DNA from: Periplaneta americana
Lineage: Eukaryota > Arthropoda > Insecta > Blattodea > Blattidae
DNA length: 64,000 bases
Direction of reading: 5' to 3'
NCBI RefSeq assembly: GCF_040183065.1
Contig: NC_091124.1
Coordinates: 91,411,001 to 91,475,000 of the forward strand
Notes under the pieces: generated by a model
Told to the model about the DNA's origin: nothing
Database searches by the model: none
The model's input: the letters and a program-made list of their open reading frames with translations, nothing else
Translations under genes and position numbers: made by a program
Shown here: positions 1-64,000 of the stretch, one piece after another
How positions within the stretch are numbered: the first letter of the stretch is position 1
Layout of the letters: each line of letters starts with the position of its first letter

Positions 1-1339
1 TAATTCAGGTAATTCATAATTATTCTTATACAATTATTGTTAACCGAAAAGAAATTAATTATTTAACTAGTAGCAATTGATCAGGCAATTGCTTTATAAC
101 TAATTTTTTTATCTAATCTGACGTGATTATGAAATCTGTAAGCCATTTCTCACCTGTTACATATCTTTATACAGCAATTTTAATCACACCAAAGAATTTA
201 AATATGCTGAGCTAATTTTCACTCTTCCGCCATATCTGAACAACAATTTTTTTTATACTTCACTAAATTCATTTCCATTTGAAAGTAAGACCTTCTCTAA
301 GTCTTTCTTTCAGTAATTGAAATTCTGTAGCTGTGGTACAGAGTAGCTCTGGAATATTTGAAAACTGCATTCATGGAGTCTATTGGCAATGTATTTCCTT
401 CAACTCTTTCACTGTCAAATAGACATATGATCTACTATCCATCGACCTCAAGAGAGAAATCTGAAATCAACAAAATGCATATGTGTTGTGATGTCTCAGT
501 TGACATCATATTTTATACTGTACCACTTATTTGTTTACTTTCACATAAAATCTATGTTAAATACACAATTATATTTTAATTTGATATATATATATATAAT
601 TATATATACCATAAGATTACACATTCATATGCTACCACTTGGTAACCAAAACGTTCAACAGCCGTCTCTAGGATGACATCATTCAGAACGGAAGCATGTC
701 TGTAAGGTGCCAAAGTGTTGTAGTCAAACATAAAAGTGGCAATGTAAAGTGGAGAGAAAACTATTGTTTTAATGTTTTTAATACTTTCTTTAAAATCTAC
801 CCTTGTGCTAGATGTTGAATAAGAACACAGCATTTCTATAATATGTGACACTCAGGAAGAGTGCGTAGAATTCAGCTGAAGGTAAATCACTATAGATGGA
901 TAGATGCCATGAACCTATCACGCAGCTTGACTGTGGAGTGATACAAACTGCATTATTTATGTGAAATTTCTTTATTGAGCTGGATGGATAATAGAAGTAT
1001 CTCTCTTTGTATTTCTTGCCTGACAGTAAGGTAGAGAGAATGGTGTCTAGAATGTATTGATAACCTAATTAAAATTTAAAATAAGCTTTTTGTATGTCAT
1101 ACCATTATGTTAATCTTACTTGATGTATAGTGGCTACTGTAGGATTCATGTATGCTGTACACTGTAGAGCATTCACTGTGGAAATTCCACACTTTAAAAA
1201 TAGTGCAATGATTTTTTTTTGCTATTACTGGATCAGTGGTAACCATGATTGTGAATTATAAGTGAATGGCAGCATTATGGTGGGGACAATGAGATTATCC
1301 CTAGAAAATATGTTTCAGTACTTATTTGCCACAAATTCC
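1..1339. other. no gene seen; probable intron or upstream DNA
   Basis: AT-rich sequence. The open frames here are short and show no domain I know. A minus-strand frame at 600-851 is the longest but has no recognisable motif or convincing splice site. There is a short AT dinucleotide run near 583-606. The stretch may be intron of the gene whose exons begin at 3741, but no upstream exon was found. Confidence 0.4.
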
Positions 1340-3230
1340 ATCTAGACTCCCTAGGATTTGCACAACAACGTATAATATAGTATAGTAATTACAGCCAATA
1401 ACTCCAACACATTCCAATCTTCAACAGAGGAAATTCTCCACAAAATATATGATTGGTTCTCAGCCAATAAATTAGTATTAAATTGTAACAAAAGTAACAT
1501 AATCCAATTTAAATCCTGTTCAAATTCAACCTCGCAAATTTCAAGAGCAGTAATTAATAATTAGAAACAACAACAACCAAATTTCTTGGCTTACAAATCG
1601 ATAATATGTTAAATTGAAAAAAATCATATTAAAGAAATTAATCTCAAACTAAATTCAGCATGTTTTGCTATTAGATGTATGCAAGAGATAGTAAATATCA
1701 ATATCTTAAAAAACAACATACAGTGAAATGACAGTATAACTCGAGGGGGTACTGTAATTATTTTTGTTATAGTAAAATTTCGTTAAACCAAAAATTGATT
1801 AAATTTTCCTACAAATTGGGTCCCATATTATGAAATATCAGTTACTGTACCTGGGTTAGTTTATACCGTATATCCATATTATATTGCAACTTCAATAAGA
1901 ATCGGTACCATAGGCCTGATGATAATTATGTAGGCCTATATTCGACAACCGAATAATTATTCTCGCATATTACAATATTCGACAACTGAATAATTATTAT
2001 TGTATATTTTACAAAATTATACATTCATCATGGCCTTGTTAGGACCAAAAATTAAGTTTTACAGAGTAAAAAGTATGTTGAACAGGGTTACATAGATTAG
2101 GTATTGTTACATTTACAGCTATCTTGTCGAATTGATTTCTCGAAATATTACGATCTACGAGATTGGGTCTGAATTGATCACTCGAAAAATTAGCTTTGAG
2201 ATTGATACAGTAATACATATTATTTTAATAGTTTGACTTACCATATTTACCTAGTAAAGAATAAACCACTTAAACACAGTCCAGTGACGTTCACTTCTTC
2301 ATTGGCAGCACTTCTTATCTTCTTTCTTTGAGGTTCAGTGGCGTCAGATTCAATACTTTTCTCAATTTTTACTCTCTTTGAGAAATGTTGAAAGTGTCGA
2401 TGCACTTACGCCATATTTTCTTGCAACTTCACTTTTCTTCTCTCCTCTGTCTACTTCAGTGATTTTTCTCTTCTCGTCTAGCGAAAACTGCTTTCTTGTC
2501 TTTTTTTTTTTCTGCCATACCTGCTTCTTTAACTTCTTTCCTCAACAACGTTTAGGAACAAACTGCCTTTCAAAGTTAGATTTTATTAAAACTGTTTCAT
2601 TTAAATATAAATTGAAACCACAACAATCGTTAACATTTTTAACATGTAAATTAATAGTAAAATGGCTGGGACTAAAAAATTATTTCGTTATTCTGAAAAA
2701 TATGTAATAGCGGCATTTCACTGTAATTTGCATACTTTCACTCGGTAATGAGTTTTGGAATTAATATTCTGGGGAAATTTTACAAATAGTAACAGTATAT
2801 TCCTACTACAAAAAAGAGTATAGAATAATAGTGGTTGCCAAATCTAGGGAATTGTGTAGGACCATTTTAAAAAACTACAAATAATGCCCATGGCTTATCA
2901 ATATATTTTTCCATTAATAAACTTCCTCATATATAATCGTGAAAACTTTGTAACTAATGCAACAGTTCATGGCATAAATACTTGTCAAAAGAATGACTTT
3001 CATACTCCATCGGCAAGTCTATTTTGCTATTAAAAAGGAGTGTGTTATATGGGCAATAAAAATTTGTAATAGCCTCCCTATGAATATAAAAATCAAACTC
3101 AAAACATAAGATTATTTAGGGCCAAATTAAAGAAGTACCTAATTTCTCACGGCTTCTATTCTGTAGGTGAATTTATGATATTCATCAACACTGCATGAAT
3201 ATTTCTGTCTTGTATTGAGTATTGATACTA
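1340..3230 (+). mobile_element. decayed LINE reverse transcriptase, split by a DNA transposon
   Basis: The two flanks of a DNA transposon (1721-2723) read together as one non-LTR retrotransposon. Left part, about 1380-1720, translates with gaps as the end of an RT domain (key words STEEILHKIYDWFSANKLVL, then NCNKSNIIQF). Right part, about 2726-3215, continues as FAYFHSVMSFGI and later SLPMNIK, RLFRAKLKKYL, typical of the region after RT in insect Jockey/CR1-like LINEs. Many stops and frameshifts make it a fossil. Joining the flanks after removing the insert and one TA keeps the reading frame across the junction. Confidence 0.75.
1721..2723 (-). mobile_element. pogo/Tigger-like Tc1-mariner element, degenerate
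   Basis: Ends are CAGTGAAATG and CATTTCACTG, flanked by TA at 1719-1720 and 2724-2725, as expected for Tc1/mariner-superfamily insertion. The minus strand between about 2515 and 2280 reads as a pipsqueak/CENP-B helix-turn-helix start (words LDEKRKI, GEKKSEVARKYGVSASTLSTF) with stops. No catalytic DDE part was recognised. It lies inside a LINE whose frame is restored when the element is removed, so it is younger than that LINE. Confidence 0.75.
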
Positions 3231-3740
3231 ACTCCTTGTGTTGTACTAATATACTGTAAAACTATTTTATATATATTTGAACTAGACTGTGACTATAATT
3301 AAGACTTTGTAGTACTATTAAGATTTTTTTGACATGTTCCATATTCTAGCTGTGAAGTGATGTACAAATACCATGGAATGTAAATAAATACAATACAATA
3401 CAAAGCCTGTTGCTCTAGGCATTTGGCTAATGGTATGCCTATCTTCCTCTTAAAGAGAAAACTGTTTTTCATTTGTAGGCCTGTGCACAAAATATCTAAT
3501 GAAAGGATATGGTGAAAGTGTTTATTTAAATTTATTAAATGGATAAGAGTAAGCCTATTATCAACATTAGTTAACACAATAGACCCATCTGTGTGATTCA
3601 GTATGTTAAGACTAGCTGTGTATTGGAGACCTGATTAAATCCACAGCATTAGTCTTTGACTTACCGACATAGCTCTTATTGTAGAGCCAAATAGTAACAG
3701 AACTGTCGTGATAAGGAACTTTATTGATGATTGCTTTCAG

Positions 3741-3974
3741 GTGATGACAGCTGATCGCCGTGAGTACAGCCGCAAGCCTGCATTCCCAGACATGTCTGTG
3801 CCCCCTCCAGCTGCTGGGATTCCTCCATTTGATTTGCCCCCTCCGCCACATGGTGTAATCCCACCCACCTTCACTCCACACATAGACTCATATGGATCAG
3901 AGTTCTACGCATCTGAGACTGATCCTTATTATCAGTCTTACGAACCTACACAGGACTCACAATGGAATGACCCT
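3741..3974 (+). CDS. coding exon of probable Fip1-like pre-mRNA 3'-end processing protein (exon 1 of 3 in window)
   Basis: Seen: acceptor ...TTGCTTTCAG before 3741 and donor GTGAGT at 3975; the exon is phase 0 at both ends and encodes 78 residues. It starts VMTADRREYSRKPAFPDMSV, then a proline-rich stretch with PPFDLPPPPHG, then Tyr/Ser-rich sequence (YQSYEPTQDSQWNDP). The order 'QVL/M-T..R', proline-rich block, aromatic Ser-rich block, then a basic RS-like tail resembles the C-terminal half of Fip1, the CPSF subunit that binds poly(A) polymerase and U-rich RNA in the nucleus. Family name is inference; another SR-rich RNA-processing protein is possible. The N-terminal part of the gene is outside the window or not found. 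Confidence 0.7.
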
Positions 3975-4080
3975 GTGAGTAAACACTGGAGGGATGAATT
4001 GTTTACATAATAGTGTTGATTTCAGTGAATCTGTGCAAGAGAAAGTAGAATGACTGTCTAAAAGTATTGTTCTTGTAGAT

Positions 4081-4888
4081 CAGGGGTTCCCAACCAGTGT
4101 GTTGCGCAGCTCCAGGGCGTATGTCGCGAAATTTTGAACTTGAAAAATACATTTTATGCCATTCAGAAAGTCTCTTCAAAACGTATTTTTTATTTGCAAC
4201 AAAGTATTTGATATGGTACATTTTATTTTGAGACAGACTTTATCAATGAAACATGAACACCTGCAACAATGCCCAGTTCAGTTTTTCAACCATAAGGCCA
4301 CGTATAAAGAAACTCTGTGCAACCCATCAACCGCAGATTTCACATTAATTTAAATAGACGAGTTTTCGGTTGTTTTTATCGGACATCCAGCATAGATAGG
4401 TTGAGATTTTTGACACATACCTTTGTTTTCTTTGTAATGCCACTCAAGTTGCTGCTTGTTCTTTTAGAATTTTCGATTGCATGTTAACATCGACCTATCT
4501 ACAACACTACATAGAAGTTGTTATCATTGTTCTTTTTTCTGGCAAAACACTGTGGAACGGTGTTCCGGCATCTTTTTTGTTGCATTTTTCATCATGGAAC
4601 CGAAATATGTGTGAATAACTATGTTTTTAATATAAGTTTCCTTTGAATTCTGCTTAGATCTTGAAAGTCTTAGTTGGACGAAAAGGAGGTTAAAGACGAC
4701 AAAATTCCCATGCAGTGAACAGTAATCATCTCCCGTCCGCTATAAAATATTTTACACAGAGTTCTACCACCTTTTTCTCCAGAAGAAATGTACTAGTTAT
4801 TACTATTAATAAAATCAAATAAGTGTGTCGCGATATTGTGGGCATTCAATAAAGTGTGTCATCAGTCAAAAAAGGTTGGGAACCACTG
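4081..4888. mobile_element. non-autonomous hAT element (MITE) in the intron
   Basis: Ends CAGGGGTTCCCAACC (4081-4095) and its near inverse GGTTGGGAACCACTG (4874-4888). An exact 8-bp target-site duplication TTGTAGAT flanks it at 4073-4080 and 4889-4896. The CAGNGGTTCCCAACC end and 8-bp duplication are classic hAT. No coding capacity; 808 bp, inside the intron between the exons at 3741 and 7944. Confidence 0.85.
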
Positions 4889-5011
4889 TTGTAGATCATC
4901 AGAAAATAGTATGTGAGACTTGCAGTAAACCTGTATATAATATAGACTAGGAATTATGGAAATAATTCACCTCTACTGCATGTAACTTTGTCGAGACCTG
5001 TACTTCATTTA

Positions 5012-5602
5012 CTGTATTTACTCGCGTACAAGCATCACAATTTCGCCAAATTTTGCTATAAAAACAGGAATGGGGCTTATACACGAGATACTGTTAGAAG
5101 AAGGACCCAGCAATGTGGTACCTTACTGAGATTGATCCACTACAATGATGTACAAGTGAAGATGGTGGCTATTTCTTTTGCGTAATTAACATATATTTCA
5201 TCTCACTACTACATTACCGGTACCAGTATATTGTATCATTATAGTCGGGAATACCTTTTTTTAGAATAACAAATTCTGAATTCCGTATATGAAGAAGACC
5301 CTTTGCTGCTTTAGGAATCACAGGTATTTTGTTGAACTTTTAAATCTTACAACAGATGTTGTTTAAAATATCCTTTTCTTAGGGTAAAGCATGCAGGTTT
5401 CCTGATATTGAGCACGAATTGTATAATTTCAGGATGCAGATAAGAAGAGTATATTATGCAAGGATTGTCAAAGTACTGGTGAACAGTCACTATTAACTAT
5501 TATGTGGCATGGAGATTTTTAAATGCCTAGTTCAAGAATACAGTATCTTTACTTCATTTTTTGAAAATGACATGGGTAGGACTTATACATGAGTAAATAT
5601 GG
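5012..5602. mobile_element. TA-flanked MITE, Tc1/mariner type
   Basis: Imperfect terminal inverted repeats (CTGTATTTACTCGCGTACAA at left; the inverse of CCATATTTACTCATGTATAA at right), flanked by TA at 5010-5011 and 5603-5604. 591 bp, non-coding. The superfamily is inferred from the TA duplication. Confidence 0.55.
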
Positions 5603-5854
5603 TACTTAGTGTCAGTAGGTAAAATTGGTAACAGTGAGCATTCTCTACTAATTTCTTATCTCATTACAGTTTGGTGTTATCTGGTACTCTAAATAAGCTA
5701 ACTAATTGAATTCTCATTCATTACAACTGGAGTGCATTTTCCCAATTTTTTTTATTTTGAAGTTTTTATTATATGAGCACACCATTAGTCAAATGGCTAG
5801 AGTATTTGTTCCATTAATCATCATCTGGTGAAGATATGACTTATTATCTTTTTT

Positions 5855-6490
5855 TCATTATTATAATGTATTAATGTAGAAAGGAAGAAGAGAGAATACT
5901 AAGGGATATATGCTACTAAAACTAAATGACATCTGTGAACAGTATGGAACGAAGACAAATGTAAATAAGACGAAGACAATGGTTATTGGAAGAAAAATAA
6001 AAAGGTAAACATGCGAATTCGAAATGAGACAGTGAAACAAGCAGACAGCTTCAGATAGTTGAAGTGTACTATATTTAGTAACATAAATTGCTGCCAAGAA
6101 GCCAAAAGCAGGATGGCAATGGCAAAGAAACTTTTAATAGGAAAAGGAGCATTTTCCGCAAACCTTTGAAAAAACCGAGGGAGACTAGTGAAGTGCTTTG
6201 TGTGGAGTGTGGCATTGTATGGGGGCAGAAACATGGACATTAGGACGAAGTGAAGAAAAGCTACTGGAAGCATTTGAAATATGGATATGGAGAAGAATGT
6301 AGTCTGTGAAATGGACAGAAAAAATCAGAAATGAAGCTGTGCTAGAAAGAGTGGGTGAAGAAAAAATAATGCTGTAACTGATCAGGAAGAGAAAAAGAAA
6401 TAGGCTGGGTCACTGGCTAAGAAAGAATTCATTGCCTGCTGAAAGATGCAATGGAAGGAATGGTAAACGGGGAAAAAATTCAGGGAAGTA
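5855..6490 (+). mobile_element. degenerate LINE, 3' part of reverse transcriptase ORF
   Basis: Broken frames read in order: MLLKLNDICEQYGTKTNVNK, then TMVIGRKIK, AEN/ETWTLGRSEEKLLEAFE, then LGHWLRKNSLPAERCNGRNG. This is the region from the RT thumb to the C-terminus of a LINE family seen several more times here (10590-10745, 23203-23451, 33505-34125, 34868-35090). Frameshifts and missing bases throughout. Confidence 0.65.
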
Positions 6491-6499
6491 AATGTATGA

Positions 6500-7943
6500 A
6501 TTATAGTCATACGCATTTCTGTATCTATTTTATAAAAAAGACACATGATTGTTGTTAGACTACACCAGCCTTAATACCTCAATTGAGTCACTGCCAACTA
6601 CCCCTTTAATTCTCCACTCTACCTTCCCTGGCTAAGATAATAGGCCTACTGTTTTGGTTCGATCAGAGTACATAAAATGAGATAACCATTGCTCAGTGAC
6701 GGATTGTATAAGGCAAGCTCATCATGGAAAGCTGATTGGCGCTACATTTGTCACAAGGCATAAGAACTAGAATAAGTTTTGCGTTCAGAAAAGACACCAT
6801 AGCATCAGATGTGTGGCATACAAATCTATAATTAAACCTATAACAAATTTAAATGCATTTTACACTGCTCATATGAATATTCTACAAGAATAATTATAAT
6901 GATTTTTTGTAAGAAAGAAACAAATAATGAAGTTAGAAGAGCTGAAACATAAAAGTGACGATAAGCTTCCCAATATAAATACTGAAAACATTGTAAAGGT
7001 CAGAAATCGAATTTCACAGCAAATTCTACCAAATATCAGTGGTGAGTTTGAAACTGCCCCATTATAGCAGCCAACGAAATATGCTGTGAGGAATAATTTA
7101 ATTTAAGTCTTTCTTGACATATAGTGACAAGTAAAATAGAAGAAATGGGATTTGATAATGAAAGTTAATTGTAAATTGAAATTAAAATTTTCTTTGTGGT
7201 TTTCATTTGCATTGAGTGAAAGCACTGCTGTTAGCAACACTGCACATAGAGGGACTGTCTGGTCACTTACTGCTACTCAGTGTACTAACCTCGGGTCGTT
7301 TTACAGAATGTGGGCAGTGGAAGTGCCCCAACACAATAAAAAGAACCAAAAATACGTCTTAATTTCTTGTTGTTTTGCATTTGAATCCTTGACCACGTCT
7401 CCTCTTATGCTGTCCTGTCTCTCTGCAATGTTTGATAGTTTTTTTACACTACTGATACAGAGTAATGGAGGTCATCAGCAGTCTGATAATAAGTTCATCC
7501 CTGTTGAATAAGTTGTTGCAAACTCCAACTTCGCTAATAACCATTTTGTAATTCTTTTAGAATAACATCTGAATAAAATCAAAACAATAAATATAGCCTC
7601 CAATATGTTTGAAAATGGCCATAATCACGTGAAGAAAATGAAGCTAAATCGAACTGATTTTCGACATGGATGAATTACTGTCCATTTGCTTGAACTGTGA
7701 TGAAGATGTGAACCAAATGTTTGTTTCCTGAATAGACAAGATGGTATCGCATATGGTAATATCATCACAAAATAGCTATAGTCTTATGCCAGGAATATGC
7801 AGGCCAACAAAAATATATCCCACTAATTTTTTGAGCAGTATATTGTAAGTTGTGTAATCAAGATGTACAGTATATTGTTTTAGAATTTTCTTAATATCTT
7901 CATTTTGAACATTTTTAAACGTAATTGAAAAAATTGTTTTCAG
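6500..7943. other. intron, nothing recognised
   Basis: Intronic DNA between the second LINE scrap and the next coding exon. A 119-codon plus-strand frame at 7152-7511 has no known motif, no splice support and is probably chance. No inverted repeat noticed. Confidence 0.4.
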
Positions 7944-8305
7944 ACTTGGCAGCCAACAAACATGCCAATATCATCAGCAGATGTGAAAGTAATCACCCCA
8001 GGACCACTGGTTACACCATTACCACCTGTCATTCCTCCACCAAACAGTACATTGGGTGCAGAAAACACAAACCAGGACTCGCAGGATGAGTTCAGCTCTC
8101 GAGGTTCAGGCAGAGAACATTCTGACGACATAGCTGGAGGAGGAGGCCCATCTGGAACTTCTGTGTCTAGTGTCATTACGTCAGCAGCTGCCAAAGATGA
8201 GTCGGGAATGAAGGAGGAACAAGCAGCAAACTCTGAGAAAGAGTCCAGAGAACGGACAAAGGATCGAAGTGAGCGCTCTGAGAAATCTGAGCGACATCGT
8301 GACAG
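7944..8305 (+). CDS. coding exon of probable Fip1-like protein (exon 2 of 3 in window)
   Basis: Acceptor ...TTGTTTTCAG before 7944 and donor GTGAGT at 8306. It continues in phase 0 from 3974 (…QWNDP / TWQPTNMPISS…) and ends in phase 2. It encodes about 120 residues: a Pro/Val-rich part (ITPGPLVTPLPPVIPPP), an acidic/Gly-Ser part, and a charged tail (EKESRERTKDRSERSEKSER) that leads into the RS-like last exon. The alternating Arg/Asp/Glu/Ser composition fits an RNA-processing factor that works in the nucleus. It is split from its neighbours by introns of about 4.0 and 3.4 kb full of transposons. Confidence 0.7.
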
Positions 8306-8529
8306 GTGAGTATTACAGACTGACTGGAAGGAAATTTAGATTAAACTTCGAAATTTCACTGAAATAAACATTTTTACCATTTCTGATACCTAAAAGTTGT
8401 TCTCAGCATGTTATCTATTTTTATTTTCTCTTTAACTAACAATTTTCTCAATTCTATAATAAAATATTCTTCCCCATGAATGATTTGCTTGATAAATAAT
8501 GTAAATAGAATCTTATTATAAACACTAAG

Positions 8530-8707
8530 GGCCGTATTCATAGACATTCTTAGCGCGGACTTCCGGTGGTTGATCAGCGAACAGATGTTTTTCGTATTCA
8601 TAAACCAGTGTTAGTGATATGATATGAATCCTGTACAAGTAACCAGTCGATAGCCGGGACTAGTTTAGCACATTCATAGCACAGGCTAGCAAAATGTTTA
8701 TGAATAG
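8530..8707. mobile_element. MITE with GGGCCGTATTCATAG ends
   Basis: The left end GGGCCGTATTCATAGACATT and the right end AATGTTTATGAATAGCACT form an imperfect terminal inverted repeat around 178 bp of non-coding DNA. The internal phrase GTATTCATAAACCAGTG repeats the end motif. Flanking duplication is unclear (CTAA-like). It sits in the second intron. Superfamily not assigned. Confidence 0.5.
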
Positions 8708-8948
8708 CACTCTAATACTTTTAATATTTCTGTTACTAAATTTTAAATACGTACTGATTTGTAAATATAAACTGTAACTACATAAGCCTCTCTTGACCAC
8801 AGTCTTCTATGTGTAGTGTACTGACCGATTTATATGTAACTGATAATGTGTATTATTTAGTGTATCTAATTTTTTAGGTATTGGAAATTATTCAACCAAA
8901 TTTCTTCCGATTATTATCATCATCAAACAAGTATCAGATACTCATTGG

Positions 8949-9213
8949 GAGCCACCGGCGTAGCTAAGGCACTTGCCTGCCGATCCGGAGTTGTGCTCGG
9001 GCACAGGTTCGATTCCTGCTTGGGCTGATTACCTGGTTGGATTTTTTCCGAGGTTTTCCCCAACTATAAGGCAAATGTCAGGTAATCTATGGCGAATCCT
9101 CGGCCTCATCTCGCCAAATATCATTTCGCTATCATCAATTCCATCGACACTAAATAACCTCATAGTTGATAAGCATCATTAAATAACCAAGTAAAAAAAA
9201 ATATATACTATAT
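8949..9213 (+). mobile_element. tRNA-derived SINE, complete, with 11-bp TSD
   Basis: Starts with a tRNA-like head: A-box region GGCGTAGCTAAGGC and B-box GGTTCGATTCC. A conserved body follows (GAGGTTTTCCCCAAC, ATCTCGCCAAATA) and the tail TAAATAACCAAGTAAAAAAA. Target-site duplication ATACTCATTGG at 8938-8948 and 9214-9224. Same family as 28893-29141. RNA polymerase III transcription is expected from the boxes. Confidence 0.85.
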
Positions 9214-9489
9214 ATACTCATTGGCCCAGTGCAGTTTCAACCATTGTTCTTCCTACACAACTTATGCCTCTAAGAACATAATTCATGATTTGCTTTGGTT
9301 AGTTAATAACAGCAAACTACACAAACTCTCTCTTTTTCACCTATGCATGAAGCAAATTGAATGGAAACAGCACAAAAAATAGTTTGAAGTTTCATGTGGT
9401 ATGGTTGAGAACTTTTCTAAATTTAAGATAAAATTTGCATTTTACATGAAAGATGCATACATGCTCATATTCATACAGCTGAAGTCGTA

Positions 9490-9592
9490 ACAGCTGACTA
9501 AATCAGCACTATGGCTTATTGGTGTTACTTATGAGGTTCAGACCTGTCTTCAGACAGTTGATTAAACAACAGCAACAACCCTAAAAAATGTA
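9490..9592 (+). mobile_element. SINE 3' remnant with CAA-rich tail
   Basis: The phrase GTTACTTATGAGGTTCAGAC followed by CTGTCTTCAGACAGTTGATT and a CAACAGCAACAAC tail resembles the 3' part of an insect SINE. No head or target duplication was seen. Confidence 0.35.
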
Positions 9593-10589
9593 ATATGCAT
9601 GAATTTGTCCCTAAAAAGACCGAGGTCAAAACATGCAAATATGTATAGAAAAATTACACTTATTTCCGACTCAATAACAAGAGAGGATTTTCAGTAGAGT
9701 ACGATGGGTCAGGTTGAAAGTGTTAATGTAGTCTGATTTAAGGTTGCTGAAAATGTGGTGAAGATCTCTCGTTTCGGAATTGCATATTTGTGAAAATACA
9801 GCAATTTAAAAAATCTGGATTGCTGCACGTCGTTCTTGCACGCAGCTTGCAGAGAGCACTAGATGCGAGAAAACTACTTTCTTCCATCCCTGTTATAAAT
9901 CTAGAAATGGAATATGTTCACATTTGCATTTAAGACGAAATGGATATTTAGGGTAAACTCGCCTGTTATGTTCACACAGTGATAATGCAGGTTCACCAAG
10001 AACTGTTCAGACACAGCATCTTTTCACAATACAGGCATCTTATAATGGCTGCTTCTTCACACTAATTGACACAACAGACACTATTTCCCACATGCAACAG
10101 TGTTTCAAGTACATTTTTGAAGGAGTTTATTTTTATTCCTGTATTGTATCCACATTTTTACCAAGCATATATTAACATGTCTTGTAGAAGAAGAGAGCAG
10201 AACTGATGGTAAACAACTGAATGTAACTTTAATGTAAAAACTCTGACGTGAAGATTAGTATCTGAATGTTCCATAATACATTTATATCTAAAACAGTCCT
10301 CCAGTCACCGAATGACTAGCTTGGACGTTTTCAAATCATGTGGTTTTTGGCGGGATAATTTTAGTCTGAAGTGACTTATGACTTACCATGAAGAGCATTT
10401 TGGACTTATTCACTAGAAAATATGTCACGATCCATTTGTCCTATCCTGTCCTATCCTGTCCTGTCCATGAATCCAGGAGAACGTCTTTTACATCAGGAAT
10501 AAATACATCAGTAAGTCACCGTTTTACATGGTTACATGTGAGCTTACCTGACGCACTTGCATTAACACAGATATGTCCATTTCACACGC

Positions 10590-10745
10590 TCCATTATTCT
10601 CCATAACCACATTTCAAATGCTTCTATTCGCTTCTCTTCACTTTTCCGTAAAGTCCATGTTTCTGCCTCCATACAATGCCACACTCCACACAAAGCACTT
10701 AACTAGTCTCTTTCTTAGTTCTTTTTCCAGAGGTCTGCAGAATAT
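10590..10745 (-). mobile_element. LINE fragment, post-RT region
   Basis: On the minus strand this reads LEKELRKRLVKCFVWSVALY then GAETWTLRKSEEKR, the segment after the RT palm in the same LINE family as 5855-6490. Short, isolated and inverted relative to that copy. Confidence 0.6.
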
Positions 10746-10749
10746 AGAT

Positions 10750-11250
10750 TAAATAAATTACAAAACATTATTATAATATCAGATTTAAGGGCAGCCATAC
10801 AAGCTATAATTTCATAACAGTCTACAAAAGGGGCTAAAATTTAGGATTGTAAGAAAATGATCTATTACCTAACTAAATTACACAAAAAAAAAAGTATACA
10901 GGCATTTCTAAAACCGACTTTTGGCTAAAAAGGGCACTGAAATTTTTACAACCATCTAATAATGGACTTCCATTTTAATCTGTAAAACAGCTAATCAAAT
11001 GTAAATTTAGATTTGCCCAAAAACAACAAAATTCGGATGGAGCAAAAGATAAAACCTGGGAAATTTTATTGACTAACGCAGAAATAATCCCCCAAGGGCC
11101 ACGTAAACTTGTTGTTATAATGTTCAGATTTGATTGCTTGGTAAGCCACCTGCACGGAATAGGAATTTCCCATACATCCACCTGTATATTGTGTGATGCA
11201 AATGAAGAGATGAAGATAGAGCACAGCATTGCTACAAATGATGACGTAGT
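10750..11250 (+). mobile_element. LINE fragment with RNase H and zinc-finger-like C-terminus
   Basis: Broken frames include ISDLRAAIQAIIS (RNase H-like) and, in one open frame from 11069, IIPQGPRK..MFRFDCLVSHLHGIGI followed by CILCDANEEMKIEH. The LxxHLxRIGI...C.LC...E...EH pattern is the conserved C-terminal region of Jockey-type LINEs. Degenerate, no target duplication identified. It lies in the last intron of the SR-rich gene. Confidence 0.65.
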
Positions 11251-11715
11251 ATAAAAATATTGTAGTGTAAGAATTACTTTATTGTCAAGTGCCTAGGCAT
11301 CGGAACAACAGCAACATATTGTGTCTTTATACTTCTTACAATGAGAAGATAATAACTTGGATCAAGAGCGAGAATGGGACACATGGTGACAGAATTCCAT
11401 CACATAACAGAAATATTAAAGCATATCAAGCTAAAACTTCAAAACACACATTGTTAGAATTCTCAATGGAAAATGCCCTCAGAAACAAAGAACATTATGG
11501 ATTAACTCCACTCAAACTGGCTTTACCGAAATTGAACTCTCTTTTGTCTCTGGACAAGAGCAACAGAAATATAAAACTTGTAAAATCATTTCTGTGCTTG
11601 GAAATGGAATTATTGCAAGAATCAAGTAAACAAGCATTCTGCTTCCACAATGCACATATCAGCTCTAACTCTGTAGGTCTTTGCCAATCATTCACATTCA
11701 CTTCTATGATTACAG

Positions 11716-11863
11716 ATCTCATCGCCATCGATCTCGGAGCCGCAGCACAGAAAGACGTTCACGTCGCCATAAGAGTCGTAGCAGGAGTCCTGGACATCGG
11801 AGTCACCGCAAGAAAAAGTCTCGCAGATCAGACCGTGAGAAGAGCAAGGAAGAAAGTGAATAA
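11716..11863 (+). CDS. last coding exon of probable Fip1-like protein, RS-like tail
   Basis: Acceptor ...ATGATTACAG before 11716. The split codon AG/A joins it in phase to 8305 and gives Arg. It encodes SHRHRSRSRSTERRSRRHKS then RSRSPGHRSHRKKKSRRSDR and EKSKEESE, then TAA at 11861-11863. The basic Arg/Ser/His/Lys tail would bind RNA or other SR-type proteins and resembles the basic C-terminus of Fip1. Overlapping longer open frames here are shadows: only this frame agrees with both splice phases. A poly(A) signal lies 84 bp beyond the stop. Confidence 0.75.
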
Positions 11864-11946
11864 AGCATTTAAACATCAGTTTTCAATGCAGATACACTGC
11901 TACTTACTTTCACACAAGATTGCAATAATGTATGATTTTTTCTCTC

Positions 11947-11952
11947 AATAAA
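11947..11952 (+). promoter_or_regulatory. poly(A) signal AATAAA
   Basis: AATAAA lies 84 bp after the stop codon of the SR-rich gene, in an AT-rich 3' UTR. It is the first such hexamer after the stop, so the gene probably ends near 11970. Confidence 0.6.
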
Positions 11953-12514
11953 ATTATATCATTCATTGAAAATTTACTCCAAATCCCTTAACAGTTTAAA
12001 TTAAATGGCATTATCTATAACATAGTGATAAGTTGAGTTAAAATAGTAGATTTTGTTACGTAACCATTAATAAAAGTGCTTCTTTGTAATATTGGAGACC
12101 TTTCTGTTTCTGGACTTTTTGTCACAACAAGAACGTACCAGGAACTTTTCGTCACAGTGTATTAAAATGTCATGCGAACATTAACTTATGTCACAATATT
12201 AATATTGTTACAGGTACAGTACATCACACTGAAAATTATATCATATGGACATTATGTCACGATATTAATTTAGATTGTCATATATATTGTATATTGTCAA
12301 TATAATATGCAACAAAGTGAATGGCTTCTATGATAATAACAAACGAAATGGCTTTTATGGTAACAAAAGCAAACTTCAAGTTAACAAAATTAAAAATTAG
12401 TGCAGTTAAATTTCGAAATGGCAGATGAAATAAATTTCACGAAATATTTTATAAAATATATAATATTCGCAATACATTTATCTGTTTCTTTACAAGTTTC
12501 AATAAACTCATATA

Positions 12515-13502
12515 CAGTGAAACCTCTCATTTACAGACATCGAAGGGATGTAACAATCTGTCCACATCTGGGAGGTGTCCTTTATTGGGAGAAAGGGTCC
12601 CCAATCTAACAATAAATTTATAATATACATTATGTATCCCGTCACGCTTTAAGTGAAATGTATTACTGTAGTTTAATTCTAAATACAATATACTGTACTA
12701 CAGTAAATTCTTAGCAACTTTGAACTACAGTAGATAAGATTGAAAAAGGAAAATATAGTACTGTATCATGCAATTTTTTTCTAGGTCTACAGTTATGGAG
12801 TACTATAATTTACAGTTTTCAACTTAACCTTTACGTTCAGGTGCCATGTCTCTCGAAACAGAATAACTGAAGTGAAGAGAATAAAGGCTGATTCACAATA
12901 AACCAGGAATGAAAATGACAACGAGAACGGAAATATTGTTAAAATAAATGTATTTAAATGTGAGCGTTCACAATTAACTATTGTGAACGCTCACATTTAA
13001 ATACACGTATTTTAACATTATTTCCGTTCTCGTTCTCGTTTCAGTTCCCGGTTTATTGTGAACCGGCCTTAATCCTACTAATCCTATCGTGTCGAATACA
13101 ATTTCACGATCGCTGAAACCTTGGATCTATCAGACAGGTTAAATTTTATGACTTTGTTTATCCACCTGCTTCCAGCTAAGAAGGAGTAGCGGCTGGGCTA
13201 GTACTAGCCTACGAGATACTTATTATCTTCTTTCATGTTAAGGAATTTCTGTACAGTTCTCAAAACTAAATTTTCCATTTTTGTAACACATTAGGTCTTG
13301 AAATCCAAGTTTTGTCCTCAGTCAGGAGGTAAAGCAAGATTTAGGACTGTGAAACAGCTGTCTGTGTACGTGTCTGAGAGTGTCTGTAGACGAGAGTTAA
13401 ATTTATCATTATTTCCATATCATTTAGGTTGGGACATAAAAATCTGTCTGTATGTAAGGAGTGTCCATATCTTGGGGATGTCTGTAAGGAAAGGTTTCAC
13501 TA
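12515..13502. mobile_element. TA-flanked element with CAGTGAAACC ends (pogo/Tigger-like MITE)
   Basis: Left end CAGTGAAACCTCTCATTTAC; right end is the inverse of AGTGAAACCTTTCCTTAC. TA flanks at 12513-12514 and 13503-13504 (the last element base appears mutated G to A). Subterminal words ACAGACATC, GTCC and GGGAC repeat inverted. No transposase was seen. It carries the Harbinger-type foldback at 12885-13069. Confidence 0.65.
12885..13069. mobile_element. PIF/Harbinger-type foldback MITE
   Basis: 185 bp that folds almost end to end: arms of roughly 80-90 nt with ends AGGCTGATTCACAATAAACC and the inverse AGGCCGGTTCACAATAAACC, meeting around GTTCACAATTAACTATTGTGAAC. Flanked by TAA at 12882-12884 and 13070-13072, the 3-bp duplication typical of PIF/Harbinger MITEs. 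Confidence 0.75.
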
Positions 13503-14057
13503 TATTTTAAATTATTTTGTAAAATATCTAATATTCGCAATAGATTTACCTGTTTCTTTACAAATTTCAATAAAGTGATATATTTTGAATTATACTGTAA
13601 AATTTGTAATATTTTATAAAATATCTAATACTCGCAATAGATTTACGTATTTCTGTACAAATTTCAATAAAATCGTATACGCCATATAACAGTGCTGCAC
13701 ATAGGACGTTAGGAGGTAAAGCCGTGACGTCAAACTCCCATGACAAAGCAGTCATGTGATATTCTTCTCCTTATGACATTAATTCCGATGTGACATAATA
13801 TCCCTGTGACAAGAAGTCCGTGGTACTTTTACCTGTGACAAAAAGTCTGGGAATCAGACCTTTCGAGTGATTATCAAAAACTATGTCCTGATGTACAATC
13901 AACGAATGATATTAAAACAATACAATAATCCTTTTCACATAAGCAGCTATTTCCATGAAACCAGTGAAACACAAATACTTGCACAACATCATCACTTTTC
14001 AATCGTCCTCCATCTCACATTCACACTGATGCCAAGTGCACTAACTAGTCCACTAAG

Positions 14058-14340
14058 CTAGCTCTGTGGTAGCATGTCTGCCTCTAGACTAGCCAGCCCT
14101 GGCAGGGTCAGAGTTTTTCGTATAAAATTTCTGCCTCGGGAGTAGGAGAGGTGGCAGTGCACAACTTCTAAACACTAGATTCTGCACCAAATGTCTCCGC
14201 AGTGCATATGAAGAGAAGGCATATGTCACTATTAATAGTGATTTGTCTGTCGGACAGGGGCATTAAGCCTGGCGGCCCCCTTGTTGCTATTCAACAGGAG
14301 TAGGCTACATGCTGGCACAGGGTTTAGCCTCCCCCCTTCC
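14058..14340 (+). mobile_element. tRNA-like SINE
   Basis: The head TAGCTCTGTGGTAGCATGTC resembles a tRNA A-box, with a weak B-box (GGCAGGGTCAGAGTTTTTCG). A GC-richer body follows with GACAGGGGCATTAAGCCTGG and CAGGGTTTAGCCTCCCCCC. Target-site duplication not identified. Confidence 0.45.
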
Positions 14341-14349
14341 TCATCATCC

Positions 14350-17130
14350 TCCTCACCATTCCTTACACCATACTTATAGTGAGGGTCACATAAGAACAGT
14401 TCCTTAACAGCAAATATTGCCGTTTTGTCACTGTTGCCAACTGTTACCAGATAACACACGATCCTACGTACTAAATGACTTATTTACTTACCATACTTTA
14501 TGTTGGAAGGTTATTCTAAATAATTCGATAATTTGTAACATATTTTCGTAGGCAAACTTTACGAGAAAGAGAACATGTCAAGTATTTTGTCTGGCAATAC
14601 GAAATTCATTGGTTTGACTAAACAATTGACTCACGAGACCTAACCTAAAAATGTATTTTGATAACATGAAATTATTAGTACTAACTCCGAAAACTTACCT
14701 GACTGTAGTCTTGAATTATAACCACAACACATAAAATAACTATTATGTATTAATATTAATACTGATATTAATTAATTACTAGTATGTTCAAATTTCACTA
14801 GCTTCTAGTAACCGACTCAGAAATCTAGTACAGTTTTAATATCATGGAACTCCAGTACTGACAAATATTGTTGATATTTGTCTCAGCTGCCAACTTACCA
14901 GTTACAAAATCACTACCATTTGTAGTATTTGTTAGTATCGAAATTCGAAACGAAGTTGGCAAAAGAAAATTCAACCTGCAAACTAGAAAATCACCACAAT
15001 CCACTAGCATATCAGCTATTCCATCTCAAATCGACCGAAATATAGAGAAAATTGACCTTACAATTTCTAAATACAATGAAACTTTTTTTTGTACGTACAG
15101 AACTGTGATACAGTGCTTTGTGCAAAGTTTGAGGCATCAGAACTTCATAGTGTTTAAATTAAAAATATTTAAATATATCGTATTTTCATAAAATTAGCAA
15201 CTTTAAACTGTTGTAGCTCCGAAACCCTTTCACCCAATGATCAAAATCATGGTTTATTTTGATGCTGAGAAATTAAAGTTTATATTGACATATAAACAGA
15301 TTTTCTTACTTTTATGGAAATGGAGAAATTTAGATTTTTCCTCATTAAGACGCCTTTGCCTAGGAAAAAATATTTTTAAAATACATAGTTAGATTCAGCA
15401 CTGAAAGTACAAATAAACACATATTTTTTACTGATGGCACGTTGATAAGAAAGTATTGAAAATATCAAATAAAGAAAATAAATAGTACACGCATGAAGTA
15501 ACCAGCTGACTGTGAGACAGGAGCTAGCCGAGACAAGCACGGCCAGGAGACATAAACACGTGATGTGTCGTCTAGCAGTGCATGGCTGTGCTAACTTTAT
15601 CACAGGTTTTCATAAACACAATGCTCACTTATCTTCAGCTCTCAGCCAGTGTGTGCGGTACTGCGCCGTTCAAGTCCAGGCATGTGAAAATAATCTATTT
15701 AATACCCTCGAAACTTATTGCCATACCACTAAGCAAACAATGCCGAATCCCTCTTAATAATGCAAGGTTTTTTCTCAATATTTTTTTACATTTTTACAAA
15801 TTGGCAAAAACCCTAAAAGTAAGTAAAATCAGATTATCTGTCTCTCTGTGTACAATAAAAATAAGGATTACTTAACATAACCTACCAAATGTCAGCTTCA
15901 AAATGAGCTCCCGTTCAATGTTCTATAGTAAATGGTTCCAGAGTTCTGAGCACTGAAAGAGGGTTGTTTTTATAAAATACGCTAAATTTGTCGCTCAACA
16001 ATATGAAAACAGTTTGACTTTTGATAGTATATTTTTGAAAATGCACTCTCCTCAGCACCTTGTATAAATAGGAAAAAAATTAGAGTAGGCCTATAAAAAA
16101 ATGCGAGGTTTTTCACTGATTGATTTCATATGGAATAGCCCATATGTAGTAATGGGGGAAAAATGGTTAGGTTTCACCCTTAGGGTATGAAGTAAGCTGA
16201 CCAGGACTATACACGAACACTTACACATACACTCATCCTAGTACATGACATAACTCTCCACAGATACTACTCTCATGCATAGCGTGGCCACCAAAATTGT
16301 GTGCAACTTAAAAATTGGTCGTAGTCCTACCATCTATCCTCAATATGCAGAACCCGAATGCAAGTGAAGTGGGTAGGCATTGGCTACACACACATATTCT
16401 TTAATGTGGAATATATTACAACAATAATATTCTAAAAAATGTATCTATTTTCAAAATAAAAAAATAATGTTAATTGCCTAATATTTTAACCCAGTGAAAC
16501 TGCTAGAGGCCTGTCTTCAGGGACAATAATGAGAATTAAAAAATCCAGAAAATCATAAGAAAGTTCATCTGGTTTATTAGTGTTTAATGGTCACACTTCC
16601 TTGAAACAGAAAAGAAATGTTCATTTTAATTCCAAGAGGCTAATGATTTTATTTTTATTTTTTGTTTATTGCAAAAAAAAATATTGTTTCAGTATTGCTA
16701 TGAATAATATTATATATAGTGGTGCATACATGCTTAGATTTGCTCTAATAAAAGTGTGTCTCAGTTTATTTCTAAAAAGAGTATTATTATAATTTAATCT
16801 TACTTATTAGTTATCCATTATACTACAGTTAATTTTATTGTGTTCTGCGTGGATTAACTTGAATGCACACATTTTACAGTTCGGGTTATAACAATAATCT
16901 CCTGGATAATATTTATGTATGTCATATTCTCAGTTATTACATTCTTGCATGACCTTGTCAATCCTCCCTCAACAACCACAACACCACAACTAGTTGCGAG
17001 GCAAGATCGATTTTTATTTTTGATTATGTTCGTAGACTTAAAATTTCTAATTCTTTAATATTATAATTTCCCTATATTTCACACATCTAACCTCAAAGTT
17101 CACTATCATCAACAGAAGCAAATGAATTAT
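14350..17130. other. no gene recognised
   Basis: AT-rich DNA. Plus-strand frames at 14868-15191 and 15512-15875 have no recognisable domain, and each overlaps unrelated frames of similar length on the other strand. No convincing inverted repeat or tandem array was found. Confidence 0.35.
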
Positions 17131-17134
17131 TCAT

Positions 17135-17450
17135 AAACATTATCACAGGTTCAAGGGTTGAAGACTGACTAAATCTGTTACCAGATTCCATAACAAGGAT
17201 TTCAAGATGCTGGACGAAACAAGGAAGATCACACACATTGCCACTGACAGTTTGCACAATTTGGGAAGTGAGAAAGGGAATTCTTGTTTAAATGTGCAAT
17301 CCATAGTTTTGGTTTCCTTTGAAACACATTTACTACACTTATCATACTTGAGATGCAACATCTTTCCCTTGCAATTCGAGATTTAAACTCGTTTAATTTG
17401 TGTAATGATTGAGTTGTTTGGGCTTTTTCCATTGCTAATTTTAAAAAATT
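17135..17450 (-). pseudogene. hAT-like transposase fragment
   Basis: Two overlapping minus-strand frames together read LHKLNEFKSRIARE, ISSMISVVNVFQRK and LKLWIAHLNKNSLSHFPN, then, after a shift, a stretch ending SLLWNLVTDLV. The LW...L....SHFP pattern resembles the middle-to-C-terminal region of hAT-derived ZBED/GTF2I-repeat-type proteins. Frameshifted, short, no ends found. Confidence 0.4.
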
Positions 17451-17574
17451 GTAGCACAGCATTTCGGAGAGTGGATCTCTCTTTGTCGTCAGGTGGGGAT
17501 CATTACAACCTAGATCATTATATGATATAATATATTATATGTAACAGATTGCTCATCCCTATGTTAAAATTGGC

Positions 17575-18447
17575 AGCACTTTGAAGAGAACAACTGCCAG
17601 GATCGCCACCTGTCCGCCGTAAACGAACACGAGATGGCAGTACAGTCACTAATGCAATTCAAATGGGAGTTATGACGTGACTCCTTATGTAACAACTAGA
17701 TGGCAGCATAGTAAACCTGACAAAAGTTGTTACTGTCAAAGCCTACAAGACCGAGCAATCTGGGTATATATGATCTAGGGTTATAAACAACTAGTCTGTC
17801 TGACTGATCAACCATCATCAGGTCGGTGCGAAATATAAAGACGGAACACATGATGTCATAAGCTGTTGTAACATGAAATATAGAGAATGAAAAGAAGAAG
17901 TCCGTGATTGTAACTAAACTAATATATAGAATAAAAACACCAAAGACAAGGAATAATAGGCACTACTAATCAAAGTGGAAATAGTGAAATGATGAAACAA
18001 TAGGAAATAAATTAATGAGCAGGGAAACAAACTACTACGGCCATCTAGTGGTGGAAGAGAGTATACCTCAGTGGGATCAAATTAACCTGCTATTACCATC
18101 TAGGGTGCCGGAAACAAACTACTACTGCTATCTAGTGATGTTACTTAATGCATTTTTCTTGAATTTTCTTGATGTTCTGTTCGACTATAGGTAGCCATGT
18201 CCGAAAGAATGAGACTGGGTTGGCTAATAGCGTTATCTGAAAAACTCATATGTATGGCTTCCTTGTACTTCCTCTGAACCAGAGAACGCTCATTGTGTAA
18301 GATGGAGGTGTTTTCCCAATTTATTCTGTGACCCGATTCAAAGCTATGTTGGGCTATTCTGGATTTGTCTATGAGACATTGTTTAAAGTTGTACTTGTGT
18401 TCTTTGATTCTAGTGAACAGGGGTCTGCTAGTCTCCCCTACATACAC
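17575..18447 (-). mobile_element. Penelope-like retroelement, 3' end with GIY-YIG fragment
   Basis: A minus-strand frame (18447-18145) begins MYVGETSRPLFTRIKEHKYN and continues DKSRIAQHSFESGHRINWEN..ILHNE...RKYKEAIHM...NAISQPSLILSD. This is the GIY-YIG endonuclease end of Penelope-like ORFs, with the YVG..R..R..H pattern but without the upstream GIY segment and the reverse transcriptase. Downstream of the stop, 18145-17575 holds short repeats (two copies of GGAAACAAACTACTAC near 18028 and 18108, and several ATCTAGTG/AGATGGCAG words), probably 3' non-coding sequence. 5'-truncated. Confidence 0.65.
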
Positions 18448-18715
18448 ATGGTTAAAGTGTTACTTTAGCCATTTCTGAAACAAATTAGTACAAAAAAAAC
18501 TATTTCAAACATTTTACATAGCTTTCAAAGTCTATAACAAGATTCACTGCACATAATAGGAATGTTCTTTACAAGATTATCAGTCCACGAAAAACATATT
18601 CAAATTGACCATCAAATGTACCCATTGGTGAAATAAAAAAAAAAAATTGACAATTCCTCTAATTTGTAATGCATTTGAATTTCCATTTCTTGCACCAACC
18701 CTTAAATTGGTATTA

Positions 18716-19571
18716 TTAATATGCTATATGCATCTTGCTCAGGAACATACCTTCTCCATTCACCTTGCTGTATATGTCCATTGTTTTCAATGTCAATAAA
18801 ATTTGGTGGACAGTATACTCCATCAGTACTAAGTTAGTATGTATTTCTTGAATTCTAAGAAAGTTGTGTAGGCACACAGTTGCCTTTATTATTTTGTCTA
18901 CATTTTCTGGTTTGGCATTTATAATTCTGTGGTAAATTCTCCACTGGGCCACCAAAATACCGAAAGTATTTTCAATTATTCTATTTCCTCTAGAATGACG
19001 GAAATTATATATTTTTCTTTTCATATTTTTCAATGTATTTTTTTAAAAAGGCCTCATCAGGTTCGGCCCCAAAGGAAATGTCTCATCACCAACGAAATAA
19101 TACGGTATGATAATTTTAGTTTGCGGGAGAGGGTCTGGAAGTGGTAATGGAAGTAAATTGTTATTTAATTGGTAACCAAACTCTTGACTGCTTAAAGATC
19201 CCTCCATCACTCTGCGACCCATATGCTCCTATGTCAACATGGGTAAAACAATATTTTGCATTACATACCCAATAACACAATACTAAAATGATTTTTTATA
19301 GTTATAAAACTAGGACCCTGAAATGTTTGGTGTTTGAATAACAACATGTTTCCCGGCTATAGCACCAAGGAAGTGTAATATATTCCACATTTCATAGAAA
19401 TCACTTGCAATATTTCTGTATTCATCTACAGTGAGAATGGGAAGGTGAGTTTCATAAAGAGCAATCCAAAGAGCCTTGGTTGTTTCATTTATAACTAGAC
19501 AGCAAGTTGATTTTCCAATCCTATAACTCCATGCCAGGGTGGGTATGGGAGTCTCCAGTAGCTAAATACCT
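18716..19571 (-). pseudogene. PIF/Harbinger transposase, second exon (DDE region), degenerate
   Basis: Begins after an acceptor-like TTCCTTCAG with YLATGDSHTHPGME, then KSTCCLVINETTKALW, DEYRNIASDFYEMWN and FLGAIAGKHVVIQTPN-SGS, then FGYQL, YYFVGDETFPLGPNLMRPF and NFRHSRGNRIIENTFGILVA, KATVCLHNFLR. These are the ordered motifs of Harbinger DDE_Tnp_4 transposases, including the aspartate before AFPL (here GDETFPL) and the ENTFG glutamate. The GALDGKH aspartate is replaced (GAIAGKH). Several frameshifts and stops. The first exon is at 23640-23930. Confidence 0.75.
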
Positions 19572-20029
19572 GAAGGAAGATTTTTATATTTGAAGTGTGC
19601 ATTTGCAGAATGTTGTAAGTGCCAATTTACAAACAAAAAATAGTTTTATATAAGAAATTATTCTGTATTTATGTTTTCAAAATTACTGCATGAACAGTGT
19701 GTATAATAAAGTTTTAAACCAATTATCCTATAAAGTTGCAGGTCAAACAATAAGTGAAATATATTTGTTTGGAAATTGAGTTTGTTCCAAAACGTTGTAG
19801 GTATGTCCTAACACTATTGCAAGTCAAAATGTTGAAAATACCATCCACACTTGCACTGTATTTTTTACTTGAATAACTTCAATTCAGTTTAGGTAGTTTC
19901 TAGAAATGTTGAAGTATCATTTAATTGAACTGTAGTCAACTCCTTTTTAAGCATTAGTATAGATTCAACATGTTTCGGATCAAACTTTGTATTTTTTGTA
20001 CAAACTTTTCATAACACAACTTTCACTTC

Positions 20030-21785
20030 TGAACAGTCTTCATCATTCACTTACTACTCACTCGTCAGGATATCTTCCAAAAATCGTTTACCTTCTTCTG
20101 AAACATAAGGCAGCATGTTCCTTATATCTGTCACCTTATTTTCAGGAAGTCCATGTTTTGTTTTGGATTCTACTAATGAAAAGTTTTTGAATGTACCCAT
20201 GGTTACTCCTGGTTTCAGTACTGAAAGTGGTTTTTCTCACATCTCAAAATCACCAAGACTTTTGACAACAGCAACTTCACCAAAAGTTTCAGCTTTCAGC
20301 ATTATCTTTGAAACTGTTGAAATTTACAATATTTTTGTGTCAAGTGTTTGATAAGCTAATTCTTTGAAATCAGCAAAGCGCTCTTGAATCATTACACAAA
20401 AAGATTATTTAACTGTTGCTTATATAATTATACGCACAAGATCTATGAGTGTCTCCGCCTTACATTTGCATTTTCGCTTCTGTATTTGGCCAAAGTCACA
20501 GTCACAACTCAGGAATGTGTGGTCTCTTACCAGAAATTTATGAATAATTTCCTTAAATTTACCATTTGCCAGAAGAGTTAAATACATTGCAAACAATACC
20601 TGATTTTTATTCTGTTATCAGACCATAAAATCAGCTTTTTCTTATATGTTGTAAGTGTACTCAAATACTTTTGGAGACAGTGGGCTACTTACAGGGATTC
20701 TCTACCCCTTACAATTTCCAACCAAAGACACATTGTTCCCATGCCTGTAGTTCCACCATGTATACCAAGGTTACAACAAGCAATCTAACTCGAATAGTAC
20801 ATTTCTGAGTGCGCACACTTGAAAGATACATCTGCTGTTGCACATAAAATGAAATCACAATGGTATGTTCCGACGACTTTGCATTTTCTGGTATGGCATT
20901 TGAGGCTGCTTCAGCATGTCTATGGTGGAACTCCCTCATAACAGAAGCTTCCTTATTTTTGTTTTCAACTGCATTGTAAGGGAATCATAAGTTGAACATA
21001 TTGTCTACTCATGGTCGACCAAAGGAAAGGTTACCCTCAACCCAATACGAGCAAATGCTGGGTAACTTTCGGTGCTGGACCCCGGACTCATTTCACTGGC
21101 ATTATCACTTTCATATCATTCAGACGCTAAATAACCTAGATGTTGATACAGCATCGTAAAATAACCCAATTTAAAAAAAAAAAAAAAAAAAAAAAGGAAA
21201 GGTTAAATTGTGATAAGAAAATTTCATTGTACTACTGACGACTAACTGGAGGCTTCATGTCGCCATGACAATACTTTTCCAAAAATGAGTGATACATCCT
21301 GCCTACATTAAAGTCTGGGGTTAAGAACATCTGCTGTGGATTCGTGCTTCGAGAGTAGTGACTATCACATGTAGGGAAAGACTTTATGTTCCATCATCTT
21401 CTATCTCTATTCTTGATTTCTAAGAGTTACGTGAGCTCCACCACTTTTATCTTTACATTCCTTTTCGCCTCTTACAATTTTTTCCCCTGTTAGTTGAACT
21501 CTTCTTGCAATAATACCAAATGTATTGCAAAATGTTTTAAGACAGACTCTTACCTTGCTTCCCCACGAAGAAGAAGATAGTACTGAAAACAGTGCTGCCT
21601 TCTACTTTCATCTGGGTGCTCATATTTACCATGTCTTCGCCGTGTTTGATTAGCTGGGGATGAATGAGTCGAAACAAATAAGCCTGGTGCTTGGAGTATT
21701 CTTCCATTTCTTGGAACTGCCTAAACTGTTCTTTTCGATATTCTAGTCTAAGGCTGCTGCACGATAGTTTACACTTACAGTTCAC
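20030..21785 (-). pseudogene. decayed DDE-type transposase of an unnamed family, copy 1, split by a SINE
   Basis: From high to low coordinate: after an acceptor-like TTGTAG, CKCKLSCSSLRLEYRKEQFRQFQ...HQAYLFRLIHPQ; then VRVCLKTFCNTFGIIARRV..KDKSGGAH; CDSHYSRSTNPQQMFL then PDFNVGRMYHSF; FNLSFGRP-VDTICSTYDSLTMQL; HHRHAEAASNAIP; IACCNLGIHGGTTG; and near 20130-20030 ENKVTDIRNMLPYVSEEGKRF. I know this motif order (CxCxxxC, VCxxxFL, HYSR, FNxSFxxPxxDTC, LPxxxxxF) from transposon-like proteins in insects but cannot name the superfamily. Frameshifts abound; a SINE sits at 21034-21192. Confidence 0.6.
21034..21192 (+). mobile_element. SINE 3' part with poly(A) tail, 13-bp TSD
   Basis: Body words GGTGCTGGACCCCGGACTCA and TTCAGACGCTAAATAACC, ending in a poly(A) run of about 24. 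Target-site duplication AAAGGAAAGGTTA at 21021-21033 and 21193-21205. Removing it restores the transposase reading FNLSFGRP across the site. Different body from the 8949 SINE, but it shares the CGCTAAATAACC...TTGATACAGC tail. Confidence 0.75.
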
Positions 21786-21846
21786 CTACAATACAGTAAA
21801 ACAGATTATACATTTTTAGCACATAAATGTGTCACATATTATTCTT

Positions 21847-21900
<54 letters not shown>
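21847..21900. repeat. (TAA)n microsatellite
   Basis: About 18 uninterrupted TAA/ATA units. Lies just upstream of the decayed transposase. Confidence 0.95.
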
Positions 21901-22470
21901 CTTTAATAAAGCACTGTTTAATTTAGAATTCCAAACTGATTGTTAACTCAGTAAATTAGGTACATAACTTCAAATACAGGATAAAATAAAATTAAGCTAT
22001 GAAAACATTCGTACCTCCAGATTCATATTTTCGACATGCAATTTTTGTTTAAGCAAATGAATGTGAGAAGTATACTGTTTCTTACCTGAACTGGTTTTTG
22101 CTTTTTGGGGAAATGTATTCTTTACCTGTATTTCTTAAGCATTTTGTTTGATTTTTTTTCCAATTATCTTCATTTCATTTCCTTTTTCTGGAGTTTTGTG
22201 GATCTACATTCATGGTTGTAGTAATCGTCACACCACAGTAACAAATACACTAAAACCACTATCAATTCGCAATGAAACACAGGATACAGAGGTCGAGCTT
22301 ATAGCATATGCACTGGTACGGTACATACGTTGCGACTTGCACAACTTGAAAGTGCACTGCTTTATTACTTGGAGCAGCACTTTCTTCATAATCTTTCGTA
22401 ATATTGTCAAACAGGACACCTACAACTATATAAGTGAAAAAATAGCTTTTCCCGGTATTGGCACATACAA

Positions 22471-22556
22471 CGTTATGAAAATGCACCCTTCATTTATTAT
22501 GTACAATCATAGGGGACGTTATGAAAATGCACCCTTACATACAATCATAGGGGAGT
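22471..22556. repeat. tandem duplication of ~43 bp
   Basis: ACGTTATGAAAATGCACCCT followed by CAATCATAGGGGA occurs twice back to back; the second unit lacks a few bases in the middle (CATTTATTATGTA reduced to ACAT). Confidence 0.8.
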
Positions 22557-23202
22557 TATTGGGTGGCACTACCCCCTCCCCCCAAACTTGTCTGAACTCT
22601 TTTTTTTTTTTTCTATTAACGTTAGAAAATATTGAATTCAAAATATCTTATTTGCTTTTGTTTATGATTAAGTTTCTGTGCTTAAATTGACGAATTAATG
22701 TCTTCAGATCATGTGTCTCCACTATAATATTTACTTTAAATTTCTGAATGTATAAGAGTTTCTATACCTCATTTGAGGAATGGAAGCACTGTAATGTTTC
22801 TTTTGTAACAGCCTGTGTTAGAAATTTGCAGGTGTTCAGGCCGCCACTTGGAGACGTAGACTATGAATAACATAAGTTACTGCACAACAATGCAGAAAAA
22901 AGAAAAGTGATCCCGATATAATGTTTAAACTTAAAGATGTGATTAAATAAAATAACTAGAGCTTACATTTCATATATCTTCAGGAAGATACGCTTCATAT
23001 AAGAAAGTTTCTGTTAGCAATGTTACGTAGTTTTATTGCATGTGTTTCCGTATGTTTTGTGTCCTATTAGACCTATAATTTGTAGTAGACCTTACAAATC
23101 AAGCCCTATACAACTGGGTCTGAAACATCGCAGATATGGATGTAACACTGTAAGAAACATGCTCCCCGTAAATACTGTTATTAAATGATCGTATTCCGAT
23201 AT

Positions 23203-23451
23203 CTGATCAGAAAGAGAAAAAGGAATCAGTTGGGTCACTGGCTGAGAAGAAATTGCCTACTGAAGGATGCACTGGAAGGAATGGTGAGCGGGAGAAGAGT
23301 TAGGGGCAGAAGAAGATATGAGATGATAGACGACATTAAAATATGTGGATCAGATGCGGAGACTAAGAGGAAGGCAAAAAATAGGAAAGATTGGAGAATA
23401 CTGGGTTTGCAGTGAAAGACTTGCCCATGGGCAGGACACTTACGTATGTAT
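23203..23451 (+). mobile_element. 5'-truncated LINE, C-terminal end only
   Basis: Encodes LIRKRKRNQLGHWLRRNCLL KDALEGM-SGRRVRGRRRYE, MIDDIK then TKRKAKNRKDWRILGLQ and a stop, the intact C-terminus of the LINE family at 5855. Flanked by GTATTCCGATAT (23191-23202) and GTATTCCAATAT (23452-23463), an 11/12 target-site duplication. The tail is TACGTATGTATG. One of the better preserved copies. Confidence 0.75.
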
Positions 23452-23639
23452 GTATTCCAATATACTGTACCACGGTCAAGCTATAATGGGGGGGGAGGAG
23501 GTAAATAATGTTCCCCATAACCCCGTTATATGAGGATTTTATGGCTTTGCTTCTCCCCTCCCCAAGGAAACTGTTCTCTCTCTGCCTATGCATACAACTT
23601 ATAATCCATATGAAAATGTTGCATAATTTTAGGTTAAAT

Positions 23640-23930
23640 TGAAAATGTGTACTATTAAAAAATAAAACATTTTCTTATCTAGTGTAAGCGACAGTCGCAG
23701 AGCTACTGGCAAAGACGGACAGTTACTTCGTTGATTAAAAAATGGGGATACCAGATTGATTATTTCATCAAACTGTGCTGGGTTCAATCTCATGTAATGC
23801 TGGAATTGTTTTGGGTCGCTGTCTCTCATTTCACGTAGAAGGTTATGGAAATCCCCTTGAATAATCCTTCTCATTCGGTGGATGAACCCACCATCATCTA
23901 CGTCTAGATTTCTTTGATTTCAAATGTAGT
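23640..23930 (-). pseudogene. PIF/Harbinger transposase, first exon
   Basis: Reads DVDDGGFIHRMRRIIQGDFH, NLLREMRDSDPKQFQHYMR, LNPAQFDEIINLVSPF then SLPVALRLSLTLDK. This is the N-terminal GEFHxLxxELRxDxxxFxxYFRM...FDELLxLxxP...ERLxxTLR region of Harbinger transposases. It should splice to YLATG at 19571. The donor looks lost (TAGATAAGA where AGGTAAGA would be expected). The ~4-kb gap to exon 2 is filled by the transposase at 20030-21785 and a LINE end. Confidence 0.7.
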
Positions 23931-23934
23931 ACAA

Positions 23935-25498
23935 CCACAGTCTAGTATATACAGTCACGAAGCTTAATACTTACTAAATATGCAAACATAGACAGTTGAA
24001 ATACGCATCCATAGATAGTTGCTCACCACCAGGATCGCTACTATCGCCTCATCACACACTCTTTCCCTAGCAGACCATAAAATGTATTGTACTTTCGATA
24101 TCGTGTTCTTTTGAAAAAATTAACATCTTCCTTCCACTACTTATTGAAATATGAAATACATAAGGTTTATATATTATTTTCATAAAATATATATTATATT
24201 CTATAAACTCACCTTCCTGGATCTTTCGGAAGAAGGATACTCTAACCTATTTTTCTTACAATTTATAGTACTACAAACGTCTCCTTGTCCCATATTATTA
24301 TTCAAATTATTGTATTTTAGCCATTTACAGTTATTACAATCGATAACGAACATTTCACAGTTTACATAGCTTTTCACAAAAATGCGAAATACGGCATAGT
24401 CAATGCTTTTTCGATCAGGCCGTAATGTTTGTTCGGGTTTTCTATTTCAGTGTATGGAACTCAGTGAAATATTATAACTTTATTGCTTATCATTGCTAAG
24501 CTTTATTTAGTGTAATATGTCCATAAGTTCCGTTTACTTCTTGTTGCATAATATGTTGCAGAAATAATTACAAAACTGTGTTTTTACATGTTAACATAAA
24601 ATATTCGCGTCAACATTTCAAGTTTAGAATGGAAGCTATTTTGAGGTTCAATAAAAAAGAATTTATATTGTGATTTCAATTTAGCACATCTACCTTCCTT
24701 AATTTTAGACAAAACATTTACCATACCACTCCTATGAAATTAATGTGCGTACAGTTGTGTTACTTCGACTCCTAAGTACTAGATAAATACAATAATTCAG
24801 TACTCAATTCAATTGAGTCAATTGTAGTATTAAAATACAGACAAATTGAATGTCCGGGGTATCATACATGAAATTCTGCTTAATTATATTGTATGATTGC
24901 GAATTTAGGAATATAAGTTAAATATAGTAAACATAACTATTAATTTTCATATGAATGGCAAGGCATTGGAGATCACTAAATTTAGACGGAAAGGGGCAAC
25001 TGGTACAGTAAACATAACCTATAATTTCAACATATCTAAATATCCCTGCGGTGCAATTGAAAATTATTGAATCGTGCATAAATGAATGTACAAGAATTTC
25101 ACAATATTTAATCGAAATAAAGACAACTCCCAGAAATTACACATACGAACAACGTAATTTACACACCATAAATAATATTACATCTTAACTCGCAAGTGAA
25201 TTATGTCTGAAGTGTCTCATAATCATTGTTTTTTAATTTTATTAATTGAATTACACTACATTTTAGAGAAACATGTGTTACTGTTTATGCATTCCAACTA
25301 ATTTATATGGTTGAAACGCCGCCCTTCGTGATCGGGTTAAGCGAGGTACATGGTCTGCCTTACGGCCTGTATTAGATCACGATGGCTGTGGCACAGTCTA
25401 TTGTTCCTAGTATTCACAGCGCTCCAAGCGGCTAGCAACTATCGCGAGATTTGCAAAAAATCACCCCAAGCTTCGTGACTGTATATAGTAGACTGTGG
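23935..25498. mobile_element. element E: 1.56-kb element with 31-bp inverted repeats, P-like
   Basis: The first 31 bp (23935-23965, beginning CCACAGTCTA) and the inverse of the last 31 bp (25468-25498) differ at one base. A 31-bp repeat is the length known for Drosophila P elements. The flanking 8-mers TAGTACAA (left) and TAGAACAC (right, read after removing element A) agree at 6 of 8. No ORF. Element A is inserted exactly at its right end: A's duplicated target includes E's last two bases. Confidence 0.6.
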
Positions 25499-25568
25499 TA
25501 GAACCGTTGCTTACGAGATTACACAAGCTGGCGCATAGCACGATCGAGAGTACAGTGGCTATATGAAT

Positions 25569-26695
25569 CGTTGCTTACGAGATTACACAAGCTGGCGCAT
25601 TGAGCTTGAAAAACGAGTCTGAAGTGGTTCCCTCGTAATGCCAATTCCGCCGCTCGGAGCGCTGTTCTGCCCTATATATTCATAGCAGAACACTTAAAAG
25701 ACATTGACATTTGGGACATTTAAAGGACTCACCATTGCTTATTAAATGCTTCGTACAATATTTTATGGCCAATAGACGTAATTTGTAAACTTCTACTCCT
25801 CAATTATATTACAATAAAAGGCTGTCATTGTTGATATTAAAACATATTACATATAAACTGAGGGACTGTCTGCTCTGTACTTCAGTTCATACACCAAACA
25901 TTTCCGGAAATAAATTAACTTGACATCTTGCATATACGCACTATAGCCTACCCTTTTCACCTAATATTATTAATATTGCTATTAAATAAGATATTGCAAC
26001 TAATTAAGGTACTTCATTATCTTTAATTTCCTTGAATTCATAATTAAGCATTTGTAAGAAGGCTAACTTTTCTCTCTCTTTTAAAAAAAATACGAACGTC
26101 ACAATAATTGAGAAGTATAATTATTAATAAGTACAGCATGAAGGTAATTCATTACTTTTGTCGGTATTTTCTAAAAGAGAAAGGGAAAACAGTAACAACA
26201 TTATCTTCAATGTTTACATCACGTCGTTCACATCTTCATTAGGCCTATATCAGTAATGCTTGGTAAGTGAAATAATGCATGAAATTATTTTACATTTCGG
26301 GTCACATCATTCGAGAGTCGGAAAATGCAATTCGCCACTTTTAACATAGCATTGCTTGTTATATGAGAGAACTTTGACATTTACCTTAACCTATAAATAT
26401 ACGACCTGTTGGTACAGAGTTCTTCACATAGCAAAACACAGACAATTTTCAAATATAACTTAGCTGAACAAACTTCAAATAACACTGTAATATGCTTGGC
26501 ATATTTGTAATATTCGTACTCAATGAGTAATGCACAATTAATCGAACTATTTTCACGATGCACAATGCTTTGTAATGGTACTATTCATCATTTCATAGGG
26601 CAGAGAGGCGAACCTAGCGGCAGAAATTGTCATGACTCACAGAGACCTACTCTCGATCGTGCTATGCGCCAGCTTGTGTAATCACGTAAGCAACG
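25569..26695. mobile_element. small A-family element (1127 bp), complete, in the left repeat of B
   Basis: Ends CGTTGCTTACGAGATTACAC and the inverse CGTTGCTTACGTGATTACAC, matching for about 32 bp with one difference. Exact 8-bp duplication ATATGAAT at 25561-25568 and 26696-26703. Its right third (26390-26640) equals 53529-53780 of element A inverted. Its left half (25621-26126) equals 56591-57093. So it is an internally rearranged deletion derivative of A. The minus-strand frame at 26381-26563 recurs at 53612 only because the DNA is repeated; it shows no known domain. Confidence 0.85.
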
Positions 26696-27268
26696 ATATG
26701 AATACAGTGTGGCCATTGGACGTATCGTTTCTGATTGGATGTTGCGGTCACGTTGTACAATACCGCCATTAAGATTCCAAACAAATAGTTGGAACCCGTG
26801 TTATTCGTCTTCAAGACGTGAAAAAATAAAGAATTGCGTCTGATTTTCAGCTGATTTTATGGATATACCTTCAAGGTAAGATAATAATTACATTTCTTTA
26901 ACATATAGATATAGGCCTAAGTATTCTTACTGTAATCCACGTAATATTTGTGCTACAATGCAAAAGATGAAAACTAACATCAGTTGTTAGCATGATAACG
27001 AATTTTATTATTTCCTTTAAGTAATTAAACATGTAAGCAGTCGTCCGGATAAAAATCAGAAATTATATTAGACTGACGTTTACTCCATTATTTACAGCGT
27101 TTATTTCCATTTTCATCCATAGTTAACAAGTTATGAAACAGAAAATCGTGAAAGAAATATAAGTTGGCTATTATTCAGTACATTTAAGCTTTATTAAATA
27201 CATCAGAAATTTTTTAATGCTTTAAGCATTAACGAACTTTATACAATTCCTACAATGAAAACTCTCTA

Positions 27269-27435
27269 ATGTAATCTTCATCTTACGATGTTTGGTGACG
27301 TATACACGTCCGTTGATGTGACATATTAATGACTTTAAATACTATTATAGTCACAATCATGCCAGGTTCGATTCCCGCTCGAGATTGTGAAATTTTTCTT
27401 TCATACCATGGCATGATTGTGACTGTAATAGTATT
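27269..27435. repeat. 167-bp insertion flanked by 13-bp repeats, with a foldback
   Basis: TGAAAACTCTCTA occurs at 27256-27268 and 27436-27448. The inserted DNA holds two 27-nt inverted arms (AATACTATTATAGTCACAAT… at 27336 and its inverse to 27435) around a loop with GGTTCGATTCC, which matches a tRNA B-box. Probably a rearranged SINE fragment. Confidence 0.5.
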
Positions 27436-27689
27436 TGAAAACTCTCTATTACTATTAAATTATAAGTAGGCCTACATGTCACAATTTATTTAATCTGTAC
27501 CTATAAATATTTATTTAAGATGTTCTTCAGTAAAACACAATAGACGAGCCATGTTTCACTAATCAAATCATATTTTAGCTTATATTTGAACGTATTTTCT
27601 GTCTGTTGTGGAACTACTATATTCTATACCTGGTCCAAAATTTGTATAAAAAATATATTAATTATTTCACATGCGGTTTTTTATTACAG

Positions 27690-27915
27690 ATATAGTTGGA
27701 TGTGCGCCTATGGATGTACAAATCGACCCGAGAAGGGCTTTGTAATGAAAAAGTTCACTAAGGATCCTGGAAGTAGGAAGACCTGGACTCCTAAAGTCAC
27801 AATGAGGGATGGATTCCTACAGAGAGCTCTGTCCTATGTCTGTTATTTGTCTATGGTCCTATGTGAGGTATACTTGACTCGAAAACATGACGGCCTCTCT
27901 TCTTGGAATTGGTAA
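27690..27915 (+). pseudogene. THAP-domain fragment of element B
   Basis: After an acceptor-like TTATTACAG the frame reads WMCAYGCTNRPEKGFVMKKF, TKDPGSRKTW, VTMRDGFLQ, then VLCEVYLT. The CxxxxC pair, the conserved Trp and a later C-x2-x-like position resemble a THAP C2CH zinc finger, the DNA-binding domain of P-element transposases. The final C-x2-H is lost (CEVY). Nothing of a catalytic domain was recognised further on in B. Confidence 0.55.
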
Positions 27916-28892
27916 TCCCTCATAAACCCCCATCCTCTACTCAACCCCTAGCCGCGTGGAAGAAATACAATAGATCCCAGCATTGCCAAATCTAGCAGTC
28001 ATTGCCTCTACCTGTTGGGTTTCACCCGTTTTCAGTATCTTTTTAGACATTTGTCGACGTGTTATTTCTTAAACTTAAGCTCCTAGTTCACATTTAAATT
28101 TGGCTCATCTATCTTACTGTAATCATTACTATTCTTATATGTGTGTTATTCTGTGTTTTTGGCAACCCAGGATGCCTGGGCAGACTATTTCTTGAAATAA
28201 ATTATATATATATACCGTTGTGCGCTTCAATATGTCTATTTATTCCGGCCATGATTAATGAGTGTTGTAGCAGATGATCCGCAGCCAGGCCTCCTGATTC
28301 ACCTGAAGATCCAGGACCATCACAAGAACAAATAACACCGTCGAAGAAAACAGAATATCTTATTTGTAGAGGAGCGTAGCTAAAAAAACAAAGTGTTAAA
28401 ATTATTCTAACGTTAGAAATTCTATCCATATTGTAATCGAAAGTTAAGGCAGTTTGATAAGTACAAATCTTAATCACTCAACATCGGACGCAATCGGCGG
28501 AGTTGGTAAAAAAAATTATATATGGGGCATAGAAATTAAGAATTACGATTCACCAACTGAAGAGAAAATAAACTAAAACAGAATTCGGTAAGATAGACGA
28601 TTTTATACGTGATTTACTTCGTCGAACAGAATGTGAACAGTACGCGAAAAAGATATCGCCGACAGCAAATAAACTTACGGAAATATTCTGGCCTGATTTG
28701 TACATTATGTTTAAGAATACAGAAAAAATTTCATTCGATTCTATCCAGCACTTTCGGAATTACCAGGAAAAGGATTTTTAAGGAATATAGTTTGCGAAGA
28801 GGAAAAAAAAGCTCATGCCGTTTTCCACTTAACAGCTGTTATAGCCAATGCCGCACTTTACATTAAAAATCATAACTTCAGAACTAATACAG

Positions 28893-29141
28893 AGCCACTG
28901 GCGTAGCTCAGTTGGCTGAGTTGACTACCGATCCGAAGTTGCACTCGGGCGTGGGTTCAGTTCCCCCTTCGACTGATTTATCTGATTGGGGTTTTTTCGA
29001 GGTTTTTCTCAACAGTAAGACGAATGTCAAGTAATCTATAGCGAATCCTCGACCTCATCTCGCCAAGTACCATTTTGCTATCACCAATCCCATCGACACT
29101 AAATAACTTATTAATTGATACAGTGTCATTAAATAACTAGA
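28893..29141 (+). mobile_element. tRNA-derived SINE, 13-bp TSD
   Basis: Same family as 8949-9213: GGCGTAGCTCAGTTGGCTGA A-box region, GGGTTCAGTTCCC B-box, body ATCTCGCCAAGTACCATTTT, tail AAATAACTAG. Exact duplication AGAACTAATACAG at 28880-28892 and 29142-29154. Inserted into element B. Confidence 0.85.
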
Positions 29142-30909
29142 AGAACTAATACAGGTTGTTTTACCTGAATGAACTTCAATAGTTGGTGTAGAAATTTAAA
29201 TTTTATATTGCGCCTATATTTTACATAACAGAATTTTAAGGTATAAGAAGTGTACATGCATCCTTAATTAATTCAATCATATTTCGTATCTTATAACGTT
29301 CCTTAGGCCTACAGAAAATTTGCATCGAATCAACAATTAAACTGGCAGAGAAACAAATATATTCTTTTTTGTGCTTTAATATGATTTTCGTGTTATGAAA
29401 AAATGATCTAAAAGGAATACATTTAACCATGACTGGTATCTAAACTGGTCTTTATTTCACCGTCCTTAGCAACTTAAATAATGACATTATTCACAGCAGT
29501 GCTTAAAAGTTTTCTAACTTACAGCAGTGAATTAAATGTTTTTAAATCACTCTCTATATGACAACCAACATATTAGCATTAATTAAAATGAATATATACG
29601 AACTTCTTTGCCAACAACACATTACAAAGAAAATACCTACAATTTAAAATTAAATTTATATACCAGTAATGAATAAAATATTGTATAGCACACTAGAGTA
29701 AACATTTTAATTGCTTGTGGAAATTATCACCCAAGGCGAAGCGGATAAAATCTAATTTTACTCTCTTGTAGTATAAATTGCTATTCATTGATCACAGTTT
29801 CCGAAAATTTTACCAGCGTAACATCCTTAATTAAGTATAAAATTCTGGAACTTCAATAACATGAGAATTTAATACTTATTATATAATTCTGCATTTCTTT
29901 GTTTAGGCTAAACGTGTTAGTGAAAATATAAATATAAAGTATTTTTAGAATAAGTGTGTTCATTTTTATACCAATTTTGTTTTAGTAATTTATAAATGAA
30001 GGTATATTTACAAAGATAATATAGTCTCGCTGAAAATCGCGGTTTCACGGAACAGAGTTTGAAAAACGTTCGCAAATCACAATGACTTCAAGAATTTGGC
30101 AACTCGGCTAAGGGTTTATCCCTTGAGCGTGCCTGCAGTTAACTGGTGAAGGGGATGAGGGAAGGTCGTCATGCTTTAATGCGAAGTATAGCTACAGTTT
30201 GAAGAATCCACATGGGGAAAAACCCGAGAGGATAGAGGATACTGACATCACGTTTCACACAAGATTGGAAAATTTGTTTAGTTTGCCGGTAGTGAGATCA
30301 AAACAAGTTACTCCTAATGCGTCCCAGTTTGAGAACACATTAATAAGACTAATATGTGTTATCACAGTTTCTTAATGATGTGTCACAGGGTAGTTATAAT
30401 GAGGATGACAGAGGATTTTAAGTGGTTTCCGAGATTTTTTACAAGAGAAGGGTAATACTGTGCGTGATGAGCAATTGAGATATTGAAAGAGACCGCGGGC
30501 CTTCAAACTGAGTTACAGTGAATTGAGTTCATTATATAATATTTGTGGATATATTATAATCTCTGGTATTATGAAGACTATAAAAACTTGTGAAGTGTGT
30601 TTAGACATTATTGTCTCAAATATCATTTATTACAATACAGATAATGTTGAATTTACAAGTATCGGTATTAAGTGCTTCAGAGAGAACTGCTTGGTTTTTT
30701 ATTTATTGTAATCATTTAACTCAAATTTTTCTGTATATCAGAGCAAACTTTTAGTAAATATTGAGCTATTGTAAAATATCTTAATATTGACTTGAAAACA
30801 TTTTTCCTACATAAGATGCAGAATGTTAAAACAATTCGTTTTGTCCCTGACATAATAATATGACAATAAATTCTTCCTAGGTTTTCAATCTTAGGCTTAA
30901 AATAGCTGG

Positions 30910-31760
30910 TATGCGTAGGCCTAAGCAGAAGAGAGAGTAATAAGTTGTTGCTATGCACAGCATTTGGAATATACTTGTTCAATTCCTGCAAATTGTTTGT
31001 TTAGACCCACATAACCATTCTGCTGACCTAGTTGTTCATTTGTGTTTAACAGATCCTAGTGATTTATGGCTTAAAATTTTGGGATATTGTGAAGGACGTG
31101 TCATCCAATTACTCGCGACTTTTGGTATGCCTTGCACGTACAAATATGTAACAGGTTAGGTCAGGGGCGAATTTAGGCCTAAGCAGACTAGACAACTGCC
31201 TAGGACGGCAGATTTGAGGAGGCGGTTTTTAAGCTATCACTGTTAATTCTTTTATGTTTTTTAAATTTTATTAATAACTCTTTAAAAGAGTACATAAACG
31301 TAAACGCACAATGAAAAGAATATGAATAACATTGGCAACAATTAGTTCAAATGCAATCAACAGAAAAAAGTCAGTTTTTTAATAATGATTAGTGTCACAA
31401 TGCGATCACAGCACTTTTTTCATTGTTATGCCCTCTCACTGTGAGAGTCTCACGTGATAACATTAAAGAACTTACTGGCATTATATTACGATAAAAGAAA
31501 AATTAAATGCTTAAGTAGAAAAGAGAATAATGGTAATATGTCTGTTGCTATGCAGATACACAGCATTTACAATATTATTGTTTAGTTTCTGCAAATTCAT
31601 GAGTTTGTTTTTAGGCCTACCTAGCTATTCTGCTGACCTGGTTATTCATTTGTATGTAATAGAGATTGATGACTTTAAAATGTTATGTAGGATTTTTTAC
31701 TGTGATTATAGGGTATTATTGTTCAACAATGATCTTAGCTTGGGAAAATATATAATCCTA
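30910..31760 (+). repeat. diverged direct repeat pair inside element B
   Basis: 30910-31120 and 31512-31760 share a series of words in the same order: AAGAGAGAGTAAT/AAGAGAATAATGG, GTTGCTATGCA, CACAGCATTT, TTCTGCAAATT, TTCTGCTGACCT, TTCATTTGT. The spacing is about 600 bp. Between them, near 31158, a CAGGGGCGAATTTAGG phrase resembles a hAT end, but no partner end was found. Confidence 0.45.
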
Positions 31761-32239
31761 CAAGATGTAGTTTTGATGCAATAAACATTATAAAACATCT
31801 GATATCCCATAGCGGTTAACCTAACCTTACTTTGCAGTTTAGACCTATATTATTCCACGACAACATACAGGAAGCAGGTAAGACAGGTAGTATTTTTGTT
31901 TTTATATACCTCAGATCTTATTTAAAGACGTTTCTTGTCAATAATTGTGAATATATGAGTATTAGGTTACGATTTTCTTATTAGCTCCATAAGAACCTTC
32001 AGTGTGTTTGGAATCTTAATGGCGGCGGGTGGGCGTGTCCAACTCCAATGGCCACACTGTATACCAACGAGTTAGAAAGAGAAGAATATAGAGTGGCCAT
32101 GTTGTCCTGTACAGCGCTCTTTGCGGTGCCACCGCGAAACACGGCAGATATGAACTAAGCGCCCACCGTTGTAAAAATTCGTCTGCTTACAATGTTGTGT
32201 ATACGGAGGCAGAGCTACGAAAAAATAAAGAAAAAAACA

Positions 32240-32560
32240 TGCCTGTTGTATGTGCTGCATATAACTGCAATGTCAAAAGGAAAAAGACAACTGATATATC
32301 ATATTTCATGTAAATTTTATGAAGTTAAGTCCATAGTTTTGTTAATTAGCTGCATTCCTTTTCATGCATAAATGTGTAACAACGCCCGGCATACCATGCG
32401 GTGTGTACAGTATTTTTCTTTTCTTGCAGATTCCCTTTGAAAAAAAAAGAAACTGTTGAAACAGTGGATAACAAATATGAAACGAGACAAATGGTGTCTC
32501 TCCGAGGTGTTAATTTCTAGAAGTTCTTTCAATAGTCCATCAAAACACTTGTTTATAATT
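32240..32560 (+). pseudogene. THAP-domain remnant of element C
   Basis: Starts MPVVCAAYNCNVKRKKTTDI SYF, with the C-x4-C start of a THAP zinc finger. A donor-like CATGTAAAT follows and, after an acceptor-like TTTTCTTGCAG near 32429, the frame resumes as FPLKK.. then LLKQWITNMKRDKWCLSE, which is the conserved FPxxxxxxxxW block. An A-run causes a frameshift and the second Cys/His pair is gone. It lies 140-500 bp inside C's left end, where a P-like transposase should begin. Confidence 0.6.
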
Positions 32561-33504
32561 TATGATGCAGTTTCGCACAACCTTTGTTGAAGTCCCTAAA
32601 TTATTTACTGTAGTTTTGGTGAACTGCATTTTCTTGAGAAAAAGAAAATTAAATTAACACTGTCTTTATTATATCATAAGCTTTACAGGAGAAGACAGCA
32701 TGACTGTTTTTCATGACAGTTATAAAAACTTTTTCTGTAGCAGTACCAAAAACCCGGACAACTATGAGTTGAATCCTCTAGATTCAAAACCCCCTAAAGA
32801 CCATTTTGTTCATAATTGAGTTACGCCCACATATTGCTTGCAGAGAATGAATTATAATGATTTATATAGTTTGAATTAAGAAAGCCACTAAATTTAAAGC
32901 AAAAGGTTTGTTAAAAATCACTGTCAGGTTGAAAACTCCCTCAATTTTTCACTACTCATCCTACTCATCCTTCAGTTTGTGAAATTAGATATAGGGATTT
33001 TGAATCTATGGGATTCAGTTGTCCACAAATGTTATTCATATTGTATATTTCCGCAAATAAGATAGTATTCAGATAATACGAGGTATAAATTTGAAGCACA
33101 ATATTATGGTTTTGCTTAGATCTGTCCTTTAAAATACCCTCAAACTAACAACTGTCATGGGAAAAAGTGAAAGTGTAAACAGTGATAAAATCCTTAAAAT
33201 AAATATGGAATTTCTAAAGCGATGGATAGCACAGAGGACGATTTGTTAAGGACTGGTTATGGCGAAATAGAAACCGACTCGTCACATTCAGAATGGGACC
33301 TATATGATGGCGCTGTCAACAGTGAAAGTCAGGATATATTTTACGAGCTCTTTGCCTCAGACAACGAATGTGATCTGTTGTTTTTTATAATGGTTTTAAT
33401 GTAGAATTGTAATGTGTCTTTTTCTTTTATCTGCCATATAAGACGACCCTGGTTTTGTGGATTTATTATGCAAACTTACATACCACGTAGTGGATTAGCA
33501 GATT

Positions 33505-34125
33505 AGGAAGTGGAAGAAAGCTATGACAAGATAGAAGAGGTAGTTGAGAAGGAGAAGAAGGGAGCTGCGTAATCCTAATGGGCGACTGGAACGCAGCAGT
33601 AGGAGAAGGGCATGATGGACGAACAGATGGAAAATGTGGATTGGGAAAAAGAAATGACAGAGGAGAATCTTTGGTGAATATATGTAAGAGAAATGCAGTG
33701 AATGTTGAAAATACACTATTCCAACAACATAAACGAAGAAGATACATCTGGGCATGCCCAAGGTACGAAATCAGATATCAGATTAGACTACATACTGGTG
33801 CAGGAAATATTCCGAAATTGCTTAAAAAGTGCAAAGGCTTTACCATATTAACTCAGACCATGTCCTGTTGGTAATCGAAGTAGATTTTCGTCTGAAGAAT
33901 ATAAGAGGAAAACAGGTGATGAAGAAATTTTCAAGAGAAAGCTGCTACATTAAAAACCACACCTGAGAATAGCAATGAATACTGGACTCGCCTAAAAAGC
34001 TGTATAAAGATACCAGCAGGAGAAACAATAGAATACAGAGAAGGCGTGGAAATGAAGAAACCTTGAGTCACAGGGAAAATGGACGAAAGGAGAAAATTGA
34101 AACAAATACAAAGAAGACTTCACTA
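33505..34125 (+). mobile_element. LINE fragment, apurinic-endonuclease domain
   Basis: Reads EEVVEKEKKGA then LMGDWNAAVGEGHDGRTDGK, GLGKRNDRGESLVNIC, TLFQQHKRRRYIWACP, YQIRL. GDWNA is the catalytic GDxN motif of the endonuclease/exonuclease/phosphatase fold used by LINEs to nick the target. Frame is lost after about 33870, but linker words continue to about 34125. Same family as the C-terminal pieces at 5855, 23203 and 34868. Confidence 0.7.
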
Positions 34126-34867
34126 TGAAACTATTTCATGTGAATTTCGTTGAATATTTCTACTGAAAAAAATAAATACTTCAAGTCAATGATGTGTGAT
34201 ACAAATTATAATGCATTTATATTTAAAAACAAAATAAGTCAATTTGTAATCTCTGACTTACTTTAATGAGTCTCCGATCAACAGCGTCCATGACCTGGCC
34301 TTATGTATGTACCACTACTTGTAGTTATCCTGTTTAGCCAAAGAAGGACGCATTAACCTTTCCATTTTACAGTATTTATTGTGTTGGTAGGTAAAGTTTT
34401 ACTAAGAAATTTTATGTAAGTGACATCTTAGAAATTTGTTATAGGCCTAAACATGAATTAATTAAAATATCGAGTGTCCTAAATAAGGCAAGTCACGGAA
34501 AATTGGAAAAATACTTTCAGCCATTAATAAAACTGGCATCATGCATCATTCTTTGTTTCACCCGCTCGCCACGATGAGGCACAGGATATGAGCGGGGCCT
34601 GAAACAAAAGAAACAAAATAAAACAAAAAAAAATTGTATTAGTGAATATACAAAAGTAGTTTGATTTCTATTAATACCATTTGAGTACTACCTCCATTTT
34701 TTCTTCACTTACACTTCCTCTCCCTTCATAAATCAGGATCCTCAGTCTGGTGGCTTCTGAATGCTGCATATAAAGTTGCAATGTGTTCAAGATGTAAATC
34801 GGATACTTCCATAAATAGACACAAAATATTTATATCTCATTTGCAAATAATTTATTATTATTTTCAG

Positions 34868-35090
34868 GAATTGGTTGGGTCACGGGCTGAAAAGAAACTG
34901 CGTACTGAAGGATGCACTGAAAGGAATGGTGAACGGGAGAAAAGTTGGGGGCAGAAGAAGATACCAGATGATAGACGACATTAAGATATGTGGATCGTAT
35001 GAGGAAACTAAGAGGAAGGCAGAAAAGAGGAAATATTGGAAAATGCTGGGTTTGCAATGAAAGACCTGCCCATGGGCAGAGCACTTATAT
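34868..35090 (+). mobile_element. LINE fragment, 3' end
   Basis: C-terminus LVGSRAEKK/GHGLKRNCVLKDALKGM, RRRYQMIDDIKICGS, KYWKMLGLQ and stop, followed by CCATGGGCAGAGCACTTATA and an (AT)/(AC) repeat to about 35115. About 80% like the copy at 23203-23451. It lies 0.75 kb from the endonuclease fragment, in the same orientation, so both may come from one deleted insertion. Confidence 0.7.
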
Positions 35091-35140
35091 ATATATACAC
35101 ACACACACACACAATATTTATACATATTATACAAAACCAT

Positions 35141-35390
35141 CACGATGGTCCAGTGGCTAGAGCGCTGGACTCAATCCTGTGAACCCAGGTTCGATCTCCG
35201 GCATAAGCACGCATCCTACACAGGTATTCTCCGGAAGCTCCTGTTCCTCTGAGGTATCCTAACAAATCTCCCACAACCTCTTCTCAAAGTGGATGTAGTG
35301 AAGACCAGTCTTCTATGGCGCACCGTGGATGACTGTCTGTAAATCGGTCTGCACAACTGGCTTCATATGATGAAACATATTGATAAACGC
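35141..35390 (+). mobile_element. tRNA-derived SINE, second family
   Basis: The head GATGGTCCAGTGGCTAGAGC (A-box) and GGTTCGATCTCC (B-box) is followed by about 170 bp of body with TCTTCTATGGCGCACCGTGG and a tail TTGATAAACGCACAAC. No clear target-site duplication; it abuts the LINE tail microsatellite. Confidence 0.65.
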
Positions 35391-35539
35391 ACAACAATTT
35401 AACAGAACCCATCTACATAGAGAAGTAGTCATTCTATGCTAAAAATGTATCAAGAGAATTTTAAACTGATTTATGCTGAGAAGGAAAAGTAAATAAATAT
35501 AATAAAAACTTGAGAAAAAAAGAACACTTATTTTAAATA

Positions 35540-36172
35540 TTCACGTTATTTTTACATTCAACCTTTAGAGAGGGAATTTCAGTATTTTATAGGGCAACTT
35601 TTACTTTTAATTACATCAATTCTACGGGGAATAGATTCTTCTTCTTGTTCTTTTTCTTTGAGTCTACAGCCGGGTTCCAGCCTTGACCGCCCCAAGGATG
35701 CTTTTCCATGTCCTTCGATCTAACACCTTTGTTTTCCATCCTCTAACACCTGCTGCTATTATATCCTTCTCCACTTCATCCAGCCATCTTAGCTGAGGTC
35801 TCCCTACTTTTCTGGTGCCAAAAGGTATAGTGAGAGTCAATTTCTTGCAAGGATCATTTTCATCCTTCCTACAGATATGGCCCAGCCATCTGACTCTCCT
35901 AGCTTTAATTTCTCTGCAAACATCTGGTGCTTTAAAAAGTTGGTAAAATTCATAGTTATATCTTTTCCTCCAACTGCCCTCATCATTTACCGGTCCGTAT
36001 ATCGTCCTCAGAACCTTTCTCTCAAATATACTCAGCCTACAATTGCCGGCACTGCCAACTGCCCATACAGCAAGACTGGTCTTATTAATGTTTTATATAA
36101 TTTGCACTTAGTGTTGAGGCTGATATCATGGGAATAGATTCTACTAATTCTAATTTCTTTGGCAGTCATAGC
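35540..36172 (-). pseudogene. Tc1/mariner transposase C-terminal scrap, split by a LINE
   Basis: Joining the two flanks of the LINE insertion on the minus strand gives KKLELVESI-PRRIDVIKSKS, CPIKY, the characteristic last residues of Tc1-type transposases (IPRRI..VI...G..TKY). Only about 30 residues are visible. Confidence 0.5.
35640..36129 (-). mobile_element. 5'-truncated LINE, 13-bp TSD
   Basis: Minus strand: NTKCKLYKTLIRPVLLYGQL, then YLREKVLRTIYGPV, APDVCREIKARRVRWLGHIC, PFGTRKVGRPQLRWLDEVEK, DRRTWKSILGAVKAGTRL and stop, the post-RT region of a non-LTR element with an A/G-rich 3' tail. Exact duplication GGGAATAGATTCT at 35627-35639 and 36130-36142. A different family from those at 23203 and 58557. 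Confidence 0.8.
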
Positions 36173-37745
36173 TCAAAGTAAGATGCTCTTCTTCATTAGA
36201 CTTAAGTAGAAGAAAAATACATCAGTTCGCTTTTCATATAGTTTAAGGTGTAATCGAAAATCATCTTTTGTTGCAGGATTTGCATAGTTTTTAATTTTGT
36301 CCTTCATTCGTAAACATGTTGAACAACAATCAGTTGCAGGACTTGCAAAACTTATGTTGTACTCATTAACAAAATATACTTCGAAAGTATTCATAATTGA
36401 CATGAAGCTCCTAGTCATGAGCTTTCTTGTACTCATCCCACATAGCTGAAATGCTTAAATGGCTGGTTTACATTTTTTGATCTGCAGTAGTGACTCTGAG
36501 ATGGTTATTTCTCAATTAATATTTTAACTGATGTCTCTTATGGACGAATTTGTTATTTCGAAAAATGCCACTTCTTTTTTTGACCAAACACCTTGCTTGA
36601 GAAATTTGTTAAATAAATTTTGAAGACGAGACCTTCCTATTTGAAGTGCTTCTAGGAACAGAATTATTTCTACAGAGCGGTCTATGACATTCTCTACGGC
36701 ACTCGGCGGCAAGCGGGCCCAGCGTCAGCGCTTGTCATTCCCGGTGAACGGGGTCCACCACAGTCGTACGCTACAGTCTTTCTCTCTCTGTCCCTGCCTT
36801 CAAGGACACATTGCAACAGATAGCTGCTCTTCTGTTGTCTATGAGCTCTGTTGACGTTTGAATTTATGTACGTACGTCTTAGATGAAGAATGAAGATTGT
36901 GGCTTAGTATGGCATTACAAAAGTTTACAAGCCACAGTAATTAAGTCACAATCTTCAATCTTCATCTAAGACATAGGTACATCAATATAAACGTCAACAG
37001 AACTCTTAGCTATCTGTTGCAATGTGGCATGTGCTATGTCCTTGAAGGCAGGCAAAGAGAGAGAAAGCAGGGACAGAGAAAGAAAGACTGTAGCATGCGA
37101 CTGTGGCGGACCCCGTTCACCGGGAATGACAAGCGCTGACACCGTGCCGGGCTCACTTGCTGCCGAGTGTTATAGAGAATGTCATAGACCGCTCTGTACA
37201 TACCAGAGTGAACATTATGCTCTCTTCATATTTACTCGGTAACATTTTACTGATATAGACTTGCTGAAAGAATTCTTGCGAGATCGTTTGCGTTTTGGTG
37301 ATAGCACCGTCACATACTTCAGAACCATTTCATTTTGCATGTAGATCTGGCTCCTGGAAGAACTTCTGGTTGATTAATCTCACATCCTCTAATGTAAATT
37401 CAAAGCATCTGAATTTTGAATTTGTGGATGCTGACAATTTGGGGGTCTTGGGAAACGTTTGCAGTGTATCTGAAACAATATAAAGTAATATTGTAAAATT
37501 ACGTGCATTATAGAAATGATAATAAACTAAACAAGTTATCATAGCGCATAAAATAAATTATTTATACTAATATTTGAATACAGTAGGCAATAACTGAACA
37601 TAGCTAACCTCATTCGTTTCGCCTTGTTTCCTTTCAAGGATTGTTCATTTCTCGTCTTTTTTCGAGCTCTGTCGGGAGCAGCAGCTGTTACTTTGTTGTT
37701 TGAAGTGGCCACTCTATTTTCCTCATTCACTGTATTAAATGGCAA
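36173..37745 (-). pseudogene. decayed transposase of the unnamed family, copy 2, split by a foldback
   Basis: Possible exon 1 (37745 to about 37612): MPFNTVNEENRVATSNNKVT, PDRARKKTRNEQSLKGNKAK, then donor GTTAGC. Exon 2 after TTGTTTCAG near 37470: FEFTLEDVRLINQKFFQEPD, VTVLSPKRKRSRKNSFSKSI, then, beyond the foldback, FLEALQIGRSRLQNLFNKFL, and near 36436 FEVYFVNEYNISFASPATDC CSTCLRMKDKI, HLKLYEKR. Same motif order as 20030-21785 (VCxxFL, FNxSFxxPxxDxCSTC). The 3' part is cut off at about 36173 where Tc1/LINE DNA begins. Domain and superfamily names remain unknown to me. Confidence 0.6.
36673..37196. mobile_element. 524-bp foldback MITE with TA duplication
   Basis: The two halves are near-perfect inverse copies, about 250 nt each, starting CAGAGCGGTCTATGACATTC and meeting near 36935. 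TA flanks at 36671-36672 and 37197-37198. It splits the transposase copy between NMKR and FLEALQIG. The Tc1/mariner superfamily is inferred from the TA duplication. Confidence 0.8.
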
Positions 37746-38373
37746 CTATTAAAACTCCAATCGTATCTACAAAAGCACTTTTCCTGTTAACAATAATCAG
37801 TACATAGCTGTTCTTCAATGCTGAAAACATTACAACATTCTTTTTAAAATTATCTTCAAATCATTAAAATAACATGGTACCACAACAAAGAAGAAATAGC
37901 ATGAATTATACACAAAGGAATCATTTATTGGACAGTAATTACTTTGGTTGCAGATGTAATAGTGGCAGCAGAGGATTTATGATTGAACAAAATAAATTTT
38001 GCATATTTGAGGAATTAATACATTATGTAACTGTATAGTAGGACAAAACATTCCTTGCATCTGCACCTAACTTCTTCAATCGTTTTCTATCATGGACAGA
38101 ACACGTTTAGTCGCTTTATTTGTAGCTTTATCGATAGAGAAGATAATAAGGAACAACATGTCGCAAAAAAAACAACAAAATATTATCAGTGGACATAACA
38201 CGTTTTGCAAAGAACAACTAAAAATGTACTAAATACTCCTTCGGAATTTAAATAAGAATTGCCACGTTATTAATAATATAATGCTGCAAACAAAAGTACA
38301 CGCAAATAATATGCATAAAATAAAATCTTATAATGTAATACCAATTAAACTTATAATCCCAGGATAGAACTGG

Positions 38374-40740
38374 CTTTTCTTAAGAAACGCTTCGATGATC
38401 ACTATACCTTAGGTTGCAGATTGAGAATTCATGCTATGTCTATATTTAACGCCAGACTTCATTACAAATCACATTGCAGTGAAGTTTCTACGTTATTGTA
38501 TCTTACTGGACTCAAAATCAAAGTATTTTGAAATAATCACACTGAAAAATTATCTACTAAACGCTCCTTCCGAAATTAAATTTCGCATAAGTTCTACAAG
38601 AATGCCACGTTATTAAAAATACTGCGCTGGAAATAAAAGTACCCGCAAATAATATGCATGGAATAAAACTTTATTATGTAATACGAATTATACTTCGAAT
38701 TCCAACATAGCACTGGTCTTTTTGATGATACGTTTCGATGACCACTAAACTTATATGTTAGGCTATAGATTGAGGATTCATGACATATCTTTCTTGAATT
38801 AACGCGATGTTCCTTTACAAATCATATTGTAACAAGAGATTCTACGTTATTGTTCCTTTGTGTACTGAAAATCAAAGTTTTTTAAAATACATACACTGAA
38901 AATAAACTTGTACTTCATACACGTTTCGAATTAAATTATCGCACAAGTTCTGAAGAATTGCTAATATTCATAGGAAAAAAAAACATCACAATTTAATCCG
39001 AAATCAAATTCCAATCTTAAATATAGAAAACATATTAAAAAACAGAACTTGCCTTTCTGATAACACGTTTCGATGATCACTAACTTATATATTAGGCTGC
39101 AGACTGAGGATTCATGCCATGTCCTTCTGCAAGTAACCGGAGACTTCATTACAAATCATATTGTAAGAAGAGATTGTATCTTACTGTACTGAAAGTCAAA
39201 GTATTTTGAAATAATCATACCGAAAAATTATGTACTAAATGCTTCTTCCGAAATTATATATCGCATAGGTTCTACAAGATTGTCACGTTATTAATCATAT
39301 TATGCTGGAAAGAAACGTAGGGCCTACACGCAAATAGTATACATGAAATAAAACCTTATAATGTAATATGAATGAAACATCGAGGCTGACGAGAAGTGGA
39401 GTAACGCAAGTAGGAGACAGTTCAGGGAGTAGTGACGAAGGAAGAGGGGAAAACAAGGTGAAAAAACAGTATGACTTAAGGAAATGGTGTGGAGGCGAAA
39501 TAAATCGTGAGAAAAGAAAACTAAGACCTAAAAAGTAGCAATGTGGAAAAGTGAGTAGTGAAAAGTGCAAATAATTAATGAGTGATGTAGAGTGAGGGGA
39601 AATGTGTCATACAGGAGGGGGTTATAGTATTTTTGGTATAATAATGGGTTAGGAGTAAATTTGTGGAAGAATTGATGACAGACAAGAAAAGACTAGTGAA
39701 AGAATTGCAGTAATAAATTAAAAATAAGTAATTTCCTAAATGAGTTGTACGTGAGGCGTGTAAAACGGCGAGTCGGTACTGTATACTAATAATGTGAAGT
39801 GCCGCCTCACCAAAAAGTATATTGCTTGAAGACAAATATACAGTACATTCATTCACATTCAATATGAATGAAACTTCTAATCTTAGATATAGGACTGCTT
39901 ACAATATAAATTAAAAGCTATCCTGATGAAACGTTTTGATGAACACTACACGTTATACTGTAGATTGAGGATTCATATCATATCTGTCTTGAATTAACGT
40001 GTTTCTTCTTTACAAATCACATTGTAGTAAGAGATTGTACGTTAGGCCTATTGTTCCTTACTGTTCTGAAAATCAAAGCATTTTGAAATATTTACACAGA
40101 AAATAATTTAATTATCGCATATGTTTGATAAGAATTCCCACGTTATTAACCATATTTTGCTGAAAACATAAGTAGGTCTACATGGAAATAATGTGCATAG
40201 AATAAAACCTTATTCATTTAATGTGAATTAACTTCTAGTATTAGATACCTGTATATAAATGTTTCGATGATCACTATAGGCCTACTGCATATTAGGCTGT
40301 AGACTGAGGATTCATGCCATGTCTTGCTTGAAGTAAGCGAAGGCTTGATTACAAATCACATTGTAGGAAGAATTTATATTTTATTGTCACTTTCTGTATT
40401 TTTTTAAGTACACTGAATGTAAAGTTATACTAAATACCCCTTCCGAATTTTAGTATCTCACAAGTTATATAATTATTGCCACGTTATTAATCATATTGTG
40501 CTGGAAGTAATATACATACATAGCATATAGCCTTTGTTAATTTAATACGAATTAAACTTCTAACCTTAGATTATTTAATAAAAAGGATGCAACTGATCAT
40601 TCTGATGAAAAGTTTCATTGATCACTAAACGTTAGGCTTCAGACTGAGGATCCATGCCATGTCTTGCTTGAATTATCTAAAGACTTGATTACGGATCACA
40701 TTGTAGGCTATACCTACGTCACAGCGTTACTTTTAGATAT
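38374..40740. repeat. tandem array of six ~340-bp units
   Basis: Units are recognised by CGTTTCGATGATCACT, GATTGAGGATTCATGCCATG, ATTACAAATCACATTGTA and GCCACGTTATTAATCATATT in the same order. The first motif falls at about 38391, 38734, 39069, 39935, 40263 and 40614. The spacing is 328-351 bp, except for one interval enlarged by the insertion 39379-39860. Units are clearly diverged, so this is an old satellite-like array or long tandem duplication. The edges fade from 38080. Confidence 0.8.
39379..39860. mobile_element. 482-bp insertion in the tandem array, 14-bp TSD
   Basis: AATATGAATGAAAC is present at 39365-39378 and 39861-39874; neighbouring units have a single TAATACGAATTAAAC at the same place. 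The insert has no inverted repeats or ORF that I recognise; a purine-rich block (GGAAGAGGGGAAAACAAGGTG region, 39439-39490) stands out. The duplication length suggests LINE-machinery insertion. Confidence 0.6.
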
Positions 40741-40927
40741 TTGTTACAGATGTAGATTGATCCTGCTCACATTTCACGCGCTTTGTTAACCACTAATCAA
40801 GTCACAATTAGCATGATATTAAATGCATCGATTGAAATAGATGTCCATAACCGTAAAGGTAATTGGTAACCATGAAAACGTAACAATATCATTTCGTCAT
40901 ACTGTGTTGTGTATTTCAGCGCTCTAC

Positions 40928-41095
40928 ACTTTGGATAAGCCGAGACATAGATGGGAGGGTAATATTAAAATGGATTTGAGAGAGGTGGGATATGATTCTA
41001 CGGACTGGATTAATTTGCCTCAGGATAGGGACCGAGGGTGGCTTATGTGAGGGCCGGTTTCTGTGAAAGCCATTTATAAGTAAGTAGGCTAACAA
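40928..41095 (+). mobile_element. LINE 3' end
   Basis: DKPRHRWEGNIKMDLREVGY then DSTDWINLPQDRDRG matches the C-terminus of the LINE at 58557-60442 (…NIKMDLREVGYDDRDWINLA…). Followed by a GTAAGTAG tail. Only the last ~55 codons are present. Confidence 0.75.
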
Positions 41096-41563
41096 TTTAA
41101 ACAAGGCGAATTTCACCGAATGGAATGTATCGAATACAAATTATACAAACGTACGTACCTATATGAATATATCATACGCTTGAAATATGAAATTTTCTGA
41201 TTCAGGTCTGATATGTGGATACGATTTAATAATTTAATTGTGCAATTTGTACTATAATTCATGTTGTGTAACTTTGTATCTAGAAATAAAATATGCGGTA
41301 TTGCAATCTCTTTGTTAATGACAGAATTAATGTTGTCTTACTAAAACAAATGAAAAATATTTTAAAATTAATAAAGGAAAATTATATGAAGTATGAAATA
41401 ATTTTTATACTATGGAGCTTCGATGTAAAACAATAACGTGATGTACTAAAATTCTTTTCACCCAACCCAGCTATGGGACTATTGTTTGAAACTTGAGGTA
41501 CTATTCCCAAACGAATAAGATCATTAGAAATATTATGCATCCAGTAAAGAAGCGAACTGTGAA

Positions 41564-41765
41564 GGAATCGCAGGCAGGTCTGCTTGGGCTCCGCGGGCTA
41601 GCGGTCTCGGTGTCTGTTGGGCTAGAGTTCATTGCCTCGACATGGCCTCGAGCTCGAACTCTGAAGCAAGAGTTCACGAGGACCGCGGGTAGGCTTACTG
41701 CTGTACAGGTAGTCGGCTGGAGGACCACGGTGCTCAACTCTTGGCCTAGCGAAGAAGTTCTGTGA
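41564..41765. repeat. GC-rich 200-bp segment, possible SINE
   Basis: About 57% G+C in a window near one third G+C. It includes CTCCGCGGGCTAGCGGTCTC, which loosely resembles a tRNA A-box, and AGTTCACGAGGACCGCGGGT. Frames are open on both strands, as expected in GC-rich DNA, and show no domain. Confidence 0.3.
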
Positions 41766-42207
41766 ATCAAAGTTCACGTGTTCCAAGATGAAAGTGGAAG
41801 CAATATTGATGTTCTCAGCTATGAACATGATGACTTCTCAACATTAGCTATTAATGTCCTCTTTCTTCTTGTGGTTCTACCGAATACAATTTAATTTTGT
41901 AGCTTATAATTTTCAAATACAGGTTAATGTTGTTATGTTTACAGTATGTTTGATATCTACCCACAATTTGTTCTAGTTATCGTTGCTTCAGGATGTAGAC
42001 TACCTTTTTAACAAGGTATCTGATGTTTACGTGTCGCGCGGATAACTGTAGAATCGCCGTTTGTACTCGTATTTCCGGACGATTTTTTCAATGTGTTCTA
42101 AAACGTCAGAAAGTTTGAATGATGTGTTCTAATGATTTTTTTTAAAACGGAAGTGCCACACTTCCACATAATTTATTAGTACTCTTCACTCTATTTGTCT
42201 CTTGGTC

Positions 42208-42432
42208 AGTCGACCTGGTTGGCGAGTTGGTATAGCGCTGGCCTTCTATGCCTTCTATGCCCAAGGTTGCGGGTTCGATCCCGGGCCGGCTCGATGTCAA
42301 GTGTGCTTAAATGCGACAGGCTCATTTCAGTAGCTTTACTGGCATGTAAAAGAACTCCTGCGGGACAAAATTCCGGCACATCCGGCGAGGCTGATATAAC
42401 CTCTGCAGTTGCGAGAGTCATTAAATAAAACA
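42208..42432 (+). mobile_element. tRNA-derived SINE, third family
   Basis: A-box GTTGGCGAGTTGGTATAGCG and a perfect B-box GGGTTCGATCCC, then a body containing AAAGAACTCCTGCGGGACAA and ATTCCGGCACATCCGGCGAG, ending ATTAAATAAAACATAAG. A short partial duplication CTCTTGG(T/C)C flanks it. Confidence 0.75.
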
Positions 42433-42486
42433 TAAGATTTTAACATTTCTCTTGGCCGTAGACATGCCAAAGTCTCTTGCATATGT

Positions 42487-42620
42487 ATGATTTGAGGCTT
42501 TCTCGGCGTTGGTTCGCTAATATGTTTTCGCGGGATATCAGCCGAGTTAAGATTTTGGAATGCTCCAAGCTTTCGACTGCTATCTCTGCAGCCATCTTCA
42601 GGGAAATGATGTCCGAACAT
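42487..42620 (-). mobile_element. 134-bp insertion with hammerhead-like core (Penelope-LTR or retrozyme-like)
   Basis: Exact 15-bp duplication GTCTCTTGCATATGT at 42472-42486 and 42621-42635. On the minus strand 42601-42571 reads CTGAAGA, then a 6-bp hairpin with one G:T pair (GGCTGC…GCAGTC), then GAAA, which is the order CUGANGA / stem II / GAAA of a hammerhead ribozyme. Stem I and the cleavage site were not convincingly found. Hammerheads are established in Penelope-like elements and retrozymes. Confidence 0.45.
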
Positions 42621-43669
42621 GTCTCTTGCATATGTTTTGTCAATGTATGCAAAAAGATCTTGGACATCATCTTCACAACTGTCTGCTATTTGGTCTAAAT
42701 TATCTTCTACATCTTTCAATGAAACAAGAGGAAGGATCAGAAGGCGACAAAAGCCAATGTGAATTATATTATTTATGAAATATTTTTTAAGTTTAAGATT
42801 TACTGCGTGACGCCAAATGTTTCAACGAAAAATACACCCCTTTACCATACTATTTGGAAACGATCCTTGAGCGGCTTTTATTGCACTAATTTTGAATTCC
42901 ACGAAGATTAAATGTAGCTTTAAATCCGAGTTTATTCCTTGTGCTGTAATTTTCAAATGCTGGACTTTATATACTTTCGTCTTTTCTAAGGAAAGTGCAT
43001 ATAGGTCTACTGTATAACCGCAAAGATTTTCTTAAGCACAATTCCATTGACTATGTTTAACTATAAAAATTGAGGAGATATTTTATTACTTACAGACATT
43101 AGACAGCTAATAAAATGGACGTAGGTCCTAATGTAGAGCGGACGTTGTATCTGTGAACGAAAAGTTGTGGTTAAGTTGTTACTTATGGTAGTAACTATTT
43201 CTCATCATCGTTGTCATCTTTTATTCTTATTGTCCTCCACATCAGCATCACCCCAGCTCTGTCCTCTATTCCTTTACAAACGCTCAGTAAAGATACATTT
43301 TATATGCAATAGTAATGTTGCTTTTTAACCTAGAATTGCATATTTTAAATTGCTTGAAAAGGAAATACAGAACATTAGCAATAATTATAATTAACACAAC
43401 TTGAAACTGAATTTTTATGTAGACACTTTTTTATTTGTGGATACAGTATTTCGTTCTAATAATAATTTAGCATACATAATGTAAGTACTTTGCTCACTTT
43501 AAGTTACTGTGAAGGAAACTGTTTATGCGTTACTATCCGTACTACTGAATTTATACCAGAATTTACTGCTCTATATCGATAAGCTATACCTTTTAGATAA
43601 ATGCAATGTGTTTTACTTTGCCCGTGGAATAGGAGCTAAGGACGATACAAGCCTGCATGATATAATGAC

Positions 43670-45865
<2,196 letters not shown>

Positions 45866-45879
45866 ATAATGACATTAAA

Positions 45880-46440
45880 CTCTGATGGCGTTGAATCATA
45901 TGGAACGCATAAGTACAAAACAGTGGGTGCCAGAGATTTTGGCAGGTGAATTTTGTTAATCTGAACTCCAGAGCGAGTTACTCACCGCTGTTATCGCTGT
46001 CACAAGTAACCTGCAGCTGGAATGGGTGGGATATAAAAATAAATATACAGGCCCGAGCCAAAGACGTTATAATAGTATACTAGACTCACACAGAGCGCTG
46101 GTGTGCTGTCCAAAATTGAAACCAGTCTGCGCATGTTTACGCCGCCATGCTACTGGTAGAAATAGAGCGGTAAACACGATTGTCATACTTCTCCTTTGTT
46201 TTGTCTCGGGTGTTTTTAGTGAATAGTGTGAAAGTAATGGCAATATAATTTTGAAAGATGATATATTATCGCCGCGGACTCATGCTTAACATGTCGGCAT
46301 CATACAATAACGTGCGGTGTGGTTTAAAAAAATAATTTTGCCGACCGATTGTTGCTCTGTAGGTTTCACTCTAAGCGTCACGTTGTCACGTCTACTTTCT
46401 CGATAAGAATAAGCACTAGTTTGTTATATTGTTAAATGGC

Positions 46441-46507
<67 letters not shown>

Positions 46508-48585
46508 TCATATACGAGTACGTTGGCTTTCTTAACTCTTAATAATAACTCTATAATAATAATTTTTAATCACATACCTTAATGTTCGTCCTCAGCACAA
46601 GACATTGCAACCTCGGGTTTAGTCCACGTGGATTAGACAAGTAAGTGTCATTTAATAATAATTGAAGCAGCTTATTGGTTGCATTATTGAAATTGAGGCG
46701 AGTGATTGGAGCGGCGACACAAGAAATTTAAAACAATAATACAATTAAATTTCAAAGACCTGCCGAACGCATGAGGCCGCTCAAAGACCTGCCGAATGTT
46801 AACCATGAGAGCGCGGCGATAATACCATCCCTGTTTAATTTTCCAAGCTATTTGCAAAAGGTACGATATAATATTATCTCTGTTGTTACAATATCAATAT
46901 CATTAAAAATCAATCAGTAGTTTACGACAATAAAGAATACTTAATTGTTAGTACAGGTATATCAGACTGTAGAGAAATCCCACTGAGTAAATTATTTAAA
47001 CTTACACATCAGATGTTAAACCATTAGTGGAAAGATAACTTTTTGTTTTTATTATGTAAATGAATTTATCTGCAAGATAATAAACTTTCATTCAAGATCC
47101 ATATATGGATAAATAAATATACAGATAATAAATAAATAAATAGCTATAATAGCTAAGCCTCCTTTGTGAATTTATGATTCAGAGTTCACCTATAAATAAC
47201 TCTTTTACATTTTGCCGGATATATTTTATTAACAAAAGCAAGGAATGGCATCTTATTGATATTGCATATGTGCATAAAAATTATGTACCATCACTCCGCA
47301 AGCAATGATAATATATCTATTTTATTTATTTAAAATAAAAATACAATATGTAAAAAATCCACACATAAAAAGTATGTGGTTTTTTTTATCTTGCATAAAG
47401 TGATTGTTTAGTTTTTAGGTCTTCACGTTACCTATTGTTTGCAATGTATTAGGTACCGATACTTTTTATAATTGATAGCATTCCCTTTATTAATTGAAGA
47501 ATGAATTCAATGTAATTTGACTACCTTCGCATATTATATTTTGCCAGATTACCTATGTCCTGTGGTCTAAAAGTACCGGTAATATAATTTATTTTTGATT
47601 CTCTAAAACTTAACAAGTCTATACTGATTATCGCATATTTATTTCACTTAGGAATTTGATTATAACAAGAACTTGTGTAATCAAGGTGCATATATTTATG
47701 TCTTGTGATCTAAGAGTTAATATGTTAATATAATTTTAGATTCTCTCAAACCTAACAATTTGCTGATTATCGTAAAATTATACAATCTATAATGTGTATT
47801 GTGTAGGCCTATTTATGGATGTATCAGTATGTTTTCTATAAATTGCTGCATACGTATTTTCTTTTCTTTAATGTTCTAACACATATCAATGAAACTTTGA
47901 ATATGTTTATTTCGTCCTAATTTTACGTTAAACGTCGAAAATGGCCATAATATGTCAATTTTAGATCATCACAGCGTTAAATTGCGTGATTTACGCACTG
48001 CTATTATTTGTCTGCTCTCCAACAATATGGCGGCAAGCGCAGCGTTCAATTTGCCCCGGTTTCCTCGTTTCGCGCAGCCGGGACTGTAGGGGCTTGGCCC
48101 GAGCACCAAAGACGTTTTATAGTTTAACCTAGACTCACTAGGAGCGCTGTTCCTCGACTCAAAATTGAACAATTTCGCGCATCGCCATCTTGAGGTCAAG
48201 AGATACGTGACTGCTCACGGTCGACTTTAGTTTTACCTAAATTACAAGCTTGGGGGTAAAGGGTGTTTGCTACAGTTAGAGTTAGGGCCTACTTTCATTC
48301 TATATCTTATGATTAGACTTCGTTGAATTGCCACACGCAGCATGCAATCATGTTGCCGATGTACGGTAGTATAGAAGAGGTGAGCGACCGCCCGGTCTCG
48401 TAGTATAAGCAGTTCATGTTAAAGAGTTGTGACCGGTCCAAATAGATAGAGCAGCTACAGCTAATGTATACCTATGTAGGCACTTGTTTTTGCATTACTG
48501 TGGTTGGAATAGTCAAAGCTTAACATTTGTTCAGTGCAGACAAAAATTCAATCAAACATGCCACAATGAGAGTGTTGCTGTTCCA
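45880..48585. other. no gene; repeat scraps of an unnamed MITE
   Basis: AT-rich. Two related stretches at 46052-46130 and 48095-48165 share GGCCCGAGC-CAAAGACGTT, AGACTCAC and GAGCGCTG…CAAAATTGAA. The word AAAGACGTTTTATAGTTTAA recurs inverted at 62298. No ORF of note. Confidence 0.4.
46440..46507. repeat. (TTA)n microsatellite
   Basis: About 22 perfect TTA/ATT units. Confidence 0.95.
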
Positions 48586-48589
48586 AATA

Positions 48590-49200
48590 ATATTTTCTCC
48601 TGGAATACCCTTACCCCCGCAGCCAGTCTTGACCCGTTGGAAAACATGGTTGGATGCTGTTAATTATTATGCAGAATATTATGGCAAAATAATGGAGGTA
48701 ATTAATGCATTGGATAGCGCAGACAGTTCGCTGTTGCAGCTGTAAAATTATTGCCTTCTGAATATTGGAAGATATTGTGTACATTGACTCTAATTTTAAA
48801 ATCGTGTCCAAAAGCATCATCCTATTAGAATCGTCTAAACTACAACTCTGAGAAGCCCTTAATATAATGTATAAAGTATCACAAACCGTTATCCAAAATA
48901 ACAATTAACTAATTTCAGAAAAGTGAAATGTAAGTTAAGAAACATTATTGCTAAAAAATTCTGCCTATTTACAACTTCGTATTATAAATTTTATGTACTA
49001 TCAAGTCACGACAAGACGTCTGAAATTGGTGTACTAAAAAGTAGTGACTTTCCGTTCTTCAAATATGCTCCTATTACATCGTGTGATGTTGAACGTACAT
49101 TTTCCCAATATAAAAACTGTTTGAGTGACCATCGGAGGAGGTTCACTTTGGAAGTCGCTCAAAATGTACATAACTCTTCACTGCACATATTCAAGGATGA
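48590..49200 (+). pseudogene. decayed hAT transposase related to 43907-45391
   Basis: IPLPPQPVLTRWKTWLDAVN then YYAEYYGKIMEVINALDSAD parallels residues 297-333 of the intact protein. About 290 bp on, YAPITSCDVERTFSQYKNCL then SDHRRRFTLE parallels its C-terminus. Opposite strand to the intact copy. The middle is missing or scrambled, and no terminal repeats were found. It is an older, diverged relative rather than a recent copy. Confidence 0.75.
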
Positions 49201-50312
49201 TGTGAGTATATTACATTAAATTTTTAAGAGTTAATATATCTCACTACAAAATAATTGTGTATTTACATGTTTAGACATTTCCTACTTCAATGATCATTCA
49301 TTATATTTCTTGAATGCAGAATACAAGTTTTATTGTAACTGCAGTATACTGCTCAGTGTTTACATCAGAGGCATACTCTGTCCGTCGCACGTCCCCTTCT
49401 CATACACTCATACAGTCTATACCGCGTGCGTAGTAAACCTTACGATTCTCGTGGCAATTCCACGAAGTCTACTTATGATATAATAAATAGTTTTGCAACG
49501 TGTAGAGACTGGGAAAACAATTTAATAAAATCAACCGAATCATACTAGTTCATTTTATAGGCAATCTTTCGGGTCGCATTTAAAAGAACCTAGGAATATT
49601 AATATTTTCTTCAGAATATTTGCTAGGCTTCTTGTCATACGTACATGACAATTTTGCTTAGATTATTCCTTCTAGGAATAGCTCAAGTGTTTTGAATTTA
49701 GCGTACATAAGGTCTTTATTTTAGATTAAGTTACTAGCAAACATTTGATGAAATACTAGGTTTTTCCACTTCAGTTTAACTGATTTATGCAAATGGAATT
49801 TTGACAGCTGGCGATTGCAATTTAACTTATCGCCACGCCCACTTTATTTTGGGCGCTTAAGTTAATGGCGGATGGTAGTTCAATTTTCTTCAAACATGGC
49901 GGAGCAATGGCCACTCTATATCTCTCTCTTTCTAACTCGTTGCTGTATACATACAGTCACTGTATCGAGAGCACTGCCTGCTGGATCACATCCTTTGGCT
50001 GCGTAACTGCCTGCTCATTCCTCTTCCTTAGCTTTGAGTTTCGCGTGGACATTATTGTCCAGTTTCGACACTAGAGCGCAGCAAGTAACTGCCGTTGAAT
50101 TGGCTGTACTAAATGTGTAGAATTAATTATACTGTCTTATTTGACATCTTAGAAGTAATTACAGTGTTTGTCAGTTAATGTTTATTAATGATATGATTTT
50201 CTTCTTTAAAATATATTGGAAGAAAGAAACATTCGGTTTGAAATACATTTAATTTTGTGAGATATAAAACTTGGTTTCCTGAAATAACAATATTAATTAT
50301 AATATATTTGCA

Positions 50313-52590
50313 ATGGTGTCTTGTTGTGTCCCTTTCTGCAAAGCGCACAGAGGAAAATTGAAATTCAGAAGATTATCATTTCATGAATTTCCATCTAATA
50401 GTGAGCTGCGGGAAAAGTGGTTAAAGGTTAAATATTATATCAAGAGAAGGTGACAAAAGAGGAAGTAAGTGGATTCCTTCTGATCGTTCATGTGTGTGTA
50501 GTTTACACTTCAAACAAGAAGATTTTAAAGAAGATACAAAATATAGGAAACTGAAAAATTTGCCGATACCAAGTATATTTCCTGGATATCCTTCATACAA
50601 GAAACCTTCTAACAAGAGGAAGAGAAGAGTCAGAAACTCAAGTTCATCATTCTCCGAGGAGAACAACGTCTCAAGATTGGCTGCACAATGTCAGGAGGAC
50701 ATTGAAGCCGAATATCGTGAGAAAGACATAGAAGCCGAAATTATAAAAGACAAGGCAGATGTAAACGTATGTTCCAGACATATGCTGTTCAAGTAAATAC
50801 TGTATGATTAAGTGAACTGGAATATCATAAAAAATTAAATAAAAATCTTCAAGCGAAAGTATACAGACTCGAAAACAAAATTGTGGAAATAGAGAAGGAA
50901 CTTCAAGAGGCGAAGGAAGAAATTAATAGCTATACTGAGAGAAAGTCAGTAAAAGGTAAAAGGTAAAGGTAGCCCTGTAATATGCCATTAAGGCACTTAG
51001 AGGACATGGAGGTATAGCCCATGGTTTCCATGACCTCGGCACTAGAATGAGGTGGTGTGGTCGGCACCACAGGAAAGACCTGTTAATCAATTTTATAGGA
51101 GGATGAGTGAACCTCAGGTCCGTTCTGAAAGTTTGGCAACAAGGAAAAATCCTGTCATCACCTGGGATCGAACCCCGGACCTTCTAGTCCGTAGCCAGTT
51201 GCTCTACCAACTGAGCTACCTGAGAGAAAGTCAGTAGATAACATAAAGGAATCAGCACATGATGGCTACAAAATGGCTGCATATTAATATACTGGATCAA
51301 ATTAGAAATTAAAAAAAAAATCGTCCAAAATGGTCCGAGCCAATTATTCGGTACTGCTTATGTTGGCGAATATCGCCTCCTAAAGGCTACGACTTTGGAA
51401 GAAATTTGAAATTAATACAAGCACCGTCGCGCAGCATATTAGATAGGTATATGGGCTCAACGGAAAATGGCGTTGGTGTTTCCCCTTTAATTAAACAGAC
51501 ACTTAAGTTAGAAGCCACAAAATTGAATGAAATTGAGAAAGTAGTTTCTCTTATATGCGATGAAATGGCAATAAAAGAAAGCTTGCTTTATAATAAAGAA
51601 AAGGGTAAAATTTTTGGTTTAGTCGAAGCTGAAGGAGTTTATGATAAAGAAATAGGAATAAATCCCGTCTTAGCCAACAAACTTCTGTGTTTAGTTATTC
51701 ATGGATTATCTACCAAGTACACAATACCGGCAGCATATTTCATGGTACGAAATTTGCAAGGAAATGATCTGCTCTTATTAGTTCAGCAAGTGTTGAAAGC
51801 TGTAAAGACTTGGATTTCATGTGCTTCGGCTTGTAACTGATAACCATAGAACTAATACTGCTATGTTTAAGGGTTTAGGCGGCGGAGATCTACAGCCTTG
51901 CGTAGTACACCCATGTAACTTGCAACATAATTTATATTTAAGTTTTGATTACTGTCGCATCATCAAAAACATCCGTTCACAGTTTCTAGACCAGGATATA
52001 GCAGACAGAGAAGGAATGATCAGTTCAAAATTCATCAAGGAAATATACAGGATACAAAAGGACTTAGCTGTGAAACTCATTCGATTTCTAATGAGGAAGC
52101 ATGTCGAACCCAGTTCCTTTGAGAAAATGAACGTTCTTTATGCTGTACAGACATTTTCATTGGAAGTTACAAGCACTTTGGACTAAATGAAGGACAATCA
52201 TATAGGCCTACGTCTGACATCTCGGGTAAATTTTTCAGAAGCAGGACCAACAATACGTTTCATGAAAAATGTGTACAAATTTTTTACTGTACACGACATA
52301 AGCGATAAATTATCTGTTTACAGTATTTTACTCGGCACTTCTTTTCGGGGACGGGGGAGAATTTTTTAATGAGCGCAAAATTTATCACACTTCAAATGGG
52401 CTTTTTATATATGGGGAAGTTACTTTCTGGCAATACTGAACTTAATAAAACAGTAGACCAAGTGTCCGTATAACAATTTCATGGATTGGAAGATACTGCG
52501 GGAAGATACCACATACTGTCGTTAATTCAAACCGTGATTTCCAATAATCTTGTAGCTCGGTTAAAGGAAGCATATATTTTTTCGTAAATA
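50313..52590 (+). pseudogene. P-element-like THAP transposase, disrupted
   Basis: Segments in order: THAP start MVSCCVPFCKAHRGKLKFRR (C5, C9), FP, W; one frameshift near 50430; CVCSLHFKQEDF (C-x2-H) and IPSIFPG, the AVPTIF-like box; a basic stretch KRKRR; coiled coil 50826-50945 (LEYHKKLNKNLQAKVYRLEN KIVEIEKEL); the SINE; then from about 51380 PPKGYDFGRNLKLIQAPSRS, VSLICDEMAIKESLLYN (first catalytic Asp), NLQGNDLL, and, after a frameshift, LVTDNHRTNTAMFKGLG (second Asp), FDYCRIIKNIRSQFLD, VHDISDKLSVYS, ending near 52590. Domain order equals P transposase/THAP9. At least three frameshifts plus the SINE make it inactive. Confidence 0.85.
50952..51220 (-). mobile_element. tRNA-derived SINE, fourth family, 16-bp TSD
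   Basis: The minus-strand head GGTAGCTCAGTTGGTAGAGC (A-box) and GGGGTTCGATCCC (B-box) is close to a real tRNA. 3' tail of ACCTTTT units. Exact 16-bp duplication TGAGAGAAAGTCAGTA at 50936-50951 and 51221-51236. It interrupts the coiled-coil region of the P-like transposase. Confidence 0.9.
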
Positions 52591-53016
52591 TGTTTAAACT
52601 TGTTGAAATATTTTATATAAGTTTCAAATATTATTTTTATTACGTTAATTGATTTTAATAATAATTTTAGTAAACGCCTAATGCAAGTATATGCCTACTT
52701 GTTTGGATGTAGTATCGCTTAGAAAAAAAAAAAGTTTTAATTTCAGTATTAATAGTATTACATATTAAGCATTGCGGAAGGATTCGGACACCCTGGGCCA
52801 TCGTTTCCATAAGCCCTTGTCTCTTCTGGTACCTAAGACTTCGTAATAATAGTTATTTTGGGGTACTTTGCATATACTGATAATGTTAATAGTGGTGGGC
52901 ACTACCTGCCACCTAGCGGCAAAATAACTTTTTTCAAGACTCGCTCATAAGCGTTGATTGAGCAGGCAGTGTAAACAGCCATAGGATGTGATCCAGCAGG
53001 CAGTGATCGAGAGTAA

Positions 53017-53525
53017 GGCCGTGTCTCAAAGCTCAAGTCCATACTACACACTAGTGACTAGCACTAGATGACTTGTAAACTACACACTAGGGAGCTTTGG
53101 ACATGTATGCTTGAAACATGGCCTTCTTCACAGATTATTGTTCTAAAAACCCATGACATCATGGTGCAGCACTGAATTAAGAGGGCAGTGTCCTAATGCA
53201 GTTTCATTACGACTTATGGAAAAGATAAGAGCTTAATATATTACAATAATGTTTAAAACATTGTACAGAAGGTACTAACAATGTCAGTGTTCATTATTTC
53301 ACTTCCAAAGCATCTTCAGATTTCATAACCCCAATTGTTAATGAGGTATCCATGTTTGTTTAGTGAACAAGTCATCAATCAAGCAAGCATTTTCGTTTAC
53401 TAGCTACTACGGACTTGATTGCTATGCACTACGTAGCTTTGGATCATAACTTCTGACGTCATGTCCGGCTATTTAGTCAACAATCTAGTTCACTTGAGCC
53501 GAAAATGTAGCTTTGAGACACAGCC
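53017..53525. mobile_element. PIF/Harbinger-type MITE
   Basis: Ends GGCCGTGTCTCAAAGCT and the inverse GGCTGTGTCTCAAAGCT with TAA at 53014-53016 and 53526-53528. 509 bp, non-coding. It sits a few bases beyond element D, inside element A; removing it restores A's GAGAGTAAGTCTCTG. Confidence 0.75.
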
Positions 53526-54377
53526 TAAGTCTCTGTGAGTCATGACAATTTCTGCCGCTAGGTTCGCCTCGCTGCCCTAAGAAATTATGAATAGTACCAT
53601 TACAAAGCATTGTGTATCGTGAAAATAGTTCGATTAATTGTGCATTACTGATTGAGTACGAATATTATAAATATGCCAAGCATATTACAGTGTTATTTGA
53701 AGTTTGTTCAGCTAAGTTATATTCGAAAATTGTCTGTGTTTTGCTATGTGAAGAACTCAGTACCAACAGGTCGTATCTTTATAGCTTGCTTTTTAAATTA
53801 CATATTGTCTGTCTTAGTTTTCCAATAAGCTGATTTTGTTTCCGAATTGTTCTAGTAATTTTTTTACGTTGTAATGTAATGGCTTTGGGAATTTGTTTAC
53901 TTTCAATTGAGCACTGTGTGGCTATAGTTTTTTTATGTGCTTCATAGATTTCTTCAATTGAAACATTTGCTTCATTGAAAGCTGATGTACTATGTTCAAC
54001 ATTGGGTTTATTTTTCTTAGCAGGATGGATGTTATCAAATACTCTACAATGATAATACTGGAAAGTTCACGGAAAAAGTGGCGAATGACTCACCAGTGCT
54101 ATCTAGCGGCAGGGATTTTAGGCAGATAGGATGACGTGACGAATGGCGCGTTGAACTGTGATATGAGCTTCGTTCTTCAACAAACACAAACTGTCCTAAG
54201 GATTATTCTCATTATAGTTCTAGCCTATCCAATGTCAGTTAAATGTGGAAATGTTTGTTCTATGTATTGTAAAAACTATGCCTAGCAAAATATGTTAGAT
54301 CTTTCTTCAGATTTCCAAAAGATAGAGATTGGGAGTATTCGTGTAAACACTAGTAGAATATTATTTTCCTGTTATAA

Positions 54378-54430
54378 GATGATGATGATGATTATATTAT
54401 TATTAGTATTATTATTACTATTATTATTAC

Positions 54431-54463
<33 letters not shown>

Positions 54464-54470
54464 TGTTTCT
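54378..54470. repeat. imperfect ATG/TTA trinucleotide microsatellite
   Basis: GATGATGATGATT followed by about 28 ATT-type units interrupted by ACT/GTT variants. The plus-strand frame with a poly-Leu run here is a by-product. Confidence 0.85.
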
Positions 54471-57255
54471 ACTACCGGTACTACAGTTATTTGCGTTTGT
54501 CTTTTAGGTGTGCCAAGCTCATATAGACAGACGGTATGTAATGAGGTTTAATAGGACGCCTCAGCTACTATCGCTATTTGCGTCCTTATCTAAACCTCTT
54601 TAAAAAATAAAACACAAACAATATCATAAGCAAAATGCGAGCACTAACTATAAATGCTGTCAACAGTTCTAGACGAAGCGTTTAAAATGAGAGAGATAGA
54701 ATATATTACGTACAAAAATCACAAAATATTTTCAGATCACTTTTGATTATCGGACTTCAGTAACCATAATTCGAAACATTAGGAGTAAGTAAAAATAGAG
54801 TGTAATAAATTGGAAAAGTATACCGAAGTTTCAAATCAGTCGTAGGGCTGTTAATTTTTAATACTCTCTTTTTAATAAGAGAATGAAGATAATAGATTTT
54901 TCTTCACTGAATTTAACAGCTCCTTCTTCCGAAAATATGAGTCAAAATCAAAGCATAATGAAAGAATCGCGAATGTCCCAAATAAACATATTAGATCTTG
55001 CATCGAGGAAGCTACGGGGTTTCTTATATTAGACAGAAACGACAAACCATACTCCTCCATCGTATAATTAGATAGTGCATTAGCAATGACATATTCTCTG
55101 TGTTAACTGAAACAGTTACTAAACTGCATAAATCTACTTTAAATTGTTCATATAAAACACAATTTCTTTATAGTTTCTCCGTATAAAAACTTGAAAGTCT
55201 TTACTTTTTTAAATCCAAATAGTGTGACTTGAGATGCGTAACAAAAATGTGTATTGTTGATTTTGTAAAGAAAGTGGACTCATGTTTTTTCATAATAAGT
55301 GATTCAGGTAGTTATTCGGAAAAATAATTTGCCTAGTCCTACATTTTAAAGTCATTCTTAATATTTCACTAAATTAAGATCTTTTTTTACGATGCAAGAA
55401 ATCCTAAAAAATAAAAAATGGCTCAAGTGGAAATGACAGCTCTGAACACAGCATGTCCAAATGCCGATTTAATTAAATTGTTCAAGATGATGAATGCATT
55501 ACTCACAAGTGTACTTAAAAAGAAGGAAATGTGGAAACGATATTCCAGTTACGATAAAAATTTTGCCGCAACATTCCATTACTGTTCACCTCAAGGCTAA
55601 AGATTTCTAAGAATAAAATTATGTTTACCAACAGTTAGATCTCTCAAAAATTGACTTCATGAATTTGGTATAGGCCCGGTATAAATCGTACCATTCTACA
55701 ATTAATTATTAAAAATAAAATCCGATATTCTACCACTGAGTGAAAAAGTTGTAACTATTATTGTTGAAGATAAAAGGTATTTGAAGGAAAACAACTTATA
55801 ACTTAATGCTAAAACAGACACTTTCAGAGATTCATTGAATTAGGTATAGATAGGCCTAATATACTTCAACCGACGTAAAAATTTCAGAAGTACCATTTGC
55901 AAATCAAGCACTGGTTTTCATTATTCCGAGGAGTACGTATAATTTATTTTCTATCGAAAGGTACCATGTCTGGAGAGATTTTAAAATCACATCTGCTTGA
56001 TGTAAAAATAAAATACAAATTACAGGCTTCATCCCTAAAGCAGCAACTGTGCCAGTATCTTCACTAACAAACATTTCAATGTGCTAATAAATTGTTACAT
56101 CAAAAATAAAATGGATAATCATGAGCCTAGGAGCGAAATACGCGATGTATGAAAGTTTCTAAAGTCATGCACAACTAAATCATTTGAAAATACGAGAACT
56201 GTCTCATTTCATTTCTATTCCAATAACTTTGTAACTTCTTATTAATTAAAAATGTTATGAACCCTGTGACTCTAAATAAAACTATTGATTTGCATTTTTG
56301 ATTGACTTCAAATGCACACCTCTCAGTTTTTCCTCACGTAACCTAGCACGCCGCCAGGAGTGTATAAACAATTCAAGCCGCTAGCAGCACAGTCACTTTT
56401 CGCCGCCGCTTGCAAAGCTAAACAGGTAAGCTTTCCAGTATTATTGTTATAGAGTATTTGATGTTATTCACCACTTCTGTTATCCTTCTTTTGTTGCGTC
56501 TACTTATGTTTGAAACATTTTGTTTATGTTTTGGAAAATCATCAAAGACGGATGGTACCACATTAGGAAGCAAACGTTTTAATGTTGCGGTCTGAAGTGG
56601 TTCCCTCGTAATGCCAATTCCGCCGCTCGGAGCGCTGTTCTGCCCTAAATATTCATAGCAGAATACTTAAATGACATTAACATTTGGGACATTTAAAGGA
56701 CTCACCATTGCTTATTAAATGCTTCGTACAATATTTTATGGACAATAAACGTAATTTCCAAACTTCTACTCCTAAATTATATTACAATAAAATGCTGTCA
56801 TTCTTGATATTAAAACATATTACATATAAACTGAGGAACTGTCTGCTCTGTACTTCAGTTCATAAACCAAACATTTCCGGAAATAAATTACATCTTACAT
56901 ATACGCACTATAGCCTACCCTTTTCACCTAATATTATTATTATTGTTATTAAATAAAATAATGCAACTAATTAAGATACTGCATTATCTTTAATTTCCTT
57001 GAATTCATAATTAAGCATTTGCAAGAAGGCCTAACTTTTCCCTCTCTTTAAAAAAAAAATACGAACGTCACAATAACTGAGAAGTATAATTATTGCGCGA
57101 TTTTTTCTTGCAGTGGTGAAAACATTTCTATAGGCCTACTGATTAATCTATTAAGCATAGTAATAGTAAACGCTGTAATATTTTCGTGCGTGTAAATATA
57201 TTTTGAATTAGCATTTATTAAATTAGGAAGTTAGCCTGTAATTTGAGTGATTGAA

Positions 57256-57477
57256 ATGGTTTATTGCTGTGTGCTATTGTGCAAATCGAACCAGAATAAA
57301 GAATGTGATTTTTCGTTTCATTGTTTTCCACAAGATAAAGGACTAAGAAAGAAGTGGTGTGTAGCCATTTCTCGCGAAGGGGACAAACCAAGGACTCTTT
57401 GGACGCCAAACAAGAAATCGCGTGTCTGCAGTAGACATTTCAAAGAAGCTGATTTTAGCATTAGCAGACTCGTTTTT
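57256..57477 (+). pseudogene. THAP domain of element A, truncated
   Basis: MVYCCVLLCKSNQNKECDFS FHCFPQDKGLRKKWCVAISR then EGDKPRTLWTPNKKSRVCSR HFKEADF. A complete THAP C2CH signature: C5, C10, W, and C-x2-H (CSRH), with FP in place. The frame then runs into the right inverted repeat, so the AVPTIF box, coiled coil and catalytic domain are missing. EGDKPRTLW and EGDKRGSKW in element D mark the two as relatives. It could still encode a small DNA-binding repressor-like protein of about 91 aa. Confidence 0.7.
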
Positions 57478-57525
57478 CAAGCGCTATGTGCCAGCTTGTG
57501 TAATGTCGTAAGCAACGAGTAGAAC

Positions 57526-58300
57526 ACACACACACGCGCTAATACTCTTTGTAGTAACATAAATTGCACTGCTACATCGTTATCAATCGTCGCAGTCTCC
57601 ATTTTGTTCTTAATTGTGCCAATTCACCAAACAAAAGGCTGTTTTTATTAGATTATTTATAAATATTCATTTTTATTGAGCATGTATTTAACAATTATTT
57701 CAACATCCTACCTTAAAATACTTTCTCTTGCTCCCTTGCTCTGGGTATTTGCCCATTTTAGCCCATTATAAACTAGAGCCTGTGAATATTACATAACTAG
57801 ATTAGGTCACATACTACAACGTTAAAAATAAATTAGAATTATCAAGATCCTGGGTACATCAGGTAGGCCTAATTTATTGAGTTACCGAACACGTGAAAAA
57901 GCTGGAAGTTGTCTTCTTGAAATTAATGAAGATCATGATTTTCGGAGGAAAAGGAATAATCTAAAGGAAATTAATTTTTATATTAAAATGGATCCACCTT
58001 ATGCCACCAGATAACGCACATCAACACAAGACACGAGTTATTGCACGATTTTGCCTATCACAGAAAAGTGGAATTGATAATGCTTTCTCATACATTCAAG
58101 AAAACAGCTGATTAAATAATACATAACACTTCACATGGGTATAAATGATTTATTTATTTGTGAAACTAGTAGATGCACTTCTTCTTTATTCGCGTTGAAT
58201 TGATTATAGCATTAATTTTCTGTAAACAGCTGAGCTGACAAGTTGAAAGTACGTATATGACGCGCTATCCAGTATTGCCAACACATAAATTGTATCCCTT
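57526..58300. other. no gene recognised
   Basis: Flank to the right of element A, starting with an ACACACAC run. No ORF with a known motif and no repeat beyond scattered short words. Confidence 0.35.
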
Positions 58301-58556
58301 AGACGGTGCGTGTTTCTGTGATGGATTCCAAGGTGGCTGCGCGGATGGGTCGCCTGCGTGGTCACTCACCATTAATAATGCACTCTGGTGGCTTCGTGGA
58401 TGGCTAGCTTGCTGGATGTCGAGGGTAGGTTCCTTGCATAGACTTACTAAATAGGTTCCTTGATATTTTTCCTGCGTGCTTCTGTGTTGGTTCAGTGTCA
58501 CCAAAATAGTTGTTCTCCAACTAAATCTTTTTTTTTAATGTATTTCTTAGTTTCTA

Positions 58557-60442
58557 CTTACTTTTAAGGAACCCGAAGGTTCATTGCCGCCCTCACATAA
58601 GCCCGCCAGCGGTCCCTATCCTGTGCAAGATTAATCCAGTCTCTATCATCATACCCCACCTCCCTCAAATCCATTTTAATATTATCCTCCCATCATATTA
58701 TCTCGGCCTCCCTAAAGGTCTTTTTCCCTCCGGTCTCACAACTAACACTCTATATGCATTTCTGGATTCGCCCATACGTGCTACATGCCCTGCCCATCTC
58801 AAACGTCTGGATTTAATGCTCCTAATTATGTCAGGTGAAGAATACAATGCGTGCAGTTCTGTGTTGTGCAACTTTCTCCATTCTCCTGTAACTTCATCCC
58901 GCTTAGCCCCAAATATTTTCCTTAGCACCTTATTCTCAAACACCCTGAACCTATGTTCCTCTCTCAGAGTGAGAGTCCAAGTTTCACTACCATACAGAAG
59001 AACTTTCAGATTTTTGGACAGCAGACTGGATGATAAGAGCTTCTCAACCGAATAATAACACGCATTTCCCATATTTATTCTGCGTTTAATTTCCTCCCGA
59101 GTATCATTTATAATTTTACTGTTGCTCCAAGATATTTGAATTTTTCCACCTCTTCGAAGGATAAATCTCCAATTTTTATATTTCCATTTCGTACAATATT
59201 CTGGTCACGAGACATAATCATATACTTTGTCTTTTCGGGATTTACTTCCAAACCGATCGCTATACTTGCTTCAAGTAAAATTTCCATGTTTTCCCTAATC
59301 GTTTGTGTATTTTCTCCTAACATATTCACGTCATCCGCATAGACAAGAAGCTGATGTAACCCGTTCAATTCCAAACCCTGCCTGTTATCCTGAACTTTCC
59401 TAATGGCATATTCTAGAGCGAAGTTAAAAAGTAAAGGTGATAGTGCATCTCCCTGCTTTAGCCCGCAGTGAATTGGAAAAGCATCAGATAGAAACTGACC
59501 TATACGGACTCTGCTGTATGTTTCACTGAGACACATTTTAATTAATCGAACTAGTTTCCTGGGAATACCAAATTCAATAAGAATATCATATAATACTTCC
59601 CTCTTAACCGAGTCATAAGCCTTTTTGAAATCTATGAATAACTGATGTACTGTACCCTTATACTCCCATTTTTCTCCATTATCTGTCGAATACAAAAAAT
59701 CTGATCAATAGTCGATCTATTACGCCGAAAACCGTATTGATGATCCCCAATAATTTCATCTACGTACGGAGTTAATCTTCTCAAAAGAATATTGGACAAA
59801 ATTTTGTACGACGTCAACAAAAGTGATATTCCTCGAAAGTTACCACTGTTGGTTTTGTCCCCCTTTTTAAAAATAGGTGCAATTATGGACTCCTTCCATT
59901 GTTCTGGTACAATTTCCTTTTCCCAAATAGCAAGTACAAGTTTATAAATTTCGCTATATAATGCACTCCCACCCTCTTGTATTAATTCTGCTGGAATTTG
60001 ATCGATACCTGGAGACTTGTACTTTTTCAGATTTTCTATCGCTATTTCGACTTCTGAAAGCGTGGGTTCGGGTATAAATGGCTCAGCAGTTTGTATTTCA
60101 ATTTCGTCCCGATCATTTCTATTTGGCCTATGTACATTTAGTAATTGTGCAAAATAGTTTTTCCATCTGTTTAGGATTGATGGAGAGTCTGCAAGCAAGT
60201 CACCATTCTCATCCTTGATCACGTTTACCCTTGGCTGATATCCGTTCTTAAATTCCTTTATACCCTTATATAAATCTCGAATGTTTTTATTCTTACTATT
60301 TGTTTCTACCTCATTCAGTTTTTCCTTCAAGTAACCTCTCTTTTTATTCCTAAGTGTACGACTTGCTTCCCGTCTTTCATTGAAATAATTATCTCTCTTC
60401 TCCTCAACTGGATCCTGTAAGAATTTCAATTTTGCCTGTTTC
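58557..60442 (-). mobile_element. 5'-truncated LINE with reverse transcriptase, 15-bp TSD
   Basis: Minus strand: a 270-codon frame (60444-59632) with linker and RT fingers ([52 protein letters not shown]). A frameshift near an A-run at about 59670. Then 59695-59108 with the palm ([41 protein letters not shown]). A second shift near 59110, then 59072-58560 (LYGSETWTLTLREEHRFRVF, RRLRWAGHVARMGE, DLREVGYDDRDWINLAQDRD…NLRVP stop). Exact duplication ATTTCTTAGTTTCTA at 58542-58556 and 60443-60457. The 5' ORF part with the endonuclease is missing. RT residues including YADD are kept. Confidence 0.92.
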
Positions 60443-60457
60443 ATTTCTTAGTTTCTA

Positions 60458-60678
60458 AGGATAGAATAATCAAATATAGAATTTTAGTTGTTTTAAACTT
60501 CTTGTTTAATTGCTTTGTTGCAACATTTACTATTTTTAATGTAAAATGTTAGTTGTTTTCCACTTATGGTTAGTTTCTTATTTATCATGAGTGTTGTCTA
60601 CACTGTTCTGGGACCTTGGAAGCGAGAAAATAACAGTGTGGATCAACCTCGGGAACGTTGCAGAAGCTACTATTTTAA
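60458..60678. other. spacer between LINE and TTAA element
   Basis: AT-rich, no ORF or repeat recognised. Confidence 0.4.
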
Positions 60679-61561
60679 GGGGAGAGGATGGTATTATTGA
60701 TGAAAAATTACTAAAAAAAAAAAAAAAAATTCTTTAAAATACTCTGTGATATTTGTGGATCGCCATTTTTAAACTTCCTACATTATGGATTTTTAAATCA
60801 TACGCCCACTTTTATTGTTGTTTCCGGTAAATTAAATTTTCAAAAAAATTGTTTTTTTCTATAAAATACCCTTTGATATGTGTGGAATACATTGCATAAC
60901 ATTTTGTGGGTATTTGTGCACTTATCGGATGTTGAGACGTCATTTTTAAACTTCCTGCGCTATGGATTTTAAATCACACGCCCGCTTTTATTGGTTTCCA
61001 GCAAAGAGTTTGTAATATATAAGTATTACAAACTCTTTGGTTTCCAGTAACTTCATTTTTTTTTGCTACATTGCCAGACAAAATGAATATAATTTCTGAA
61101 CTATTAAAGATACTTGCATGATATTTAGAACACACATTCTTTAGACTATTAGGAAACTTTTCTCTGTAACAGAATTTTGTTAATTGATTTCATTTAAAAA
61201 ATACGTGCGTTTGTTTGCAAGAAAGGAAATCAGAAAATTGTTAATAAATTTTAATTGTTTATTTTACAAACGTAGGGACTAATATCAAAATTCTATTACA
61301 GACAGTTTGTAGAACATACTTTTGCAAATAGATTGCAAAAACTGTTTGAATCTATATTTAAAAACGGTTTAGATATATCGGTTTTAGTACAATCCTGCAT
61401 TGGGTATATTTTTTTTCAAATTTGGGCCCCAAATAATTTTTTTTTTTTTTCAAAATATTTTTATTAGGTTGAATTGCCACAGCTATGAGGTCTCTACATA
61501 CAAAAAATTAATAATTTACACCAAACAGGAAACAAGTTTTGAAAAATACCATCCTCTCCCC
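60679..61561. mobile_element. TTAA-flanked element with inverted repeats (piggyBac-like target)
   Basis: Ends GGGGAGAGGATGGTATT and the inverse, 17 bp matching, flanked by TTAA at 60675-60678 and 61562-61565. TTAA duplication is typical of piggyBac and Kolobok types. 883 bp, non-coding. It holds an internal direct repeat (60763-60830 and 60943-61000, words TTTTTAAACTTCCT, CTATGGATTTT, ACGCCC-CTTTTATTG) and the 38-bp micro-insertion at 61002. Confidence 0.65.
61002..61039. mobile_element. 38-bp palindromic micro-insertion, 8-bp TSD
   Basis: CAAAGAGTTTGTAATA and its perfect inverse TATTACAAACTCTTTG with 6 bases between. The exact duplication GTTTCCAG lies at 60994-61001 and 61040-61047. The upstream unit of the local direct repeat has a single GTTTCCGG (60820-60827) at the same position, giving an empty site. 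The length of the duplication fits hAT or P. Confidence 0.85.
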
Positions 61562-61895
61562 TTAAGAGAGCAAGTCGAAAATTTTGATTATGAATTCCTA
61601 CGGTTGGACCAAAGATCAAGTCAGAACTTTAATTGAGGCGTACAGAAAAGAAACATGTTTATATGCTATACAAACAGCATTGTTAAGACACCTTGGCCCG
61701 TATTTCTACGCAGTAACCATTTTCGGCTCCACATTCTACTCTTTTTAATTTGATCCGTCTCCTCAGCGTTCAAAGCTAGCAAAACAGCAAAGGCTGCTAA
61801 ACGTCTTCTTCGTATAGCTTCACATACAGTTTCCATATTTGATGTTTACAAATCGTACCGCGCCAGCATCTCCAACTTCCAAACTGGGATCCAGC

Positions 61896-61925
61896 CAAAG
61901 AGTTTGTAATACTTCAAACTCTTTG
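61896..61925. mobile_element. 30-bp palindromic micro-insertion, 8-bp TSD
   Basis: CAAAGAGTTTGTAATACTT then CAAACTCTTTG: the same left 16 bp as the 61002 element and the same right 11 bp, with a shorter centre. Exact duplication GATCCAGC at 61888-61895 and 61926-61933. It lies in the GC-rich right end of the inverted repeat pair 58308-62055. Confidence 0.85.
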
Positions 61926-62106
61926 GATCCAGCATGCAAGGCAGCTCGCTCCGTGTGAACGAAAACCATCACCGCAGCCACCACGGAACCCAGCACCGTA
62001 GTCACCACGGCACCCAGCCTGCTAGCCACCTTGGAATCCATCACAGAAACACGCACCATCTGAACCAGGCTTTAGTTTAACACCTGGAAATCCGTCAAAA
62101 TTAAAA

Positions 62107-62152
62107 AATAAATAATAATAATAATAATGATAATAATAATAATAATAATAGA
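62107..62152. repeat. (TAA)n microsatellite, imperfect
   Basis: About 15 units of AAT/TAA with one ATGATA interruption. Confidence 0.9.
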
Positions 62153-62159
62153 TAAATTT

Positions 62160-64000
62160 CAGAACACGAATTCCTTCCTTTCCCTCTTACTTCAAAATTC
62201 CAACCTTGTGCACACAAAATAAATTATTGACACTATTGCCTTTTCGTAAGCATGGTGATGCGCATTTTAAAAACGCAGACATATCTGCTCTTTTCAGTTA
62301 AACTATAAAACGTCTTTGTTTTCAGTATTTTAAAGTATAATCACAGTATAAAGAAGATACAGTAAAGACAACTAGATCATTTCGTGGGAACAAATTCTGA
62401 GTGCGCATGTCACGAAACCGGGTGTATTATCTGGAATCTCCACCAGATGGTTCTCCATCTACGACAAGGCTGGCATAATTTAATATTAACTGAAAAGATT
62501 TGCTACTCATATTTGAAGGTCATGAGGCAAAGGAATGGCAAAACGTAATCATAATAATAATTACTTCCGTATGTAAACATCATGAAAATATTCACTAATT
62601 GACGCTAATTTTAGTCACTGGTAGATGCCTATGTTAGTAACGTAATATTGAACCATTACCTACATAGATCATGTCATTCGTTTCGATAAAGTTACGACGT
62701 CAACAATGGATGTAATAAAATTTTGTTGACTAGCTAATAACGTTATATTAGTGATGGATATTAAGTATTTCATACCAGTAACGTTATACTTAGGCCTACA
62801 TGATTATTCCTATTATTGACAGTAATATTTTGTATATTAATATTGATTTTGGTTTCCAGATTGGAATTAACATACACATTAAAATTTATAACTGTATCGG
62901 TTGAATAGAATGTCTCTAAATACTGTAAGTGAAAGAAAACATAACCTCTGCTACATAATAATTACCCGATTGCGTCGGTGTGTAGCTAGCTCTTGGATCT
63001 AGCTATGAAAGAGTGATTGAAAAGATACAAAAATTGATATGAGCAATGCCCTTGTCCGTGTAGAAACATGTCGTAGTTTGAACTGAGTGAGTGCATTATT
63101 TCCTGGGTTCGAGGCTTGTGTAAAGATAAGTAATTAGTATGCGTATGAAGGGGTTAAAAATGTCAAAATTTACATAGCCTAATGATTTTTGCCCATAATA
63201 ATAAGCAAACATTGTAAGGGAATTATTTTCTGAGTACGGCTCTTACAAAATTATAAGACTTAATTAGGATTTGCTGTAGGGCTCTTCTGTCTAGCTATGG
63301 AGTTAAGAATTTGTATTACTGACTACAAAAAATCCTTTACGATATTGGAAGAAGGTAAGAATATTTTAATTCAACGTAGCCTATTATAGCAAAGGAAAAG
63401 CGAAAGAAGTTGCTGGAATTTAAGCATTGTCCTCCAAGTGCAGCACTCCATAATGATTTAAGGATTACGTAGTTATGTGACAAAAGTTGCAGTAGATAAT
63501 TATGATTAGGCCCTCTTTGTACACTTAGATAGTTAGGCCTACAATTAGAAGCCTACATCGGATATATAGTGAACCACACATAATATCACACATTTTTAAT
63601 TATAACAGGTTACCTCGAATTCTTGTCCATTTATTAAATGTTTCTCTGATGTATGCATTTTACAACATATTGTGATCCAAGATGAAATGCAATGGATATG
63701 AAGAAACAGAATAAAACGGTAAGCACTTCGCTAATAGTAAGTTTTACTTCAATTATGAACACTGCAATTTTATATGTATTTTGAAAAGAGAAAGTGAATT
63801 TTCATTAGACCTACTTAATAAGACACAAATATCACTACAGAACAAAGGAATAATTACAACAGTTAATACAAAGTTTCATCTGAAAGTTTAGCATGTCTGA
63901 ACAGCTGATCGCTAAAATCAGCTGTTAGCTCTGCCGATACTAGCGACATGGTTGGATTCATTGAGAACTAGACCTCCCTGAGCTTGATTTTTGTACCAAC
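62160..64000. other. no gene recognised
   Basis: AT-rich. AACTATAAAACGTCTTT at 62300 is the inverse of a word in the scraps at 46052 and 48095. Near 63901 CAGCTGATCGCTAAAATCAGCTG can fold into a small hairpin. No frame long enough to assess. Confidence 0.4.

Follow-up and report, generated by a model that had tools for sequence, protein, structure and literature searches.

A multi-family nest of P-like transposons in the cockroach Periplaneta americana, with insertions recurring at the ends of one family

Positions 23935-57525 of a 64,000-nucleotide stretch of the Periplaneta americana genome (NC_091124.1; hereafter the window) hold a genuine nest of P-like elements of several families. Nests of this type are ordinary, and this one comes with a targeting rule that can be tested. 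Nested transposons are common, and the reasons for the position at which one element lies within another are seldom testable. Here, a target matrix built from insertions of one family (A) elsewhere singles out the position within the terminal inverted repeat (TIR) of a second family (B) that was struck twice independently, once in each orientation, which yields a concrete and falsifiable rule for how nests start and for how one family of transposons may inactivate another. The original prediction that the nest is unusual holds only in part, as insertion into the end of B is recurrent in the genome. Among open-access titles and abstracts, we found none on one P-like family landing in the ends of another and none on P-like elements of cockroaches.

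Structure of the nest

Every previously named end and flanking 8-mer was read directly in the window at its expected place, and inverted ends are present on all six named elements, i.e., A, B, small A, C, D, and E (Table 1). A search of 3.23 Gb of genome sequence recovered the un-nested sites, such as B ends unbroken in other copies, and the flanking duplications recur at other insertions of the same families (8 bp for A, B, and D, 7 bp for E). The predicted P-like multi-family nest is thus borne out by ends, duplications, and un-nested copies elsewhere. Since the probability of matching all 8 bp at a single predicted place is ~4^-8, chance is excluded as the source of these matches, and an assembly error is unlikely because junctions of these types are found again elsewhere in the genome. 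The six named elements bear out the count of at least six; F, which makes seven, and an inversion of 875 bp within A had been overlooked.

Table 1. Features of the nest, with positions in the window and the sequences flanking each element
Feature	Position	Strand	Flanks (left / right)	Description
E	23936..25497	.	GTACAAC (23929-23935) / GTAGAAC (25498-25504)	1562 bp, TIR CACAGTCTAGTATATACAGTCACGAAGCTT
A	25505..57517	-	GGTAGAAC (25497-25504) / AGTAGAAC (57518-57525)	P-like, ~4.04 kb net; split by B, D, and F
Inverted A segment	56590..57464	+		875 bp, holds THAP exon
THAP domain of A	57268..57450	+		within inverted segment; Pfam E 1.1e-12
B	25551..49964	+	ATCGAGAG (25543-25550 / 49964-49971)	TACAGTG...CACTGTA, 5393 bp net in window
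Small A	25569..26695	+	ATATGAAT (25561-25568 / 26696-26703)	1127-bp internally deleted A-family element in left TIR of B
B interior	26704..32064	+		~2.5 kb longer than median copy
C	32065..49942	.	CTGTATAC (32057-32064 / 49943-49950)	17,878 bp between 36-bp TIRs, in right TIR of B
D	49972..53005	+	ATCGAGAG (49964-49971 / 53006-53013)	3034-bp P-like; THAP, TNP-like RNase H N-terminal, and GTP-binding insertion pieces
D THAP pieces	50283-50450, 50425-50796	+		Pfam
D RNase H N-terminal	51313-51840	+		Pfam
D GTP-binding insertion	51806-52186	+		Pfam
F	53017..53525	.	TAA on both sides	509-bp MITE-like, inside A; TIR GGCYGTGTCTCAAAGC

The A family has 2265 candidate copies in the genome, and its 8-bp duplication is exact in all five of the other two-ended copies. 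The inverted segment in the window copy is reversed relative to both small A and the A copy L006. B entered A 38 bp from the end of the latter, and this predicted insertion is supported by its ends and duplication. In the window, the last A of B and the first A of the right-hand ATCGAGAG are one and the same base. Among eight B copies read, the duplication is exact at 8 bp in six, at 7 bp in one, and lacking in one.

When small A and C are removed, the two ends of B are alike at 32 of the first 35 bases. Other B copies show what the uninterrupted state looks like: the small-A site is crossed by an unbroken left end, matching from its first base, in 30 of the 39 other copies scored, and the C site by an unbroken right end in 25 of 39. 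With their 8-mers on both sides, small A and C therefore lie within B as had been proposed. Small A has four other full-length copies elsewhere at 99% identity. C, the duplication of which is known from the window copy only, has TIRs alike at 33 of 36 bases and contains other repeats together with a DUF659 ORF. As the interior of B exceeds the median copy (2870 bp in 32 paired copies), it probably holds more inserts.

D has 707 candidate copies; at 19 of 29 left ends, it is embedded in another repeat. Among 20 copies fetched whole, a set without these 19 left ends and their shared flank, 15 were two-ended, with the 8-bp duplication exact in nine, with one mismatch in four, with two in one, and base-shifted in one. 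E (2907 candidate copies) has a 30-bp TIR unlike those of the other nest elements and no stop-to-stop ORF of at least 110 aa, and over its first 600 bases it shares 98-99% identity with three other E copies. The 7-bp duplication of this family is exact in 13 of 16 other two-ended copies, with one mismatch in two and three mismatches in one. F, of which one copy was read, has TAA flanks and a TIR of the form GGCYGTGTCTC and is without transposase. PIF/Harbinger elements make a 3-bp TAA/TWA duplication and have TIRs starting with GG. F is a MITE-like element of another kind than the P-like families.

Order of insertion

The order originally proposed began with E, into which A would have inserted. 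The outer flanks of the pair read A-GTACAAC and A-GTAGAAC, for which an A-first history costs one substitution and an E-first history two. Together with the 7-bp duplication of E and its close identity to other E copies, this favours A first, and E probably entered the duplicated target of A. D does lie at the B/A junction and shares the 8-mer there, as was claimed, but the claim that B preceded D is not supported, since B-then-D and D-then-B would yield identical sequence and the two cannot be ordered from it.

Insertions recurring at the ends of B

We built a 20-position target matrix from 27 right and five left ends of A copies outside B. The A target derived independently in this way is (A/T)GTGTnnnnACAC(A/T), with G in 19, T in 18, A in 23, and C in 15 of the 27 at positions 1, 2, 7, and 8, respectively, and its palindromic pattern extends to both sides of the duplication. 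For D (n=19), A stands at position 7 in 14, C at position 8 in 12, and T at position 2 in 11. A palindromic target motif around the duplication, a P-superfamily feature, is therefore present in both families.

The TIR of B contains a near-palindrome, CTGTATGAATACAG, that holds a near-optimal A target, and the intact core of the B end reads ATACAGTGTGGCCATTGG. The best site on the A matrix in the left TIR of B copy L110 is GTATGAAT; a score this high is reached by only 0.011% of window positions, and a site of this strength occurs in 0.3% of 45-nt stretches. Its position is where small A sits in the window and where an A element sits in B copy L103, the latter in opposite orientation and thus an independent insertion event. 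Both B copies struck at this position carry ATATGAAT instead of the matrix optimum, and the ATATGAAT site of the window copy reaches only the 0.9% level. Of the two remaining A sites in B ends, ATGAATAC in L141 lies at 0.23% and ACAGTGAT in L135 does not resemble the motif. The insertions in L103, L135, L138, and L141 were read from one side, which leaves their duplications unproven, and L138 is called C-like from its first 12 bases and the C-to-B-end pattern only. The site of B in A scores poorly on the A matrix (8.8%), which also picks out nothing remarkable in the ends of A, C, and E.

Genome-wide, with the window included, there are four exact A-to-B-end junctions and two exact C-to-B-end junctions, the latter at the same position, and none for either reversed pattern. 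A control motif of B located ~55-93 bp inside the end gave one A junction, where four versus one are raw counts that are not scaled to motif copy number. Among 78 other B ends, four hold a P-like end within the ~24-bp TIR versus 0.22 expected if insertion were uniform (P=5e-5); with interior inserts two or five times as numerous as those seen, P becomes 4.6e-4 or 9.3e-3.

Among the irregular ends of B, eight left ends start after query base 3, and all were read, comprising the A insertion in L103, three that look like small deletions between ACAGTG repeats (L102, L104, and L105), two variants (L099 and L106), and two that were assigned to none of these classes (L100 and L101). Seven of the 11 irregular right ends were read, comprising the insertions in L135, L138, and L141, a deletion in L139, and three that were assigned to neither class (L136, L137, and L140). 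In addition, 20 of the 30 intact left flanks were read; L116 and L118 had weak and short matches only and were not counted as P-like.

A general rule by which all P-like insertions go into P-like ends was rejected, given that 18 of 20 sampled A right ends have no known P-like end within the ~200 bp read and most D flanks show none. These 20 ends come from 40 scored places, with L002-L008 obtained separately.

Proposed mechanism and alternatives

The nest most likely arose as several P-superfamily-like families inserted in succession by cut-and-paste, with preferred palindromic targets present in some of their ends. A would have come first, followed by B near its end and then by small A in the left and C in the right TIR of B; D would share the target 8-mer of B, E that of A, and F would have entered A. 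Growth of the nest at element ends would follow from a preference of transposases for a short palindromic target that is present in some of these ends. Each insertion would duplicate its target and leave the same 8-mer usable again, which would explain B beside D and E beside A. We infer that transposase sequence preference causes the recurrence at the end of B. As a tentative extension, P-like families might form a targeting network, in which the TIR of one family is a near-optimal landing site for the transposase of another. If so, element ends would be where nests seed themselves, each insertion disabling its host element by breaking the end apart, and the TIR of B would serve for transposase binding and at the same time trap A and C.

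It is unlikely, in our judgement, that incoming elements are drawn by a transposase occupying the ends of a related family more than by the bare target sequence. Such guidance would fit the inner TIR stretch that B and C have in common (15 of 17 bases), insertions 96-147 bp from E-, D-, and C-type ends (L062, L064, L108, L114, and L120), and the use within the TIR of B of 8-mers other than the matrix optimum, including the one in L135. However, two of the four A events in this TIR are at the best-scoring position and a third is two bases away, and the TIR of E is unlike the others.

We consider it quite improbable that P-like families are simply so abundant that nests need no preference and that a striking one was picked. 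The many candidate copies of A, E, and D, the single A junction at the control motif, and the proximity of only two of 20 A right ends (within 170 bp) and few D flanks to a known P-like end are all compatible with chance nesting, whereas four P-like insertions in ~48 bp of B ends among the 78 examined are not what it would lead one to expect. Against it also stand the use of the same 8-mer in opposite orientation and the extra length in the ~2.8-kb interior of nine of 32 paired B copies, a figure that leaves inserts below ~280 bp and unpaired copies uncounted. Finally, although the nest is known from the assembly alone and D often lies inside another repeat, duplication of the composite as a block or an assembly error is very hard to reconcile with a separate duplication for each element, unbroken copies of the interrupted families elsewhere, and recurring junction types.

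Protein domains and related elements

The Pfam scan covered 17 protein fragments in all, with E and full-length relatives outside it. THAP domains had been expected in A, B, C, and D; among the fragments scanned, only A and D (5.6e-7 and 1.6e-6) exceed the Pfam cut-off, whereas B has a weak THAP-like piece at 27652-27912 (E 0.016) below it and the one 37-aa piece of C scanned gave no THAP match. The expected P-type RNase H core of D was recovered (PF21787, E 6.7e-18), together with the GTP-binding insertion (PF21788, E 1.9e-7), and neither was found in the scanned fragments from elements other than D. No solved structure matched the RNase H piece. The 8-bp target duplication, a P-superfamily feature, occurs in the A, B, and D families and in C in the window; E duplicates 7 bp and is therefore not classed among the 8-bp P elements. 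It shares this duplication length with Galileo of the P superfamily, which makes a 7-bp duplication within a 15-bp palindromic target (PMC4168063), and differs in its 30-bp TIR and in having no long ORF.

Several P subfamilies of Anopheles gambiae span 4.2-7.5 kb, have TIRs of 27-31 bp, duplicate 8 bp on insertion, and have given rise to MITEs, and nesting appears in the available part of that account as an annotation step, not as end-targeting between families (PMC1562414). Izanagi of medaka, a P-element-like transposon, offers a case of sequential insertion outside flies; there the inserted partner is Rex1, and the accessible portion of the report mentions no site preference (PMC5789577). 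The Drosophila P element has an 8-bp duplication and TIRs of ~31 bp (PMC7776569), with a 14-bp palindromic pattern centred on the duplication (PMC4168063). In contrast, the several cockroach families are nested through their ends in one insect, and the TIRs of D and C are longer; they share with the Drosophila element the 8-bp duplication, the palindromic target, and, in D, the THAP, RNase H-like, and GTP-binding pieces.

Elements of the nest and their copies elsewhere

The nest is real and of a kind already known; what deserves following is the recurrent landing of other elements in the terminal inverted repeat (TIR) of element B. Self-comparison and direct reading of the window (contig C8, bases 91411001-91475000) recovered the six originally predicted elements with inverted ends and a seventh, F, that the prediction lacked, and copies were sought in the genome to which the window belongs, 3.23 Gb in 91 contigs.

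Elements of the nest and associated features (window positions; L-numbers are other sampled loci)
Feature	Location	Size	Description
E		1562 bp	inverted ends
A		span 32,013 bp, net about 4.0 kb	inverted ends
Inversion in A	56590-57464	875 bp	sets THAP exon on strand opposite to next coding piece
Small A (internally deleted A-family element)		1127 bp	inverted ends
B		net 5393 bp	inverted ends
B interior	26704-32064		~2.5 kb longer than median copy
C		17,878 bp	inverted ends
Unit in C	36671-37198		nested inverted repeats, foldback or MITE-like
Array in C	38254-40707		diverged units, spacing roughly 340 bp
DUF659 ORF in C	43907-45499	530 aa	open
Pieces in C, downstream of ORF	48524-49216		resemble second related copy; one with sub-threshold hAT dimerisation match
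D		3034 bp	inverted ends
F		509 bp	MITE-like, between D and A's body; TAA both sides
Miniature	L044:3812-3952	141 bp	E-type ends, about 490 bp from D copy
A insertion in B TIR	L103, L135, L141
C-like insertion in B TIR	L138

Un-nested copies match the ends restored in silico. Scoring covered 40 of 94 candidates for the left end of B, rejoined across small A, and 40 of 105 for its right end, rejoined across C; excluding the window, the match starts at the first base in 30 and 25 of 39 copies, respectively. The window's own matches begin at bases 11 and 15, as expected for interrupted ends. The end of A broken by B is intact in small A and four other small-A copies. Because the interior of B exceeds the median copy, it probably holds further inserts still to be found. 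The stretch that is inverted in A lies directly after the TIR in small A and at L006; in A the THAP exon is on the + strand and a linker-like piece on the - strand.

Target-site duplications recur across the families. An exact 8-bp duplication flanks all five two-ended A copies, one of which is weak evidence as it sits in a short tandem repeat, and among eight B copies six are exact at 8 bp, one has 7 bp and one none. Both ends were present in 15 of 20 fetched D copies (8 bp; nine exact, two of these with common flanks, four with one mismatch, one with two and one shifted by one base) and in 16 of 19 other E copies (7 bp; 13 exact, two with one mismatch, one with three).

Order of insertion

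The predicted insertions of B into A, and of small A and C into B, were borne out; the placing of E before A needs correction. The outer flanks of the pair read A-GTACAAC and A-GTAGAAC, the stretch separating E from A reads GTAGAAC, and one substitution accounts for all flanks if A entered AGTAGAAC first and E then the 7-mer GTAGAAC, against two for the E-first order. Three other E copies share 98-99% identity with the first 600 bases of this one, while A matches small A at 93.7% over 511 bp and 96.1% over 259 bp. E probably entered the target of A, and so came after it. For B and D, one 8-mer is present three times and either order gives identical sequence, with one base (A) shared at 49964.

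Protein content and family assignment

A Pfam scan of 17 fragments gave THAP hits for A (E 1.1e-12) and for D (5.6e-7, 1.6e-6); D also has a TNP-like RNase H N-terminal domain (6.7e-18) and a GTP-binding insertion domain (1.9e-7); a THAP-like piece in B (0.016) fell below the cut-off and the single short C piece scanned had no match. By these domains the predicted proteins of A and D are P-like, B and C are so only through their ends, their 8-bp duplications and the elements they lie among, and E, with its 7-bp duplication, is left unassigned. The DUF659 ORF in C matches two Periplaneta americana proteins, one at 100% identity over 48% of the ORF and the other at 90% over 99%, and Blattella germanica proteins at 92-96% over 38-44%, which points to P. 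americana or a near relative as the source.

Recurrent insertion into the terminal repeat of B

All P-like insertions of the nest lie near ends: E and D are at the targets of A and B, respectively, B is inserted 38 bp inside A, small A stands 10 bp inside B, and C is 14 bp away from B's end. Other copies were sampled as a check against selection of end-proximal insertions by the reader, and four of 78 other B ends carry another P-like end inside the ~24-bp TIR; L103 and small A used the same ATATGAAT in opposite orientations. With the paired B copies longer than 3150 bp (9/32) taken as interior events, a uniform model expects 0.22 TIR events (P = 5e-5; 4.6e-4 with interior events doubled and 9.3e-3 with five-fold). 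Exact-pattern genome searches placed A-to-B-end junctions at the window, L103, L135 and L141, and C-to-B-end junctions at the window and L138; the reversed patterns gave zero, and the control, A adjoining a motif of B some 55-93 bp further in, yielded a single junction (raw counts). Recurrence of insertion at B's end is thus firmly established; its cause we can only infer, because the sites used score variably on A's target matrix.

This 20-position matrix was built from 27 right and 5 left ends of A copies at other loci; the scan showed a B end at none of these loci, and two of them lie within E or next to a C-type end. It has a palindromic form, (A/T)GTGTnnnnACAC(A/T), comparable to the motif given for P and 1360 in PMC4168063. 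At L110 the best-scoring site in B's left TIR is GTATGAAT; 0.011% of window positions equal its score, and 0.3% of 45-nt stretches hold one as good. The ATATGAAT of the window and L103 is a variant of the optimum, at the 0.9% level in the window copy; ATGAATAC at L141 reaches 0.23%, and ACAGTGAT at L135 is not motif-like. C's site in B stands at 0.1%, on a matrix of A's preference rather than C's, and B's site in A at 8.8%. On this matrix nothing stands out at the ends of A, C or E; the D right end is at 1.7% and F at 5%.

Beyond B's TIR, among 20 intact B left flanks an E end stands 96-103 bp from B in two and a D end at about 116 bp in one; among 20 A right ends, one has an E end at a distance of 124 bp and another a C-type end at 147 bp. 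Two A elements are 57 bp apart at L006, and at L058 a copy of D lies outside E, 14 bp from E's end. At the rest of the A right ends sampled, and at almost every D flank, no known P-like end is close by. Targeting of ends thus has good support at B's TIR and is only suggested elsewhere.

A common flank (TCTCTGAATATCACC...ATCTTATCCATAAC or -AT) adjoins 19 of the 29 D left ends at L010-L038; in a comparison of nine of these loci its sequence agrees at 98-100% and ends upstream at differing distances, as if D were carried there in a 5'-truncated retroelement.
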